Assembly: GCF_013283835.1 (NCBI RefSeq) | Contig: NZ_CP054052.1 | Location: 620,001 to 684,000 of the forward strand | Direction: 5' to 3' | Length of the DNA: 64,000 nt | Source of the DNA: Poseidonibacter lekithochrous | Lineage (GTDB): Bacteria; Campylobacterota; Campylobacteria; Campylobacterales; Arcobacteraceae | Shown: positions 1-64,000 of the stretch, piece after piece | Position numbering within the stretch: position 1 is the first letter of the stretch | Layout: each line of letters opens with the position of its first letter | Notes under the pieces: model-generated | The model's input: the letters and a program-made list of their open reading frames with translations, nothing else | Told to the model about the DNA's origin: nothing | Databases searched by the model: none | Position numbers and translations under genes: made by a program

Positions 1-689
<689 letters not shown>

Positions 690-691
690 AA

Positions 692-1558
692 TTAATTTTC
701 TTGTAAAACAATAGGTTTTTCGTAAGATACATTGTATTTTTCAAAGATTTCTTTTAATAAACCTTTTTTATAATACTCTTCAATAAAACCTTCAAGTTCG
801 TATCCTAAAGCTCTGAACTCATGACTAACTGCAATACCAATATCCCATTTTGATTTTACATAATCAATTTTTTTACTCATATAGTATTTATCTTGATTGT
901 TTTTATAATCAAGAAAGTATTCAAGTTGTGATTTAAGTCCTGAAACAGCATTGATTTTTTTATCTTTTAAAGCATTACTAGCATCAAGTATTGATACATA
1001 ATGACGTACATTTGCTTTTAGTTTTCCTTGGAAAGAATAAGTAAAATGCGCATCAGGTAGAGTGTCTAACTCAACTCCAATTGTATTAAATTGAAATTGA
1101 GCTAGGCTATTAACTTCAGGTATTTTTTCTTTATCTGTAGCAATTACCCAACTTTCAGCATGATATGGTGCTTTCATAACTACTAATTCGTTAGATAATT
1201 CTCCAGTTGATTTATCTCTTTGCCTAATAAATTTATAATCAAATGGTACACGAAGCATAACATCTGCTTTAGTTTTATGGATAAGGTGACCTTTCCAAAT
1301 TACATTTCTTAAATCATCTTCTAAATTCTCATCAGAACCAGTCCAATACCACTTTGGTTTTACATTTAAAGATTTAGCTAGAAGTTTGCCCAACTCAATA
1401 TCTATACCCTTTGCAACACCATCTTCCATATATGAGTATGGAGGAAAGTTTTCATAGATTGCAATGATTATTTCATCTGAATCATGAATTTCTTCAAGTG
1501 ATCTTGCACTTAATGATGACAATAATAAAGTGATTAGAAATGCAATTTTAAAAAACAT
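692..1558 (-). CDS. Quinoprotein-associated periplasmic binding protein (MxaJ/XoxJ-like)
   Basis: A 288-residue secreted family-3 solute-binding fold. The N-terminus is a signal peptide (hydrophobic stretch ending at SLSARS), followed by the opening IIIAIYENFPPYSY and then KGIDIELGKLLAKSL. The segment ADVMLRVPFDY and the AESWVIA stretch are typical of the binding proteins that accompany PQQ alcohol dehydrogenases (MxaJ, XoxJ). Those proteins are thought to help mature or activate the dehydrogenase in the periplasm rather than feed a transporter, and no permease adjoins it here. It starts 3 bases after the cytochrome stop codon, so the two form one operon from the promoter at 2007-2038. The subfamily assignment rests on recognised motifs and context. 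Confidence 0.8.
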   Translation of the reverse strand: MFFKIAFLITLLLSSLSARSLEEIHDSDEIIIAIYENFPPYSYMEDGVAKGIDIELGKLLAKSLNVKPKWYWTGSDENLEDDLRNVIWKGHLIHKTKADVMLRVPFDYKFIRQRDKSTGELSNELVVMKAPYHAESWVIATDKEKIPEVNSLAQFQFNTIGVELDTLPDAHFTYSFQGKLKANVRHYVSILDASNALKDKKINAVSGLKSQLEYFLDYKNNQDKYYMSKKIDYVKSKWDIGIAVSHEFRALGYELEGFIEEYYKKGLLKEIFEKYNVSYEKPIVLQEN

Positions 1559-1561
1559 ATC

Positions 1562-1978
1562 TTATAAATCATCCGTTGGTAATGTTTCAATCCATGATCT
1601 AATTGACCAAATAGCTTCAGGAGATAATACTTCTTTAAATGGAGGCATATATACATTTCCATTTCTTACTGCTCCATCTTTTACTTTATTAATAAAATAT
1701 TCATCAATATCATCATCAGCTGCATCAAGAGCTCTTAAATCAGGAGCAACACCACCTGAAATAGCACCTAATCCGTGACATCTAGCACAGTTTGTATTAT
1801 ATGCGCTTTTTCCAATTTCAATAGCTATAGCATTTTCTCTTAATGGATTAACAATTACATCATCTGCAATTTTTTCTAATCCTTTAGTTTCTACTGGTTG
1901 TGGATTAACATCTCCATGTGAAAATGCTAATGTTGTAACTGCTAATAGTGATAAAGCAATTTTATTTATACTCTTCAT
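1562..1978 (-). CDS. pedF: Periplasmic cytochrome c-550, PedF type
   Basis: A 138-residue secreted monohaem cytochrome c and the likely electron acceptor of the PQQ dehydrogenase. The signal peptide ends near LAFSHG. Haem motif CARCH lies at residues 64-68 and the probable distal ligand is M111 in VYMPPF. The stretches HGDVNPQPVETKGL, GAISGGVAPDLR and LSPEAIWSIRSWIE closely follow the cytochrome of the Pseudomonas ped/exa clusters. A Shine-Dalgarno (AAGGAAGAG) precedes the ATG. It is the first gene of a two-gene operon, read divergently from the NitT/TauT transporter, and its promoter carries the shared heptamer operator. Confidence 0.9.
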   Translation of the reverse strand: MKSINKIALSLLAVTTLAFSHGDVNPQPVETKGLEKIADDVIVNPLRENAIAIEIGKSAYNTNCARCHGLGAISGGVAPDLRALDAADDDIDEYFINKVKDGAVRNGNVYMPPFKEVLSPEAIWSIRSWIETLPTDDL

Positions 1979-2006
1979 AGTCTCTTCCTTTTTCTTTTAT
2001 ATTGAA

Positions 2007-2038
2007 AGTATATAATTACTTTATAGCCTGATTATAGC
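2007..2038 (-). promoter_or_regulatory. Promoter P1 with heptamer-repeat operator (pedF operon)
   Basis: Read on the minus strand, GCTATAA-tcag-GCTATAA occupies 2038 down to 2021. After exactly 8 bases comes the -10 box TATACT at 2012-2007. No -35 consensus is visible because the operator occupies that place. It matches the site at 2060-2077 in 17 of 18 positions, in the opposite direction. Confidence 0.85.
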
Positions 2039-2059
2039 GGGTCTGCAGAAATTTAGAAT

Positions 2060-2091
2060 GCTATAATCAAGCTATAAAACTCCATTATAAT
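2060..2091 (+). promoter_or_regulatory. Promoter P2 with heptamer-repeat operator (NitT/TauT operon)
   Basis: GCTATAA (2060-2066), TCAA, GCTATAA (2071-2077), 8 bases, then TATAAT (2086-2091). The start codon follows at 2115 after a GAGGAG ribosome site. It shares an 82-bp divergent region with P1. Confidence 0.85.
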
Positions 2092-2114
2092 AATTAAAAT
2101 TATGAGGAGTTATT

Positions 2115-3083
2115 ATGAAAATTAAATCATTATTTATTATGATGTTTTTATTTATTAATGTTTATGCAAATCAAACATTAAAAGTAGGTGTTTTAGCATT
2201 CGGAACAGTTAACTGGGAATTAGATGTAATAAAACACAATAAACTAGATAAAAAATATGGTATTGATTTACAAGTAATAAAACTAGCCTCTAAAAATGCA
2301 GTATCAATAGCAATACAATCAAAAAGTGTTGATATTATTGTAACTGATTGGATTTGGGTAAATAGACAAAGGTTTGAAGGTAGAGATTATACTTTTTATC
2401 CTTACTCAAGAGCAATAGGTGCTTTATATACAAGTAATAAGGATATTAAAACACTATTAGATTTAAAAGGTAAGAGATTAGGAGTATCGGGTGGAAGTGT
2501 AGATAAGACTTGGTTACTTTTTCAAGCTTATACAAAATCAAAGTACAATCAAAATCTAAAAAAAATAGTTGATCCAGTATTTGCTGCACCTCCAATTTTA
2601 TATAAAAAAATGTTAGATAAATCCTTAGATGCTTCTATTAACTTTTGGCATTTTAACGCAAAATTAAAAGCAAAAGAGTTTCGAAAACTAATTGATGTTC
2701 AAGAGGTATTTAATACTTTTGATATTAGAAATGATGTTCCTTTAGTTGGTTGGACTTTCTCTCAAGAGTTTGCAAAGAATAATAAACAAACTGTGAATAA
2801 CTTTTTACAAGCTTCATATGAAGCAAAAAAACTTCTTAACTCTTCTGAGTCTCAATGGGATAGAATTAGAACTTTAATGAAAGCAAAAAATGATAATACT
2901 TTCAGGGCTTTAAAAGAGGGTTATAGAAATGGAATTGTAAAAGAATTCTCTGCAGATGAAAAAGAAGCAGCTTCAAAAGTATTTGAGCTTTTATACAAAG
3001 AAGGTGGTAAATCTTTAGTAGGTAAAAGTACCCATTTAGATAAAGATACTTTCTGGGATTTTAATCCAGATATTAACTGGTAA
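2115..3083 (+). CDS. NitT/TauT-type ABC transporter, periplasmic binding protein
   Basis: A 322-residue secreted protein with a signal peptide ending at VYANQ, followed by TLKVGVLAFGTVNWELDVI, the usual start of SsuA/TauA-type binding proteins. Further features are KSVDIIVTDWIWVNRQR and LLDLKGKRLGVSGGSVDKTWLL. It would capture a small ligand in the periplasm and hand it to the permease 5 bases downstream. The ligand cannot be read from sequence. Its place in the PQQ island, under the same operator as the dehydrogenase, suggests a role in alcohol or cofactor supply rather than sulfonate or nitrate uptake. It is the first gene of a three-gene operon. Confidence 0.82.
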   Translation: MKIKSLFIMMFLFINVYANQTLKVGVLAFGTVNWELDVIKHNKLDKKYGIDLQVIKLASKNAVSIAIQSKSVDIIVTDWIWVNRQRFEGRDYTFYPYSRAIGALYTSNKDIKTLLDLKGKRLGVSGGSVDKTWLLFQAYTKSKYNQNLKKIVDPVFAAPPILYKKMLDKSLDASINFWHFNAKLKAKEFRKLIDVQEVFNTFDIRNDVPLVGWTFSQEFAKNNKQTVNNFLQASYEAKKLLNSSESQWDRIRTLMKAKNDNTFRALKEGYRNGIVKEFSADEKEAASKVFELLYKEGGKSLVGKSTHLDKDTFWDFNPDINW

Positions 3084-3088
3084 GAATT

Positions 3089-3823
3089 ATGCTTTCTTAT
3101 TCAAGAATTCTTTCTTTAAGTTTTTTCTTTATTTCATGGCAAGTATTAGCAATATTAATTGCCTCTGATACTTTTCCAACTGCCATTGATGTATTTAAAA
3201 GCCTTTTATTTCATTTATTTGAAGGAGAATTACTTGAACATCTTTTTATTACTTTAACTAGAGTATTAATAGCTTTTTCTATTGCAATGAGTTTAGGAGT
3301 ATTCTTTGGTATTTTAATGGGCTCTTTTAAAAGAGTAGATAATGCCTTTGATACTATTTTAGTAATTGGACTAAATATTCCAGCTTTAGTAACTATAATC
3401 ATTTGTTACATCTGGTTTGGGCTTACAGATACAGCTGCACTTTTAGCTGTGATAATAAATAAAGTACCTACAGTAATTGTAACAATAAGAGAAGGTGCTA
3501 GAACTATTGATAGAAAATATATGCAAATAGCTCAAATTTACAAAGTATCAAGATTTGAGACTATCACTAAAGTATATTTACCTCAAATTTATCCATATAT
3601 AATGGCTAGTGCTAGAACTGGTTTATCTTTAATATGGAAGATTGTATTAGTAGTTGAGTTATTAGGTAGAAGTTCAGGAATGGGATTTCAGTTATCAATG
3701 TTTTTCCAGTTCTTTGATATTACTAGTATTATGGCTTATTCTATGGCTTTTATAATTGTGATTTTATTTATTGAAACATATATTTTAAGACCCTTAGATT
3801 TAAAAGCTAACAAGTGGAGATAA
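3089..3823 (+). CDS. NitT/TauT-type ABC transporter permease
   Basis: A 244-residue inner-membrane protein with about six hydrophobic segments and the BPD_transp_1 fold. The coupling loop reads IREGARTIDRKYMQIAQIYKV followed by SRFETITKVYLPQIYPYI, the EAA-like motif that contacts the ATPase. It lies 5 bases after the binding-protein gene and 1 base before the ATPase gene, so the three are translated together. Family recognition is secure and substrate is unknown. Confidence 0.87.
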   Translation: MLSYSRILSLSFFFISWQVLAILIASDTFPTAIDVFKSLLFHLFEGELLEHLFITLTRVLIAFSIAMSLGVFFGILMGSFKRVDNAFDTILVIGLNIPALVTIIICYIWFGLTDTAALLAVIINKVPTVIVTIREGARTIDRKYMQIAQIYKVSRFETITKVYLPQIYPYIMASARTGLSLIWKIVLVVELLGRSSGMGFQLSMFFQFFDITSIMAYSMAFIIVILFIETYILRPLDLKANKWR

Positions 3824-3824
3824 G

Positions 3825-4580
3825 ATGTTAGATATAAATATTAAACATAAAGAGTTTGAAAACTTCCCTATTATAAAAGATTTTAATTTACAAGTTAAAA
3901 CCTCAGAATTTATATCAATAATAGGTCCTTCTGGTTGTGGAAAAACAACACTTCTAAATATTATCTCAAATTTAGATAAGAAGTATCATGGTCATATAAA
4001 ACTAGATTCAAAAGATCAAATATCTAGTAATATTGGTTTTATGTTTCAAGACTCTAGATTAATTCCGTGGCTTAGTGTTTTTGAAAACATTATGTTGGTA
4101 TCACTTAATAAGAATGTTGATGATATTATTCAAGCTTTATGCAATATTGGTTTACATGACTATATTAACTCTTATCCAAAAGAGTTATCAGGGGGAATGC
4201 AAAGAAGAGTAGCCCTTGTACGAGCTTTTATAAATAAACCTAAATTAATACTTTTAGATGAACCTTTTATTTCTTTGGATCATCCAAGTGCACAAGCTTT
4301 AAGAAAAGACTTTTTGAGTATGTGTAAAGAGTATTTACCTACAGTTATTTTAGTTACACATGATTTAGAAGAGGCAATTTCTTTATCTAAAAGAATTATA
4401 TTTTTAGATTCAAAGCCTATGAAAATAGTATTAGATTATAAAAACAATAATGATTTTTCAAATAATTTAAATCATGAAGATATTCAAAATATAAAAGCAG
4501 AACTTCTAGATGAAAATCCTTTTATCCTAAGTGGTAAGCTAAAAGAAAATCCTGCTTCTAATTTATTCTCAATCATATAA
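3825..4580 (+). CDS. NitT/TauT-type ABC transporter ATP-binding protein
   Basis: A 251-residue ABC ATPase. Visible motifs are Walker A GPSGCGKTT, Q-loop MFQDSRLIPWL, signature LSGGMQRR, Walker B LILLDEPF and the switch His in LVTHDLEEA. The RLIPWLSVFENI stretch is typical of the SsuB/TauB group. About 45 residues after the ATPase core look poorly conserved and asparagine-rich. It is the last gene of the importer operon and is followed by an inverted repeat that probably ends transcription. Confidence 0.88.
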   Translation: MLDINIKHKEFENFPIIKDFNLQVKTSEFISIIGPSGCGKTTLLNIISNLDKKYHGHIKLDSKDQISSNIGFMFQDSRLIPWLSVFENIMLVSLNKNVDDIIQALCNIGLHDYINSYPKELSGGMQRRVALVRAFINKPKLILLDEPFISLDHPSAQALRKDFLSMCKEYLPTVILVTHDLEEAISLSKRIIFLDSKPMKIVLDYKNNNDFSNNLNHEDIQNIKAELLDENPFILSGKLKENPASNLFSII

Positions 4581-4581
4581 G

Positions 4582-4618
4582 TTTATGTATATACTTTAAT
4601 TAGAAGCATATACATAAA
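4582..4618. terminator. Probable terminator between convergent operons
   Basis: An 11-bp perfect inverted repeat (4582-4592 with 4608-4618) with a 15-base loop, 1 base after the ATPase stop codon. The stem is AT-only apart from one pair and the T run is weak, so the call is tentative. No gene is seen from 4619 to 4660. Confidence 0.45.
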
Positions 4619-4660
4619 AAGTGCTAAGAAGTATTACTAATATAAATAGTTTTTTCATAA

Positions 4661-5809
4661 CTACTCTTTACATTCAACTTGAAATGAAGCAATACCTAAT
4701 GTATCCAAATCATTTGTAGGATGTAAGAATCCATCTTGAGGAGATGTTGATACTAATGCTCTTGGATGCATTAAAGATACTGGTTGTCTAAGTTGTCCAT
4801 TAAACTCTCTAAAGCTTAGTTTTCTTCCTTTATATGCTGCAAGCTCAAACTTATCAGAATATAAAAAATCTAAATTTGATTTAAAATCTATTTTTTTTGT
4901 TTTAGTAATAAGTGTAACAATTGATCTAGTTGCTACCCAAGAAGAATAATCTTTTGAATTCATAGCTCTTTTTGCAAATTTTTTAAATCTCTTTTGCATT
5001 TGTGCTGCTCCCCACTGTTCAATAACATGACTCCATGCTTGTGCTTTTAACCCTTGTGTTCCAGCTACTGGTCTAGGAAGCCAAGTATTAAAATATAAAT
5101 ACTCACCAAAATCACCATGATAATCTGCTGTTAAAACCACATCATAATCACTACTTTGAGTAAGTGCTGGAATTTCTAGTTGAGCTTTTCTTCTAATATC
5201 AGCATTTAATTTCCATATTTTTTCTTCTATGATTTTCCCACCAAATTTTTTAGCAGAAGCTCTTAATGATTTAGCAATTAATTCATCTTTTTCATTACTT
5301 CCTTTTATTAAAAGCCATTTTTTTAGATTTCTTTTTATTAAAAACTGAATTAAGGCATCACTTTCCATACTATTACTAAGACTTGTATGTAAAAGATTTT
5401 TATTACAAGCATTTATTCTTAAGTTATCATCTTTATTTGTGGCATTTAAAAATATAGTATTTCCTGCTTCTTTTAGATTTACTAACTCTTTTAGAAGTTC
5501 TGTTTGCACATTTAGAATTACATAAATATTTTCATTACTAGACCAAGCTTTGAATTTTTTGATTAAATCTTCTTTTTTATATGAAATTTCTTTATCTAAA
5601 ATATATTTTTGATTTAAAAATCTTGCACTTTTATTAGAATCTTTAATTGCTAGCTGTATTCCTTTTAAAGCGCTATCTTTAGGTTCTTCAATTACATTAG
5701 ATAAAGTAGGAGGTCTTTTTACTTTTTGCTCTAAATATAAAATGTTTACTTCTAAAACATTTGCTTTAATAAATGAAAATAAAAGTGTTAGAAATAGTAC
5801 TATTCTCAC
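4661..5809 (-). CDS. PQQ-dependent alcohol dehydrogenase-associated ABC binding protein (PedA-type)
   Basis: A 382-residue periplasmic protein related to branched-chain amino acid binding proteins. After a signal peptide, the mature start NVLEVNILYLEQKVKRPPTL and SNVIEEPKD, with ALKGIQLAIKDSNKSARFL, matches the family of substrate-binding proteins found with PQQ alcohol dehydrogenases (the TIGR03863 type). Near the C-terminus SLMHPRALVSTSPQDGFLHP is also typical. In Pseudomonas putida this type of binding protein belongs to PedA1A2BC, which is needed for efficient lanthanide-dependent growth. The start is GTG at 5809 with AAGGA upstream. It is transcribed alone, away from its presumed partners, from promoter P3. 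Confidence 0.85.
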   Translation of the reverse strand: MRIVLFLTLLFSFIKANVLEVNILYLEQKVKRPPTLSNVIEEPKDSALKGIQLAIKDSNKSARFLNQKYILDKEISYKKEDLIKKFKAWSSNENIYVILNVQTELLKELVNLKEAGNTIFLNATNKDDNLRINACNKNLLHTSLSNSMESDALIQFLIKRNLKKWLLIKGSNEKDELIAKSLRASAKKFGGKIIEEKIWKLNADIRRKAQLEIPALTQSSDYDVVLTADYHGDFGEYLYFNTWLPRPVAGTQGLKAQAWSHVIEQWGAAQMQKRFKKFAKRAMNSKDYSSWVATRSIVTLITKTKKIDFKSNLDFLYSDKFELAAYKGRKLSFREFNGQLRQPVSLMHPRALVSTSPQDGFLHPTNDLDTLGIASFQVECKE

Positions 5810-5832
5810 TGTTTTTCCTTCTTTTTTATTTT

Positions 5833-5866
5833 AGTATATATAACTTTTATAGCTTCAGTTTAGCAA
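5833..5866 (-). promoter_or_regulatory. Promoter P3 with heptamer-repeat operator (PedA-type binding protein)
   Basis: On the minus strand: GCTAAAC (5864-5858), tgaa, GCTATAA (5853-5847), 8 bases, TATACT (5838-5833). The operator is the left arm of a perfect 20-bp inverted repeat whose right arm is the operator of P4. Confidence 0.85.
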
Positions 5867-5874
5867 ATTTTATA

Positions 5875-5908
5875 TTGCTAAACTGAAGCTATAATCATTT
5901 ACTACAAT
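5875..5908 (+). promoter_or_regulatory. Promoter P4 with heptamer-repeat operator (small exported protein)
   Basis: GCTAAAC (5877-5883), TGAA, GCTATAA (5888-5894), 8 bases, TACAAT (5903-5908). It is the mirror image of P3; the arms 5847-5866 and 5875-5894 are perfectly complementary around an 8-base centre. Confidence 0.85.
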
Positions 5909-5935
5909 TTTGAAATTAAAAACCAAGGAGATAAA

Positions 5936-6355
5936 ATGAAAAAAATTGCAATGATTGTAATTACGTTATTTATAGCAGTGGGATTTGCACAGGCTAAGAA
6001 CTTAAAAGGTCTGTTACATTCTAAAACAACATTAGAGCCTATAACTATTAGTGCAGGTGAACCATTAGCCAATAAGCCTTATAAACTAGAAGCAGGAAAA
6101 TACTACAAGCTTATTCTAAAAAGTGATGGTTCAAGAGAAGTTCCTATTGTTGGTGCAGCTTTTTTCAGAAATATCTGGGTGAATCAAGTATCTATTAATG
6201 ATATCGAAGTAAGACCATTAGGAATTGATAGTTTTGAATTTGATGATGAAGGTGAGATTGAACTTACTTTTATACCTATTAAACCAGGAACATTTACTTT
6301 AGGACTTCCCTCAGCAAAAAGTGATAGAGAAAGAGCTACTTTTATTGTTGAATAA
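5936..6355 (+). CDS. Small exported protein of the PQQ island, function unknown
   Basis: I do not recognise this 139-residue protein. It has a clear signal peptide (cleavage near AQAKN), and the mature part of about 118 residues looks all-beta. The pattern LEAGKYYKLILKSDGSREVP, then VPIVGAAFFRNIWVNQVSIN and a closing IELTFIPIKPGTFTLGLP, resembles a cupredoxin-like sandwich. It has no cysteine and no His-Cys-Met copper site, so blue-copper electron transfer is unlikely. No EF-hand loop is visible either. It sits alone behind operator P4 between two parts of the PedA1A2BC-like transporter, which suggests periplasmic ligand handling or dehydrogenase maturation. A strong ribosome site (AAGGAG) precedes the ATG. 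Confidence 0.75.
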   Translation: MKKIAMIVITLFIAVGFAQAKNLKGLLHSKTTLEPITISAGEPLANKPYKLEAGKYYKLILKSDGSREVPIVGAAFFRNIWVNQVSINDIEVRPLGIDSFEFDDEGEIELTFIPIKPGTFTLGLPSAKSDRERATFIVE

Positions 6356-6448
6356 ATATTTGGTATAAAGCATTTTTTGCTTTATACTTAACTTCTTTTA
6401 TACTTTCTTTTCTCCTTCAAAACTCCAAAAATTTAAAATATACACTTT

Positions 6449-6480
6449 GCTAAATTCATGCTATAAAGTTTCTTTATAAT
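6449..6480 (+). promoter_or_regulatory. Promoter P5 with heptamer-repeat operator (propeller-ABC operon)
   Basis: GCTAAAT (6449-6455), TCAT, GCTATAA (6460-6466), 8 bases, TATAAT (6475-6480). Start codon at 6509. Confidence 0.85.
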
Positions 6481-6508
6481 CATCTTATAAATATTAGAGG
6501 ATATAAAA

Positions 6509-7468
6509 ATGCTAAAGAAAATTGGATTAATTACTATTTTAAGTTCATGCCTATTGGCAGATACAATTTTTGTTTCAAATGAGAAAGACAACACTATTTC
6601 TGTAATTGATTCAAATACAAATAAAGTTATAAAAACTTATGAAGTAGGTCAAAGACCTAGAGGAATTACTCTAACTAATGACTATTCAAAATTATATATT
6701 TGTGCAAGTGATGATGATACAGTACAAGCTATGGATACAAAAACTGGAGAAATTTTATATAACCTTCCATCAGGTGAAGACCCAGAACAGTTTGCTTTGC
6801 ATCCAAATGGCAAAGAGCTTTATATCTCAAATGAAGACGATGGTATTGTAACTGTTGTTGATACTGAAAAAAAAGATGTAATTACACAAGTTGAGGTTGG
6901 CATTGAACCTGAGGGAATGGCTGTAAGTCCTGATGGATCTGTAGCTATTAACTCATCTGAAACATCTAATTTCTTACATTGGATTGATACTAAAACTAAA
7001 GAGATTGTTCATAATACTTTAGTTGATGAAAGACCAAGACATATTGAGTTTTCAAAAACTGGTGATAAGGTTTGGGCATCAAGTGAGATTGGTGGAACTG
7101 TAGTGGTTATAGATACAAAAACTAAAGAATCTATTTCAAAAATTTCTTTTAAAATTCCAGGAGTATATAAAGACAAAATTCAACCAGTTGGGATTAACTT
7201 AACTTCTGATGGTAAATATGCTTTCGTTGCACTTGGACCTGCGAATCATGTAGCAGTAGTTGATGCAAAAACATACGATGTAATTAAGTATTTATTAGTA
7301 GGAAAAAGAGTTTGGCAATTGGCTTTATCAAATAATGAAACAAAACTATATACTACAAATGGTGTTAGTGGTGATGTGTCAATTATTGATGTGAAAAACT
7401 TAAAAGTTGAAAAAACTATTAAGGTAGGAAGATATCCTTGGGGGATTGCGGTTAAACCGTCAAAATAA
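6509..7468 (+). CDS. PQQ-associated YVTN-type beta-propeller protein
   Basis: A 319-residue exported protein made of seven or so repeats of the YVTN/NHL propeller kind (IFVSNEKDNTISVIDSNTNK, then LYICASDDDTVQAMDTKTGE, LYISNEDDGIVTVVDTEKKD and so on). This is the PQQ-catabolism-associated beta-propeller (TIGR03866 type), a periplasmic companion of the PQQ-linked ABC transporter in Pseudomonas, where it is one of the PedA1/PedA2 proteins. The N-terminus MLKKIGLITILSSCLLA contains LSSC, so it may be a lipoprotein instead of being cleaved after LLA. It heads the operon with the ATPase and permease; the next start codon lies 4 bases past its stop. Confidence 0.86.
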   Translation: MLKKIGLITILSSCLLADTIFVSNEKDNTISVIDSNTNKVIKTYEVGQRPRGITLTNDYSKLYICASDDDTVQAMDTKTGEILYNLPSGEDPEQFALHPNGKELYISNEDDGIVTVVDTEKKDVITQVEVGIEPEGMAVSPDGSVAINSSETSNFLHWIDTKTKEIVHNTLVDERPRHIEFSKTGDKVWASSEIGGTVVVIDTKTKESISKISFKIPGVYKDKIQPVGINLTSDGKYAFVALGPANHVAVVDAKTYDVIKYLLVGKRVWQLALSNNETKLYTTNGVSGDVSIIDVKNLKVEKTIKVGRYPWGIAVKPSK

Positions 7469-7472
7469 TTCT

Positions 7473-8192
7473 ATGGAAAAACAACTTGAAATAAAAAATA
7501 TATCTTATAAGTATGATAAAGAACTTGTTCTGAAGAATATAAATTTAGAGATAAAAAAAGCTTCTTTTTTAGTTTTACTTGGACTTAATGGTGCTGGTAA
7601 ATCTACATTATTTGCATTAATTACTAGATTATTGAAGATTCAATCAGGAGATATTTATATTGATTCTTTTCATATAAGTGATTATAAAAATGCTTTAAAA
7701 AATATTGGTATTGTATTTCAAGAACCAACACTTGATTTAGATTTAAGTGTAAAGCAAAATTTAGTTTTTTCAGGCTCTTTAAAAGGTCTTTCTTTTAAAC
7801 AGACAATGGACTCGATAAAAGAAGAAATTAAAACTTTAGATTTAGAAGAAAAACTAGATGTAAAAGTTCGAAGTTTAAATGGTGGTCATAGAAGAAGAGT
7901 AGAAATACTAAGAGCTTTAATAAATAGCCCAAAACTTTTACTTTTAGATGAAGCAACATCTGGACTTGATATAAAAAGTAGATATGAAATTATTGCTTAT
8001 ATAAAAGGCTTAGTTGAAAAAAGAGGTATATCAGTTTTATGGATTACGCATCTTTTTGATGAGATAGATAATAATGATGAGGTTGCTATTATTAAAAAAG
8101 GCGAAATAATATCTACAGGTTTAGCAAAAGATTTAATAAAAGAAAATAATATGGACTCATTAACACAAGTTTTTGAATCCTTAACAAAGTAA
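7473..8192 (+). CDS. pedB: PQQ-associated ABC transporter ATP-binding protein (PedB-like)
   Basis: A 239-residue ABC ATPase of the type linked to PQQ alcohol dehydrogenases (TIGR03864 type). Walker A is GLNGAGKST, the Q-loop is VFQEPTLDLDLSV, Walker B is LLLLDEAT and the switch His is in WITHLFDE. The signature loop reads LNGGHRRR instead of LSGGQ, which is usual in this subgroup. The ATG at 7473 was chosen because it aligns with the family start; an in-frame TTG at 7446 would overlap the propeller gene. In P. putida the matching protein is part of PedA1A2BC, needed for growth at low lanthanide levels; in Methylorubrum the analogous ATPase is LutE. The symbol is by homology. Confidence 0.82.
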   Translation: MEKQLEIKNISYKYDKELVLKNINLEIKKASFLVLLGLNGAGKSTLFALITRLLKIQSGDIYIDSFHISDYKNALKNIGIVFQEPTLDLDLSVKQNLVFSGSLKGLSFKQTMDSIKEEIKTLDLEEKLDVKVRSLNGGHRRRVEILRALINSPKLLLLDEATSGLDIKSRYEIIAYIKGLVEKRGISVLWITHLFDEIDNNDEVAIIKKGEIISTGLAKDLIKENNMDSLTQVFESLTK

Positions 8193-8197
8193 AAAAT

Positions 8198-8980
8198 ATG
8201 AGAAATTTATATTATTGTGCCCAAGGGATTATTTACAAAGAACTACTTAGATTTATAAAACAAAAATCTAGATTCTTTTCTGCTTTAGTTAGACCACTTT
8301 TATGGTTATTTATTTTCTCACTTGGATTTAAAACTGCTTTAGGATTAGCAATAATTCCACCTTATGAAACATACATTACTTATGAAACTTATATAGTTCC
8401 CGGACTTATTGGAATGATACTTTTATTTAATGGAATGCAAAGTGCATTAACTATGATTTTTGATAGGGAAATGGGCTCAATGAAAATACTTTTAACTTCA
8501 AGTATTTCAAGAAGTTTTTTACTATTTTGTAAAATGTTTGCAATGGCAATTGTGTCAACTATTCAATCAATTGTATTTCTAATCATTGCATATTTTTATG
8601 GAATACAGTTAGAACTTTTAGGCTATATTTTAGTGATTCCTGTGATTTTATTCACTTCAATTATTTTAAATGCTTTTGCTTTATTTATTTCTTCTGTTAT
8701 AAAACAATTAGAGAATTTTGCATCTGTTATGAACTTTGTAATATTCCCAATGTTCTTTTTATCTTCAGCTTTATATCCACTTTGGAAAATAAAAGATTCA
8801 AGTGTTTTTATGTATGAAGTTTGTTTATTCAATCCTTTTACATATATAGTGGAATTTATTAGGTTTACGCTTTATTTAAAATTTGATTATTCTAATTTCT
8901 TTATCTTATTACTTACTTTTGTTATTGTATTAAGCGCCGCTTTTATGGGCTATAATACAAAAAATGTATTAAAAAAATAG
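8198..8980 (+). CDS. pedC: PQQ-associated ABC transporter permease (PedC-like)
   Basis: A 260-residue ABC-2 type membrane protein with six predicted helices. The segments YIVPGLIGMILLFNGMQSAL, FDREMGSMKILLTSSISRSF and FASVMNFVIFPMFFLSSALYPLW are typical of the ABC-2 permeases of PQQ alcohol clusters (TIGR03861 type, PedC). ABC-2 folds are more common in exporters, so the direction of transport is not fixed by sequence, but the Pseudomonas counterpart acts in lanthanide-dependent growth. It lies 5 bases after the ATPase gene. Confidence 0.82.
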   Translation: MRNLYYCAQGIIYKELLRFIKQKSRFFSALVRPLLWLFIFSLGFKTALGLAIIPPYETYITYETYIVPGLIGMILLFNGMQSALTMIFDREMGSMKILLTSSISRSFLLFCKMFAMAIVSTIQSIVFLIIAYFYGIQLELLGYILVIPVILFTSIILNAFALFISSVIKQLENFASVMNFVIFPMFFLSSALYPLWKIKDSSVFMYEVCLFNPFTYIVEFIRFTLYLKFDYSNFFILLLTFVIVLSAAFMGYNTKNVLKK

Positions 8981-9014
8981 CTCTTTTTTAGGAATGTTAA
9001 AATTATTTTTCATG

Positions 9015-9046
9015 CCTATATTCAGGCTATATTCCTTTTGTATACT
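9015..9046 (+). promoter_or_regulatory. Promoter P6 with heptamer-repeat operator (dehydrogenase-pqq operon)
   Basis: CCTATAT (9015-9021), TCAG, GCTATAT (9026-9032), 8 bases, TATACT (9041-9046). The first heptamer is the weakest of the set but the spacing is identical. Confidence 0.8.
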
Positions 9047-9095
9047 TTTATGAAGACAACTTATTTTGTTGCTTATTTTTTAAAAGGAGAGATGT

Positions 9096-10868
9096 ATGTA
9101 TAAGGATAATTTTCTAAAAAGTGTTGCAAAAGTTACACTTACTGCATTAATGGCTACGGGTGCAGTTAGTACATTATCTGCTAAGGCTGGATATTCACCA
9201 GTTACTGATGCGGATATTGCAAATGATGCTAAAACAGTTGAAGATGTTGTTACTTATGGATTAGGACAAAAGGGACAAAGATATTCTACGTTAACACAAG
9301 TTAATAAAGATACTGTAAAAAATCTAGTACCTGTATGGAATTTTTCATTTGGTGGAGAAAAACAAAGAGGACAAGAGGCACAACCTTTAGTTAAAGATGG
9401 GGTTATGTATGTAACTGCTTCTTATTCTAGAATGTATGCTATTGATATTGCTACTGGTGAAGAAATTTGGCAATATGATGCAAGATTGCCAAGTGCAATT
9501 TTACCTTGTTGTGATGTTATTAATAGAGGACCAGCTTTATACGATAATTTAGTTATTTTTGGAACATTAGATGCTAAATTAGTTGCTCTTGATAGAAAAA
9601 CTGGAAAAGTTAAATGGAAGAAAAAAATTGCTTCTTATAAAGAAGGATACTCTTACACAGCAGCTCCTTTAATTGTTAAAGGTTTATTAATCACTGGTGT
9701 TTCTGGTGGTGAGTTTGGAGTTGTAGGTAAAGTTGAAGCTAGAAATCCAAAAACTGGAAAACTAGTATGGTCTAGACCAATGGTTGAAGGTCATATGGGT
9801 TACTTAAATGGTAAAGAAAATGGAATTACAGGTCAAACTAACGCTTCTTGGCCAGGTGATTTATGGAAACATGGTGGTGCTGCTCCTTGGAATGGTGTTA
9901 CTTATGATCCTGATACAGATTTAATTTTTGTACCAACTGGAAATCCTGCACCATGGAATTCACATGATAGACCAGGTGATAACTTATATTCTGCATCAAG
10001 AGTTGCAGTAAATCCTGATACTGGAAAAATTGTTTGGCATTTCCAAACAACTCCAAATGATGGTTGGGATTACGATGGTATGGCTGAGTTCGTAGCATTT
10101 GAATATAAAGATAAATCTGGAAAAATGGTAAAAGCTGGAGCTACTGCTGATAAAAATGGTTTCTTCTATGTATTAGATAGAACTACTGGTAAATATATTA
10201 GATCTACTCCTTTCGTTGAAAACATTACTTGGGCAAAAGGAATGGATAAAAACGGAAGACCAATTGTAAATGAAGATAATAGACCAGGAAATCCAGGTGA
10301 TGCTAAACAAGGTAAAACTGTTTATTCAACTCCTTCATTCTTAGGTGGTAAAAACTGGAACCCTATGGCATTCTCTCAAAAAACTGGATTATTTTATGTT
10401 CCAGCAAATGAGTGGGGAATGGATATTTGGAATAAACCTGTTAATTATAAAAAAGGTGCTGCTTATTTAGGTGCTGGATTTACTATTAAACCAACATTCA
10501 AAGATCACATCGGTGCTTTAAAAGCTATTGATCCTAAAACTGGAAAAACTAAATGGACTTACAAAAACAATGCTCCATTATGGGGTGGTGTTTTAACTAC
10601 TGAAGGTGGATTAGTATTTACTGGTACTCCTGAAGGAAAACTACTTGCATTTGATGATGAAACTGGAAAAATCCTTTGGGACTTTCAAGTTGGAACTGGA
10701 ATCGTTTCTTCTCCAATTACTTGGACTGAAAACGGTGAACAATATATCGCAATCGTTGCAGGTTGGGGTGGAGCTGTTCCTTTATGGGGTGGTGAAGTTG
10801 CAAAAACTGTTAAATATTTAAATCAAGGTGGATCAGTTCACGTATTTAAATTATTTAAATCAAAATAG
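9096..10868 (+). CDS. PQQ-dependent alcohol dehydrogenase, predicted lanthanide-using
   Basis: A 590-residue periplasmic eight-bladed quinoprotein that oxidises primary alcohols with PQQ and passes electrons to cytochrome c. The signal peptide ends near residue 30. The vicinal disulfide over PQQ is C138-C139 (LPCCD), with conserved GGEF (metal ligand E206) and TGNP (ligand N283). The catalytic aspartate is D325 in NDGWDYDG, and D327 follows two residues later. In XoxF, ExaF and PedH this extra Asp coordinates a lanthanide, whereas calcium enzymes have Ala or Ser there. No fused cytochrome domain is present, so it is a type I enzyme that would use the PedF cytochrome. Length and overall pattern fit ExaF/PedH-like ethanol dehydrogenases better than XoxF. 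It is directly followed by pqqA. Confidence 0.92.
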
Positions 10869-10904
10869 AAATTTAAAAGAAAATCTTATAAAGGAGATAA
10901 TACC

Positions 10905-10979
10905 ATGGAATGGAAAAAACCAACTTACGTAGATAATAGATTTGGATTTGAAGTTACAATGTACATTTGTACTGTATAA
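10905..10979 (+). CDS. pqqA: PqqA, precursor peptide of PQQ
   Basis: A 24-residue ribosomal peptide that supplies the Glu and Tyr from which PQQ is built. It reads MEWKKPTYVD at the start and contains E16-V-T-M-Y20, the conserved E-x3-Y pair cross-linked by PqqE. The MWKKP-like start and FEVTMY core are close to the Klebsiella and Pseudomonas peptides. A strong ribosome site (AAGGAG) lies 7 bases upstream. It sits 36 bases after the dehydrogenase stop and is followed by an intrinsic terminator before pqqB, which would keep its dose above that of the enzymes. Confidence 0.96.
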   Translation: MEWKKPTYVDNRFGFEVTMYICTV

Positions 10980-10988
10980 GGTTTAAAA

Positions 10989-11019
10989 GGTTAGGGACTT
11001 AGGTCTCTAATCTTTTTTT
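10989..11019 (+). terminator. Intrinsic terminator or attenuator after pqqA
   Basis: A 10-bp stem (10989-10998 with 11003-11012, two G-U pairs), a TTAG loop and seven T's (11013-11019). It lies between pqqA and pqqB with no clear promoter after it, so partial read-through is likely. Confidence 0.8.
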
Positions 11020-11022
11020 CAT

Positions 11023-11055
11023 TTAAATAAACTTGATATTTAATAGTTTATTTAA
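11023..11055 (+). repeat. Inverted repeat in the pqqB leader
   Basis: A perfect 11-bp inverted repeat (11023-11033 with 11045-11055), AT-rich, with an 11-base loop. It sits between the attenuator and the pqqB ribosome site (AAAGGAG). It could be an RNA hairpin or a protein site. Confidence 0.55.
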
Positions 11056-11081
11056 CTGAAGAAAAGACAAAGGAGTGAGTT

Positions 11082-11996
11082 TTGAAAATACAAGTATTAG
11101 GTTCAGGAGCAGGGGGAGGATTACCCCAGTTTAATTGTAATTGTGATAATTGCAAAGCCTATAGAGAAGGAAAAAAATCCGTAAAAAGAAGAACTCAATC
11201 CTCAATTACTCTAAGTGAAGATGGTGAGAACTGGGTATTATTTAATGCCTCTCCAGATATTTTGGAACAAATCCATAATTCACCTTTTTTACATCCCACT
11301 CAAAAAAGAGAAACAAAAATAAAAGCTATTGTTTTTAATGATGCTCAAATTGATCATACTACTGGGCTTTTAATGTTAAGAGAAGGCTGTCCACATCAAG
11401 TTTATTGTACTAAAGAAGTAAATGATGAATTAAATACATCTTTCCCTTTATTTAAAATGTTAAAACATTGGAATGGTGGAGGTACATTTTGGAATGAAAT
11501 TACACCAGATAATAAAGCTTTTGAAATTCCAGTTATGCCAAATCATGATTTTTATGCATTACCATTAATTTCAAATGCGCCACCTTATTCAAAATATAGA
11601 GATACTCCAAGAAGTGGAGATAATATTGGACTTGTAGTTCATAATAAAAAAACAGATAAAAAACTGTTTTACCTTCCAGGACTTGGGGGTTTAGAAAATC
11701 ATGTTTTAGAAGCTATGAAAGATGCTGATGTGATTTTAATAGAAGGTACACTTTGGACAAATGATGAGATGATTAAAGGTAATTTCTCTTCAAAACTAGG
11801 TACTGATATGGGACATATGCCACTAAATGGTCAAGGTGGATTAATTGAAATCTTGGACACTTTAGAGAAACCTAGAAAAATTTTAATTCATATTAATAAT
11901 ACTAATCCTATTTTAGATGAAGAAAATGATGAATATCATGAGTTAATATCTCATGGAATTGAAATCTCATACGATGGTATGAGCATAGAAATATAA
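11082..11996 (+). CDS. pqqB: PqqB, metallo-beta-lactamase-fold hydroxylase of PQQ synthesis
   Basis: A 304-residue cytosolic protein that hydroxylates the tyrosine-derived part of the PQQ intermediate. The N-terminus VLGSGAGGGLPQFNCNCDNC gives the family's cysteine cluster C19, C21, C24. Further motifs are ASPDILEQI, NDAQIDHTTGLL in place of the usual HxHxDH, and TDMGHMPLNGQGG. The length is normal. The start is TTG at 11082, placed by the strong AAAGGAG site and the family alignment. It heads the pqqBCDE set, all within 19-base gaps or overlapping. Confidence 0.95.
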   Translation: MKIQVLGSGAGGGLPQFNCNCDNCKAYREGKKSVKRRTQSSITLSEDGENWVLFNASPDILEQIHNSPFLHPTQKRETKIKAIVFNDAQIDHTTGLLMLREGCPHQVYCTKEVNDELNTSFPLFKMLKHWNGGGTFWNEITPDNKAFEIPVMPNHDFYALPLISNAPPYSKYRDTPRSGDNIGLVVHNKKTDKKLFYLPGLGGLENHVLEAMKDADVILIEGTLWTNDEMIKGNFSSKLGTDMGHMPLNGQGGLIEILDTLEKPRKILIHINNTNPILDEENDEYHELISHGIEISYDGMSIEI

Positions 11997-12014
11997 CTTA
12001 CAAAAGGAAAAGAA

Positions 12015-12770
12015 ATGAACAAGAAAATGAATGAACTATTAAGTAAAGAAGAGTTTGAAACTAAGTTAAGAGATATGGGTTCAATGTATCATATTCATCA
12101 CCCTTTTCATGTAAGAATGTATGAAGGTTCGTGTACTAAAGAAGAGATTCAAGGTTGGGTAGCGAATAGATTTTATTATCAAACTGCAATTCCAATTAAA
12201 GATGCAGCTATTATGTCAAATAATCCTCCAATTGAAGATAGAAGAAAATGGGTTGATAGAATTTTAGATCATGATAGTGAAGGTGGAGGAATTGAAGCTT
12301 GGCTTGATTTAGGAGTTGCAGTTGGACTTAAAAAAGAAGATTTACTTTCTCATAAATTTGTATTACCAGCGGTTAAATTTGCAGTTGATGCATATATTAA
12401 TTTTGCAAAACAAAGACCTTGGAAGGAAGCTGCAATGTCATCTTTAACAGAGATGTTTGCACCTCAAATTCATCAACAAAGACTTGATACTTGGCCAAAA
12501 AATTATCCTTGGATTGAACAAGATGGATTAAGATATTTCCAAAAAAGATTAAGTGAAGCAAGACGAGATGTTCAGCATGGATTATCTATGACCTTAGAGG
12601 AATTTGATACTATTGAATTACAAAATAGAGCATGCGAAATATTACAGTTTAAATTAGATATTCTATGGACAATGTGTGATGCTTTATACTTAGCATACGA
12701 GTTAAAAAGACCACCATACTTTAATATTAAGGATTGTAATGCAACTAGAAAAATCACTTGTGATCAATAA
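12015..12770 (+). CDS. pqqC: PqqC, pyrroloquinoline-quinone synthase
   Basis: A 251-residue cofactorless oxidase that performs the final ring closure and eight-electron oxidation to PQQ, with a haem-oxygenase-like fold. Recognised stretches are [58 protein letters not shown] and [13 protein letters not shown]. The AAAGGAAAAG site precedes the ATG. Its last 32 bases overlap the start of pqqD in another frame, so the two are translationally coupled. Confidence 0.96.
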
Positions 12771-13008
12771 TCACTTTCAGCTTCAATGGGAAGAGAAACA
12801 AGATTGTTTTGTATTGTTATATCCAGAGGGAATGGTTCAATTAAGCCAAAGTGCCGGTGAAATTCTAAACCTTTGTGATGGGAAAAATAATACTCAAAAT
12901 ATTGCAGCTTTATTAGAAGAGAAGTTTAATACTAGTGAATTACTAAATGATATTATTGAATTTTTAGAAGATGCTATGAGTAGAAAGTGGGTACTTTATA
13001 ATGAATAG
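12739..13008 (+). CDS. pqqD: PqqD, PqqA-binding chaperone
   Basis: An 89-residue RRE-type peptide chaperone that presents PqqA to PqqE. Typical features are the [20 protein letters not shown] opening, [16 protein letters not shown], and [13 protein letters not shown]. It overlaps pqqC by 32 bases at its start and pqqE by 8 bases at its end. It is a separate gene here, not fused to PqqC as in some methylotrophs. Confidence 0.94.
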
Positions 13009-14104
13009 TGAAATAAAACCTCCTTTATGGATACTTTTGGAATTAACTCATAAGTGTCCTTTGGAGTGTTCATACTGTTATAATCAGTTAGATTTTACAA
13101 ATACACAAGATGCTATGAGTAAAGATGACTGGTTTAGAGTTATGAATGAAGCTCGTGAAATGGGAGCTGTTCAACTTGGTATTTCAGGTGGGGAGCCTTT
13201 ATTAAATAAAGATATTGTAGAGATTGTAGAACATGCAAATGATTTAAAGTTTTATACAAATCTTATTACATCAGGAGTTGGTGCTCCAAAAGGAATAGTA
13301 AAAAAGCTAAAAGATGCAGGACTTAAGACGGTTCAACTTGGTATTCAATCACATGATGAAGATACTATGACTTTAATTACTAACAATAAAAACTCATATA
13401 GAGAAAAAATTGCCTTTGCTAAAGAAGTAAAAGAAGCAGGGCTTCAACTAATTATTAATACTTGCATCACAAGACAAAATATTCATCAAGTGGGTGAAAT
13501 CATTGAGTTTGCTGATGAATTAGGTGGAAACTATCTTGAAATTGCAAATATTCAATATTATGGATGGGCATTAAAAAATATAAATGCACTTTTACCAACG
13601 CAAGAACAATTAGATGAAGCAAAAAAAGTAACTGATTATTATAGGTCAAAAGAAAAAGCTATGAAGGTATTTTTTGTAGTACCTGATTATTTTGCAGATA
13701 GACCAAAAGCCTGTATGAATGGATGGGGAACTACATTTTTAACTATTAACCCTGATGGTGTTGCTCTTCCATGTAATACAGCAAATACTTTGCCTTTAGA
13801 TTTTCCAAGTGTAAAAGATTTTTCAGTTGAGCAAATATGGAATGAATCTCATGCCTTTAACTATTTTAGAGGTGATAAGTGGATGAAACCTACTTGTAGA
13901 ACATGTGATGAAAAAGAGAAGGATTTTGGTGGATGTAGATGTCAAGCTTTTGCATTAACAGGGGATATGAATGAAGCAGATCCTGTTTGTTCAAAATCTG
14001 AATTTCATCATGTAGTAACAGATAAAGTAGAAGAGAGTTTAAATACTCATGATGCAAAAATCTGGTATAGAAATAGAAAAAACTCTTTAGCTCTTCAAAA
14101 ATAA
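13001..14104 (+). CDS. pqqE: PqqE, radical SAM enzyme that cross-links PqqA
   Basis: A 367-residue radical SAM protein with a SPASM domain; it forms the Glu-Tyr carbon bond in PqqA. The SAM cluster ligands are C19, C23 and C26 (THKCPLECSYCYNQ). GISGGEPLL is the GGE motif. The C-terminal auxiliary-cluster cysteines lie in KACMNGWGTTFLTINPDG, LPCNTAN and CRTCDEKEKDFGGCRCQAF. The ATG overlaps the pqqD stop. It is the last PQQ gene; no pqqF, pqqG or other peptidase follows. Confidence 0.96.
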   Translation: MNSEIKPPLWILLELTHKCPLECSYCYNQLDFTNTQDAMSKDDWFRVMNEAREMGAVQLGISGGEPLLNKDIVEIVEHANDLKFYTNLITSGVGAPKGIVKKLKDAGLKTVQLGIQSHDEDTMTLITNNKNSYREKIAFAKEVKEAGLQLIINTCITRQNIHQVGEIIEFADELGGNYLEIANIQYYGWALKNINALLPTQEQLDEAKKVTDYYRSKEKAMKVFFVVPDYFADRPKACMNGWGTTFLTINPDGVALPCNTANTLPLDFPSVKDFSVEQIWNESHAFNYFRGDKWMKPTCRTCDEKEKDFGGCRCQAFALTGDMNEADPVCSKSEFHHVVTDKVEESLNTHDAKIWYRNRKNSLALQK

Positions 14105-14181
14105 AGTTGCTAATATAACTTAATAATAAAATTATAGATTATTAACTATAATAATCTAAATTTTGTTATTAAGGTAATCAC

Positions 14182-15216
14182 TTGAATCAAATAATTATAT
14201 GTATAATTGTATTTATATTTACTTCCTGCACAAATCAAAAGTTTACAAGTAGTTCTGAAACTTCTATTTATTCGCAAAAAGCTGACTTATATAATTTTGA
14301 TAGTAATTTAACAAAAGCTATAGAGTATTATGAAAAAGACTATTTAGATAACAGAAATAATATTTCTGCCTTAAAACTTGCAAGAATTTATAGATATAAA
14401 ATAAAAGATTATATTAAAATGGAAGAATGGTATATTAATGCGCATAAATTACATAATGATTTTGCCTTTTATGAATTAGGAATATTTTTTTATTTAAAAG
14501 GAAATATGAATAAAACTGTTGAATATTTTGATAAAAATAGTTTAAATGATTTTCTGGGAATGAGAGCTACCCTTACTAAGTTAAAGTATTATACGAATTT
14601 GTCTATTAAGTATTATGAACATAAAAATTATAAAGTTGAATTAAATAAAATAAAAAAGCTGTATTATTCAGATCATTATATATACAAGCTAGAAAATATT
14701 TATCCTAAGTTAAGAGATGATAATTATAAAGATTTTTCAATTCAATCTAAATATGAAGGTTATGCTGATACTATTATATATAAACATAAACTAATAAAAT
14801 ATGAAAATATTACTAAATATGAAGCTTTAAATACGGGAAATAGTAATTATCAATTAGCACGTATTAATAGATATTTATTATTAAATTATAAGCAAGCTAT
14901 AACTTACTATGAAAGAGCACACTCGTTAGGACACATTAATTCTGCATTTGAATTAGCAGAATTTTACAATTATGAAATGAACGATATTCAAAATTCAATT
15001 AAATGGTATAAAAAGGCTCATTTAATTGGTAATAAACAAGCATCTTTTAATTTGGCTTTATTTTATGATTTTAAATTATATGCTTATACTAATGCTATAG
15101 ATTGGTATAAAAAAGCATTTAAATTAGGACATAAATCATCATCTACTAATATTTCTTTAATATACAAAGATAATATTAAAAATAGTCAAAAATATTTAAT
15201 ATGGAAAGGAAATTGA
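14182..15216 (+). CDS. Putative lipoprotein with Sel1-like repeats
   Basis: A 344-residue protein with a hydrophobic N-terminus ending FIFTSCTNQ, which fits a lipobox at the Cys. The rest is helical repeats of the Sel1/TPR kind, clearest at the C-terminal end: AITYYERAHSLGHINSAFEL, SIKWYKKAHLIGNKQASFNL, AIDWYKKAFKLGHKSSSTNI. Such repeats bind other proteins. The start is TTG with a weak AAGG upstream. It stands between pqqE and the two-component genes, without a heptamer operator, and its base composition is even richer in A+T than its neighbours. No function can be assigned. Confidence 0.7.
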   Translation: MNQIIICIIVFIFTSCTNQKFTSSSETSIYSQKADLYNFDSNLTKAIEYYEKDYLDNRNNISALKLARIYRYKIKDYIKMEEWYINAHKLHNDFAFYELGIFFYLKGNMNKTVEYFDKNSLNDFLGMRATLTKLKYYTNLSIKYYEHKNYKVELNKIKKLYYSDHYIYKLENIYPKLRDDNYKDFSIQSKYEGYADTIIYKHKLIKYENITKYEALNTGNSNYQLARINRYLLLNYKQAITYYERAHSLGHINSAFELAEFYNYEMNDIQNSIKWYKKAHLIGNKQASFNLALFYDFKLYAYTNAIDWYKKAFKLGHKSSSTNISLIYKDNIKNSQKYLIWKGN

Positions 15217-15348
15217 TAAGAATACTAATTTTCTTCTTTTTGCTTCAAGTTATTAAAAAGAATTAGATATTTTTATGAGAATCTGTTTATTCTATTTTTA
15301 GATATTTGTAAATAGTTTTTATGTATTGTTTATATTGAGTAAAAAGAC

Positions 15349-16008
15349 CTAGTTTGGTCTTTCTACCATATAACCACTACCTCTAATATTTTTAATAAAA
15401 TCTTCTTTTAATACTTTTTTTACTCTATTAACTTCTGCTCTAATTGTTGCATTATCAATATAATCATCATTCCAAACATAATCTCTAAACATATCATATT
15501 GAACAACAAGACTTCTATTATGAGCTAATAATTCAATAATTTGAATTTGTCTTTTTGGTAAAATATGTGGTTCATTATCAAATAATAAAGTCATAGTCTC
15601 TGAATCATATGAATAATGTTTTGATAAACGTTTATGTTTTTGTGGAACAATACTTGTTTTTAGAATTTTATTTATTCTAATTGTTAACTCTTTTAAATGA
15701 AATGGTTTTTTCAAATAATCATGACATCCAATATCAAAGGCTCTTTGAATATCTTCTATATCTATTAATGCTGAGATATAAATAGTTGGTATCATTCTTT
15801 TTTGTTCATGTAATCTTTCTAATATTGTAAAACCATTTATATCGGGTAAATTAATATCTAAAATCAAAAGATCAAACTTTTCTTCTTCTAAAAGTTCCAT
15901 ACACTCATGACCTGTTGTTGCATTTTTTACAACATGACCAGTAGAATTAAGATATTCACTAATCATTTCATTTAACATTGAATCATCTTCTAATAATAGT
16001 ATTTTCAT
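15349..16008 (-). CDS. OmpR-family response regulator, candidate regulator of the PQQ island
   Basis: A 219-residue regulator. The receiver domain (about 1-115) has acidic residues D8 and D9, phosphorylation site D51 (LLILDINLPDING) and the conserved Lys in YLKKPF. The C-terminal winged helix (about 125-217) reads LPKRQIQIIELLAHNRSLVV, then ATIRAEVNRVKKVLKEDFIK and NIRGSGYMVE, as in PhoB/OmpR. Proteins of this family bind tandem 7-bp sites with 4-bp spacers, the exact layout of the operators found here. It overlaps the kinase gene by 4 bases (ATGA). Control of the PQQ genes is inferred from position and site geometry. Confidence 0.9.
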   Translation of the reverse strand: MKILLLEDDSMLNEMISEYLNSTGHVVKNATTGHECMELLEEEKFDLLILDINLPDINGFTILERLHEQKRMIPTIYISALIDIEDIQRAFDIGCHDYLKKPFHLKELTIRINKILKTSIVPQKHKRLSKHYSYDSETMTLLFDNEPHILPKRQIQIIELLAHNRSLVVQYDMFRDYVWNDDYIDNATIRAEVNRVKKVLKEDFIKNIRGSGYMVERPN

Positions 16009-17921
16009 TTTATCTCCTTAAAAGTATATGTAAAGGAAGCCCAGTTTTCACCAGATTGTAATTGAATACCAACATTCTCTTCACTACAAATACGCTTTAC
16101 TAAATTTAATCCAAGACCGAAACCTTCTTGTACATTAGTCTCTTCTCTATAATACTCTTCAAATATTTTTTGTTGGTCAAGTATTTGTTTAGATTTACTC
16201 TCAATTATGAAGTTGCAATCTTGATTTATAATATTAAGACTTACATATATTACTTCATTAGCTAAAGTATATTTAATTGCATTTGTTAGATTATTATCAA
16301 CAATTCTTTGTAATTTAGTCTCATTAAAGTTTATTATAATTTCATCATTTGAAGCTTTAAAATTAAAAGTAGATTTAAATTTAATAGCAGATTGAGAAAA
16401 GAAATCAATTCTAGATCTTACAAAATCAACTAGGTCAATTTCATGTACTGCTTCATTTACTTGATCTTTTTTAATTAAATAAGATAAATCATCATATATA
16501 CTAGAAACATTTTTTAGTGCAACTTCTATATTTGAAAGAAATTTATTTTTTCCATGTTGTATTTCAAACATTTCAATATTTCCCATTATTATTGATAGTG
16601 GGGTATTTGTTTCATGCACAGCATGTTTTAAAAACTGCTTTTGAGAGTTTAATAAGTTTTGAGCATAAATCTTACCTTTTTCTAACTCTTTGGATTGGTC
16701 ATTATAATCATTTGATGATTGCTGTATTAAATGTGTTAATGCTTGTAGGCTTCTTGCATGTTCACTAATACTTGTAGTTTCATTAGATATTTCGCAAGAA
16801 TTTTTATCAAAACTCTCATTACAATCTTCTTCACTTAAAGCAACAATAGTCAAGGTTTGGTTTAATAACTCATTATGTCCATCTTTATGGTAAAACTCCC
16901 CATAAGTAAAGAATCCAGAAGTTGGAGCAATATCAGAGAAAGGTTTTATTTCAATATCAATCATACTTGGCATATATCTTCTTCTTGCCATACATGAATA
17001 TATGAAGAAAGATTCAGCTTTTTGAATATTACAATGTTCAAATAAAGATTCAACAGGATTATTCATAATAAGTTCAACATTACCAAATCCTAGTTTTACC
17101 ACATCTCCTTTATATAAGTTGCCTGCAAAACTAAGACTTCCATCTTTATGTTTTTTTATAACAGCTCTTGCAATTGGAAGATTATTCCTTTTTACTATTA
17201 AAGGAAATTCAATGCCAGTTGCTGGAAGTGCTTTTGCTACATACTCTCCTAAGTACTTCTCATAAAAGTCTAAAGGTTTCATTCCTGATATCTCATATAC
17301 TCTATTATCTTTTACTTTATCTATTGTATGTTCAATACCAATAGGTGACCAATTAAAGTTATAAGCATTCTGTGCTTTTAAAGTATTAGAGTTTAAAGCA
17401 ACAGCAACTGCTCCATTTGTTAATATCTTATCTTGTGAAGAGATGAATGTCTGTTTGAAGTTTGCGTTGTCTCCTGCCATTCCTCCTGACACAGGTACTG
17501 TATTATTAACAGCTTCAATACCTTTTAGAAAAGCTTCTCCATTTGTTTTAGCACCATCAGTGAATGTTATAAGAAGTTTAGTATCTTCTTGGCATAACTC
17601 TTTTGCTAGGTCATATCCATTTTTAAAAGAGTCTTTATTTTTTACAAAATATGTTTTTAGACTAGTGTTTTTAAAAACAGATATAGAGATAATAGTTTTT
17701 TTTGTAGATACTTGATCATTATTAATTTCACCATCTGTTGATGAACCTATACATATAGATTGAGGAAGTTCTTCTATTAGTGTATTTATAATATTTTGTA
17801 AAATGGATTTTTTACTTCCGCAAAATACTTGTATAAGTACAGATTTTTCGTTTTTAAATAATGAAAAGTCTATTAATTCTGTTAATGACTGTTGTTTTAA
17901 TGTATAGTTAAATGTCTTCAT
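16005..17921 (-). CDS. FIST-domain sensor histidine kinase
   Basis: A 638-residue cytoplasmic kinase from the ATG at 17921. The first about 370 residues are FIST_N plus FIST_C sensor domains (FCGSKKSILQNIINTLIEEL, SICIGSSTDGEI, TFTDGAKTNGEAFLKGIEAV, PVSGGMAGDN, SCMARR). A coiled stretch follows, then HisKA with H436 in HAVHETNTPLS, and an ATPase domain with NNLTNAIKYT and GFGLGLNLVKRI. No membrane segment is seen. FIST domains are thought to sense small ligands. An upstream in-frame ATG at 18008 would add 29 basic residues with no family match. The box TACAAT lies 5 bases before the chosen ATG, suggesting a leaderless message. Confidence 0.88.
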   Translation of the reverse strand: MKTFNYTLKQQSLTELIDFSLFKNEKSVLIQVFCGSKKSILQNIINTLIEELPQSICIGSSTDGEINNDQVSTKKTIISISVFKNTSLKTYFVKNKDSFKNGYDLAKELCQEDTKLLITFTDGAKTNGEAFLKGIEAVNNTVPVSGGMAGDNANFKQTFISSQDKILTNGAVAVALNSNTLKAQNAYNFNWSPIGIEHTIDKVKDNRVYEISGMKPLDFYEKYLGEYVAKALPATGIEFPLIVKRNNLPIARAVIKKHKDGSLSFAGNLYKGDVVKLGFGNVELIMNNPVESLFEHCNIQKAESFFIYSCMARRRYMPSMIDIEIKPFSDIAPTSGFFTYGEFYHKDGHNELLNQTLTIVALSEEDCNESFDKNSCEISNETTSISEHARSLQALTHLIQQSSNDYNDQSKELEKGKIYAQNLLNSQKQFLKHAVHETNTPLSIIMGNIEMFEIQHGKNKFLSNIEVALKNVSSIYDDLSYLIKKDQVNEAVHEIDLVDFVRSRIDFFSQSAIKFKSTFNFKASNDEIIINFNETKLQRIVDNNLTNAIKYTLANEVIYVSLNIINQDCNFIIESKSKQILDQQKIFEEYYREETNVQEGFGLGLNLVKRICSEENVGIQLQSGENWASFTYTFKEIK

Positions 17922-18011
17922 AAAATATTGTAACACAGAAATTAAAATTTTCGAAGTTTTTTTTGCCTTAAAAGGTCGAAAAATTGGTAATTCCTTACGA
18001 AAAAACACAGC

Positions 18012-18065
18012 GCTATACTCATGCTATATTTGGGCTATAATTAGGCTATAAATGTCATGTAAACT
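18012..18065 (+). promoter_or_regulatory. Promoter P7 with four tandem heptamers (aldehyde dehydrogenase)
   Basis: Heptamers at 18012 (GCTATAC), 18023 (GCTATAT), 18034 (GCTATAA) and 18045 (GCTATAA), each exactly 11 bp apart, end at 18051. After 8 bases comes TAAACT (18060-18065) as a weak -10. The untranslated leader to 18142 is about 70 bases. Confidence 0.82.
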
Positions 18066-18141
18066 TTCAGTAAGCAAAAAATATAGCGCTTTTAAATAGC
18101 ATATATTTTTTAGAAAAAATAATTAATTAAAAGGAATAAAC

Positions 18142-19659
18142 ATGTCAACAGAAGAAAAAGTATTACCATTAGCAAAACCAGAGTATAAAGCACAATATGA
18201 AAACTTTATTGGTGGTGAGTGGGTAGCTCCTACAAGTAATGAGTATTTTGATAACGTTTCTCCAGTAGATGGTGAAGTTTTATCTAGAATTCCTAGATCA
18301 AATGAAGCTGATGTAGATGCAGCAGTAGATGCAGCATCTGCAGCTTTTGAAACTTTCAAACATTCAACTGTTATTGAAAGATCAACTATGTTAAATAAAG
18401 TTGCTGATGCAATTGAAGCTAACTTAGAAGCTTTAGCAATGGCTGAAACTTTAGATAATGGTAAAGCTATTAGAGAAACAATGGCAGCTGATGTTCCTTT
18501 AGTTATTGATCACTTTAGATATTTTGCATCAGTAATCAGATCTGAGTCTGGAACTGTTTCTGATTTAGATGAAAATACAATTTCTCAAGAAATTCATGAG
18601 CCTTTAGGTGTTGTTGCTCAAATTATTCCATGGAACTTCCCATTATTAATGGCAGCATGGAAAATTGCTCCTGCATTAGCAGCTGGTAATACAGTAGTAT
18701 TAAAACCTGCATCTGCAACTCCACAATCAATTTTAGTATTAATGGAAACTATTCAAAATGTTCTTCCAAAAGGTTTAGTAAACATTATTAATGGTTCAGG
18801 TGGAAAAATTGGTAAACACTTATCAACTCACCCAGATGTTAAAAAAGTAGGATTCACAGGTGAAACTACAACTGGTCAATTAATTATGCAATATGCAACT
18901 GAAAATATCATTCCTTCAACTTTAGAACTTGGTGGTAAATCTCCAAATATCTTCATGGAATCAATTATGGATGCTGATGATGAATTCTTTGATAAAGCAA
19001 TCGAAGGTTTAGTATTATTCGCATTTAACTCAGGGGAAGTTTGTACTTGTCCTTCAAGAGCATTAATTCAAGAATCAATTTATGAACCATTTATGAAAAG
19101 AGTACTTGAAAGAGTTGCTGCTATTAAATTAGGTGATCCTTTAAATCCAACTTGTATGATGGGTGCACAAGCATCTACTTCTCAAAAAGAGAAGATCTTA
19201 GAATACATTAAAATTGGTAAAGACGAAGGTGCTGAATTATTATGTGGTGGAGATGCTTACGATAGTGCTGAACATCCAAATGGTAACTATATCCAACCTA
19301 CATTATTCAAAGGTCACAATAAGATGAGAATCTTCCAAGAAGAGATTTTTGGACCAGTACTTGCTGTTACAACTTTCAAAACTGAAGAAGAAGCATTAGA
19401 AATTGCAAATGATACTATCTACGGATTAGGTTCAGGTGTATGGTCAAGAGATGCTCACCAATTACATAAATTCTCTAGAGGAATCGAAGCTGGTAGAGTT
19501 TGGGTAAATTGTTACCACATGTACCCATCACATGCATCATTTGGTGGATACAAAAAATCAGGTATCGGTAGAGAAACTCATATGATGATGTTAAACTCTT
19601 ACAGACACACAAAAAATATTTTAACTTCTTACTCAAAAGATGCATTAGGTTTCTTCTAG
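18142..19659 (+). CDS. exaC: NAD-dependent aldehyde dehydrogenase (ExaC/AldB type)
   Basis: A 505-residue cytosolic aldehyde dehydrogenase, the second step of alcohol oxidation (acetaldehyde or a similar aldehyde to acid). The NAD-site stretch is IIPWNFPLLMAAWKIAPALA, the general base Glu is in LELGGKSPN and the catalytic Cys is C301 in GEVCTC. The N-terminal KPEYKAQYENFIGGEWVAP and the C-terminal RHTKNILTSYSKDALGFF are typical of the ExaC/AldB group that travels with DUF779. It is controlled by the largest operator in the island. The start ATG follows AAAAGGAAT. Confidence 0.93.
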   Translation: MSTEEKVLPLAKPEYKAQYENFIGGEWVAPTSNEYFDNVSPVDGEVLSRIPRSNEADVDAAVDAASAAFETFKHSTVIERSTMLNKVADAIEANLEALAMAETLDNGKAIRETMAADVPLVIDHFRYFASVIRSESGTVSDLDENTISQEIHEPLGVVAQIIPWNFPLLMAAWKIAPALAAGNTVVLKPASATPQSILVLMETIQNVLPKGLVNIINGSGGKIGKHLSTHPDVKKVGFTGETTTGQLIMQYATENIIPSTLELGGKSPNIFMESIMDADDEFFDKAIEGLVLFAFNSGEVCTCPSRALIQESIYEPFMKRVLERVAAIKLGDPLNPTCMMGAQASTSQKEKILEYIKIGKDEGAELLCGGDAYDSAEHPNGNYIQPTLFKGHNKMRIFQEEIFGPVLAVTTFKTEEEALEIANDTIYGLGSGVWSRDAHQLHKFSRGIEAGRVWVNCYHMYPSHASFGGYKKSGIGRETHMMMLNSYRHTKNILTSYSKDALGFF

Positions 19660-19688
19660 GAAGTATTGTTATATCAAAAATAAAAATC

Positions 19689-19722
19689 AAACTTGTGAAA
19701 TGCCTCCCTTTTTCACAAGTTT
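19689..19722. repeat. Hairpin between aldehyde dehydrogenase and DUF779
   Basis: A perfect 12-bp inverted repeat (19689-19700 with 19711-19722) with a 10-base loop. There is no T run after it, so it is more likely an RNA stabiliser or processing site than a full terminator. Confidence 0.65.
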
Positions 19723-19736
19723 AAAAAGGTGAAATT

Positions 19737-20105
19737 ATGGCAACACAAAGACTGGCTGTTACTGAAGACGCAGCTTTAGTAATAGAGAGATTAAAAGAGG
19801 AAAGTGGTCCTCTTGTTTTTAATCAAAGTGGTGGTTGTTGTGATGGAACCGCTCCTATGTGTTATGAAAAAAGTGATTTTTACGTACCTTCAAGAAATGT
19901 AAAATTAGGTGAGATTTGTGGATGTGAATTTTTCATGGACAAAGATCAATTCGAGTATTTTAAACATTCTCATATAACAATAGATGTAAAAAAAGAGACA
20001 GCCTTTGGTAATTCATTTTCCCTTGAAATAGATCTAGGCTATCAATTTATTACAAAATCTAGAATATTTACAGATGAAGAGTATGCTAATTTAGAAATAA
20101 AATAG
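19737..20105 (+). CDS. DUF779 family protein
   Basis: A 122-residue protein of the DUF779 family, which is regularly encoded next to ExaC/AldB aldehyde dehydrogenases. Characteristic parts are LVFNQSGGCCDGTAPMCYEK (adjacent cysteines and a third Cys), LGEICGCEFFM and SLEIDLGYQFITKSRIFTDE. The cysteines could hold a metal or help protect or activate the dehydrogenase, but no function is established that I can name. It has its own AAAAGGTG site and lies 77 bases after the dehydrogenase, separated by a hairpin. Confidence 0.88.
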   Translation: MATQRLAVTEDAALVIERLKEESGPLVFNQSGGCCDGTAPMCYEKSDFYVPSRNVKLGEICGCEFFMDKDQFEYFKHSHITIDVKKETAFGNSFSLEIDLGYQFITKSRIFTDEEYANLEIK

Positions 20106-20122
20106 TTTGAACTCATTTAAAT

Positions 20123-20161
20123 AAAAAAGGATCAAAGACTGCATATCTTTGATCCTTTTTT
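20123..20161. terminator. Bidirectional terminator
   Basis: A perfect 16-bp stem (20123-20138 with 20146-20161) with A-run and T-run flanks and a 7-base loop, between the convergent DUF779 and exbD genes. It closes the PQQ island. Confidence 0.92.
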
Positions 20162-20167
20162 TATGTC

Positions 20168-20563
20168 TTACTTTTTCTCTTTATCTTGGTTAGTTATTAA
20201 GGCTAAGTTTGTTAAATCATATTTTTGTAATAAATCAAGTACTTTAATTACTCTTTCGTATTCAACTTTTTTATCAATTCGAACTATTACTGCTTTTTGT
20301 TTATTTTCAATTGCTTTTAGATTATCTTCTAGTGATTCAAATGATACTTCAATACCTTTGATTGCAAGTTTGTTTTTATTAAGTTCAATAAAAACTTGTT
20401 CTTCATCTACTTTCATCTCTTTTGCATTTGCATTAGGTAGGTCTAAAATCAAAGCTAATTCATCTTTTTTAAATACAGAAGTTACCATAAAAAATAGAAG
20501 TAAAATAAACACAACATCAATAATAGGTGTTAAGTCTAATCCTAATGGTTCTCTTCTTTTCAT
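20168..20563 (-). CDS. exbD: ExbD/TolR-family biopolymer transport protein
   Basis: A 131-residue inner-membrane protein with one helix near the N-terminus (LTPIIDVVFILLLFFMVTSV), including the essential Asp of the helix, and a periplasmic domain ending VLDLLQKYDLTNLALITNQ. It works with the ExbB-type partner encoded just upstream, using the proton gradient to drive TonB or Tol functions. The two genes abut (stop to start). TolR is a possible alternative, but no tolA or tolB is beside it. Confidence 0.88.
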   Translation of the reverse strand: MKRREPLGLDLTPIIDVVFILLLFFMVTSVFKKDELALILDLPNANAKEMKVDEEQVFIELNKNKLAIKGIEVSFESLEDNLKAIENKQKAVIVRIDKKVEYERVIKVLDLLQKYDLTNLALITNQDKEKK

Positions 20564-21040
20564 TTATTTATCACCAATCTCTTTTTTGGCTTTTAACTCA
20601 ATAGAATCAAGTTGAGAAATAAAGTGATTATAAGCTAAGTGATGAGGTATTGCAACTATTAATCCTGTGATAGTTGTAATAAGAGCAATAGCTATACCAT
20701 TTGAGAAGATTGTTGGATCTCCTAGCCCACTTTTAGAAATAGCTTCAAAAGACTTATAAACACCAATTACTGTTCCTAATAGACCTAATAGCGGAGCAAC
20801 AGTAGCTATGTTTTTAATATAAGTAAGTCCAGTCTCAAGTTTTTTCACTTCATACTCTATTTGAGCGTATGTTGAACTTTGGGCATTTGTTTCAAGTTTT
20901 TGTTTGATTTTATTAATCATTGCATTTTTTCTAGGTAGGGTGAATAACTTCCATAAAATAATAGTAAATCCTATAACATTTAAAGCAATTAGAATATATA
21001 CAAGTATTCCGCCTTTATCAATGTATTCCATTAAATCCAT
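20564..21040 (-). CDS. exbB: ExbB/TolQ-family proton channel
   Basis: A 158-residue MotA/TolQ/ExbB-type protein with three membrane segments. YIDKGGILVYILIALNVIGF is the first helix; the core LTYIKNIATVAPLLGLLGTV and SNGIAIALITTITGLIVAIP is diagnostic. It is shorter than classic ExbB, as is usual in Campylobacterota. It is the first gene of the exbB-exbD pair. TonB is not nearby. Confidence 0.88.
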   Translation of the reverse strand: MDLMEYIDKGGILVYILIALNVIGFTIILWKLFTLPRKNAMINKIKQKLETNAQSSTYAQIEYEVKKLETGLTYIKNIATVAPLLGLLGTVIGVYKSFEAISKSGLGDPTIFSNGIAIALITTITGLIVAIPHHLAYNHFISQLDSIELKAKKEIGDK

Positions 21041-21093
21041 AAATACCCCATTTAATTTTTTTATAATTGTACTAAACTTTTATTAATAGATGG

Positions 21094-21105
21094 TACAATT
21101 TCCTA
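21094..21105 (+). promoter_or_regulatory. Probable leaderless promoter of the PLP enzyme gene
   Basis: TACAAT at 21094-21099 lies only 5 bases before the ATG at 21105, so transcription would begin at or near the start codon. No Shine-Dalgarno is present. Confidence 0.5.
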
Positions 21106-21968
21106 TGACATATACTAATTCTCCAATAGAAAAAATAAATTTTAATAATCATGAAATATTTGTAAAAAGAGATGATTTATTAGATGTAGATTTCTCAGGT
21201 AATAAAGCAAGAAAGTTTTATTACTTTTTAAAACATGATTTTCCTAATATTACAAAAATAGTATCCCACGGTTCAGCCCAATCAAATGCAATGTATTCTT
21301 TAAGTGTATTATGTAAATTAAGAGGTTGGAAGTTTGATTATTATGTAGATCATATAGCTTCTTATATCAAAGAATCTCCAAGTGGAAACTATAAAGAATC
21401 TTTGAAAAACGGTATGAATATTCATGAAGAAGAATTCCCCAAACAATTAGATGAAAATACTATGTTTATTAATGAAGGGGGAGCTTTAAAAGAGGCTCAA
21501 TATGGTTTAGAGGTTTTAGCTCAAGAGATTATCACTTGGGCAGAACAAAACTCACACGAAAATCTAAAAGTATTTTTACCCTCAGGCACAGGAACAACGG
21601 CACTTTTTTTACAAAAGTTTTTGCCTTTTCCTGTATTAACTTGTGCTTGTGTAGGAGATGAAAAGTATTTAGAAAAACAATTTAATGACTTAGAAAAAAC
21701 AAATCATCCTATAATTTTACAAAGAAAAAAGAAATATCATTTTGGAAAATTATATAAAGAGTTTTATGAAACACATAAAGATTTATTAGAACAAACAAAT
21801 ATAGAATTTGATTTTTTATATGATTCACTGGGCTTTATAGTATTAGAGGATTATCTTAATAGTTTAGAAGATAATAATTCAAAGATTTTATATATACATC
21901 AAGGTGGAATTTTAGGGAATATTTCTATGCTTGAGAGATACAAACATAAATATGAAAAAGAAGTATAA
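21105..21968 (+). CDS. PLP-dependent ACC deaminase / D-cysteine desulfhydrase family protein
   Basis: A 287-residue fold-type II PLP enzyme. The PLP lysine lies in FSGNKARK, followed by VSHGSAQSNAMYSLSVLCKL; LPSGTGTTALFL is the phosphate-binding loop. The C-terminal IHQGG is typical. It is shorter than true ACC deaminases and the substrate is uncertain (D-cysteine, ACC or a related amino acid). An upstream ATG at 21090 is in frame, but it precedes the -10 box TACAAT, so the ATG at 21105 fits better. Confidence 0.82.
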   Translation: MTYTNSPIEKINFNNHEIFVKRDDLLDVDFSGNKARKFYYFLKHDFPNITKIVSHGSAQSNAMYSLSVLCKLRGWKFDYYVDHIASYIKESPSGNYKESLKNGMNIHEEEFPKQLDENTMFINEGGALKEAQYGLEVLAQEIITWAEQNSHENLKVFLPSGTGTTALFLQKFLPFPVLTCACVGDEKYLEKQFNDLEKTNHPIILQRKKKYHFGKLYKEFYETHKDLLEQTNIEFDFLYDSLGFIVLEDYLNSLEDNNSKILYIHQGGILGNISMLERYKHKYEKEV

Positions 21969-21987
21969 TTACTTCTTTTTTATATAA

Positions 21988-24900
21988 TTAGAAGTTTTTA
22001 CAAAACTCTATAAAGTCATCTTTTTTTAAGGCTTTTGAGTATAACCAACCTTGTATTTCATCACAATTTTGTGAAGCTAAGAACTCTTCTTGTTCTTTAT
22101 TTTCAACACCTTCTGCAATTACTCTAAGTTCAAGTCCTTTTGCTAGGGCAATTACTGTTTTTGCAATGGCAATATCTTTATAGTTATTTGGTAATTCATC
22201 TACAAAAGATTTATCAATTTTTAGTTTATCAATAGGAAATTGTTTAATATAATTCAGTGATGAATAACCTGTTCCAAAATCGTCAATAGATAAACTAACT
22301 CCAATTTTCTTAAGTTCTTTGAACATTGCTATTGATTTTTCAACATCTTCCATAATAAATGTTTCTGTAACTTCAACTTCAAGGTATTTAGGTTCAACAT
22401 TGTATTTATTTAAAGTATTAACTATAGTTTTTGTAATCTCACTATGTTTAATTTGTTCCCCTGAAATATTTACAGCAATTTTACCATTTTTAAAAATATT
22501 TAAAGAGTGTAGTTTTTTAATAAAAGCACAAGACTCATCTAAAATGTATTCTCCTAAAGGAATAATTAGTTTATTATCCTCTGCATGTGGAATAAAATTA
22601 ATTGGTGATAACACGCCTAAGTCTTTGTGATTCCATCTAACAAGAGCTTCTGCACCTATTAGTTTTTTTGTTTTTGTATCAATTTGTGGTTGGAAATATA
22701 CTTCAAATTCTTTATTTTTTATTGCATTTTTTATCTCTTGTTTCATTAATACTTTTTCAAATATTTCAGAAGTCATTTGATTTTTATAAAAATGAAATTG
22801 ATTTTTACCTGCTGCTTTAGCACTGTGCATTGCAGTATCTGCATGTTTAATTAAATCTTCATACGAAATACCATTATTAGGATATAAAGAGATACCAATA
22901 GTAATAGTAGTATCGAAAATATACTCTTCTAATTTTATAGGTTCTGTAAAATCTTGAATAATTTTTTGAGCAATTCTTTTTATATTTTCTTTATTTACAT
23001 TTTCAATTACTATTACAAATTCATCCCCACCAATTCTAGAAATAGTATCTGCTTTTCTTACATTTTTTTGTAATCTTTGAGATACAAGATTAATGATTCT
23101 ATCTCCAATTGTATGACCATAAGAGTCATTTACTAATTTGAAGTTATCAATATCAATAAATAGTACAGCTAAACTTTGATGTTCAGTATTTGCTCTTTGA
23201 ATTGATTGTTCTAACCTTGCATTTAATAGAAGTTTATTAGGAAGATTTGTAAGAGGGTCATGGTGTGCTAAATACTCAATTTGTTCATCTGAATCTTTCA
23301 TTTTTGTAATATCTGAGAATATAGCTACATAATTAGTAATTTGTCCTTCTTTATTTGTAACGGTACTAATATTTAACCATTCAGCATAGATTTCACCATT
23401 CTTCTTTCTATTCCAGATTTCACCTTTGTAAAAACCATTTTTATTAATATCATCCCACATTTTTAAATAGAATTCTTGTGAGTTTTTACCTGATTTTAAA
23501 ATTTTTGGACTTTTCCCATAAATTTCACTTAGACTGTAACCTGTGATTTCAGTAAAAGATTTATTTACAGATACAACTTTATTTTTTTCATTGGTAATAA
23601 TAATACCTTCTGTTGTATTTTCAAATACAATATCTGAAAGAATTAATTCTTTTTTGATTTTTTCTTTTAGAGTAATATCTGTGATAAAACAGATGAAATA
23701 TTGAGCTTCATTTTGTTTGTTATAAGATAGTGATGCAGTTGTACTAACCCAAATAATTGAACCATCTTTTTTTACACATCTTTTTTTTAGATTTACATCT
23801 TTTACATCTTTATTTTTTAGTAAAGTATTGAATTTTTCATGTGTTAACTCTAAGTCTTCTTTATGTGTTAAATCAGAAATATTTCTATCTAATAAATTAT
23901 CTTTCTCATAAGCTAACAATTCACAGATTTTTTTATTAGCATCTAATACTTTATTATCTAGTGATATATGTACAATTCCAACACTATTTTGTTCAAATGT
24001 TTCATTATATTTATTGTTAATTTCATTTGTTTTATTTACTAGTTCAGAGATATTAGTAAATAAAAGTTTGATTATTGGGGTTTGAAGTATTTTTACATGT
24101 AATATTGTAAGTTGATAAATACTTCCATTTAATTCAATTGTTTGATCTTCAAAACTTTCATCATTTTGAATCTTTTCATAAATATTTTGCCATCTTTGTT
24201 TTGGAATTATTTTTGTTACATCATCATCAACTTTTAAATCAAAAAGTTTAGTGGCTTTTGAGTTAAACCAGCTTATTGTATGCTCTGTCTCATCATTGAT
24301 GAATACTTCAATAAGAGCTTCATTTAATGAATTAAAAGTCTTTTTTGCATCTGTTAGTTTTGATTCTAGGAATAATCCGTAGTTTCCTTTGATGTTATTT
24401 AGTAAATCTTTTGAAGTTACAATATAGTGATTATCTAAACCTTGATTATAAATTACAACTCTTCTGATATTATTTTTTTTCATTGCATTTACAATTTCAT
24501 ATACATAAGTTTCACTATCAAAAGTAATTACAGGTGCATGCATGTGTTTTTCAACACATTCATTTGTATTAACATGTTTTTGGGCTAGATCAATAATATC
24601 ACTTTCTGTGATTATTCCAACTGGAATGTCATTATTATAAATTAAAATTGAGCCAATATTATGTGAAGCCATTATCTCAATTGCTTCTTGAATTGTTGCA
24701 TCTTTTTCTACGTGTAAAACAAGATTTGAAGTTTTTACAATTTCTCTAATTCTAATATGAGATTTATAAATATCTTTGTCTAATTCATAAATAATTGTCT
24801 CTTGTAAAATACACCCTAAATAATTATTTTGTGAATCTGTAATGATTACTCTTCTGATATTATGATTAATCATCAATGATAAAATATAGTCAACTCTTCT

Positions 24901-25137
24901 ATTTTCTTTGCTAATAATTAAGTCTTTTTTTGCAAACTCTAATGCTTTTTGTTTGAAGTCAATATTTTGAGCATAAAGGAAAAGGATATCCCTTTCTGTA
25001 ATGATTCCAAAAGGTTTTTTATCTTTTAGTAAAACAAGATATTTTATTCTATTTGTTGTCATTATGTCTAAAACATTTTGCAATGTAACATCATGTTCTA
25101 CATAATCATTTTCTGATTGAATCAATTTTGTAATCAT
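21988..25137 (-). CDS. CBS-PAS-GGDEF-EAL cyclic-di-GMP signalling protein
   Basis: A 1049-residue soluble protein. Four CBS motifs in two pairs fill about residues 1-250 (NRIKYLVLLKDKKPFGIITE and NIGSILIYNNDIPVGIITES are clear). A degenerate PAS follows (about 260-370), then two clear PAS/PAC units (about 375-500 and 500-620). The GGDEF domain has an intact RIGGDEF and an RKAD inhibitory site five residues earlier. The EAL domain keeps EALVRW, ETFIMED, IDDFGTGYSSL and AEGVE. Both synthesis and breakdown of c-di-GMP look possible. CBS pairs usually bind adenine nucleotides, so it may couple energy state to c-di-GMP. It is a single gene. Confidence 0.92.
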   Translation of the reverse strand: MITKLIQSENDYVEHDVTLQNVLDIMTTNRIKYLVLLKDKKPFGIITERDILFLYAQNIDFKQKALEFAKKDLIISKENRRVDYILSLMINHNIRRVIITDSQNNYLGCILQETIIYELDKDIYKSHIRIREIVKTSNLVLHVEKDATIQEAIEIMASHNIGSILIYNNDIPVGIITESDIIDLAQKHVNTNECVEKHMHAPVITFDSETYVYEIVNAMKKNNIRRVVIYNQGLDNHYIVTSKDLLNNIKGNYGLFLESKLTDAKKTFNSLNEALIEVFINDETEHTISWFNSKATKLFDLKVDDDVTKIIPKQRWQNIYEKIQNDESFEDQTIELNGSIYQLTILHVKILQTPIIKLLFTNISELVNKTNEINNKYNETFEQNSVGIVHISLDNKVLDANKKICELLAYEKDNLLDRNISDLTHKEDLELTHEKFNTLLKNKDVKDVNLKKRCVKKDGSIIWVSTTASLSYNKQNEAQYFICFITDITLKEKIKKELILSDIVFENTTEGIIITNEKNKVVSVNKSFTEITGYSLSEIYGKSPKILKSGKNSQEFYLKMWDDINKNGFYKGEIWNRKKNGEIYAEWLNISTVTNKEGQITNYVAIFSDITKMKDSDEQIEYLAHHDPLTNLPNKLLLNARLEQSIQRANTEHQSLAVLFIDIDNFKLVNDSYGHTIGDRIINLVSQRLQKNVRKADTISRIGGDEFVIVIENVNKENIKRIAQKIIQDFTEPIKLEEYIFDTTITIGISLYPNNGISYEDLIKHADTAMHSAKAAGKNQFHFYKNQMTSEIFEKVLMKQEIKNAIKNKEFEVYFQPQIDTKTKKLIGAEALVRWNHKDLGVLSPINFIPHAEDNKLIIPLGEYILDESCAFIKKLHSLNIFKNGKIAVNISGEQIKHSEITKTIVNTLNKYNVEPKYLEVEVTETFIMEDVEKSIAMFKELKKIGVSLSIDDFGTGYSSLNYIKQFPIDKLKIDKSFVDELPNNYKDIAIAKTVIALAKGLELRVIAEGVENKEQEEFLASQNCDEIQGWLYSKALKKDDFIEFCKNF

Positions 25138-25233
25138 ACATCAAGGCCTTTATATAAAAATTATATTATAGCAAAATCTTATAGGAAGAAAATAAATGTA
25201 AAGTAAATAGCCGAAAATTTACATAATTTTAGA

Positions 25234-25248
25234 TATAATCTCTAACTA
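25234..25248 (+). promoter_or_regulatory. Promoter with very short leader before aroK
   Basis: TATAAT at 25234-25239 is 8 bases before the ATG at 25248, leaving no room for a ribosome site. Confidence 0.5.
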
Positions 25249-25757
25249 TGAAAAAGAAGAATATTATATTAATTGGTTTTATGGGTGTTGGTAAAGGTAC
25301 TATTGCAAGAGGATTAGTTCAATCTTCTGATATGTTTGCAATTGATACTGACGATTTAATCGAAAGTATGCAGAATCAAAAGATTAAAAAAATCTTTGAA
25401 GAGCATGGTGAACCATACTTTAGAAATTTAGAAAAGAAAACTGCTTTATGGTTAGAAAATAGTATTGATAATACTATTATTTCAACTGGTGGTGGATTTT
25501 ATAAACAAGAAAATATTAATAAAATTGGAAAAGTAATCTATCTAAAATCATCTTTCCAAGGGATACTAGATAGAATCAATGCCGCTCCAAATGCTGCAAG
25601 AAAACTTAAAAAAAGACCACTTTTACAAAATTTAGATGAAGCAACAACTCTATTTGATTCTAGAGTTCCAGATTACGAAAAAGTAGCTGATATTGTTGTG
25701 GATGTAGAGAAAAAACCTTTAGAAAAAATTGTAGAAGAGATATTAGGACAAATTTAA
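25248..25757 (+). CDS. aroK: Shikimate kinase
   Basis: A 169-residue P-loop kinase that phosphorylates shikimate at the 3-OH in the pathway to chorismate. P-loop GFMGVGKGT, shikimate-binding DTDD, STGGGF and the lid region AARKLKKRPLLQ are all present. It abuts hisD (stop then ATG), so the two are co-transcribed. Confidence 0.94.
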   Translation: MKKKNIILIGFMGVGKGTIARGLVQSSDMFAIDTDDLIESMQNQKIKKIFEEHGEPYFRNLEKKTALWLENSIDNTIISTGGGFYKQENINKIGKVIYLKSSFQGILDRINAAPNAARKLKKRPLLQNLDEATTLFDSRVPDYEKVADIVVDVEKKPLEKIVEEILGQI

Positions 25758-27050
25758 ATGAAGATTATTAGCACAAATGATTCAAACTTCAAAGAAGAGT
25801 TTGATGGTATTTTAGCAAGAGCAAAAAGTGATATAAAAGGTGTTTCATCAATCGTTATGAACATAATTGATGAAATTGTTGAAGATGGAAACACTGCACT
25901 TAAAAAGCATATTGAAAAGTTTGATAAGTGGGAAGTTAAATCAGATGAAGATTTAATGCTTTCATGTGATGATATGGAAAAAGCTTACAATAACATTGAT
26001 GAAAAATTAAGAGCTTCACTACATACTGCATACGATAGAATCAAAGCTTACCATGAAAAACAACTTCCAAAATCTTGGTTAGATTTTGAAAAAAATGGAA
26101 CTATTTTAGGTCAAAAAGTATCTGCGGTTGATAGAGCTGGTTTATATATTCCTGGTGGAAAAGCTGCATATCCAAGTTCACTTTTAATGAATGCAATTCC
26201 TGCAATTGTTGCTGGTGTTGAAGAGATTGTAGTATGTACTCCAACTCCTGATAATGAAGTAAATGAACTATTACTTGCTGCTTGTCACTTATGTGGAATT
26301 AAAAAAGCTTATAAAGTAGGTGGTGCCTCAGCCGTTGCTGCTATGGCTTATGGAACTGAAACTATTCCAAAAGTTGACGTAATTACAGGTCCCGGGAATA
26401 TTTTCGTTGCAACTGCTAAGAAATTAGTATTTGGTGAAGTAAATATTGATATGATCGCAGGTCCTTCAGAGATTGGAATTTTAGCTGATTCTACTGCTAA
26501 ACCAAAATACTTAGCTATTGATTTATTATCACAAGCTGAGCATGATGAAATGGCTAGTTCAATTATGATTACAACGGATGCAAATATTGCAGAGCAGACT
26601 AGCGTTGAAGTTGAAAATTACTTACAAACATTAGAGAGAGAAACAATTGCAAGAACTTCTATTGAAAATAGAGGTGTGATTATTGTTACTGATACGATGG
26701 AAGAAGCACTTGATTTAATGAATGAAATTGCTCCTGAACACTTAGAAGTAATGACTCAAAATGCTTTTGAATTATTACCATTTATTAAACATGCAGGTGC
26801 AATTTTCTTAGGTGAAAATACTCCTGAACCAATTGGTGATTATATTGCAGGTCCAAATCATACTTTACCTACAGGAAGTACGGCTAAATTTTATAGCCCA
26901 TTAAATGTAGAAAACTTTATGAAAAAAAGTTCAATCATTAATTTCTCAAGAAAAGCAATTGATGAAGTAGGTGAAGCCTGTGCATTATTAGCAGATACAG
27001 AAGGGCTTACAGCTCATGCTAAATCTGTTAGAGTTAGATTAGAAAAATAA
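25758..27050 (+). CDS. hisD: Histidinol dehydrogenase
   Basis: A 430-residue enzyme for the last two steps of histidine synthesis. Conserved parts are VDRAGLYIPGGKAAYPSSLL, DVITGPGNIFVATAKKLVFG, IAGPSEIGILAD, LLSQAEHDEMASS with the zinc-binding Gln and His, and EHLEVMT. The length is normal. It directly follows aroK. Confidence 0.96.
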   Translation: MKIISTNDSNFKEEFDGILARAKSDIKGVSSIVMNIIDEIVEDGNTALKKHIEKFDKWEVKSDEDLMLSCDDMEKAYNNIDEKLRASLHTAYDRIKAYHEKQLPKSWLDFEKNGTILGQKVSAVDRAGLYIPGGKAAYPSSLLMNAIPAIVAGVEEIVVCTPTPDNEVNELLLAACHLCGIKKAYKVGGASAVAAMAYGTETIPKVDVITGPGNIFVATAKKLVFGEVNIDMIAGPSEIGILADSTAKPKYLAIDLLSQAEHDEMASSIMITTDANIAEQTSVEVENYLQTLERETIARTSIENRGVIIVTDTMEEALDLMNEIAPEHLEVMTQNAFELLPFIKHAGAIFLGENTPEPIGDYIAGPNHTLPTGSTAKFYSPLNVENFMKKSSIINFSRKAIDEVGEACALLADTEGLTAHAKSVRVRLEK

Positions 27051-27089
27051 AAATAAAATATTATAAAAAAATAAAATAAGGAATTTTAA

Positions 27090-27392
27090 ATGTCTATGTT
27101 CGGAGAATGGTTTACAGAAGACGAAGATGATATGTTTATGGGAAGCCCTAAGTCAAAATTTTTTGATGTTAGTAGAGAAGCTTCACAAGATGTAGTTGAA
27201 GAAGAGTGGGATAAAATTGTTGAAAAGGTTGCTATCTTAGAAATGATGTTATCAGAAGGTAAAGACGAAAACTACGATATTAATGAAGTTATGAAAGAAT
27301 ACAAACTAAATAATGAACAACTAGTAAATAACATGAAAAAAGGTCTTTATGTTGAATTTACTGGTGAAATTATTTGTAGATTAGACGCATAA
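27090..27392 (+). CDS. DUF2018 family protein (HP0242-like)
   Basis: A 100-residue acidic, helical protein. The core EEEWDKIVEKVAILEMMLSE and MKEYKLNNEQLVNNMKKGLY fits the DUF2018 family, limited to Campylobacterota. Its Helicobacter pylori relative, HP0242, also lies close to ispB, hemA and proS; that structure is a small intertwined helical dimer. The cellular role is unknown. AAGGAATTT precedes the ATG. Confidence 0.85.
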   Translation: MSMFGEWFTEDEDDMFMGSPKSKFFDVSREASQDVVEEEWDKIVEKVAILEMMLSEGKDENYDINEVMKEYKLNNEQLVNNMKKGLYVEFTGEIICRLDA

Positions 27393-27401
27393 GGTTATTT
27401 T

Positions 27402-28301
27402 GTGGAAGAGTTACAAGACGTTAAAAACCAAATAAAGACATTTGTTCAAGAGTGTAAAGATGAAAAAAGTTTAGTTCTATTAGATAAATTAGCAACTGGA
27501 AAGATGTTAAGATCTAAACTAATCTTAAAAATTGCAGGTGTTAGTGAAGAGTCAATTAAACTATGTGCAGTAGTTGAAATGATTCATGCGGCATCTTTAT
27601 TACATGATGATGTTATTGATGAAGCAGATACAAGAAGAGGAGCACCTTCTGTAAATGCACTTTATGATAATAAAACATCTATCATGTTTGGAGATATTTT
27701 ATATTCTAAAGCCTTTACTGAACTTGCACTAATGGACAGAGAAATTGCCCATACAGTTGCAAATGCAGTTACACTTTTAAGTATCGGTGAAATGTTAGAT
27801 GTTGATTTAACAGAGACATTTAATAGTTCATACGAGAAATACAATGATATGATTTATAAAAAAACTGCATCTTTAATAGAAGCATCTGCTAAAGCAGCTG
27901 CTATTCTGTCTGGAAAAGATGCAGATAAATATTCTTTATATGGTAAAAATTTAGGTCTTGCTTTTCAAATGATTGATGATATTTTAGATATCACTCAAGA
28001 TAGTGAAACTTTAGGGAAACCAGCAATGCTTGACTTTGTTGAAGGTAAAGTAACTATTCCATATTTATTATTACACGAAAGATTAGAAGACAAAACAAAA
28101 TTAGAATCTTTATATAAAAAAGAATTATCTCAAGATGAAAGTTCTTGGATAAAAGAAGAAATGAATAATACAAAAGCATTAGAAGATTCTATAAAATTAG
28201 CTAAAGATTTAGGAAATGAAGCTATTGAAGCTGTAAAAGACGAATCAGATAGCGAAACATTAATTTTCATTATGAAAGCGATGATAGAAAGAGAGTTTTA
28301 G
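27402..28301 (+). CDS. ispB: Polyprenyl diphosphate synthase (quinone side chain)
   Basis: A 299-residue all-trans polyprenyl diphosphate synthase, probably making the menaquinone tail. The first Asp-rich motif is LLHDDVIDEADTRRG and the second is FQMIDDILDI. The start is GTG at 27402, 9 bases after the DUF2018 stop. It abuts hemA (TAG then ATG). Chain length cannot be read reliably from sequence. Confidence 0.92.
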   Translation: MEELQDVKNQIKTFVQECKDEKSLVLLDKLATGKMLRSKLILKIAGVSEESIKLCAVVEMIHAASLLHDDVIDEADTRRGAPSVNALYDNKTSIMFGDILYSKAFTELALMDREIAHTVANAVTLLSIGEMLDVDLTETFNSSYEKYNDMIYKKTASLIEASAKAAAILSGKDADKYSLYGKNLGLAFQMIDDILDITQDSETLGKPAMLDFVEGKVTIPYLLLHERLEDKTKLESLYKKELSQDESSWIKEEMNNTKALEDSIKLAKDLGNEAIEAVKDESDSETLIFIMKAMIEREF

Positions 28302-29591
28302 ATGAGTTATTTAATAATTAGTTTTTCACATAAAAACACTGATATTGAAATGAGAGAAAAACTAGCATTTGGTACAGAAGAAGATAAAAATAGATTTTTA
28401 AAAGCTATTTTAGAAGATGGTACAACTAAAGAAGCTGTATTATTATCTACATGTAATAGAGTTGAAATCATAACAAGATCTTCAAATATAAAAAACAGTT
28501 CAGAAAAGATACTTGAGAAATTAGCAGGTTACTCTTCTTTGGATTTTGATACTTTATATGATAGAGCTGATATTTATGATAATGATGGAGCTGTTCATCA
28601 TCTATTTACAGTAGCTTCTGCTTTAGATTCACTAGTAATTGGTGAAACACAAATTGTTGGTCAATTAAAAGATGCCTTTAGGTTTTCACAATCAAAAGGA
28701 CATTGTTCTGTAAATATTACAAGAGTAATGCAGTTTGCATTTAAATGTGCGGCAAGTGTTAGAAACGCTACATCTTTAGGTACTGGTTCTGTATCAGTTG
28801 CATCTACTGCTGTTGCAAAAGCAAAAGATATCATTGGTAATACCTCTGGTGTAAAAGCTCTTGTAATTGGTGCTGGTGAAATGAGTGAACTAACTATTAA
28901 ACATCTTTTATCTTCAGGATTTGATGTAGTTTTAACAAGTAGAGATACTAAAAAAGCTCAAAACCTTGCTGATACTTTTGATTTACCTGTAGTCGTAGAG
29001 CCTTATAGTGAATTAACAAGATTATTAGGTGAAATTCCTGTAATGATTACAGCAACTTCTGCTCCATATCCAATCATTACAAAAGATAATACGCCAAGTG
29101 CTTCATTTAATAGACACTGGTTTGATATTGCAGTTCCAAGAGATATTGATGAAATTAATATGTCTGGATTATCAATTTATTCTGTTGATGATTTACAAGA
29201 TATCGTAAATGAAAATATGACTTTAAGAGCTGAACAAGCAAAAACTGCTTATGGAATTGTAAGTAGAATGTCACTTGAATTTTTTGAGTGGTTAAAGTCT
29301 TTAGAGATTGAACCAATTATTAAAAACCTTTATTTAAAAGGTGATGAAGTTATCGAAAAGAAAGTTCAACATGCAATTAAAAAAGGTTTTATTAAAGCAG
29401 AAGATGAAGAAAATATTAGAAAGCTTTGTGAAACTGTAATAACAGAGTATTTACACTCACCTTCAAGACAATTAAAAGACATTTCAAAAAATATGGAATG
29501 TGATATTGTAGTTGGAACAGTCCAAAAAATGTTTGGACTTAATGGTGAATCATCTAGTAACTTAAAATGTGAACACTTAGTAAAAAATTAA
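28302..29591 (+). CDS. hemA: Glutamyl-tRNA reductase
   Basis: A 429-residue enzyme for the first committed step of haem synthesis. The catalytic Cys lies in LLSTCNRVEI; GETQIVGQLKDAF and the NADP site VIGAGEMSEL are present, and the C-terminal dimer domain is intact. It sits in the conserved ispB-hemA-proS order. Confidence 0.96.
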   Translation: MSYLIISFSHKNTDIEMREKLAFGTEEDKNRFLKAILEDGTTKEAVLLSTCNRVEIITRSSNIKNSSEKILEKLAGYSSLDFDTLYDRADIYDNDGAVHHLFTVASALDSLVIGETQIVGQLKDAFRFSQSKGHCSVNITRVMQFAFKCAASVRNATSLGTGSVSVASTAVAKAKDIIGNTSGVKALVIGAGEMSELTIKHLLSSGFDVVLTSRDTKKAQNLADTFDLPVVVEPYSELTRLLGEIPVMITATSAPYPIITKDNTPSASFNRHWFDIAVPRDIDEINMSGLSIYSVDDLQDIVNENMTLRAEQAKTAYGIVSRMSLEFFEWLKSLEIEPIIKNLYLKGDEVIEKKVQHAIKKGFIKAEDEENIRKLCETVITEYLHSPSRQLKDISKNMECDIVVGTVQKMFGLNGESSSNLKCEHLVKN

Positions 29592-29611
29592 ATAAAATTA
29601 GGAAAAAATGA

Positions 29612-31318
29612 ATGAAATTTAGCAGAATGTTTATGCCAACAACTAAAGAAACACCAAGTGATGCAACACTAGTTTCTCATCAATTTTTAATCAGAGGAGG
29701 ATTTATTTCTCAGTCTGGTGCAGGACTTTATGATTTTTTACCTTTAGGAAAAATTGTTTTAGACAAAATTAGAGCAGTTGTTAAAGAAGAAATGGATAAT
29801 ACAGGTGCAAATGAAATGTTATGTTCTTTTGTAACTCCAATGTCTTACTGGGAGCAATCAGGTAGAAACCTAACAATGGGTAATGAACTTCTAAGATTTA
29901 AAGATAGAAAACATGGGGAATATGTATTATCTCCAACAAATGAAGAATCAGTAGTAAATATGGTAAAAAATAGAATTACTTCATATAAAAATTTACCTGT
30001 TAATCTTTACCACATTAACTTAAAATTCAGAGATGAAGCAAGACCAAGATTTGGACTTATGAGAGGTAGAGAATTCTTAATGAAAGATGCTTATTCTTTC
30101 CATGATTCAGCAGAGTGTTTACAAAAAGAATTTGAAGTAATGGAAGAAGCTTACAAAAGAATCTATACTAGATTAGGTTTAGACTTTAGAGTTGTTGATG
30201 CTGATTCTGGTGCTATTGGTGGTTCTGGTTCAAAAGAATTCCATGTTCTTGCAAATTCAGGAGAAGATACTATTGTTGTATGTCCTGATTGTGAATATGG
30301 TGCAAACATTGAAGCAGCTACTAGAAAACCAAATACAAAAGAATCTCTTGAAACAGCAGAGTTAACAAAAGTTGAAACTCCTAATTGTAAAACAATTGAA
30401 GAAGTAAGCACTTTCTTAAATGCTGATTCTTACTACTCAATGAAAGCAGTAATCAAAAAAGCTATCTTTGAAGAATCAAACGAAGTAGTTGTATTCTTTG
30501 TAAGAGGATGTGATGAACTTGAAGAGACTAAAGCTTGTAATTCTATTGGGGCTTTAGAGCTTGAAGATGCAAATGATGATGATATTGCAAAAGCTGGATT
30601 AGTTGCTGGTTATTGTGGAATTGTAGATTTACCAGAAGGTATTAAAGTAGTTGTTGATCAAGAGTTAAAAAATGATAATAATCTTGTTTGCGGTGCAAAT
30701 GAAGAAAACTATCATTTAACTGGTGTTGATTTAACTTCAATGGAAGATTTAAGCTTCTCTGACTTAATTACTGTTCAAGAAGGTGATTCTTGTTCTTGTT
30801 GTGGTGGAAAACTTGAATACACTAAAGGTATTGAAGCTGGACATATCTTCCAATTAGGAACAAAATATAGTGAAGCTATGGATGCTAAATTCTTAGATGC
30901 TAATGGAAAAACTCAACCTTTCGTAATGGGATGTTATGGAGTTGGTGTTTCTAGATTAGTAGCTGCTGTAATTGAACAACATCATGATGAAAAGGGTTGT
31001 ATCTGGACTAAAGAAACAGCTCCATTTTTAGTAGATGTAATTGTATCAAATGCTAAAAAAGATGAAGAATTAGATGCTGGAATGAAAATCTATGAAGGCT
31101 TAAAAGCAGCAGGAATTTCTACTATTATTGATGATAGAAAAAAAGAAAGATTCGGATTTAAAATAGGTGATTTCGAACTTATTGGATTCCCTTATGCAAT
31201 CGTAATTGGTAAAAAATTACAAGACGGTATGGTAGAAATCGTTGATAGAAAGACTGGCGATAAAACAGATGTATCTTTAGAAGAGGCTGTATCTAAGCTT
31301 TCAGAGCTTCTTAAATAA
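29612..31318 (+). CDS. proS: Prolyl-tRNA synthetase
   Basis: A 568-residue bacterial-type ProRS. The class II motifs appear in [16 protein letters not shown] and in [19 protein letters not shown]; the editing insertion lies at about 220-400, and the anticodon-binding domain ends the protein ([20 protein letters not shown]). In H. pylori hemC follows proS; here a MscS gene does. Confidence 0.96.
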
Positions 31319-31332
31319 TCTTTTAACTTACT

Positions 31333-31364
31333 TATATGTATAATTCGTAAAAATTATACATATA
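31333..31364. repeat. Inverted repeat in the promoter region of mscS
   Basis: A perfect 12-bp AT-rich inverted repeat (31333-31344 with 31353-31364) with an 8-base centre, just before the AGGAAT ribosome site. It could serve as a proS terminator or as an operator. Confidence 0.5.
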
Positions 31365-31373
31365 GGAATTCCA

Positions 31374-32222
31374 ATGGAAAAAAATGTTGAAAATGTAACT
31401 AATACAATTAGTTCATATATTCCAGAAAATATTGTTGAAATATTAGGTGGATATGCATTCTCTTTAATTATGGCATTAGTTATTTTCTTAGTAGGAAAAT
31501 GGTTAGCTAGAAAAATCACAAACTTATTAGTAACTGTTCTTAGAAAAGTTAAAGGTATGGACGAAACTCTAATTAAATTTTTAGAGAATATTGTTTATTA
31601 CATCTTAATGATTGTTGTTATTTTAACAGCATTATCAGAACTAGGCGTTGAAACTACTTCATTCTTAGCAATTCTAGGTGCTGCTGGTTTAGCTATTGGT
31701 TTAGCATTAAAAGACTCTCTTGGTAACTTTGCATCTGGTGTTATGATTATATTATTCAAACCTTTCAAAGTTGGAGATGTTGTAAATGCAGCTGGTGTTA
31801 CTGGTTCTGTTTCAGAAGTTGGTATTTTTAACTCTGTATTTATTACTCCTGATAACCAAAAAATCATTATTCCAAATGGTGCAATTACTAGTGGTTCAAT
31901 CACTAATATCAATGCTCATACAACTAGAAGAGTGGATTTAGTGGTTGGTATTGGTTATGATGATGACATTAAAAAAGCAAAAGAAGTATTAAATGATATT
32001 GTATCTTCTAATGAAAAAGTATTAGTTGATAGAGGTATCACTGTTGCTGTTTCAGAACTTGCTGATTCATCTGTAAACTTTGTAGTTAGAGCTTGGGTTA
32101 ATACTCCTGATTATTGGGATGTAAAATTTGGTTTAACAGAATCTGTTAAGTTAAGATTTGATGAAGAGAATATTTCTATTCCTTATCCACAACAAGACCT
32201 TCATTTACATAAGAATGATTAA
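31374..32222 (+). CDS. mscS: Small-conductance mechanosensitive channel (MscS family)
   Basis: A 282-residue inner-membrane channel with three helices and a cytoplasmic vestibule. The pore helix reads TSFLAILGAAGLAIGLALKD followed by SLGNFASGVMIILFKPFKVGD. The C-terminal IPYPQQDLHL is usual. It releases solutes on hypo-osmotic shock. It overlaps cca by 8 bases. Confidence 0.93.
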   Translation: MEKNVENVTNTISSYIPENIVEILGGYAFSLIMALVIFLVGKWLARKITNLLVTVLRKVKGMDETLIKFLENIVYYILMIVVILTALSELGVETTSFLAILGAAGLAIGLALKDSLGNFASGVMIILFKPFKVGDVVNAAGVTGSVSEVGIFNSVFITPDNQKIIIPNGAITSGSITNINAHTTRRVDLVVGIGYDDDIKKAKEVLNDIVSSNEKVLVDRGITVAVSELADSSVNFVVRAWVNTPDYWDVKFGLTESVKLRFDEENISIPYPQQDLHLHKND

Positions 32223-33603
32223 TCTTCCTGTAGTTTTACAAACTATTCTAAAAGACTTACAAACAATTGGTGCTAAGCCAGTTGTTGTAGGTGGATGTGT
32301 TAGAGATACATTATTAGGAATAGAGTGTAAAGATTATGATATAGAAATTTTTTTAGTAGACTCTTTGGAGCTTATTGAAAAAACTTTAAGTAAACATGGT
32401 AGTGTTAAACTTGTAGGTAAATCCTTTGGAGTTTTAATACTTAGTGTTGATGGATATGATTTTGATTTTGCACTTGCAAGAACAGAAAAGAAAATAGGTA
32501 ATTCACACCAAGATTTTGAAGTAACTACTAATGGTAATCTTTCTTTTACAGAAGCTAGTTTAAGAAGAGATTTTACTATTAATGCCATTGGGTATGATTA
32601 TTTTGAAGACAAAATTCTTGACCCTCATAATGGAATACAAGACCTAGAAAATAAAACTCTAAAACATATCAAAGATGAAACTTTTGTTGAAGACTCTCTT
32701 CGTGTTTATAGAGCTATACAATTTTCTGCTAGATTTGGATTTTCATTAGATAATAAGACTTTTGAATTATGTAAAAAAATAGTAGATAGTGATGAATTGA
32801 AATATTTAGCAAATGAAAGAGTATATGAAGAGTTTAAAAAACTATTTTTAAAATCAAAAAAACCCTCAATTGGATTTGAACTTATGAAAAATTTGGGAGT
32901 GCTAAAGTATTTTCCTGAATTAGAAGTTTTAGTAGCTTGTGAACAAGATGAAGAGTATCATCCCGAAGGTGATGTATGGATTCATACTTTAATGACTATT
33001 GATGAGCTTTCACGTATTGTAAAAGAGCAAAAAATAGAAGACGAATATAGAATACTTTATTTATTTTATGGAATTCTTTGTCATGACTTAGGAAAGCCAT
33101 TTTGCACAGAGAAAACAGATGAGGGAAGGGTAACTTCACATAAACATGAAGCTTTAGGAATTGAACCTACAATCTCTTTCTTATCAAGACTTACAAATGA
33201 AAAAAAGTTTATTGATATTGTTTGTACTTTAGTTAAAAATCACTTAGCTCCATTTCAATTATATTTAGCAGAATCATCATTAAAAGCAGTGAAAAGATTA
33301 TCTTTAAAAGTAAATATTGAAGACTTATGTATTGTATGTCTTGCTGATTGTTTAGGTAGAGATATTAAAGATAAAGAAAAATGCCCAAAAGCAACTTCTT
33401 GGCTGTTAGAAAAAGCAAAAGAATTAAATATCCAAAATGAAGCATTAAAACCCTTTGTTCAAGGTAGAGATTTAATAGCTTTAGGATTAAAACCTAGTAA
33501 AGAGTTTAAAGAGATTTTAGATTTTGCTTTTGATTTACAAATAGATGAGAATATGGATAAAGAAAATATTTTATTAAGTTTAAGGGATAAATATAATTTA
33601 TAA
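32215..33603 (+). CDS. cca: CCA tRNA nucleotidyltransferase / poly(A) polymerase family, HD domain
   Basis: A 462-residue class II nucleotidyltransferase. The signature GGCVRDTLLG precedes the catalytic D-Y-D in CKDYDIEIF; RRDFTINAIGYD and RVYEEFKKLF follow. The C-terminal HD domain has CHDLGKP and HKHEALG, as in HD-containing CCA enzymes. The chosen ATG at 32215 overlaps the mscS stop; an earlier in-frame ATG at 32158 would add 19 residues read from inside mscS. Confidence 0.92.
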   Translation: MINLPVVLQTILKDLQTIGAKPVVVGGCVRDTLLGIECKDYDIEIFLVDSLELIEKTLSKHGSVKLVGKSFGVLILSVDGYDFDFALARTEKKIGNSHQDFEVTTNGNLSFTEASLRRDFTINAIGYDYFEDKILDPHNGIQDLENKTLKHIKDETFVEDSLRVYRAIQFSARFGFSLDNKTFELCKKIVDSDELKYLANERVYEEFKKLFLKSKKPSIGFELMKNLGVLKYFPELEVLVACEQDEEYHPEGDVWIHTLMTIDELSRIVKEQKIEDEYRILYLFYGILCHDLGKPFCTEKTDEGRVTSHKHEALGIEPTISFLSRLTNEKKFIDIVCTLVKNHLAPFQLYLAESSLKAVKRLSLKVNIEDLCIVCLADCLGRDIKDKEKCPKATSWLLEKAKELNIQNEALKPFVQGRDLIALGLKPSKEFKEILDFAFDLQIDENMDKENILLSLRDKYNL

Positions 33604-33606
33604 TAT

Positions 33607-33630
33607 AGAAGTAGTTAAAAAACTACTTCT
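33607..33630. terminator. Terminator between cca and the convergent mscS paralogue
   Basis: A perfect 10-bp stem (33607-33616 with 33621-33630) with an AAAA loop, directly after the cca stop. Confidence 0.65.
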
Positions 33631-33638
33631 AAAAGATA

Positions 33639-34445
33639 TTATTGATTAATAATATGAACATCTCTTTGTGGGAATGGAATAGTAATATTATTAGCATCAA
33701 GAGCTTTTTTAATATCTTCCCTTACTCCAAAGTATACATCCCAGTAATCATCTGTATTACACCAAGGCATTACAAGTAGATTTACTGAAGAATCTGCTAA
33801 TGCATTTACTCCAACCGCACAAGCTGGGTCTTTTAAAACCTTGTCATTTTTAGCAATTGTTTCTAAAATAACTCTTTTGGCATCATCAATATTACTATCA
33901 TATGAAATACCAACTTCCATATCAACTCTAATAGTTCCGTTTGCAGTAATATTCATAATAGAATTAGATGAAACCGCTGAGTTAGGTAAGATAATTGTTT
34001 GATTTTGGAATGTAGTTAAAATAGTATTAAAGATTTGAATCTCTTTTACTATTCCCATTTGACCTTGAGATTCAATTAAATCTCCAATTTTATATGGTCT
34101 GAAGATTAATAATAAAACTCCTCCAGCAAAGTTAGATAATGAACCTTGAAGTGCTAAACCTACAGCTAAACCAGCAGCACCAAGTACAGCTACAAATGAA
34201 GTAGTAGCAATTCCTACCATAGAAGCAACAGAGATAAATAGTAATAGTTTTAATCCCCAAGAAGCTAAGCTTTTAAGAAATGGAATTAATGTTTGGTCTG
34301 TTTTAGATGCGATTAATGCTTTTTCTAAAACTTTAACAACTCCTGAGATTACCCATAATCCAATAATTAAAGTAATAATTGCAAGGGCAAGTTTTGGTGA
34401 GTATTCAATAGTAAGACTAATGGCTTGTGATATGTATTCTTCCAT
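33639..34445 (-). CDS. Mechanosensitive channel (MscS family), second copy
   Basis: A 268-residue MscS-type channel with pore helix TSFVAVLGAAGLAVGLALQG followed by SLSNFAGGVLLLIFRPYKIG. The C-terminal ITIPFPQRDVHI is close to that of the channel at 31374-32222, so the two are paralogues flanking cca in opposite directions. It differs most in its N-terminal helices. Confidence 0.92.
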   Translation of the reverse strand: MEEYISQAISLTIEYSPKLALAIITLIIGLWVISGVVKVLEKALIASKTDQTLIPFLKSLASWGLKLLLFISVASMVGIATTSFVAVLGAAGLAVGLALQGSLSNFAGGVLLLIFRPYKIGDLIESQGQMGIVKEIQIFNTILTTFQNQTIILPNSAVSSNSIMNITANGTIRVDMEVGISYDSNIDDAKRVILETIAKNDKVLKDPACAVGVNALADSSVNLLVMPWCNTDDYWDVYFGVREDIKKALDANNITIPFPQRDVHIINQ

Positions 34446-34483
34446 AGAAGATCCTTTAGATAATAATTTTGCTAATTATATCT

Positions 34484-34507
34484 AACTCAGCTAAAAAAAG
34501 CTGAGTT
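34484..34507. repeat. Hairpin between lnt and mscS paralogue
   Basis: A 9-bp perfect inverted repeat (34484-34492 with 34499-34507), 6-base loop, followed by T's on the plus strand. Both flanking genes are on the minus strand, so its role as terminator is uncertain. Confidence 0.5.
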
Positions 34508-34508
34508 T

Positions 34509-35741
34509 TTAAGGTCTGATTGTATAGTTTTCACTTCCATTTATTGAATGGAAAATAGTTACGTCATATTTTTTAGCGTAATATCTAAGTAGAAGTTTTT
34601 GCAATGTTGGTTCAATAGAAGGTGTAAACCAAGCATTATTTGATGTAGCAATCATGTATTTTACACCATTTAGGTTTTCAAATATTTTATCTGTTGTTGC
34701 TTCATAACAAATTGCATTTCTTATTTTTTGTCCTTTGATTATAAAATCAGTAGGCTCCTGTGCTTTTGCATAATCTTGTGCTCCACCATAAAATGTGTCA
34801 TTAATTAAATCAACAAAAAATTTAGGTAATGGAATCTCTTCACCAAAAGGAACTAAAACAACTTTTTTAGCAATTTTTAACTCACCTTTTGAGAAGTGAT
34901 AAGTTGCATTATAAACTCTTTGATTTTCAAAGTATAACGAACCTACAAGAATATCAATTTTATTAGAACGTTCACTTAAATGCTCTAATAATAATTCATT
35001 TCTATTTAAAATAATAGGAAGAGAAGTTTCTGGTAAAACAAGTAAATCTTTTTTATCTAAAATTGCTTTATCTATTTCTTCTAAATTTTTTTCAATTAAA
35101 GTATCTTTATAATTCTTTTTCCATTTTAAATCTTGAGTAATATTAAATTGTGGAATTGCCATTGAAGCTTTTGGGTTATCAATATATAAGCCTGTTGTAC
35201 TTTGATATGCTACAAGTAAAGGCAGAAAAGATAGTACTTTCATACGTCTTAACTTTATCATCATATAAACAGCAACTAATATTAAAGCAAAATCTTCTTT
35301 ACTTACACCAAAATATGAATCAATAAATAATAATTCAAATTTCATCCAGTTAAAACCAAATGGTGCAATAAAAGTAAATCCAAATATTAGTAGTAATCTA
35401 ATGAAGGTACTTTTGAATATTCCTAGAATGGTAAATATTATTCCATATCCTAATCCAATGGCAAATAAAAGTACTGGTGCTAAATATGATAATTCATAGT
35501 ATTGTAGACTAATAGCCATCCAGTAAAACCATAAATTAGCTGTTAAAAAACCTGCTAAAAATAGAGAAGTTCTTGGAATTACTAATAAAGCATAAATTGC
35601 AAGTATTCCTAAAATAGTGTTTAAAAGTTTGTATTGGATATCAAAATAGCTTAAGTATATAAAAGCACTCAACAATATGGCTGTAATGAAGCCTTTTATT
35701 ATATAGTTTTTGTTAGAATTATCGCGTTTTACTAAAAACAT
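34509..35741 (-). CDS. lnt: Apolipoprotein N-acyltransferase
   Basis: A 410-residue inner-membrane enzyme that adds the third acyl chain to lipoproteins. About seven membrane helices are followed by a nitrilase-type domain with the Glu in LLVLPETSLPI, Lys in KIAKKVVLVPFGEE and catalytic Cys in RNAICYEA. The C-terminal membrane segment seen in longer Lnt proteins is missing, as is common in this phylum. It is divergent from yajC. Confidence 0.9.
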   Translation of the reverse strand: MFLVKRDNSNKNYIIKGFITAILLSAFIYLSYFDIQYKLLNTILGILAIYALLVIPRTSLFLAGFLTANLWFYWMAISLQYYELSYLAPVLLFAIGLGYGIIFTILGIFKSTFIRLLLIFGFTFIAPFGFNWMKFELLFIDSYFGVSKEDFALILVAVYMMIKLRRMKVLSFLPLLVAYQSTTGLYIDNPKASMAIPQFNITQDLKWKKNYKDTLIEKNLEEIDKAILDKKDLLVLPETSLPIILNRNELLLEHLSERSNKIDILVGSLYFENQRVYNATYHFSKGELKIAKKVVLVPFGEEIPLPKFFVDLINDTFYGGAQDYAKAQEPTDFIIKGQKIRNAICYEATTDKIFENLNGVKYMIATSNNAWFTPSIEPTLQKLLLRYYAKKYDVTIFHSINGSENYTIRP

Positions 35742-35769
35742 ACTAAACTACTTTCAAAAAGGAAATTTA

Positions 35770-36045
35770 ATGGAAGGCTCAAGTGCAGATCTAATAAGTT
35801 CATTATTACCTCTTGTTGCATTATTTGCAATATTCTACTTCTTAATCATTAGACCACAACAAAAACAAGCGAAAACTCATAAAGAGATGGTGGCTAATCT
35901 TAAAAAAGGTGATAAGATTGTAACAAATGGCGGCTTAATCGTAGAAGTAACTAAAGTGGAAGAAGACCATTTTGTAGTTAAAAATAACGATGGTTCAGAA
36001 ATGAAATTAATCAGAGAGTTTGTTGCAAAACTTTTAGAAGACTAA
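35770..36045 (+). CDS. yajC: Sec translocase accessory subunit YajC
   Basis: A 91-residue protein with one N-terminal helix (SLLPLVALFAIFYFLIIRPQ) and a small soluble domain (LKKGDKIVTNGGLIVEVTKV). The ATG at 35770 has AAAGGAAAT before it; a longer frame from 35710 has no ribosome site and overlaps the lnt start. It begins the yajC-secD-secF set. Confidence 0.93.
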   Translation: MEGSSADLISSLLPLVALFAIFYFLIIRPQQKQAKTHKEMVANLKKGDKIVTNGGLIVEVTKVEEDHFVVKNNDGSEMKLIREFVAKLLED

Positions 36046-36060
36046 TAATCTTTACTTTTT

Positions 36061-36086
36061 AAAACATGAAAATTCTTTCATGTTTT
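36061..36086 (+). terminator. Hairpin between yajC and secD
   Basis: A perfect 11-bp stem (36061-36071 with 36076-36086), ATTC loop, T-rich on the 3' arm. It probably acts as an attenuator that lowers secDF expression relative to yajC. Confidence 0.6.
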
Positions 36087-36124
36087 ATACTTCAAATTTA
36101 AAAACCCCTTACTAAGGATTAAGA

Positions 36125-37690
36125 TTGAAAATCTTTAATTATAGACTCGTAATATTTGCGTTAAGTATTATATTTGGTGTTGTTTTTTCAATTCCTTCAT
36201 TAATGCAAACAGATAGTGGAAAAAAAATCTCATTAGGACTTGACTTACAAGGTGGATTACACATGTTACTTGGTGTAAACACGGAAGAAGCAGTTACTTC
36301 GAAGATTAAAACTATAGCTACATCAATAAAATATTTCTCAGATGATGAAGATTTATTAATAGATGGATTATCTATTGATGGAGATAGTGTTGTATTTACT
36401 GTATTAGATGGTGATGAAATTCCTAAAATGGATGAGATGTTAACTCAGATCAAAGGTTTAGACGTTTCAAAAGATGAATTATCATATAGAGTAAAATTAT
36501 CAAATGAAGAAGTTGAAAGAACAAAAGACTTATCAGTATCTCAAGCAGTTGAGACTATCAGAAATAGACTTGACCAATTTGGACTTGCTGAACCTTCTGT
36601 TGTTAGACAAGGTGCTACTGATATTGCTGTTCAATTACCTGGAATCAAAACACAAGCTGAAGAAAAAGCTGCAAGAGAACTTATCTCTAAACCAGCTAAC
36701 TTAGAGCTTATGGCTATTGATGAAGATAGAGCTGACCAAGTATATACATTAAGTGCTAGTGAAGCTGCTGAATATGGTGACATTATTTTAGAAGATACTA
36801 AAAATTCTGCTCAAAAATATCTAGTGAAAGAAATTCCTATTTTAAACGGAAGTCAAGTAATCGATGCACAAGTTGCATTTGATCAAGCTAACCAAGCAAT
36901 TATTAACTTTACACTTAATTCAAGTGGAGCTAGAATTTTTGGTGACTTTACTGCTAAAAGTATTGGAAAAAGACTTGCTGTTGTTTTAGATGGAAAAGTA
37001 TATTCTGCACCAAATATTCGTGAGAGAATCGGTGGTGGTTCTGGACAAATTTCTGGTGGATTTACTTTAGTTGAAGCTGGTAATGTTGCTATTGCTTTAA
37101 GATCAGGAGCTTTACCTGCATCTGTTAAGTTATTAGAAAAAAGATCAGTTGGACCATCACTTGGTGCTGATTCAATTAAAGCTTCTACAATTGCTTTAAT
37201 TTCTGGTTTTGCTATTGTATTTATCTTTATGATTATTTACTATAGACGTGCTGGTATTATTGCTAATATTGCATTAGTTACTAACATCTTTATTATCATT
37301 TCTGTAATGGCAATGTTTGGAGCAACTTTAACTTTACCTGGTATGGCTGGTATTGTACTTACTGTAGGTATGGCAGTAGATGCAAACGTTATTATTGGTG
37401 AGAGAATTAGAGAGTTATTGAAACAAGGTGTTTCTGTAGCTAAATCTATTGAAGACGGTTATGCAAATGCTATGAGAGCAATTCTTGATGCAAATATCAC
37501 TACTTTATTAGTGGCAGTGATTTTATATGCTTATGGAACTGGACCTATTAAAGGATTCGCAGTTACTATCTCTATTGGTATTTTAGCTTCTATGTTAACA
37601 GCAATTTTAGGTACTCATGGTATTTATGAAGCTTTAGCTGGAAAAATATCTAAAGATAAAGATATCAAAAAATGGTTTGGAGTTAAATAA
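36125..37690 (+). CDS. secD: Protein translocase subunit SecD
   Basis: A 521-residue RND-like membrane protein that uses the proton gradient to help release exported proteins. SLGLDLQGGLHMLLGV and IRNRLDQFGLAEPSVVRQG are typical, as is the helix with GMAVDANVIIGERIRE. The start is TTG at 36125 with AAGGATTAAG upstream. It overlaps secF by one base (TAATG). Confidence 0.95.
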   Translation: MKIFNYRLVIFALSIIFGVVFSIPSLMQTDSGKKISLGLDLQGGLHMLLGVNTEEAVTSKIKTIATSIKYFSDDEDLLIDGLSIDGDSVVFTVLDGDEIPKMDEMLTQIKGLDVSKDELSYRVKLSNEEVERTKDLSVSQAVETIRNRLDQFGLAEPSVVRQGATDIAVQLPGIKTQAEEKAARELISKPANLELMAIDEDRADQVYTLSASEAAEYGDIILEDTKNSAQKYLVKEIPILNGSQVIDAQVAFDQANQAIINFTLNSSGARIFGDFTAKSIGKRLAVVLDGKVYSAPNIRERIGGGSGQISGGFTLVEAGNVAIALRSGALPASVKLLEKRSVGPSLGADSIKASTIALISGFAIVFIFMIIYYRRAGIIANIALVTNIFIIISVMAMFGATLTLPGMAGIVLTVGMAVDANVIIGERIRELLKQGVSVAKSIEDGYANAMRAILDANITTLLVAVILYAYGTGPIKGFAVTISIGILASMLTAILGTHGIYEALAGKISKDKDIKKWFGVK

Positions 37691-38658
37691 TGGAAATTTT
37701 TAAATCAAATAAAGTTTATAACTTTATGGGGAAGAGACTTCCTTTCTTAGGATTCTCTTCATTATTAGTTATTGCTTCAATCGTTCTTTTATTAACTAAA
37801 GGTGTTAATTTTGGTATTGACTTTGTTGGTGGTACAATCGTACAAGTTAAGTATGAGCAAAAAGCCCCAATTAAAGAGATTAGAGAAACTTTAAAATCAA
37901 CAGAATATCATAATGCTTCTATTACTGAATTTGGTAGTGCGGATGAAGTTGTAATTAGAATTACAGGTTCTTCATCTAATATTGCTAATGATATTGGTGA
38001 TGAAATGCACGTACTTCTTAAATCAACAGGTGATTTCGAAGTAAGAAGAGTTGATATTGTTGGTCCTAAAGTTGGTGGAGAGCTTAGAGAAAAAGGTCTT
38101 ATGGCTTTAGGTTTATCTATGCTTGTAATCTTAGCTTATGTATCATTTAGATTCGAGTGGAGATTCGCCGTTGCTTCTATTTTAGCCTTAGCCCATGATG
38201 TTACTATTGCATTAGGTGCTATTGCATTATTTAATGTAGAAGTAAACTTAGATATCTTAGCTGCAATTCTTACAATCTTAGGATATTCACTAAACGATAC
38301 AATTATTGTATTCGATAGAATTAGAGAAGGTGTGCAAACATCTAAAGAGACAGTATTAGAAAAAGTAGTAAATGAATCAGTAAGTAGAACTTTATCAAGA
38401 ACTACTCTTACTTCTTTAACTACATTCTTTGTTGTTATTACTCTATTCTTATTCGGTGGAGAGATTATTCACGGATTTGCATTTACAATGCTTGTAGGTG
38501 TTATTGTAGGTACGTATTCATCTATCTTTATTGCTGCATCATTCTTAGTTCAATTAAAATTCTCAATTAATGACTTTAGAAACAAAGAAGCAGATAAGCA
38601 AAAGAGACAAAAAGAGAAAGACAAGATTAGAGCTATGTACGAGCAAGGTACAGTTTAG
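37690..38658 (+). CDS. secF: Protein translocase subunit SecF
   Basis: A 322-residue partner of SecD. GVNFGIDFVGGTIVQV, YVSFRFEWRFAVASILALAH and LGYSLNDTIIVFDRIRE are diagnostic. The C-terminal tail is highly charged. A strong terminator follows. Confidence 0.95.
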   Translation: MEIFKSNKVYNFMGKRLPFLGFSSLLVIASIVLLLTKGVNFGIDFVGGTIVQVKYEQKAPIKEIRETLKSTEYHNASITEFGSADEVVIRITGSSSNIANDIGDEMHVLLKSTGDFEVRRVDIVGPKVGGELREKGLMALGLSMLVILAYVSFRFEWRFAVASILALAHDVTIALGAIALFNVEVNLDILAAILTILGYSLNDTIIVFDRIREGVQTSKETVLEKVVNESVSRTLSRTTLTSLTTFFVVITLFLFGGEIIHGFAFTMLVGVIVGTYSSIFIAASFLVQLKFSINDFRNKEADKQKRQKEKDKIRAMYEQGTV

Positions 38659-38684
38659 TATATAAACTTGTTTTTAGAAATATA

Positions 38685-38714
38685 GGTGAGGGTGTTTATC
38701 CCTTGCCTTTTTTT
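38685..38714 (+). terminator. Intrinsic terminator of the secDF operon
   Basis: An 8-bp stem with two G-U pairs (38685-38692 with 38700-38707), a 7-base loop and seven T's (38708-38714). Confidence 0.75.
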
Positions 38715-38773
38715 ATGCCTGATTTTTAATTCTATTTATATTTTAAATTCAATATATTATTTTGTAGTGATGC

Positions 38774-39179
38774 TTCTACTTTTTCTTTTTAGTAAAGAAA
38801 AACTAGGAAAAAGAAAAGCGTATCGAGAGTTGTATTTTGAGGGATTTGTTTCAATCTTTGCTAAAATTTAAAAACTCGTTCGTACCTCTCTCAAACAGTT
38901 TAAATTTCTTAACGCTCATCAATCAATAAATCTTTTCCTCAAAATACAAATCGATACAGACCTCTCCTCATTTAAAACTTTCACATCATATAAAAAGCTG
39001 AAGGATAGAAGTGAGCATTTTCTAAATCACGTGAATAAAAATCTATTTAAATTCGTTAAGAAATTTGAACTGTCTGAGCGGAGCGAGTTTTCAAATTTTA
39101 GAATTTAGATATATTTTTTAGTGATTTTGAATCTCTGCTCACGATTTTTTGTTTCTTTTTTCTAAAAAAAGAATGAAGA
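38774..39179. repeat. Complex non-coding element of nested and interleaved inverted repeats
   Basis: The gene-free stretch 38715-39233 is mostly one structured element. Four arm pairs are visible: 38774-38802 with 39151-39179 (imperfect outer arms), 38820-38842 with 38937-38957, 38861-38914 with 39054-39101 (the longest, about 45 matching bases), and 39011-39030 with 39121-39142. The second and third pairs interleave rather than nest. No transposase or convincing ORF is inside. It looks like a MITE or another dispersed non-autonomous repeat next to an accessory locus; genome copy number is unknown from this window. Confidence 0.6.
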
Positions 39180-39233
39180 ATAACAATAAAAAAGATAAAA
39201 TATAATTTGTTATTTTAATATGAAAGAAATTAA

Positions 39234-40700
39234 ATGAAATGTAGATGTGACGTTTGTAATGAAGAATATGAAGAAAAATATTTTGATAGATATCAGAATA
39301 AATGTATTCTACATTGTGAAAAAGATGATTGGTATGAATTAGATGAAAATAAAAATAAAAATTGGGATAAGTCCAAAGGAAAAGTAAAAAAATTCTGGAT
39401 ACTTATTCAAAGAGAATTAAATGAATATTATAAGAGTGACTTTTATGATGATTATATTAACAATCATACTTTAATTTATGATAGGGTGATTTTTCCAATT
39501 TTTGAAAAAGATGTTCCTTATTTTGATGGTATGTATAATATTGATGAGCAAGGGACAAACTTTTATTATTTTGGAGAAATTGAGCATCAGCAAAAAAAGG
39601 AATATCGTTTAAATGATATTATAGATGATATCAATATATCATTTAATAAGTGTACTTTTTTGGATAATACACAGTTTTGGAAATACAGTTTTAAAAAAAG
39701 CCTAAAGTTTTATTCGTGTAGATTTACAGAAAAAATATTTTTACCTCAAGAATTAGATTGTGAATTAATATTGGGTAATTGTTATATACCTAATAGTTTA
39801 TTTTTAAGAGAAATTAATTTTAAAAAAAAAGTAACTATTAGTTTTCCAAAAGAATTAGATTCTATCTCCATTATAGGATGTTCTTTTAATTTAGAGTTAG
39901 ATATTTATATAGATAAACTGAAAAATATTTCATTAAGTTCATCAAAATTTTATTCTTAAGTGTCTCTTTTTAATCCAAATAGCAAGAATATTTTTAATTC
40001 TATTGACTTTGAATATTCTACTTTTAAAGAAGAATTAGTAATAAAAGAATTTTCAGTAGAAAAAAGTATAAATTTGATTAATACAAGTTTGAATAATACG
40101 CGTTTTATAAAAATAGACTTTCCCGTTAAAAATAGAGAAACGGCAAGAATAATAAAGAACTCTTTTGAGCAACAGAACAATATTATTGAAGCAAATAAAT
40201 ATTATGCTTTAGAAATGAAAGAAAGAGAAAAAGAGTTAAATCAAGATAGAAAAGAAGGCAAAAACTTATTAGAATGGTTAGTTTTTAAAGTACATGGATT
40301 AGCTTCTAATCATTCACAAGATTGGTTACTTTCATTATTTTGGATCTTATCTTTTAGTTTTGGATATGGATTTATAAATTGTATAAATGAATATTTAGAT
40401 AATAAATTAGAATTTATGTTAATTGATATCTTTCTTTTTGGTGTGATTACTTTAATTTCAGCTTTTGTCGTAGAATCCAAAAGAATAAATAATTATATTC
40501 TAATTGCTATATTTTATTTGATTTATGGTTTTACTTCCAAAGATTTTAATCTTTATGATATTTCAAATAATATTAATCCATTTTCAATAATGACTGGTTG
40601 GCAAGAATTAAGTTTTTTAACTTTGTCTTATAAAATCATAATAGCATACCTAATCTACCAATTAATCATATCAATACGTCAAAATACTAGACGTAAATAA
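39234..40700 (+). pseudogene. Membrane protein gene split by an in-frame stop codon
   Basis: Two open frames, 39234-39956 and 39960-40700, are in the same reading frame and separated by a single TAA at 39957-39959. The second begins at a GTG with no ribosome site. Joined, they give about 488 residues: a Cys-rich start (CRCDVCNEEYEEK), a beta-helix-like middle with repeated F/L patterns (NISFNKCTFLDNTQFWKYSF, LKFYSCRFTEKIFLPQEL, continuing as SIDFEYSTFKEELVIKEFSV past the stop), a linker helix and four membrane helices starting after HGLASNHSQDWLLSLFWIL. The middle resembles pentapeptide-repeat proteins. The continuity of the repeat pattern across the stop argues for a recent nonsense mutation; read-through or a sequencing error is possible. 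Function unknown. Confidence 0.7.
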
Positions 40701-40711
40701 TAAATTTTATT

Positions 40712-40741
40712 AATAAGAGATAAAAGATAATATCTCTTATT
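40712..40741 (+). terminator. Probable terminator after the split gene
   Basis: A perfect 11-bp stem (40712-40722 with 40731-40741), 8-base loop, 12 bases after the stop codon; the T tail is short. Confidence 0.5.
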
Positions 40742-40834
40742 ATTCTCGATATATTGGGCTTTAATCTTACTTTATATAGAATATTAAAATTATAAATTAA
40801 TTAATCATAATTTTTTATGCTTGGAGTAAATATC

Positions 40835-41338
40835 ATGGAAAACAAAATCACTTTAGAAAATACAAGTTCCTTGCGAAAGGTATTTTATTTTTTTAATAAA
40901 CTTACTTCAAATCATGGAACTGATTGGTTATTAGCACTTACTTGGGTTGTAATTTTTGAGCTTATCTCATCTATTTTAGAATACTTATACCTTGATGTAG
41001 CGCAAAACTACATATATCATATTCCTGAATCTTTATTCAAAGAGTTTTTAATAGCTATTTTATTAGTAGGGTTCATTTGGTTTTCGGTAACTAGTATTGT
41101 TTTTATGCAAAGAAATCAGCTTTTTTATCTTACTTTTTATTTTATTTTAGGTTCTTACCTTGTAATAACTCACGATATTACGTTTAATTTATTAGCTCAC
41201 AATATTATAAATCCATTTGAATTTGAGTTCAATCAATTTGGACTATATATAATAATTCAACTATTTATTAAAGTTATTAATACTTACTTATTATACATGA
41301 CTTATATATCAATCAAAAATAAGAAAAATATCAAATAG
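40835..41338 (+). CDS. Small membrane protein, paralogue of the preceding gene's membrane domain
   Basis: A 167-residue protein with four hydrophobic helices. LTSNHGTDWLLALTWVV aligns with LASNHSQDWLLSLFWIL of the split gene, and HNIINPFEFEFNQFGLYIII with the SNNINPFSIMTGWQELSFLT region near its end. It lacks the repeat domain. The ATG at 40835 is preceded by TTGGAG at 8 bases; an upstream in-frame ATG at 40817 has none. It may be a duplicated fragment or a stand-alone membrane unit. Function unknown. Confidence 0.7.
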   Translation: MENKITLENTSSLRKVFYFFNKLTSNHGTDWLLALTWVVIFELISSILEYLYLDVAQNYIYHIPESLFKEFLIAILLVGFIWFSVTSIVFMQRNQLFYLTFYFILGSYLVITHDITFNLLAHNIINPFEFEFNQFGLYIIIQLFIKVINTYLLYMTYISIKNKKNIK

Positions 41339-41445
41339 ATTTTATTACCTAAAAGCTCCAACTTTGGGGCTGAAATAAAATTTTTATCATTTTTTAGATA
41401 AAATATTAGCTTTATGAAAAAAGCAAAAACTATAAAAGGATAAAA

Positions 41446-41790
41446 ATGGATTGGGGTAAAGTAACGTATATATTCTTTTCACTAATGTCACTAACAACTA
41501 CGGCAGGGTTTCTTTATGAACCAAATGCAATAGCATTATTTATTGCAGCGGGAGTAAATGTAATTTCAACAATTTTAAAGCTCGGTGTTAAAAACTTACT
41601 CGCAGCAGAATTGCTCGCTAGTTCATTAGTAGCTGATTTACACCTAATTCCAGCATTTATGGTATTAACTTTTATGCACGACTTACCATTAGCTATCTCA
41701 TTAGCAATTGGAGCAGTTGTAGCAAACGTATTCTCAATAGCACTAGCATTAATCGAAAGTGCAAAAAGTAATGATAAGGAAGATTTTTAA
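41446..41790 (+). CDS. DUF6394 family membrane protein
   Basis: A 114-residue protein with three hydrophobic segments ([40 protein letters not shown], and [20 protein letters not shown] onward). I recognise it as the DUF6394 family, which lies next to leuS in this phylum. It is two bases from leuS. No function is known to me. Confidence 0.8.
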
Positions 41791-41792
41791 TA

Positions 41793-44258
41793 ATGGATTA
41801 TAATTCAAAACAAGTAGAACAAAAATGGCAAAAATTTTGGAGCGAAAATAAATCATTCGAACCAAGTGATGACCAAAGCAAAGACAAAAAATATATCTTA
41901 AGTATGTTTCCATATCCAAGTGGTAGAATCCACATGGGACACGTTAGAAACTACTGTCTAGGTGATGCTTTTGCTAGATTCTTTAGAAAAGCCGATTTTA
42001 ATGTTCTTCACCCAATTGGTTGGGATAGTTTCGGTATGCCAGCAGAAAATGCTGCTATCAAACATAAGTTACATCCAAAGAAATGGACTTATGAAAATAT
42101 TGATTATATGAAAGATGAGCTAAGTGCTTTAGGTCTTTCATTTTCAGAAACTAGAGAATTCGCAACTTCTGATGAATTATATACAAAGTGGGAACAAGAG
42201 TTCATTATTAAAATGTACGAAGCAGGACTTTTATATAGAAAATCAACTACTGTAAATTGGTGTGAACCTTGTCATACAGTACTTGCAAATGAGCAAGTTG
42301 AAGAGGGTTGTTGTTGGAGATGTGATACTCCAGTTGAGCAAAAAGAGATGCCAGGATATTATATTGGTATTACTAAATATGCTCAAGAATTACTTGATGA
42401 TTTAAAATCTTTAGAGGGTGAATGGCCATCTCAAGTATTAACAATGCAAGAAAATTGGATTGGTAGAAGTGAAGGTTTAGAGTTTAAATTTGAATTATCA
42501 AAAGATTCGAAATATAAACTTGACAGACATTTCACAAAATACGAAGTATTTACAACAAGACCAGATACAATTTATGGAGTTTCTTATTCAGCATTAGCAC
42601 CAGAGCATCCAATTGTAAAATATATTGTTGATAACAAACTTTTACCAGATAATAAAATCAAAGCTATCAAAGATATGCAAAAAGTATCTGAGAGAGATAG
42701 AGCTACTCAAGATAAAGAGGGTGTATCTTTAGAAATCGATGTTATGCATCCATTAACTGGTGAAAAAATTCCAGTATGGGTTGCTAACTTTGTATTAGCA
42801 TCTTACGGTGGTGGTGCAGTAATGGCTGTACCAGCTCACGATCAAAGAGACTTTGAATTTGCTACTCAATACGGTTTAAATATTAAACAAGTTATTAATA
42901 CTCCTGAAGGAGAAATGACTAATCCTACTGAAGCTTATACAGGTGAAGGTGAATTAATCAACTCTGAGAGTTTTACTGGACTTAAAAATACAAAAGCTAA
43001 AAAAGCTATTATTTACCACTTTGAGCAAAACTCAATTGGTGCAAAACAAGTAAACTTCAAACTAAGAGATTGGGGAGTTTCAAGACAAAGATATTGGGGA
43101 GCACCTCTTCCTTTCGTACATTGTGATGATTGTGGATTAGTTCCTGAAAAATCTGAGAACTTACCAATTGCATTACCTGAAGATGTTGAGATTACAGGTG
43201 AGGGTAACCCACTAGATACTCATGAATCTTGGAATAAATGTGCTTGTCCTAAATGTGGTAAACCAGCAAGAAGAGAAACTGATACTTTAGATACATTTGT
43301 ACAATCTTCTTGGTATTTCCTAAGATATGCTACAAATCCTAAAAAATGGAATACTGAAGGTATTTCAAAAGCAGATACTGATTACTGGATGGATGTTGAT
43401 CAATATATTGGTGGAATTGAACATGCAATTTTACACCTTTTATATGCAAGATTCTTCACAAAAGTATTAAATGATTTAGGTTACACTAATTCAAGAGAAC
43501 CATTCAAAAGATTACTTACTCAAGGTATGGTACTTAAAGATGGTGCAAAAATGTCTAAATCTAAAGGGAACGTAGTTGATCCTGATTTAATTGTAGAAAA
43601 ATATGGTGCTGATACAGCTAGAATGTTTATTCTATTTGCTGCGCCTCCTACAAAAGAATTAGAGTGGAATGACTCGGCTGTTGAAGGTTCATTTAAATTC
43701 ATTAAAAAGTTCTATGAAAGAGCTGAGAATGTTACTAAAGCTGGTGTTGATACATTTAAAGATATTGACCACTCATCTTTAGACAAAGCTGAAAAAGAAG
43801 CTAGAAGAAAAGTTTATGAAGCATTACAAAAATCAAATGATGTATTCAATAAAACTTACGCTTTTAATACATTAATTGCATCATCTATGGAAGCTATGAA
43901 TGCACTTCAAGCTCAAAAAAATGAAGCTGTATGGGCAGAAGGTTATTATATTTTAACTAATATTTTAGAGCCTGTTATTCCTCATGCTTGTTGGGATTTA
44001 GCAAATGGATTATTTGGAAGAGAAAACTTTGATTCTTCAATTGAAGTAAAAGAAGAAGTATTCCAATTAGATTCAGTTCTTATAGCTATTACTATTAATG
44101 GTAAAAAAAGAGGTGAAATCGAAGTAGCTCCAAGTGCTACTAAAGAAGAAATTCTTGTAGTTGCAAAAGAAAACTCTGGAAAATGGATTGATGGAAAAGA
44201 AATCATCAAAGAAATCGTTGTTCCAAATAAATTAGTAAACTTAGTGGTAAAAGGATAA
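41793..44258 (+). CDS. leuS: Leucyl-tRNA synthetase
   Basis: An 821-residue class I synthetase. The HIGH motif is [13 protein letters not shown], the editing domain includes [12 protein letters not shown], the zinc-type cysteines lie in [20 protein letters not shown], and KMSKS is in [13 protein letters not shown]. The length is normal for bacteria. It leads the run leuS-lptE-folC-csd-ccmA. Confidence 0.97.
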
Positions 44259-44263
44259 TAAAG

Positions 44264-44800
44264 ATGAAAAGTATGAATGTTTTTAGAAAAGTATTATTCG
44301 TACTTTTCACTTTTGCATCTGTTTCATTAGTATTAAGTGGGTGTGGTTATAAACCATCATCTTATTATGCTAAAAAAGAGTTATCAGGAAAAGTATTTGT
44401 AAAACTTTTTGTTGATTTAAAAGACCCTAGAAATGCTGTATTAGTAAAAGATGCTTTAAACCAAGTATTAATACAAAAGTTAAATAGAAATCTAGTATTT
44501 GACGAAGATTTAGCAGATACAGTTATGAAAGTTAAAATTGACTCTGTTAATATGCAAGAATTACAATACGATAAAGATGGATATAACAAACTTTATAGAG
44601 CTTTAGTAAAAGTTGCCATTGAGTATACAAAAAAAGATGGTGATACAAAAAAAATCTCTTTAGAGGGTGAAAATAACTTCTCTATTGATGATGGTACTAC
44701 AATTACTGATACTAAAAGATTTGAGGCTATTAAAAATGCCGCTGATGATGCTTTAGATGAATTCTTATCAAAAGTTGCTGTTCAATCATTTCAAGAATAG
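44264..44800 (+). CDS. lptE: LPS-assembly lipoprotein LptE
   Basis: A 178-residue lipoprotein with lipobox LVLSGCGYKPSS. It would plug the LptD barrel in the outer membrane and assist LPS insertion. The sequence is weakly conserved, but size, lipobox, the GYKPSS start and position between leuS and folC (as in H. pylori) support the call. Confidence 0.82.
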   Translation: MKSMNVFRKVLFVLFTFASVSLVLSGCGYKPSSYYAKKELSGKVFVKLFVDLKDPRNAVLVKDALNQVLIQKLNRNLVFDEDLADTVMKVKIDSVNMQELQYDKDGYNKLYRALVKVAIEYTKKDGDTKKISLEGENNFSIDDGTTITDTKRFEAIKNAADDALDEFLSKVAVQSFQE

Positions 44801-44805
44801 TTTAA

Positions 44806-45975
44806 ATGACTAGGGATTTAAAAAAAGCTACACTAGTAGAGTTCTTAGAATACAAAACTTTATATTATGACAAGATAGATTTTACAATAGTAGAATCATC
44901 TTGGCAGATACTATCAAAAAAAATCAAACTACCTTATATTATTCATATTGTTGGAACTAATGGCAAAGGAAGTACAGGTAGATTCTTATCTCATTATTTA
45001 AATAAAACAAATCATAAAGTATTACATTATAGTTCACCTCATATTGTAAAGTTTAATGAAAGAATTTGGATTAATGGCTCTGATGTAAGTGATGAAACTC
45101 TTGAAGATGCACATAGATTTTTACAAGAAATTTATCCAATAGAGTTACTTCAAAAACTAACTTATTTTGAATATACAACTCTTTTAGCTATTTATCTATC
45201 AAAAGATTGCGAATATTTAGTACTAGAAGCTGGTCTTGGTGGAGAGTTTGATGCTACAAATGTAGTGCCAAGTGATTTATCATTAATTACTACTATTGAT
45301 TTAGACCACCAAAGCTTTTTAGGAAATACAGTAGAAGCAATTGCTCAAACAAAAATGAGATCTGTTGATAAGAAAATGTTAGTAGGTTTCCAATTGCATG
45401 AGAGTGTAAAAGATTCAGCTTATGAAGTAAAAAGACAATTAAAAGATGAAAGAAATCTAGATATAGAAATACAAATTGTAGAAGAGTTTGAAAAGTATGA
45501 ATTAAATAAAAAATTTGCTTCATATTTAAAACGAAATTTACATTTAGTAATTGCTTGTTTAGATGAATTGAAATTAAGTGTTGATTTAAGTATTTTTGAT
45601 GATGTGGACTTATTTGGTAGATGTCAAAAAATTGCAGATAATATTACAATAGATGTGGGACATAACCCACTTGCTGCAAAAGTTTTATTAAAAGAGTTTG
45701 AAAATAAAAAAATTACTTTAATATATAACTCTTATGCTGATAAAGATTATGAAGAAGTTCTAAAAATATTAAAACCAATAATTAATAAAATAATTATTAT
45801 AGATATTAACGATAATAGAATGGTTGATAAAAATAATTTATTGAAAATTATAAAAGAATTAAATATAATAAACGAGCCTGTAATCAATATAGATGAAAAT
45901 GAAGAATATTTAGTATTCGGTTCATTTTTAGTTGTTGAGAAATTTTTGGCTTTGATTGGGTTCAATGAGAAATAG
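44806..45975 (+). CDS. folC: Folylpolyglutamate/dihydrofolate synthase
   Basis: A 389-residue Mur-ligase-type enzyme that adds glutamate to folates. The P-loop is IVGTNGKGSTGRFLSHYL; HYSSPHIVKFNERI and LEAGLGGEFDATN are diagnostic. It overlaps the next gene by 11 bases. Confidence 0.93.
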   Translation: MTRDLKKATLVEFLEYKTLYYDKIDFTIVESSWQILSKKIKLPYIIHIVGTNGKGSTGRFLSHYLNKTNHKVLHYSSPHIVKFNERIWINGSDVSDETLEDAHRFLQEIYPIELLQKLTYFEYTTLLAIYLSKDCEYLVLEAGLGGEFDATNVVPSDLSLITTIDLDHQSFLGNTVEAIAQTKMRSVDKKMLVGFQLHESVKDSAYEVKRQLKDERNLDIEIQIVEEFEKYELNKKFASYLKRNLHLVIACLDELKLSVDLSIFDDVDLFGRCQKIADNITIDVGHNPLAAKVLLKEFENKKITLIYNSYADKDYEEVLKILKPIINKIIIIDINDNRMVDKNNLLKIIKELNIINEPVINIDENEEYLVFGSFLVVEKFLALIGFNEK

Positions 45976-46867
45976 ACTAATAATTACAATCTCTGATGTA
46001 AAGGGTACAAAATCATATAATTTACATCAATTTGTAAAAAAGATTTTACTAATTGCAATAATATTAATTGTAATGGTTCTAGGGGGAAGTTTCTTATTTA
46101 TTTCTTATTTAAATGGTGAAATAGATGAAGCTCAAGAAGATAAAAAAGCGCAATTAAAACTTCTTGCCGAAAAAGAAGAAAAACTTGTAGCTCAAAATAA
46201 ATTTTATTCAGTTCAAATAAAAAGTAAAGTTCAAGATATTGAAGAATTAAGTTCAAAACTTGATGAAATTCATACTATTATTGGAGTGGGAAAAGATGCA
46301 ACGGCTGAAGAGATTAGTAAAAAGACATTAAAAAATGTTAATTTAGATCTTAAAAAATATACTCTAAGAGTTATTCCAAATGGGAAACCAATTGCTAAGA
46401 TTAGAGTCTCTTCAGGATTTGGATATAGAATTAACCCAATTACTAAAAAAAGACAATTTCATAGAGGTTTAGATATCCCTACGAAAAGAAAAACTCCAAT
46501 TAGAGCGACTGCCGATGGAGTCGTTGAGTATGTACAATCTAAAAATGTAGGAGCTTATGGTAGAGTTGTAAGACTATCTCATAACTTTGGGTTTCAAACA
46601 GTATTTGCACATATGAATAAAACTCTTGTTAAAGTAGGAAGTGTTATCAAAAAAGGTCAAATTATTGGTCTTAGTGGTAACTCTGGTCGAAGTTCTGGAC
46701 CTCATGTTCATTATGAAGTAAGATATGCAACAAAAGTGCTAAATCCTAGAAACTTTATAAAATGGGATTTAAAAAATTATAATTACATCTTTAAAAAAGA
46801 GAGGAGAGTGGAATGGGAGTCTTTAATAAATCAAATAAAGGATCAGCATCAAATGGGGCAACAGTAG
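45965..46867 (+). CDS. csd1: M23 peptidase of the cell-shape set (Csd1-like)
   Basis: A 300-residue protein with a membrane anchor (LIAIILIVMVLGGSFLFISY), a coiled coil (about 45-100) and a C-terminal LytM domain. Metal ligands H166 and D170 (HRGLDIP) and the HVH pair H247 and H249 are intact, so it should cut peptidoglycan cross-links. The ATG at 45965 was chosen over a TTG at 45956. H. pylori has two such genes (csd1, csd2) between folC and ccmA; here there is one. It overlaps ccmA by 55 bases. Confidence 0.88.
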   Translation: MRNRLIITISDVKGTKSYNLHQFVKKILLIAIILIVMVLGGSFLFISYLNGEIDEAQEDKKAQLKLLAEKEEKLVAQNKFYSVQIKSKVQDIEELSSKLDEIHTIIGVGKDATAEEISKKTLKNVNLDLKKYTLRVIPNGKPIAKIRVSSGFGYRINPITKKRQFHRGLDIPTKRKTPIRATADGVVEYVQSKNVGAYGRVVRLSHNFGFQTVFAHMNKTLVKVGSVIKKGQIIGLSGNSGRSSGPHVHYEVRYATKVLNPRNFIKWDLKNYNYIFKKERRVEWESLINQIKDQHQMGQQ

Positions 46868-47247
46868 TTGCTGCTGGTACTTGTATAATTGGTGGAATTA
46901 GCACTAAAGGCACTGTTCACATTGATGGAAAGTTTGAAGGTGTTATTCTTGAAGCTGACGTTATTTCTATTGGTGAGAGTGGAGAAGTAATTGGTGACAT
47001 TAAAGCTAATAACTTAATTGTTAACGGTTTATTTGATGGAAAAATAGATTGTAACGAAGTTCAAATTTTAGAAGATGGTAAAGTAATTGGTGAGATGAGA
47101 TACAACGAACTAATTATAGACCCAAAAGGTAAATTTGAAGGTAGAGGTATTAGAAAAAATTCTGAACTAAAAAGCAGATACAATGAAATTGAGCAAAAAA
47201 TTAACAATATTGTATTAGGTCCTGCAATCGCTCATGATAGATCTTAA
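46813..47247 (+). CDS. ccmA: Bactofilin (CcmA)
   Basis: A 144-residue bactofilin that forms cytoskeletal filaments and directs the Csd peptidases in cell-shape control. The beta-helix core shows the expected rhythm: GTCIIGGISTKGTVHIDGKF, ADVISIGESGEVIGDIKANN, GLFDGKIDCNEVQILEDGKV. AGAGAGTGG precedes the ATG, inside the upstream gene. It overlaps the helicase gene by 14 bases. Confidence 0.93.
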   Translation: MGVFNKSNKGSASNGATVVAAGTCIIGGISTKGTVHIDGKFEGVILEADVISIGESGEVIGDIKANNLIVNGLFDGKIDCNEVQILEDGKVIGEMRYNELIIDPKGKFEGRGIRKNSELKSRYNEIEQKINNIVLGPAIAHDRS

Positions 47248-49396
47248 GAATAAACTAAAAGCTCTTTATACTCAAAAAGAACAAATCGAAGATGAGATAA
47301 AGAGTTTAGAGCTTCAAATTCAAGAAGCCACTTTTAATAATAAAGAAAAACAAGAAATAACTACGCAAGAAAAACCTAAACAAGTAAAAACTACATTCTT
47401 AAAAGATGAAAAAATTAATATTTTCAAATCCCTATTTATCGCACGAAATGATGTATATGCTAAAAAATGGATAAGTAAAGATGGAAATAAACAAGGTTTT
47501 TATCCCGTTACTAGAACTTTTAGGGGAGAAGATTATATTCCTTTAACTAATAAAGAAATAGAATCTCACTTAAGAGGTTTAATTCATCTTGCAACTTATT
47601 GTATAAATAATGAAAATCAATCAAAGTTTATAGCTTATGAGATTTTAGATGAAGATAAATTCAAATTACAAATAGCTCTTAATGCTTTAAATATTCGTGC
47701 TTATTATGAATTGAACTCATATAATTCTTTAATTGTTTGGTTGTTTTTAGAAGAAGAAATATCTTCGAAAATTGTATTTAACTTTGCACAATTTATTTTA
47801 AAAAAAGCTAATGTTCATGGAAAAGTATTCCCTAATCAAGAGTTTGCAACGAGGGCAAGTTTAGGAAATAATATTGAACTACCTCTTCATTTAAAAAATA
47901 GAGATAAAAATAAAACAGTATTTATTGATGCTAATACAAATAAAATTTATGAAGACCAATGGACTGTATTAAATCAAGTTCAAAAAATTTCAAAAGAGAT
48001 AGTACATAAGTTTTCACAAGTATCAGAATCTAATAATGATGAAAAAGATTTCGGAAATGTTAATTTTCCTACACATGAAATTAAAATGCTAATGTATGAT
48101 TATATATATATTCCAACAGCGCAATTATCAAAATCTTTAATTAATAAACTAAAATCTTTTGCTTCTTTTGAGAATCCTCAAATTAAAGTCTTATTAGGAC
48201 TGCGTAAGCCACTTTATAATACTCCTAGAATGATTCATGGATATGAAGAAGATGAAAAGCATTTAATGCTTCCTAGAGGCTTATACACTAAAGTAAAAGA
48301 CTTCTTTAATGAAAATGCAGTGAAGTTTACATATGAAGATAAAAGACACCATGCAAGCGTATTTACAAAAGAAGTGAAATTTACTCTAAGACCAGAACAA
48401 GAAGATGCAATAAAAGGTATTTGTAAAAGTGATTTCTCAATTTGTGTTGCACCTCCTGGGTTTGGTAAAACGCTCCTTGGTGCAAAAATGTTTGAGATTA
48501 GAGCTTGCAGTACTTTAATAGTTGTAAATAAAAATATGCTTTTAAATCAATGGATAGAGCGATTTGTAGACTATTTTGGATATGACAAAAAAGATATTGG
48601 ATATCTTGGAAAAGGTAAAAATAAATTAAATGGTGATATTGATGTAGCTACAATGCAGAGTTTGAAAAATGCTCCTGAACTTGTAGACAATTACTCTTTT
48701 GTAATTGTAGATGAGTGTCATCATATTCCTGCTGTTACTTTTGAGCAGATTATTAAAGGCTTTAAAGGAAGATATCTTTTAGGTCTTAGTGCAACACCAA
48801 ATAGAAAAGATGGTTTACAACCAATTTTATATCAACAATTAGGTGATATTGCTTATGAATATAAGAAGAAAAGAACACATAATAATAAATTACAAATAGT
48901 AAGAACTGACTTTATAAGTGACGCTGATAACTACGCTACAATCATAAATGAGCTATGTGTAGATGAAAATAGGAATAATTTAATAATTAGTCAAATTAAA
49001 GCAAATATAAATAGGAAAATTTTAGTTTTAACAGATAGAATAGAGCATATTAATATCTTACAGCATATCTTGTCTGAAGAAAATATTGATTTTGTTGCAA
49101 TTCATGGAAGTATGAACAAAAAAGAGCAAGTAGAAAATATGAATTTAGTAAAATCTAAATCTTTAATTTTAGCAACTACTTCATATTTTGGTGAAGGAAT
49201 TGACTTCCCTCATTTAAATACTATTTTGTTTGCTACTCCTATTTCTTATTATGGACGTTTAGTTCAATATCTTGGACGAATAGGAAGAGGTAATCAAGAA
49301 TGTTTAGCAATAGATTTCTTAGATTCAAAAAATGCGATGTTAAATTCTGCTTATAAGAAAAGACTAGAAGGTTATAAGCAAATGCACTATAAATAA
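47234..49396 (+). CDS. SF2 helicase with N-terminal TOTE-type primase (AEP) domain, apparently inactive
   Basis: A 720-residue fusion. Residues 1-40 form a coiled coil. Residues about 62-260 match the archaeo-eukaryotic primase domain of TOTE conflict systems (FKSLFIARNDVYAKKW, VFPNQEFATRASLGNNIELP, TVFIDANTNKIYEDQW). In that family the catalytic D-x-D lies in an AVDFD motif and a His in SGNGAHVW; here the same places read AYEIL (E136, L138) and SYNSLIVW (I167). From about 385 follows a helicase with Walker A APPGFGKTLL, VDECHH, LLGLSATP and QYLGRIGRG intact. No nuclease domain is attached. It is coupled to ccmA by overlap. Function unknown. Confidence 0.85.
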   Translation: MIDLKNKLKALYTQKEQIEDEIKSLELQIQEATFNNKEKQEITTQEKPKQVKTTFLKDEKINIFKSLFIARNDVYAKKWISKDGNKQGFYPVTRTFRGEDYIPLTNKEIESHLRGLIHLATYCINNENQSKFIAYEILDEDKFKLQIALNALNIRAYYELNSYNSLIVWLFLEEEISSKIVFNFAQFILKKANVHGKVFPNQEFATRASLGNNIELPLHLKNRDKNKTVFIDANTNKIYEDQWTVLNQVQKISKEIVHKFSQVSESNNDEKDFGNVNFPTHEIKMLMYDYIYIPTAQLSKSLINKLKSFASFENPQIKVLLGLRKPLYNTPRMIHGYEEDEKHLMLPRGLYTKVKDFFNENAVKFTYEDKRHHASVFTKEVKFTLRPEQEDAIKGICKSDFSICVAPPGFGKTLLGAKMFEIRACSTLIVVNKNMLLNQWIERFVDYFGYDKKDIGYLGKGKNKLNGDIDVATMQSLKNAPELVDNYSFVIVDECHHIPAVTFEQIIKGFKGRYLLGLSATPNRKDGLQPILYQQLGDIAYEYKKKRTHNNKLQIVRTDFISDADNYATIINELCVDENRNNLIISQIKANINRKILVLTDRIEHINILQHILSEENIDFVAIHGSMNKKEQVENMNLVKSKSLILATTSYFGEGIDFPHLNTILFATPISYYGRLVQYLGRIGRGNQECLAIDFLDSKNAMLNSAYKKRLEGYKQMHYK

Positions 49397-49406
49397 GGAG
49401 ACCTAG

Positions 49407-51020
49407 ATGTTAGGAGTTATTGTTGCAACAATCACAATTGCATTGATTGTTAATTTAATACTAAAAAAATTTCATTTACCAACTATTATTGGATATATCT
49501 TTACAGGTACTATAATAGCTTACACTTTTGGATTACATGATGCTGTGAATAATCATGATCTAAAGGAAATAGCAGAGTTTGGGGTTGTTTTTCTGATGTT
49601 TACAATTGGATTAGAATTTTCAATTGAACATTTAAAAAAGATGAAAAGAGAAGTATTTTTTACTGGCTCCTTACAAATATTAGTAACTACAGTATTTGTA
49701 TTTACAGTATGTTTATTTGTTTTAGATTTCGATGTTAAAAGTTCATTAGTTATTGGTGCTGCTTTATCATTATCTTCAACTGCAATTGTATTAAAAACTT
49801 TTAATGAAACAAAAGAGATAAATAAACCTTATGGAAAAAGAGTTCTAGGAATATTAATTATGCAAGATATTGCAGTTATTCCTATTCTTTTAATGATTTC
49901 ATTTTTTAATATGAATGAAGATCAAAGTGTTGCTTATATGATTTTTGAAACAACAATTGCAGCAGCTATTTTATTAGGTCTGTTATATGTTTGTGGGAAA
50001 TATCTATTAGAACCATTTTTAAATCATGTATCAGGAACTGAGTCTGATGAGTTATTTGTAGCTTCTGTATTATTATTAGCAATTGGTTCATCTTATGTGG
50101 CACATTACTTTGGATTCTCTTACTCTCTTGGAGCTTTTATAGCCGGTATGATGATTTCTGAGACTAAGTTTAAACATCAAGTTGAAGCTGACCTTATTCC
50201 TTTTAGAAATATTCTATTAGGGGTGTTCTTTATTACTGTTGGTATGCAAATTAACTTTACGATTATTGCTGATTATATTTGGATTATTTTACTTTTATTA
50301 CCAGTTTTAATGGGAATAAAATACTTAATCATTTATAGCTTAGTTAGAATTGATGATAATAAAAGAGTTGCATTTAAAACAGCTGTATCTTTAATTCAAA
50401 TTGGTGAGTTTTCACTAGCAATTTTAGAGCTTGCAAGATCTCAAGATTTAGTAGATCCTACATACTCACAAATTTTAATTGTAACTATTGTAATTTCAAT
50501 GGTATTAACACCAATTATTCTAAAGAACTTATCAAAAGCAGCGGCGGCTTTAGTTCCAGAAGATATTATGATGGTTTGTAATGCTCATAATGTAAATCCT
50601 GATACTGAAAACCATGTTGTTGTACTTGGTTATGGTAGATTTGGACAAGCAATTGTAGAAGAGCTTAAAGTGTTTGGTCAGAAGTATGTAATTATTGAGC
50701 ATAATATTAAGTTTTTCCAATTAGGACAAGATAGAAATGAACCTATTGTATTTGGAAATGCTGCCCATAAACATATATTAAACTCTGTAAATATTAAACA
50801 ATCTTCAGCTGTTATAGTTGCGGTGAATAACCCTGATGCTTTACATATTATTTGTGAAGCAGTAGATGAATTAACTCACAATACAAAAACTATTGTAACA
50901 GTTACAAGTGAAGCAGAAAAATCTACATTAGAAGGTCTTCACTTAGAACATATAATTGTAGAAACAAATCAAATAGCAAAATCTGTTGTTGATGAAGTTA
51001 TGTATTGTAGATTAGATTAG
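49407..51020 (+). CDS. Cation:proton antiporter, Kef/CPA2 type with TrkA-N domain
   Basis: A 537-residue inner-membrane antiporter. About 12 helices form the Na_H_Exchanger domain (residues 1-375; FGVVFLMFTIGLEFSIEHLK, LSLSSTAIVLKTFNETKEIN, SLGAFIAGMMISET), followed by a cytosolic nucleotide-binding domain starting VVVLGYGRFGQAIVEEL. The architecture fits potassium efflux or sodium/proton exchange. There is no KefF/KefG partner nearby. It follows the helicase gene by 10 bases. Confidence 0.9.
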   Translation: MLGVIVATITIALIVNLILKKFHLPTIIGYIFTGTIIAYTFGLHDAVNNHDLKEIAEFGVVFLMFTIGLEFSIEHLKKMKREVFFTGSLQILVTTVFVFTVCLFVLDFDVKSSLVIGAALSLSSTAIVLKTFNETKEINKPYGKRVLGILIMQDIAVIPILLMISFFNMNEDQSVAYMIFETTIAAAILLGLLYVCGKYLLEPFLNHVSGTESDELFVASVLLLAIGSSYVAHYFGFSYSLGAFIAGMMISETKFKHQVEADLIPFRNILLGVFFITVGMQINFTIIADYIWIILLLLPVLMGIKYLIIYSLVRIDDNKRVAFKTAVSLIQIGEFSLAILELARSQDLVDPTYSQILIVTIVISMVLTPIILKNLSKAAAALVPEDIMMVCNAHNVNPDTENHVVVLGYGRFGQAIVEELKVFGQKYVIIEHNIKFFQLGQDRNEPIVFGNAAHKHILNSVNIKQSSAVIVAVNNPDALHIICEAVDELTHNTKTIVTVTSEAEKSTLEGLHLEHIIVETNQIAKSVVDEVMYCRLD

Positions 51021-51106
51021 GAACTTAGGCTTTTTAAAGATTAGGAAACAGTTTTTAATATAAGTTCTAATTTATGGGATAAGAGTTGAAGTATTATTAT
51101 AAATAA

Positions 51107-51126
51107 GGGCATAGGTATTTATGCCC
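51107..51126 (-). terminator. Hairpin at the end of the 51119 gene
   Basis: A 7-bp stem (51107-51113 with 51120-51126) overlapping the stop codon of the minus-strand gene, followed on that strand by a T-rich stretch; weak. Confidence 0.4.
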
Positions 51127-51478
51127 AAAGTTCTAGCTCTAACTCTTTCTCATCTACTTTTGAGAGTCTGTTTTGTTCATCATAATGTTTAAGTAATTCT
51201 GCTCTATTTAAAAGTTTGTTCATATCTCTAATCTCTTGCAATTCTATTTCTTCAATTTGAGTTTCATTTTGTGATTCATAATATATATCTATTTGTTCTT
51301 TCATTGTTTGTGTTGATTTATATTGATACATTAATAAGATTGCTTCCTCTTTTGAAATTTCTCTTTCTTTAAATATCTCTTTTGGTTCTTCTATTTTCTC
51401 TTCCATATTTTCACTTTTTGTTTTTTGTACATAATTGTTGAAATTGTATGAATTCATATTTATTGGATTAATTGTCAT
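51119..51478 (-). CDS. Charged, coiled-coil hypothetical protein
   Basis: I do not recognise this 119-residue protein. It starts MTINPINMNSYNFNNYVQK, then becomes very rich in Glu and Lys with two long helices likely to form coiled coils (EISKEEAILLMYQYKSTQTM and EIELQEIRDMNKLLNRAELL). No signal peptide or membrane segment is present. AAGGAG lies before the ATG. It is divergent from the two-component genes. The Asn-rich start recalls small flagellum-associated proteins of this phylum, but that is only an impression. Confidence 0.6.
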   Translation of the reverse strand: MTINPINMNSYNFNNYVQKTKSENMEEKIEEPKEIFKEREISKEEAILLMYQYKSTQTMKEQIDIYYESQNETQIEEIELQEIRDMNKLLNRAELLKHYDEQNRLSKVDEKELELELWA

Positions 51479-51564
51479 TGTTAACTCCTTGTTTTTTATA
51501 GTGTTATTCTAGAAATAAAAAGTGTGAAGCTAGTGTGGAATGTTTTTGTTTGTATAAATTTAGT

Positions 51565-51576
51565 TATAATAATTTA
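51565..51576 (+). promoter_or_regulatory. Probable leaderless promoter of the response regulator gene
   Basis: TATAAT at 51565-51570 is 5 bases before the ATG at 51576. No ribosome site is possible between them. Confidence 0.55.
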
Positions 51577-52256
51577 TGGAAAAATTAAAAAATAGTACAA
51601 TTTTATATATTGAAGATGATGAAATCACTAGAGAAAATATTAGTTCTTATCTTAAAAGAAAATGTAAAGAACTTTTTGTAGCATGTGATGGAAAAGAAGG
51701 TCTTGAAAAGTTTGAGATACATAATCCTGATATTATAATTACAGATATTGAAATGCCAAATTTAAATGGTTTAGACATGGCAAAAAAAATCAGAAAACAA
51801 TCTTCCTCAACACAAATTATAATTACAACAGCATATACTTCTCAAGAGTATTTATTAGAAGCTGTAAATTTACATCTAATAAAATATATAGTAAAACCTA
51901 TATCTTTAGTGAAATTAAATGATGCACTTAGTGAATGTGATAAATTTCTTGAAGAAGAGGTTATTACTAAAAAATATTTTTCAGAAGATACTTTCTATGA
52001 TATTTATACAAAAGAATTAGTTGTCTCTAATGAAATTGTATCACTATCAAAAAACGAAAGAGCATTATTAGATTTATTACTAAAAAACTATCCAGCTCCT
52101 ACTTCTTATGAATCAATAGAAACAAATGTATATGATTTTGCAACATCAAAAAATGCTATTAAGTTATTAGTAAAATCAATAAGAACTAAAATAAATAAAG
52201 AGTTTATTTCTAATGTTTCTGGTTTGGGTTACAATATTAATATAATAAAAGATTAA
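51576..52256 (+). CDS. OmpR-family response regulator
   Basis: A 226-residue regulator. The receiver domain has D57 in IIITDIEMPNLNG and the Lys in YIVKPIS. The C-terminal winged helix is divergent but clear (LSKNERALLDLLLKNYPAPT, AIKLLVKSIRTKINKEFISN, VSGLGYNIN). It is 2 bases from its kinase gene. The four small exported protein genes downstream are possible targets. Confidence 0.88.
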   Translation: MEKLKNSTILYIEDDEITRENISSYLKRKCKELFVACDGKEGLEKFEIHNPDIIITDIEMPNLNGLDMAKKIRKQSSSTQIIITTAYTSQEYLLEAVNLHLIKYIVKPISLVKLNDALSECDKFLEEEVITKKYFSEDTFYDIYTKELVVSNEIVSLSKNERALLDLLLKNYPAPTSYESIETNVYDFATSKNAIKLLVKSIRTKINKEFISNVSGLGYNINIIKD

Positions 52257-52258
52257 TT

Positions 52259-53554
52259 ATGAGTGATTTATTTTTAGGTTTTTATTTAGGAGTATTTTCT
52301 ATAATACTTCTTTTTAATATTTTAGCTTTTGTTTATTATAAACAAAGAGCTTATATATATTACTTCCTTATGCATTTGTTTGTAGTGTTTTTATCTCTAA
52401 GTACAAACAAACTTTTTGAATCAGACCTTGTAATCTTTTTTGTAGTAGCAATTATATTCTTCTCCTTCTTATTTGCAAAAGAGTTTTTGAATCTAAGTTC
52501 ATATTATAAAAACTTAGATGCAATTATTACACGAATTGCTTTTTCTTCTGTTGTATTTCTTTTAGCTTTATATAGCTTAGGTGGCTTTAATCTAATAATA
52601 TTAATACCTTATTCTATGATGTTTTTAGCTTTAGTATTAATAGCTTTGGATGTGTATAAAAAAGGTTTTAAACTTGCTATATATTTTATTATTGGATGGG
52701 GGTTAAACTTTTTAATAGTATTACTTTTAGATTTAAAAAGAATATTTGGTATTGAAATAGTTGATTTTATTTATCTAAATCAATTAGGAAATATTTTAGA
52801 AGCTGTGATTTTATCTTTTGCTTTATTTGCTAGAACAAAAACTATAGAAAAAGAGAAAGATGAAAAAGAAAAAATGTTAATACATCAGTCAAGACTGGCT
52901 TCAATGGGTGAAATGTTAGCTAATATCTCACATCAATGGAGACAACCTCTAAATAGAATTGCATCTTTTATAATGAATATGCAAATACATATTATGGATA
53001 ATTATAAAGAAGAAAAATACTTATTAGAAAAACTTGATGAAAGCCAAATACAACTAGAGTATATGTCTAGTACTATTGATGATTTTACAAACTTCTATAA
53101 AAAAGATAAACAAAAAGAGTCTTTTTTTGTATCTTCTGTTGTTGAAAACTCTATTAGTATTATCCTTCCTACTTTAAAGTCAAATAATATTAATTTAGAT
53201 GTAAAAATAATAAAAGATTTTCAAATTAAATCATATCCAAAAGAGTTATCCCAAGTTATTCTAAATCTTATTCAAAATGCAAAAGATGCTTTAATTATCA
53301 ATAAGACAGCTAATGCTAATATTCAAATAGAAATTACAGATAAAAAAATAGTTGTACAAAATAATGGCGAGTCAATTAATGAAAATATTATTGATAAAAT
53401 TTTTGAACCATATTTCACTACTAAAGAGAAACATAAAGGTACAGGTTTAGGTTTATATATGTCTAGAATGATTCTAGAAAAGAATATGAATGCAAGTATA
53501 TCAGTTGAAAATAAGAATGATAATGTTCACTTTGAAATCATTTTCAATAAATAA
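52259..53554 (+). CDS. Membrane histidine kinase with seven-helix domain
   Basis: A 431-residue kinase. The first about 195 residues hold roughly seven membrane helices like the 7TMR-DISM membrane part, but the usual large extracellular sensor domain before it is missing. The kinase core has H225 in ISHQWRQPLN, the N box LNLIQNAKDALI, and G boxes in EPYFTTKEKHKGTGLGLYMS. It pairs with the regulator just upstream. Sensing would have to occur in the membrane or through a partner. Confidence 0.88.
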   Translation: MSDLFLGFYLGVFSIILLFNILAFVYYKQRAYIYYFLMHLFVVFLSLSTNKLFESDLVIFFVVAIIFFSFLFAKEFLNLSSYYKNLDAIITRIAFSSVVFLLALYSLGGFNLIILIPYSMMFLALVLIALDVYKKGFKLAIYFIIGWGLNFLIVLLLDLKRIFGIEIVDFIYLNQLGNILEAVILSFALFARTKTIEKEKDEKEKMLIHQSRLASMGEMLANISHQWRQPLNRIASFIMNMQIHIMDNYKEEKYLLEKLDESQIQLEYMSSTIDDFTNFYKKDKQKESFFVSSVVENSISIILPTLKSNNINLDVKIIKDFQIKSYPKELSQVILNLIQNAKDALIINKTANANIQIEITDKKIVVQNNGESINENIIDKIFEPYFTTKEKHKGTGLGLYMSRMILEKNMNASISVENKNDNVHFEIIFNK

Positions 53555-53623
53555 GATTTAAAATTACTTCACACCAAAAAGAAACTTTTTTTATTTAAAA
53601 TCACTTCTTACTAAAGGAGTAAA

Positions 53624-54070
53624 ATGGAAAACAAACTTTTTATTAAATCGAGCTTGGCTTTATGTTTATTATATTCAAGTAATCTTTACGCAAAAACAAT
53701 GACTTTTGAAACAGAAGTTCTTCCTGTATGTGGAATTATTATTGATAAATCAAATGGGTCAATTAATTTTGATGATACTACTAGTGTTGATGCTGCATCA
53801 TTTACAGTTAAAACAAATAGTAATAAAGGCAATGCAAAAATATCATTTAATAATATTAACCCAAGTGATAATATTAAACACAAAGATGGTTTTTTTGAAA
53901 TTGGTAAAAACAAGGGTAAATTAGAAGAAATTAATTGGAAAAATCCAAAAGATTTAACAATTAAACATGATGAAAAACAAGAGGTTTATGCCTTTGTTCC
54001 TCAAAATTCTAGTTCTATAATCTCTGGGACTGCAAGAGTTAGTACAACTTTAGAAGTATCTTGTAATTAG
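53624..54070 (+). CDS. Small exported protein with paired cysteines, paralogue of 54817-55266
   Basis: I do not recognise this 148-residue protein. It has a signal peptide (cleavage near NLYAKT) and a mature part of about 124 residues, rich in beta-strand and Asn/Ser/Lys, with only two cysteines: one in PVCGIII near the start and one in EVSCN at the very end. The layout resembles small pilin-like or spore-coat-U-like sandwiches closed by a disulfide. AAGGAG precedes the ATG. It is the first of four closely packed genes and shares CGI-x-I, GSI-x-F and a Ser-Gly closing strand with the fourth. Confidence 0.7.
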   Translation: MENKLFIKSSLALCLLYSSNLYAKTMTFETEVLPVCGIIIDKSNGSINFDDTTSVDAASFTVKTNSNKGNAKISFNNINPSDNIKHKDGFFEIGKNKGKLEEINWKNPKDLTIKHDEKQEVYAFVPQNSSSIISGTARVSTTLEVSCN

Positions 54071-54075
54071 TTAGT

Positions 54076-54459
54076 ATGAAAAAAATAGTTTTAATATCTC
54101 TTCTTCTTTTTTCTTCTTTTTTGTTTGCTCATTCTCAAACTCCAAGTATATTTGGAGGGGTGAGCAATAAGCTTGATAGTATAAGTACAACACAAATTAA
54201 AGTTGTAAAAATTCATTTACAAAACCTTAATGCTTATTCTCAACAATATTATTTAGAAATAGACGGAAAATATATAGGTCTTACGAATGTATTAAAAACA
54301 AAACAATTAGTAACACTGGAAGTTCCTGTGATGATAAACAAAGAAAATACTCTTGAGTTACATAAGGTTTGCACAGTTAGTATTCCTAAATCCAAAGAGG
54401 ATATATTCAAAACTAAGATTTGTACAAAGGCTTATTTATATTGGGTGAACAATAAGTGA
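54076..54459 (+). CDS. Small exported protein, function unknown
   Basis: I do not recognise this 127-residue protein. A signal peptide ends at FAHSQ. The mature part reads KVVKIHLQNLNAYSQQYYLE, IDGKYIGLTNVLKTKQLVTL, then LHKVCTVSIP and KTKICTKAYLYWV; it looks like an immunoglobulin-like strand pattern with two Cys that could pair. Such a shape would fit a periplasmic assembly factor or chaperone for its neighbours, but that is speculative. It overlaps the next gene by 4 bases (GTGA). Confidence 0.65.
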   Translation: MKKIVLISLLLFSSFLFAHSQTPSIFGGVSNKLDSISTTQIKVVKIHLQNLNAYSQQYYLEIDGKYIGLTNVLKTKQLVTLEVPVMINKENTLELHKVCTVSIPKSKEDIFKTKICTKAYLYWVNNK

Positions 54460-54827
54460 GGTATATAATATTTTTAATATGTATATCTACTTTTTGTTTG
54501 AGTAATACCAATAGAATAACCACAGCAGATGGTATCACTTGTGAAAACTCAAGTGATGCCCCTTATGAATTTGAATCTTATGTTGAGTCTTCTAAGAATA
54601 AATTAGAAGGTGAATACTCAAATGGTTTTGATAATGTGGATAATGATATATCCACTATTGGTATGAAGTTTACCTATAGATTTGGAGAACAAAAAAAGTT
54701 AGATTGTAATAGATTATATAACTTAGAATTAAGAGAAAAACAAGCAAAAGTGGCTGAATTAGAATCAAAAATAAAAGCTTTAGAATTAACAAACAAAATT
54801 AATTGGAAAAAAATTGATGAAAAATAA
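54456..54827 (+). CDS. Small exported protein with C-terminal coiled coil
   Basis: I do not recognise this 123-residue protein. It has a GTG start overlapping the previous stop and a signal peptide (ending FCLSNT), then TTADGITCENSSDAP. A segment STIGMKFTYRFG looks like an outer-membrane beta-strand ending in a aromatic/Gly pair. After LDCNRLYNLELREKQAKVAE comes a coiled coil to the end. Two cysteines again occur. It may be an outer-membrane-associated partner of the other three products. Confidence 0.65.
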   Translation: MRYIIFLICISTFCLSNTNRITTADGITCENSSDAPYEFESYVESSKNKLEGEYSNGFDNVDNDISTIGMKFTYRFGEQKKLDCNRLYNLELREKQAKVAELESKIKALELTNKINWKKIDEK

Positions 54828-55266
54828 AATATTAATGGTATGTCTCTTTTTTCCTTTTTATTTACATGCTATTGGAACTTATTCTAACTCCTTAAAATTC
54901 ACAAATCATATTGATTCTTCTTGTGGTATTGTAATAAAAAATAGAGGTTCAATTGCCTTTAGAAAAGAAGAACCTAAAAGTATAGGTGAGTTTACAATTA
55001 TCTCAAATCTTAGTAATAAAAAAGATATTCGCCTTAAAATAAAAGATGTTAGAAAATCAGTAAATATTTTGGATATTAGAAGTTCTAAAATATATATAGT
55101 ATTAAATAGAGTACATAAAATAAAATTAGATACTTTTATCTCAAAAGGTGTAAAATTAAATAACAGAAATAATAGAATCTATATCTTTATAGATGAAAAA
55201 AGATCAAATATAAGTTCTGGTAATACTGCCTTAACTTTCCAGTTTGAAGTTCTATGCGATAACTAA
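54817..55266 (+). CDS. Small exported protein, paralogue of 53624-54070
   Basis: A 149-residue exported protein from the ATG at 54817 (a TTG at 54814 is in frame). A signal peptide ends near LHAIGT. The mature part has two Cys, in SSCGIVI and at the end in EVLCDN, in the same places as in the first gene of the cluster. NRGSIAFRKEE and SNISSGNTALTFQFEV align with its GSINFDD and SGTARVSTTLEV. It overlaps the previous gene by 11 bases. It is more basic than its paralogue. Function unknown. Confidence 0.68.
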   Translation: MKNKILMVCLFFPFYLHAIGTYSNSLKFTNHIDSSCGIVIKNRGSIAFRKEEPKSIGEFTIISNLSNKKDIRLKIKDVRKSVNILDIRSSKIYIVLNRVHKIKLDTFISKGVKLNNRNNRIYIFIDEKRSNISSGNTALTFQFEVLCDN

Positions 55267-55340
55267 CACTAAAACCACATTATTATTAGATATAATTATA
55301 AAATAATTATTTAATAAATATCTATCACAAAAGGAAAAGC

Positions 55341-56468
55341 ATGCATTTAAAAAAATTAGCAATTCTTTTTTTATCAGTTTTATTTTTATTCACTGGATGT
55401 AATGATAAAAAAACAGAAGAAAAAGTTGTAAAAAAAGAGATTAAAAAAGTAGATGTAAATGTACATACTATAAAAAAACAAACATATCCTGTGTGGGTTG
55501 ATTTTTCTGGTAAAACTGAGGCTTTAAAAAAAGTAGCTATTACTTCAAGAGTAAATGGAGAATTAAAAGAGTTGTTTTTTACAGCAGGTCAAAGTGTAAA
55601 AAAAGGCGATACTCTTTTTAAAATAGATGATAGACAATATAAAGCAGTTTTAGCACAAAAGTTAGCAACATTAAACAAAGATGAATCATCTCAAAGACTA
55701 GCCCTTGCAAATTTACGAAGATATGAACCACTTGTTCAAAAAGGTTTAGCTCCAAGGGAAAAACTTGATGAATTAAAAGCAAGACTTGGGGAATATAATG
55801 CTGTTGTAAAAGCAGATAAATCAGCAGTAAAAGAAGCAAAACTTGATGTTGAATACTCTATTGTAAAAGCTACAATAGATGGAAAAATTGGTAAATCTTT
55901 AGTTGATATTGGAAATATTATTACTTCAAGTGATAAATTAGCTGAGGTAGTACAAACAAAAGATTTATATGTAAACTTTAACCCAAGTAGCTCAGAAGTG
56001 TTTATTCTAAATAGATATAAATCAGAAGAGTTTCCAAAGGTAAGAGTTTTACCTGAAAATGTTGAAGATCAGAATTTAAGCCTAAATGGAAAAGTTGATT
56101 TTATTGATAATGTAACAAATGAAACAACAGGTACAGTATTAATGAGAGCAAAAATAGATAACCATAATAATTCATTATTCCCTGGGACTTTTGTAAATAT
56201 CAAACTTTTTGTAACTGATAAAATCCCAGTAATTGCTGTAAATCCAAATAACCTAGCTCAAAATCAATTAGGCTCTTATGTATTAGCTGTAGATGAGAAT
56301 AATAAAATTGTGAAAAAACAAGTTGAGGTTGAATATTCTAATAAAGAATTAGCGATTATTAAATCAGGTCTTAAAGATGGAGATAGAGTTGTTGTAAGTG
56401 CTATTAATAGACTTCAAGAAAATCAAGAGGTTAATGCTTTAGAAGTATCTAATCCAATAAGTAAATAG
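55341..56468 (+). CDS. RND efflux pump periplasmic adaptor (lipoprotein)
   Basis: A 375-residue membrane-fusion protein. The lipobox is FLFTGCNDK. SRVNGELKELFFTAGQSVKK and GDTLFKIDDRQY form the first lipoyl half; a helical hairpin follows, and the second half has VEYSIVKATIDGKIGKSLVD. It links the RND pump to the TolC-type channel encoded downstream. It is the first gene of a three-gene efflux operon; AAAAGGAAAAG precedes the ATG. Confidence 0.92.
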   Translation: MHLKKLAILFLSVLFLFTGCNDKKTEEKVVKKEIKKVDVNVHTIKKQTYPVWVDFSGKTEALKKVAITSRVNGELKELFFTAGQSVKKGDTLFKIDDRQYKAVLAQKLATLNKDESSQRLALANLRRYEPLVQKGLAPREKLDELKARLGEYNAVVKADKSAVKEAKLDVEYSIVKATIDGKIGKSLVDIGNIITSSDKLAEVVQTKDLYVNFNPSSSEVFILNRYKSEEFPKVRVLPENVEDQNLSLNGKVDFIDNVTNETTGTVLMRAKIDNHNNSLFPGTFVNIKLFVTDKIPVIAVNPNNLAQNQLGSYVLAVDENNKIVKKQVEVEYSNKELAIIKSGLKDGDRVVVSAINRLQENQEVNALEVSNPISK

Positions 56469-56476
56469 GAAAAAAT

Positions 56477-59400
56477 ATGTTTTCAATATTTTTCATTAAA
56501 CGACCAATTTTTGCAAAAGTTATTTCACTATTTATTATTATAGTTGGGCTTATTGCATTAAATTTATTACCCGTGGCACAATTTCCTGAGATTACACCTC
56601 CTAGTATCTCTGTAAGCTCTAACTACACAGGTGGTAGTGCTAGTGCTGTTGAAACTAGTGTTACAAAACCAATTGAAGAGCAGTTAAATGGTATTGAAGG
56701 TATGATTTATATGGACTCAAACTCATCATCTGATGGGAGCTCAAATATTAATCTTTATTTTAAATCTGGATATGATTTAAACACAGCTGCCATTGATGTT
56801 CAAAATAGGGTTGCCTTAGCAACACCATTTTTACCTGATTCTGTAAAACAAACAGGAGTTACAACTAAGAAAAAATCAACTTCAATGGTTCAGATTTTAT
56901 CTCTTAGTTCCTCTAATCCTGCCCATGATGCACTTTTCTTATCTAACTTTGCAAGTATTAATATTGTAGAAGAGTTAAAAAGAATTGATGGAATTGGAGA
57001 TGTTCAAAACTTAGGTGAAAAGAAATACTCAATGAGAGTATGGATTAATCCAAATAAGTTATCAAACCTAGGACTTACAGTAACAGATGTAACAAATGCT
57101 ATTAAATCACAGAATTTACAAGCTGCACTTGGATCTATTGGTGCATCACCTAATACTTCATCTAATAAATTTCAATTTACACTTACGTCTAAAACAAGAC
57201 TTTCAAGTGTAAAAGAGTTTGAAAATATTATTGTAAATGAAGTTGATGATAGAAAAGTAAGATTAAAAGATGTTGCTAGAGTTGAATTAGGAGCTGAGGT
57301 TTATGGATGGGGAGCATCTTTAAACAATAAAGCTACTGCATTACTTGGTATTTATCAACAACCAGGAGCAAATGCTCTTAATGTTGCTTCAAAAATTGAA
57401 GAGAAACTAAAAGTTCTAAGACAAAGATTACCTCAAGGTGCTAAAATAGAAGCTACTTACGATACTACAAAATTCGTAGAAGTATCTATTAAAGAAGTAG
57501 TTATTACGCTATTCCAAGCTTTAGCATTAGTATTATTTGTGGTTTATTTCTTCTTACAATCATTTAGAACTACCATTATTCCAGCAGTTGCAATTCCAGT
57601 ATCGTTAATTGGTACTTTTGCTTTACTAATGGCTATGAACTTCTCAATTAATACTCTTACTTTATTTGGTCTTATTTTAGCCATTGGTATTGTAGTTGAT
57701 GATGCAATTATTGTAGTTGAAAATGTAGAAACCAATCTTGCTAAGAATCCAGACTTAACTCTAAAAGAAGCTACAACATTAGCTATGAAAGAGGTATTTA
57801 CTCCTGTAATTTCTACTACATTAGTTTTACTTGCGGTATTTATTCCAGTTACGTTTATTCCGGGGATTTCTGGTGCTTTATATCAACAGTTTGCAACTAC
57901 TATTGCTTTTGCTGTGATTATTTCATCTATTAATGCTTTAACTTTATCTCCTGCCCTTTGTGCTACGATTTTGAAGAAAAAAAGACAAAATGAAACAAAA
58001 AATATAATCTTCCAAAAGTTTGATGATGGTTTAGAGAGTTTTAAAAATGTATATAAAGTAGTTTTAGAAAAAATTATCAAGTTTTGGTATGTTGCATTTT
58101 TAGTTTATGGATTATTATTAGGTGGAACATATTTTGCCTTCAAAGTACTTCCAAGTGGATTTATTCCAGATGAAGATCAAGGAACATTAGTTTCTTCTAT
58201 TTCATTAGAAGCTGGAACAACTCTGAATATTACTGAGAAAACTACAGCTAAAATTACTGAGATTATTATGAGTACAGCAGGTGTAAAAGATGTATTAAGT
58301 ATTCCTGGATTTAATATTATCACAGGAGCCATTGATTCATCTACATCCACAGTATTTATTGTTTTAGAAGATTGGGCAAAAAGAGAATCTGCTGATAAAT
58401 CAATAACAGCTATTATGTCTAAAGTTACAAGTTCCTCAAAAGAACAAATAGATAACGCAAATGTAAGAGTATTTAATATGCCTTCAATTCCGGGATTATC
58501 TGCTGTTGGTGGGTTTGAGCTAAAACTTCAAAATCTACAAGGAATGCCACTTGATGAGTTTGAAAAATATGCAAAAGAGTTTATACGAAATGTAAATCAA
58601 GATAAAGCAATTATGTATGCTTATACGTCATTTAACTCTAATTATCCTCAATATTTTGTAGATGTAAATAGAGATAAAGTATCATCATTAAAACTAAATA
58701 TTAAAGATGTTTATTCAGTACTTCAAGCAAATCTTGGTTCTATTTATGTAAATGATTTTAATAAATTTGGAAAAACCTATAAGGTATTTGTTCAAGCCGA
58801 TCAAACATTTAGAGAACAAAAGAACTCTATTAATAACTTCTTTGTAAAAAATGCAAATGGAGATATGGTTCCTTTAAGTACTGTTGTTAAAATCAAACAA
58901 GTAACGGGTGCTAATACAATTACCCATTACAATGGTTACCAAAGTATCTCTATAAATGGATTACATAATCTAAAAGAGGGATATAGTTCAGGTGATGCAT
59001 TAAAAGCTTTAGAAACAGTAGCAAAACAAACACTTCCAAGCTCAATTGGATATGAGTTTGCTGGTATGTCTTTACAAGAAAAAGAAGCAGGTAATGCAGC
59101 TATTTATATTTTTGCTTTATCTTTATTGATGGTGTTCTTATTCCTTGCAGCTCAATATGAGTCTTGGATGATGCCTTTAATGATTATGCTTCCAATTCCA
59201 GCTGTTATGTTTGGAGCATTGGGTGCGAATATGTTTGCAGGATTATTAAACGATACATATACCCAAATTGGTTTAGTATTACTAATAGGAATGTCCTCAA
59301 AAAATGCGATTTTGATTATCGAGTTTGCTAAGGAACTTCGAGAAAAAGGTGAGAGTATTGTAAATGCTGCGGTAATGGCATCTACTATGAGATTAAGAGC

Positions 59401-59614
59401 AATTTTAATGACTATTTTCTCTTTTCTTTTAGGGATTTTACCTTTAGTTTATGCAAGTGGAGCAGGTGCTGCTTCTAGACAATCACTTGGTACTGCTGTA
59501 TTTGGTGGAATGATTATGTCAACAATTTTAACACTTCTTTTAACTCCTGTATTATTTGTTGTTTTACAAAAATTAAGAGAGGGAAAAAGTAATAAGGATG
59601 AACAACATGCTTAA
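56477..59614 (+). CDS. RND efflux pump inner-membrane transporter (HAE-1 type)
   Basis: A 1045-residue AcrB/MexB-type proton-driven drug exporter with 12 helices and two large periplasmic loops. FFIKRPIFAKVISLFIIIVG is the usual start; the proton-relay aspartates lie in GIVVDDAIIVVENVE. LAAQYESWMMP and the closing TPVLFVVLQKLREG are typical. Substrates cannot be told from sequence. No regulator gene adjoins it. Confidence 0.94.
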   Translation: MFSIFFIKRPIFAKVISLFIIIVGLIALNLLPVAQFPEITPPSISVSSNYTGGSASAVETSVTKPIEEQLNGIEGMIYMDSNSSSDGSSNINLYFKSGYDLNTAAIDVQNRVALATPFLPDSVKQTGVTTKKKSTSMVQILSLSSSNPAHDALFLSNFASINIVEELKRIDGIGDVQNLGEKKYSMRVWINPNKLSNLGLTVTDVTNAIKSQNLQAALGSIGASPNTSSNKFQFTLTSKTRLSSVKEFENIIVNEVDDRKVRLKDVARVELGAEVYGWGASLNNKATALLGIYQQPGANALNVASKIEEKLKVLRQRLPQGAKIEATYDTTKFVEVSIKEVVITLFQALALVLFVVYFFLQSFRTTIIPAVAIPVSLIGTFALLMAMNFSINTLTLFGLILAIGIVVDDAIIVVENVETNLAKNPDLTLKEATTLAMKEVFTPVISTTLVLLAVFIPVTFIPGISGALYQQFATTIAFAVIISSINALTLSPALCATILKKKRQNETKNIIFQKFDDGLESFKNVYKVVLEKIIKFWYVAFLVYGLLLGGTYFAFKVLPSGFIPDEDQGTLVSSISLEAGTTLNITEKTTAKITEIIMSTAGVKDVLSIPGFNIITGAIDSSTSTVFIVLEDWAKRESADKSITAIMSKVTSSSKEQIDNANVRVFNMPSIPGLSAVGGFELKLQNLQGMPLDEFEKYAKEFIRNVNQDKAIMYAYTSFNSNYPQYFVDVNRDKVSSLKLNIKDVYSVLQANLGSIYVNDFNKFGKTYKVFVQADQTFREQKNSINNFFVKNANGDMVPLSTVVKIKQVTGANTITHYNGYQSISINGLHNLKEGYSSGDALKALETVAKQTLPSSIGYEFAGMSLQEKEAGNAAIYIFALSLLMVFLFLAAQYESWMMPLMIMLPIPAVMFGALGANMFAGLLNDTYTQIGLVLLIGMSSKNAILIIEFAKELREKGESIVNAAVMASTMRLRAILMTIFSFLLGILPLVYASGAGAASRQSLGTAVFGGMIMSTILTLLLTPVLFVVLQKLREGKSNKDEQHA

Positions 59615-60896
59615 AAAAACAAAATTTATTTCAATAACTTGTGCTTTATTTCTTTGCACTTCAATTAATGCAAAAGAAATGAATTTGGATGAGATATTAG
59701 ATATTGCATTAAAAAACAATACTAATATCCAGGTATCAAAATACCAAGAAGAGATTAAAACACAAGAATTAAAAAAAGCGAAATCAGCATATTTACCAAA
59801 AGTAAATGCTAGTGCTGATATTGGAAATTATGATATTGAAGCTAGTGGAGTTACTCAAGAAGGTGATGCTACAAGTGTAACTCTAAGTGCTAGTCAACTT
59901 ATTTATGATTTTGGGAAAACATCTAACTCTATTGATGCTTCAAAGTATAATCTAGAAGCTTCTAGTTCTGAAATACAAACAAGTAAAAAAGATACAATTC
60001 TTTCTATTAAAGAGGCTTATTATGATATTTTGAATAAATATCAACAAATTATTGTTTCAAAAGAAGCTGTATCTTTAGATGAACTACAACTATCTCAAGC
60101 AAATGAGTATTTCAAAGCAGGGGTGAGAACAAAAATTGATGTAATTAATGCCCAATTAAATCTATCAAATTCTAAACTAAAACTAGTTCAGACAAATTAT
60201 GATCTAAAGATTGCTAAAACTAAATTAATTTCATTATTAGGTAGTTCAAGTGATGAACAAATAGATGTGAAATTTGATAATAAAGATATCTCATCTTTAG
60301 CTAAATCTATAAAAATCGAAGATGAAAAGCTAGATAATTTAATAAATAAAGCTTTTGATAATAGATCAGAATTACAAAAATACAAAGCCTTAATAAAAAC
60401 AAATAAGGCAAGTTTTAATAGTGCAAAAGCTGAATATTACCCTACAATTGATGTAAGTGCATCTTATAGTGATAAAAACTCAGATGATATAAGCTCACTT
60501 GAACAAAGTCAAACAGCTGTATTATTAAATCTAAAATGGGATTTATTCACAGGTGATACTACAAGTGCAAATAAAAAAATATCATTAGCCAATCTAAGTA
60601 CAACAAAAAAACAGTTTGAGCAACAAAAACTACAAATTAGACAAGATGTAACAAGTGCATTTTTAAATCTAGAACAAAGTTTTGAAAGTATTAAAATCAA
60701 TCTATTAAGTCTTGATTTATCAACACGAAATTTAAATTTAGCGGATGAAAGATATAAAGCGGGATTAAATGATTTATTAGAAGTTAATGACGCAAAATTA
60801 GAGTATACAAAATCAAAAACTAATTTAGTTAATGCGTATTATACATATTTAAGTAATACTGCAAAATTAGAGTATTCTTTAGGTATTAGTAAATAA
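59598..60896 (+). CDS. TolC-family outer-membrane efflux channel
   Basis: A 432-residue outer-membrane protein with a signal peptide (ending INAKE) and the twofold repeated helical-barrel pattern of TolC, e.g. SKYNLEASSSEIQTSKKDTI and the matching second half SLANLSTTKKQFEQQKLQIR. YKAGLNDLLEVNDAKLEYTK is a typical late motif. It overlaps the pump gene by 17 bases, which confirms a tripartite system. Confidence 0.93.
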   Translation: MNNMLKKTKFISITCALFLCTSINAKEMNLDEILDIALKNNTNIQVSKYQEEIKTQELKKAKSAYLPKVNASADIGNYDIEASGVTQEGDATSVTLSASQLIYDFGKTSNSIDASKYNLEASSSEIQTSKKDTILSIKEAYYDILNKYQQIIVSKEAVSLDELQLSQANEYFKAGVRTKIDVINAQLNLSNSKLKLVQTNYDLKIAKTKLISLLGSSSDEQIDVKFDNKDISSLAKSIKIEDEKLDNLINKAFDNRSELQKYKALIKTNKASFNSAKAEYYPTIDVSASYSDKNSDDISSLEQSQTAVLLNLKWDLFTGDTTSANKKISLANLSTTKKQFEQQKLQIRQDVTSAFLNLEQSFESIKINLLSLDLSTRNLNLADERYKAGLNDLLEVNDAKLEYTKSKTNLVNAYYTYLSNTAKLEYSLGISK

Positions 60897-60902
60897 ATAC
60901 TT

Positions 60903-60945
60903 TATATATAGATAGAGGTTTAATCCCTATCTATATATCTTTTTC
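60903..60945. terminator. Bidirectional terminator between convergent genes
   Basis: A long stem with one bulge (60903-60918 with 60925-60938), 6-base loop, then T's. It contains the stop codon of the minus-strand gene. Confidence 0.7.
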
Positions 60946-62632
60946 TTGGTCCATCTTTTATTTTATCAACCTCTACTAAAATAAATCCATCTACACAATC
61001 TGCAAAATCAGGGTCAACATTAAAATCTAAGAATTTCACGCCCCCTTCTTCTGTAATATCGCTATATTGTTTATATAAAGTAGGAACTGAACAGTTCATA
61101 TTTGATAAAGTTGATTTTAGAAGTTTAAAATCTTTTTTTCTATCAGTAAGATTAAAAATCTCTTTAATATCATTTATATTATTTGAGTATTGATATGATT
61201 GTTTTGGAGTAACTAAACTTTTGTTATGTTGAAAATAGTGTGAATAATAATATACCATCATGTCTTTTGCAACTTTTGGAAAACTAGCACTCATAGAAAC
61301 TGGTCCAAACATATATTTTATATTTGGATTCTTTTTTAAATAGGCACCAATTCCATACCAAAGATAATCTAAAGCTCTTGTACCCCAGTATTTAGGTTGT
61401 ACAAAAGAACGACCTAATTCAATAGAGTTTTTTAAATAAGGTGTCATATCTTCATTATATTTGAAAATTGTATTAGAATAAAAACCTTTTACCCCAATAT
61501 TTTTGAAAATGAAATCAGAGTTACCAATTCTATAAGCTCCAACAATTTCTAAATCATTATCATCCCATAAAATAATATGTCTATAATAAATATCAAACTT
61601 ATCAGTATCTCTTTTTTTATTTAGACCTTCACCAACTTTTCTAAAAGAAATTTCTCTTAATCTTCCTAACTCTTTTAGTACTACAGAATCATCAGTATAA
61701 TCGTAAAGGTATATTTTTTTGCCATCATTTGTTTCACCAATAAGTTCTGATTTTTTTAATTCACTTAGAATGTCAGCACTTTTTTGAGGATGAGCAATTG
61801 CTGATTGTGTCTGGAAAAAAGATTTTTTCCCTTTTTTTAGGGCATATAGATGTTTTTTGTATAGGTTTGTAATATATTTTTTATCTAAACCTTTTGGAAC
61901 TATATTTTCATTTGGAACAATTTGACCAATTTTAATATTGATTCTTTTTGATTTCTTTTTAAACATTTCATTTGATAATAACAATGTTGAGAATGTTTTA
62001 TTAATCACTGAAATTGTATAGAATGTTTTTGAATTTTTAGCATCTAAAAAGATCGGTAAAATAGGTGCATTAGAGTTTTGTGCAAAGTTTAAAAAACCTT
62101 TACTCCATGTTGGGTCTTTTATACCTTTAGATGTAGCTCGACTAACTTCTCCTGCTGGAAAAATGATAATAGCTTCTTCATTGTTTAATGCTTCATATAT
62201 CTTTTTGATATCTTTTTTTGATTGTCTAATTTTGTAGTTATCAATTGGAATTAATAGTGAGTTTAATGCCTCAAAACCTACTAAAAAATCATTAGCTACA
62301 ATTTTTACATCTTTTCTTACTTGTGAGATAAGTCTTAATAAACAAAGTGCATCTAATCCACCTAAAGGATGGTTCGCAATAATTACAACTTTACCAGAAC
62401 TTGGAATGTTTTGTAAGTCATTACTAGATGTAGTATAGTCAAAATCAAAGTAATCTAAAACAGCATCAACAAACTCAAAACCTTTTAGATGAGAGTTTTG
62501 TGTTAAAAACTTATTTATAGAATCTTCATGTACTATTTTTTTTGCAACTTTAAATAAAGACTTTTTTAAAAAATTTTGTTTCTTATTTATCTTTGGAAAC
62601 TTTTTTTCAATCTCTTTTTGAACATCAATCAT
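60920..62632 (-). CDS. olsF: Bifunctional ornithine lipid synthase, OlsF-like (acyltransferase + GNAT)
   Basis: A 570-residue fusion. The N-terminal half is a PlsC-type acyltransferase with NHPLGGLD (residues 87-94, an H-x5-D variant usual in this group) and IIFPAGEVSRATSKGI. The C-terminal half is a hemolysin/OlsB-type acyltransferase (EIVGAYRIGNSDFIF, IELGRSFVQPKYWGTRALDY, YMFGPVSMSASFPK). This order fits OlsF, which makes phosphorus-free ornithine lipids, useful under phosphate limitation. Direct assay data for this protein are of course not visible. The divergent promoter region carries a set of GGTAAC boxes. Confidence 0.82.
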   Translation of the reverse strand: MIDVQKEIEKKFPKINKKQNFLKKSLFKVAKKIVHEDSINKFLTQNSHLKGFEFVDAVLDYFDFDYTTSSNDLQNIPSSGKVVIIANHPLGGLDALCLLRLISQVRKDVKIVANDFLVGFEALNSLLIPIDNYKIRQSKKDIKKIYEALNNEEAIIIFPAGEVSRATSKGIKDPTWSKGFLNFAQNSNAPILPIFLDAKNSKTFYTISVINKTFSTLLLSNEMFKKKSKRINIKIGQIVPNENIVPKGLDKKYITNLYKKHLYALKKGKKSFFQTQSAIAHPQKSADILSELKKSELIGETNDGKKIYLYDYTDDSVVLKELGRLREISFRKVGEGLNKKRDTDKFDIYYRHIILWDDNDLEIVGAYRIGNSDFIFKNIGVKGFYSNTIFKYNEDMTPYLKNSIELGRSFVQPKYWGTRALDYLWYGIGAYLKKNPNIKYMFGPVSMSASFPKVAKDMMVYYYSHYFQHNKSLVTPKQSYQYSNNINDIKEIFNLTDRKKDFKLLKSTLSNMNCSVPTLYKQYSDITEEGGVKFLDFNVDPDFADCVDGFILVEVDKIKDGPRKRYIDRD

Positions 62633-62655
62633 ATATTCTCCTTGGTAAAATTGTA

Positions 62656-62701
62656 GTTACCTTTGATTACAAAAAGGTAACAGTAACCTACCTAGGTAAC
62701 C
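62656..62701. promoter_or_regulatory. Cluster of GGTAAC boxes between olsF and the DUF445 gene
   Basis: GTTACCTTT (62656-62664) and AAAGGTAAC (62673-62681) form a perfect inverted pair. They are followed at once by GTAACCTACC and AGGTAAC (to about 62701), and a palindrome CTTACGTAAG lies near 62728. This looks like a tandem operator for a dimeric repressor. Confidence 0.55.
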
Positions 62702-62776
62702 ATTCAGACTTTTTTAAAAAGTTTTCTTACGTAAGTTATGCTAAAATCCTCTTAATAAAAGAAGGGGATTTTACAA

Positions 62777-63481
62777 ATGAACAAATCTGACATTACAAAT
62801 ATACTTACTGTTTTAATCATGGCTTATGGTTATTCAAACGGTAATGACACAATTTTTGCAATAGGGCTATTTGCACTTAGTGGAGCAGTTACAAATACGC
62901 TTGCAATTCACATGCTTTTTGAAAAAGTACCGTATCTTTATGGGTCTGGGGTTATTGAGAGAAAGTTTGGGGCTTTTAAACAATCAATCCATAACTTACT
63001 TATGAATCAGTTTTTTACACCTGAGAACTTAAAAAAGTTTTTTCAAGATGAGGTTGACAGTGCTAAGAGTAAAATTGATTTTGAAAAAGTATTAAACAAA
63101 ACAGATTTTGAACCAGCTTATGATTCATTAAAAAGTGCAGTAATGGAATCATCATTTGGTGGAATGCTTGGTATGTTTGGTGGAGAGGCTGCATTAGAGC
63201 CTTTAAAAGAACCATTTACTAAAAAACTTCAAGCTTCTATTATTGAGATTTCAAATAGTGATTCTTTTCAAGCAGTATTATCTGAGTCATTAAAATCAGA
63301 TGATTTAAGTGAAGATATTCATAAAAAACTATCATCAATTGTAAATAAAAGATTAGATGAGTTAACTCCTATTATGATAAAAGAGATGATTCAAAAGATT
63401 ATCAGAGAACATCTTGGATGGCTAGTAGTTTGGGGTGCTGTTTTTGGTGGACTAATTGGATTTGTTTCAACTTTTCTTTAG
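62777..63481 (+). CDS. DUF445 family membrane protein
   Basis: A 234-residue protein with N-terminal helices (ALSGAVTNTLAIHMLFEKVP), a long helical soluble part and a C-terminal helix (LGWLVVWGAVFGGLIGFVST). GSGVIERKFGAFKQSIHNLL matches the DUF445 family. Such proteins are found across bacteria, but their task is not known to me. GAAGGGGAT precedes the ATG. Confidence 0.85.
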   Translation: MNKSDITNILTVLIMAYGYSNGNDTIFAIGLFALSGAVTNTLAIHMLFEKVPYLYGSGVIERKFGAFKQSIHNLLMNQFFTPENLKKFFQDEVDSAKSKIDFEKVLNKTDFEPAYDSLKSAVMESSFGGMLGMFGGEAALEPLKEPFTKKLQASIIEISNSDSFQAVLSESLKSDDLSEDIHKKLSSIVNKRLDELTPIMIKEMIQKIIREHLGWLVVWGAVFGGLIGFVSTFL

Positions 63482-63500
63482 AAGCCTAATCTAGGCTTCT
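63480..63500. terminator. Bidirectional terminator
   Basis: A perfect 9-bp stem (63480-63488 with 63492-63500) with a 3-base loop, overlapping the stops of two convergent genes. Confidence 0.75.
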
Positions 63501-64000
63501 AATAATTTATATAAAGAAGTAAAGTACCAAGAAGTAAAATTAGAATACCTCCAAGTATCTCTAGAATAAAACTCTTGTTTTCTAGGAAACTATTTGTTTT
63601 TTTATTCAAAGAAATAGATAATATTCCTACTAAAGAAATAGTAAACCCCATACCAATACTCATAGAAATAGCTGCTAATACTCCTAATAAATACTGTTTT
63701 AACATAATACAAAAAAGTACAATAGTCATAACTCCAGGACAGGGAACTACTCCTGCACTAAAAGCAAGTGCATATTTACTTTTGTTTTTTTGAAGTTTTT
63801 GTTCTTTGTGTTTTCTTGAGAGGTAAGAAGATGTAATTATATAAAATCCTACTAGTATAATCATAGCTGCACTTATTTGCATAGTTATTTTAGAATAGTA
63901 ATTAAAGTTTTGTCGAAACATCGATTCTAAAATAAAATATATTCCAAATGTTAAAACAAGTGCTGAAATAGCATGAATTATAGATATTAAATAACCTAAA
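63499..64000 (-). CDS. NicO/RcnA-type metal transporter, C-terminal part, cut by window edge
   Basis: The frame is open to the right edge: translated from there it reads LGYLISIIHAISALVLTFGI and continues past an internal Met at 63921. The motif GVVPCPGVMTIVLFCIMLKQ, then SIGMGFTISLVGILSISL and a final helix LGGILILLLGTLLLYI, are typical of the C-terminal half of nickel/cobalt transporters of the NicO group. The N-terminal part lies outside the window. Metal choice cannot be judged. Confidence 0.8.
   Translation of the reverse strand, partial: LGYLISIIHAISALVLTFGIYFILESMFRQNFNYYSKITMQISAAMIILVGFYIITSSYLSRKHKEQKLQKNKSKYALAFSAGVVPCPGVMTIVLFCIMLKQYLLGVLAAISMSIGMGFTISLVGILSISLNKKTNSFLENKSFILEILGGILILLLGTLLLYINY

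Follow-up and report, generated by a model that had tools for sequence, protein, structure and literature searches.

A repeated 11-bp-period element at seven promoters of the PQQ island of Poseidonibacter lekithochrous and its probable OmpR-type regulator

Activators of the PhoB/OmpR type, which combine a REC domain with a winged helix, bind 7-bp repeats with 4-bp spacers (an 11-bp period) that replace the -35 box upstream of the -10 box. In PQQ dehydrogenases a second Asp after WD is a mark of lanthanide use, and both PQQ alcohol dehydrogenase and ethanolamine ammonia-lyase yield aldehydes. The ped/exa genes of Pseudomonas, in the parts of their description available (PMC12997753), share with the locus considered here a PQQ dehydrogenase, PedF, a PedC-type ABC system and an ExaC-type aldehyde dehydrogenase, and they also include a porin, a NosP protein (a FIST protein according to the available part of PMC12570481) and a kinase at one cluster end. 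Their regulators, in the same excerpts of PMC12997753, are LuxR-type (AgmR/ErbR, PedR2), whereas here a single OmpR-type regulator is paired with a kinase to which the FIST domain is fused; among the 20 ORFs at positions 1-20105 of the window (the whole 64-kb stretch of DNA analysed) no LuxR-type AgmR/PedR regulator was found, and the sole response regulator is OmpR-type.

The PQQ island and its seven promoters

The genes and promoter elements are collected in Table 1. Four ped/exa hallmark models (TIGR04494, TIGR03861, TIGR03863 and TIGR03866) were matched above their cut-offs, and the ABC ATPase of the 6509..8980 operon scored just under that of TIGR03864 (286.2 bits; cut-off, 302.25). The aldehyde dehydrogenase is a near relative of ExaC that falls below its family cut-off (NF050026, ExaC acetaldehyde dehydrogenase; 820.6 bits against 900). 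The WDyD motif of the PQQ dehydrogenase aligned with WDfD of 6zcv and 6zcw, which we take to be PedH structures, and with WDyD of XoxF (6dam), the corresponding residues of 1flg being WDfS; the second Asp, two residues past the Asp of WD and a feature of PedH and XoxF, is present.

Table 1. Genes and promoter elements of the PQQ island (positions in the window)
Feature	Position	Strand	Evidence
SBP_bac_3 periplasmic protein	692..1558	-	domain search
cytochrome c-550 PedF	1562..1978	-	TIGR04494 176.3 bits, cut-off 122
operator + -10 (TATACT), cytochrome c PedF-like / SBP_3 operon	2007..2038	-	matrix score 19.8; relatives 18/19
operator + -10 (TATAAT), NMT1-type ABC importer operon	2060..2091	+	matrix score 20.8; relatives 16/16
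ABC importer: NMT1-type binding protein, permease, ATPase	2115..4580	+	domain search
PQQ-system ABC substrate-binding protein	4661..5809	-	TIGR03863 431.7 bits, cut-off 413.6
operator + -10 (TATACT), PQQ-system ABC substrate-binding protein	5833..5864	-	matrix score 21.7; relatives 13/15
operator + -10 (TACAAT), 139-aa protein	5877..5908	+	matrix score 22.6; relatives 8/8
139-aa protein, no family match	5936..6355	+	domain search
operator + -10 (TATAAT), beta-propeller / PedC-type ABC operon	6449..6480	+	matrix score 23.7; relatives only 10/16
PQQ-associated beta-propeller, ABC ATPase, PedC-type permease	6509..8980	+	TIGR03866, TIGR03861 above cut-off
operator + -10 (TATACT), PQQ dehydrogenase, probably with pqqABCDE	9015..9046	+	matrix score 27.7; relatives 16/16
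PQQ alcohol dehydrogenase, PedH-like	9096..10868	+	TIGR03075; best solved relatives 6zcv/6zcw; WDyD motif
pqqA (10905-10979), pqqB, pqqC, pqqD (12739-13008), pqqE	10905..14104	+	family models
OmpR-type response regulator (RR1)	15349..16008	-	Response_reg + Trans_reg_C
FIST-domain histidine kinase	16005..17921	-	FIST, FIST_C, HisKA, HATPase_c
four-heptamer operator + -10 (TAAACT), aldehyde dehydrogenase - DUF779	18012..18065	+	matrix score 34.3; relatives 12/12
ExaC-like aldehyde dehydrogenase + DUF779 protein	18142..20105	+	domain and family models

A sequence-only reading of the window had described a common motif at seven promoters, and all seven places do hold GCTATAA-like heptamers with spacers of exactly 4 bases, followed after exactly 8 bases by a -10 box. 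The spans that it gave were right as to place but too long at the paired sites, where the 32-mer is 2 bases shorter (5833-5864 minus, 5877-5908 plus); together these two form an 18-bp perfect inverted repeat. Mismatches to GCTATAA-N4-GCTATAA-N8-TATAAT over the seven sites numbered 0, 1, 2, 2, 3, 3 and 4, the last at the dehydrogenase promoter at 9015, whose first heptamer is CCTATAT. The heptamers of the aldehyde dehydrogenase site extend over 18012-18051.

Occurrence of the element in the genome and among relatives

The one-regulon proposal would have been undermined by an equal frequency of the motif before unrelated genes, and the genome scan spoke against such a distribution. With one mismatch allowed, the pattern GCTAWAH-N4-GCTATAW-N8-TANNNT gave 13 matches in 3.57 Mb and the reversed pattern none; two of the 13 were other registers within the four-heptamer array, so that the matches correspond to 11 distinct places, the seven and four more. 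A looser scan (two ideal heptamers, -10 TAHAMT, three mismatches) returned 19 matches versus 6 in the control. The genome carries at least four sites beyond the seven, and the further targets of the regulator here probably include an NADH dehydrogenase and a porin, as well as a NosR-like/ApbE pair.

The spacing was examined in 915 kb of sequence (the window plus L009-L088, with few short overlaps and with loci mostly chosen for the motif or its regulator). Two GCTAWA cores stood at a distance of 11 bases in 204 cases and of 22 bases in 59; none of the other distances between 7 and 27 was seen more than 8 times. TAHAMT followed at exactly 8 bases in 95 of 155 arrays, any other spacer from 0 to 19 accounting for 6 or fewer. 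The arrays comprised two to four repeats at 11-bp steps (a loose count put one array at six), and because such arrays are unlike a -35 box, an alternative sigma-factor element was rejected.

For comparison among relatives, a weight matrix was trained solely on aldehyde dehydrogenase promoters from 20 relatives in which no PQQ dehydrogenase was detected, all 20 of these promoters carrying the element (0.03 expected). Applied to both strands of the window, it ranked the seven sites at the top with scores of 19.8-34.3, the next unrelated site scoring 3.4; of seven promoters outside the training set, six scored 26.9-42.4 and one was weak (12.4). The aldehyde dehydrogenase beside RR1 was preceded by the operator in 27/27 testable relatives without a detected PQQ dehydrogenase, once weakly (G086, whose FIST kinase ends at a contig edge, was left out), and even in such relatives the operator lies between the FIST kinase and the aldehyde dehydrogenase. 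By the same comparison, promoters of the PQQ island carry the same element in Arcobacteraceae: orthologous promoters from several genera had it in counts from 8/8 to 16/16, with 18/19 for the cytochrome. The beta-propeller site (6449) was absent from 6/16 relatives, four of these misses falling in the own genus, and the two misses among 15 for the PQQ binding protein reflect an ORF cut by the locus end (G002) and an operator inside an over-long ORF (G081).

RR1 was present in 26/26 family genomes with PQQ dehydrogenase and in 28/63 without (Fisher 1e-7, kinship ignored). At two mismatches, mean sites per genome were 5.7 in RR1+PQQ+, 1.1 in RR1+PQQ- and 0.77 in genomes with neither. The latter two do not separate at this setting (p 0.41) because most aldehyde dehydrogenase sites in RR1+PQQ- genomes have at least three mismatches; moreover, the RR1+PQQ- class (n=28) includes G049, a genome with pqqE, whose misplacement weakens the contrast rather than strengthening it. 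In G064, where RR1 is on other contigs, the element is nevertheless kept before the dehydrogenase, cytochrome, importer and aldehyde dehydrogenase.

Outside the PQQ island, a molybdenum aldehyde oxidoreductase adjoining the FIST pair carried the operator in 11/11 loci from one genus of another family; one locus, also from another family, had it at a tungsten-type AFOR, and in a third family a single aldehyde dehydrogenase (L027) had it with a score of 18.1. Ethanolamine ammonia-lyase was operator-preceded in three genomes, as were an NADH dehydrogenase and a porin elsewhere. A FIST chemoreceptor bore the operator in 13/22 tested genomes having the kinase and in 0/18 lacking it, the remaining 9/22 chemoreceptors being without it; one site (L038, G001), scoring only 3.5, was left out of this count. 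Five loci with the FIST pair (L128, L130, L132, L134 and L137) had no element at four mismatches, and L131 had only a weak one at its aldehyde dehydrogenase (10.4). L132 and L214, from another family and with PQQ genes next to their FIST pair, begin inside the dehydrogenase, so that its promoter lies outside the sequence read. Among 20 fetched operator matches, those in L190, L193 and L195 precede genes without a clear role; the L200 gene is like the XdhC-like gene of L029 only in its size and start, the genes downstream of the L202 match were without identification, and L203 had no site above score 10. Comparison thus presents the putative regulon as older and wider than the PQQ island, with the same element at genes for aldehyde oxidation that are linked, in three families of the class, to RR1 or an orthologue. 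Aldehyde oxidation is its old core, into which the PQQ island appears to have been recruited.

The candidate regulator, its signal and competing readings

RR1 is an OmpR/PhoB-type response regulator. Its receiver scored 95.9 bits against Response_reg, with D8, D9, D51, S79 and K101 invariant in 12 aligned sequences; its winged helix scored 41.1 bits against Trans_reg_C (cut-off, 26.2), and the PhoB equivalog TIGR02154 gave 96.8 bits, below its cut-off of 296.2. The start of the neighboring kinase at 17921 (Met30 of a 667-aa ORF) fits relatives better than a GTG at 18008, and H465, E466 and N572 are invariant in 20 kinases. That RR1 reads the sites, as the sequence-only reading had proposed, gains support from the genome comparison, and we consider it very likely that RR1 has the 11-bp-period element as its operator and, once phosphorylated by the neighboring FIST kinase, activates the island promoters as one regulon. 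Two to four RR1~P monomers would line up head-to-tail along the heptamers, each taking one 11-bp turn, so as to replace the -35 box and recruit RNA polymerase to the -10 box that follows after 8 bases; RR1 would thereby turn on the seven island promoters and, probably, the three further targets named above, an alcohol-to-acid regulon. A search limited to open-licence PMC texts, and so weak evidence, found no publication on this regulon.

The set of genes that the operator marks suggests that the signal would be an aldehyde, or an alcohol yielding one, sensed by the FIST domain, a proposal to which we give about an even chance. We regard it as unlikely that the kinase instead senses nitric oxide through haem and that the regulon answers NO. 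NosP, another FIST/kinase partnership with NosK, is reported in the available part of PMC12570481 to sense NO by haem, and the excerpts of PMC12997753 place PP_2663, a homologue of NosP, within the ped cluster of P. putida. Within the kinases, His227 and His374 are invariant (20/20), which would be compatible with haem; both, however, are replaced by Lys and Gly in six aligned FIST chemoreceptors, in contrast to Cys339 and Glu371, which are kept in 26/26 FIST proteins (the 20 kinases and the six chemoreceptors). The NosP model NF041558 gave 70.8 bits (cut-off, 450), and the regulon content is aldehyde chemistry.

It is improbable that the main reader of the operator is a paralogue, either RR2 of a second FIST kinase/regulator pair (3166365-3168907; RR2 at about 3168263) or RR3 (786486, adjoining an acetate-permease-like gene). 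In this genome RR1 and RR2 have the same recognition-helix residues DNATIRAEVNRVKK.L, those of RR3 are close, and the second FIST pair could cross-act on the operator. RR1- genomes, mostly with an RR3-level match, had their 0.77 sites against 0.26 in the reversed control, and some sites therefore exist without RR1. Yet, of 89 family genomes, only G011 and members of the own genus are listed with an RR2-level match (about 65% identity), genomes that lack one are nevertheless rich in operators, and the pair adjoining the aldehyde dehydrogenase is that of RR1; RR2 or RR3 as sole regulator was rejected on their distribution.

Similarly improbable would be repressor operators, with RR1 or a different protein obstructing RNA polymerase until the signal releases it. 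The element overlaps the place of a -35 box, which a repressor would cover too, but, as had been claimed from the letters, there is no visible -35 box to block: TTGACA (at most 2 mismatches, 16-18 bases) accompanied 2/95 arrays versus 13/95 random places. The fixed spacing to a bare -10 box is what an activator would be expected to show. Chance similarity, conceivable at 28% GC where AT-rich heptamers arise randomly in intergenic DNA, has next to no credence and was rejected by the reversed-pattern control, orthologous promoters also being conserved across genera.

The FIST domain and comparison with known systems

The solved fold nearest to the FIST model of the kinase is human FBXO22 (Z 20.5, 258 aligned, rmsd 3.4, 10% identity); its four chains gave Z 20.0-20.5 and the next structure 13.0, and as modelled the domain shares the overall FBXO22 fold. 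Profile searches of the PDB with four alignments (A2, A3, A4 and A5) did not reach FBXO22. In a model truncated after residue 344 the Cys/Glu region was lost, with pLDDT <50 from 282 on. FBXO22 binds drug-like aldehydes through Cys326 in the available parts of its reports (PMC13316043, PMC11208438, PMC13370883). The shared fold, the conservation and a similar Cys-Glu separation (32 for Cys339/Glu371, 36 for Cys326/Glu362) suggest a putative match of Cys339 to Cys326. A tentative and rather doubtful extension by analogy is that FIST is an ancient aldehyde sensor in which Cys339/Glu371 would reversibly trap aldehydes as a hemithioacetal, like Cys326, driving expression through the FIST kinase and chemotaxis through the FIST chemoreceptor, which is often in the regulon; new alcohol or ethanolamine pathways would join by gaining the operator. 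Because the regulon represents one chemical class and the cysteine is invariant, a single protein and a single small molecule would suffice to test the ligand question.

The operator architecture itself is of an already known kind. Like PhoB/OmpR-type activators, the system has a REC and winged-helix regulator and 11-bp-period repeats in place of the -35 box, but the heptamer and the regulon are different and up to four repeats stand in a row. One FIST sensor would join three unrelated types of aldehyde-oxidising enzyme (NAD, molybdenum and tungsten-type), and the same regulon would add aldehyde producers (PQQ alcohol dehydrogenase and ethanolamine ammonia-lyase), an NADH dehydrogenase and a chemoreceptor. 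With Acinetobacter EmaSR it shares two-component control of ethanol use, although there, in the passages available (PMC9603970), the kinase is a PAS/membrane protein, the regulator LuxR-type and the motif another. With NosP-NosK/NahK it shares a FIST domain controlling a soluble histidine kinase, as far as the available part of PMC12570481 goes, but here the domain is fused to the kinase, the output is OmpR-type and the score for the NosP model is below its cut-off. Human FBXO22, in the excerpts of PMC13316043, PMC11208438 and PMC13370883, has the FIST fold and a reactive Cys with a nearby Glu; unlike the kinase it is a ubiquitin-ligase adaptor, and aldehyde sensing, if true, would suggest a natural ligand class for it.

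Operator layout and frequency in the genome

The layout that the sequence-only reading had described at seven promoters, in which GCTATAA-like heptamers with 4-base spacers are followed by 8 bases and a -10 box, was confirmed by reading and measuring all seven sites. Mismatches to the ideal 32-mer numbered 0, 1, 2, 2, 3, 3, and 4, and the distance from the -10 box to the start codon was 23-28 bases at five promoters, 49 bases at the PQQ dehydrogenase, and 76 bases at the aldehyde dehydrogenase. The full-genome scan proposed in that reading, run over the whole 3.57-Mb genome (one contig) with GCTAWAH-N4-GCTATAW-N8-TANNNT and one mismatch, gave 13 matches at 11 distinct places (the seven window sites and four others) versus none for the reversed pattern. 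A form with ideal heptamers and TAHAMT, allowing three mismatches, matched 19 times in the genome versus 6 for its control, and seven of its matches, lying outside the 11 places, scored 4.9 or less with the weight matrix described below.

The PQQ island comprises the PQQ dehydrogenase, pqqABCDE, a PedF cytochrome, a PedC-type permease, an importer, a PQQ-system binding protein, a beta-propeller, and an ExaC-like aldehyde dehydrogenase with DUF779, together with a regulatory pair consisting of an OmpR-type response regulator (RR1) and a kinase carrying a FIST domain. The closest FIST kinases among named records were from Arcobacter/Poseidonibacter, Arcobacter sp. UBA7394 among them (the protein's own record possibly left out). 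The solved structures nearest to the PQQ dehydrogenase were 6zcv and 6zcw, and its second Asp (WDyD) is absent from ExaA (1flg).

Operators at island promoters of relatives and at other genes

Island loci were read in seven genomes of the same genus, for some of them only in part, and in 14 further genomes (G011, G012, G031, G034, G048, G056, G058, G064, G075, G078, G080, G081, G087, and G098), among which contig placement and gene order vary; an operator was counted as present at an orthologue when it scored 10 or more near the gene start.

Features of the operator system, with matrix scores and occurrence at orthologous promoters (G, genome of a relative; L, locus from such a genome or the P. 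lekithochrous genome)
Feature	Position	Score	Relatives with operator	Remark
Seven operators with -10 box	window 2007-2038 (-), 2060-2091, 5833-5864 (-), 5877-5908, 6449-6480, 9015-9046, 18012-18065			
Divergent operator pair	window 5847-5894			perfect inverted repeat of 18 bp; both strands read GCTAAACTGAAGCTATAA
TPR-type protein	window 14182-15216			between pqqE and regulator; no NCBIfam family at E 0.001; other genes there in relatives
RR1	window 15349-16008 (-)			
FIST kinase	window 16005-17921 (-)			
Cytochrome promoter			18/19	exception G075, score 9.3
Importer promoter			16/16	
PQQ binding protein promoter			13/15	
139-aa protein promoter			8/8	
PedH-like dehydrogenase promoter			16/16	
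ExaA-like second dehydrogenase promoter			4/4	
Aldehyde dehydrogenase promoter (island loci)			12/12	
Beta-propeller promoter			10/16	less constant site
Second PQQ dehydrogenase, ExaA type	L084:12269-14155 and others			own operator; WDfS in L084
Extra site, NADH-dehydrogenase-like flavoprotein	genome 3457402	26.3		
Extra site, porin	genome 896862	23.1		transposase between
Extra site, porin	genome 895942	11.9		weaker, directly before porin
Y1-type transposase	L012:3999-4769 (genome about 895998-896768)			separates strong operator from porin
Extra site, NosR-like/ApbE pair	genome 162281	18.8		
Operators aimed at opposite-strand genes	L034:3757-3788 (-), L037:2523-2554 (+)			one and two mismatches, respectively
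Second FIST kinase and regulator	genome 3166365-3168907			no obvious target adjoining; regulator shares 65% identity and almost the same recognition helix with RR1

The NosR-like protein scored 479 bits with the NosR model, under the cut-off of 1000. Operators preceded the flavoprotein in 18 genomes, P. lekithochrous included; before the porin they stood in six genomes besides that of P. lekithochrous. Neither count yields a rate, because the genomes were located through the operators themselves. Ethanolamine ammonia-lyase, which yields acetaldehyde, had an operator in three close genomes (scores 13.9-17.4). The good operators of L034 and L037 aim into the 3' end of an opposite-strand gene, which in L034 is of cytochrome-c type; ahead of them their own strand carries no long ORF, and they perhaps serve an antisense or small RNA.

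Distribution of the regulator pair and its operators

In a set of 89 family genomes, each at least 90% complete, all 26 with a PQQ dehydrogenase match (threshold E 1e-120) had RR1 (cut by a contig end in G046), as did 28 of the 63 without one. With two mismatches allowed, operators averaged 5.7 per genome where both were present (n = 26), 1.1 where only RR1 was (n = 28, including the misplaced G049), and 0.77 where neither was (n = 35); the reversed control gave 0.46, 0.14, and 0.26, so that even genomes with neither exceeded it. The latter two classes did not differ in sites per genome (p 0.41), p-values here being guides only because related genomes are not independent. Genome comparison supports a link between the operator and the OmpR-type regulator RR1.

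An operator lay between the FIST kinase and an aldehyde dehydrogenase in 20 of the 20 first-fetched RR1-bearing genomes without a detected PQQ dehydrogenase (up to four mismatches; expectation 0.03, from the remainder of the same loci). Seven of the other eight such genomes were testable, six scoring 26.9-42.4 (two with five mismatches) and G095 scoring 12.4. The matrix was trained solely on those 20 promoters, none of them from P. lekithochrous but picked by likeness to the motif first reported, and it ranked the seven window sites first in the window (19.8-34.3), followed by 16.9 and 14.9 (two other registers of a four-heptamer array) and then 3.4; across 200 Markov windows the best score was 18.9 and the median 10.0.

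Across the 397 genomes searched in the class, a FIST kinase was matched at E 1e-80 in 52, in nine of these only weakly; 20 loci outside the family were fetched and L027 was re-read. The operator preceded a 906-943-aa molybdenum aldehyde oxidoreductase adjoining the pair at 11/11 loci (scores 17.8-29.8), all from one genus (g47), the enzyme being identified by HMM at one locus and by 86.5-94.5% identity at the others. It also preceded an aldehyde ferredoxin oxidoreductase in L135 (24.2), an aldehyde dehydrogenase in L027, from a third family (18.1), and a FIST chemoreceptor in L133 (13.1). L131 (10.4) and L136 (7.1) had weak operators only, and at L128, L130, L132, L134, and L137 the pair was present and no operator was found. 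Aldehyde oxidation beside the regulator pair appears to be the old core of the regulon.

FIST-domain chemoreceptors occurred in 52 of the 397 genomes. When the upstream kilobase was searched in 40 genomes, an operator was found in 13 of 22 with a FIST kinase (three sharing one identical site) versus 0 of 18 without, and on the opposite strand of the same kilobases in 0 of 40. Arcobacteraceae chemoreceptors had the operator in 4/4 genomes with PQQ dehydrogenase versus 0/4 without. Among 12 genomes outside this test, G414 and G436 had an operator at the chemoreceptor, and the chemoreceptors of G447 and G325 had none of their own. G081 also had an operator (28.0), at a FIST protein with an ORF truncated where the locus ends. 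G034 and G048 carry the chemoreceptor gene (91% identical) within the PQQ operon.

The FIST sensor and comparison with known systems

The predicted structure of the FIST part of the kinase (pLDDT 87.7) was closest to chains of human FBXO22 (Z 20.0-20.5), then to chorismatase (13.0) and cyanuric acid hydrolase (12.3). Cys339, Arg342, Arg343, Gly365, Glu371, and Asn383 were identical in 26/26 aligned FIST domains from 20 kinases (one a paralogue) and six chemoreceptors, groups about 21% alike. We infer the signal, its chemistry, and the direction of control as follows: an aldehyde or its precursor likely acts on the FIST domain, the kinase would then phosphorylate RR1, and RR1 would probably stack on the heptamers and recruit polymerase. 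Alternatively, the kinases may bind haem, since His227 and His374 are invariant in them, although neither residue is kept in the chemoreceptors.

An aldehyde-responsive FIST domain would have a parallel in FBXO22, in which, as three reports describe, aldehydes form a hemithioacetal with Cys326 and Glu362, close by, is required (PMC13316043, PMC11208438, PMC13370883); Cys339 and Glu371 are putative counterparts of these residues. In Pseudomonas a lanthanide switch has been described, whereas in some of the relatives here one regulator could serve both the PedH-like and the ExaA-like dehydrogenases.
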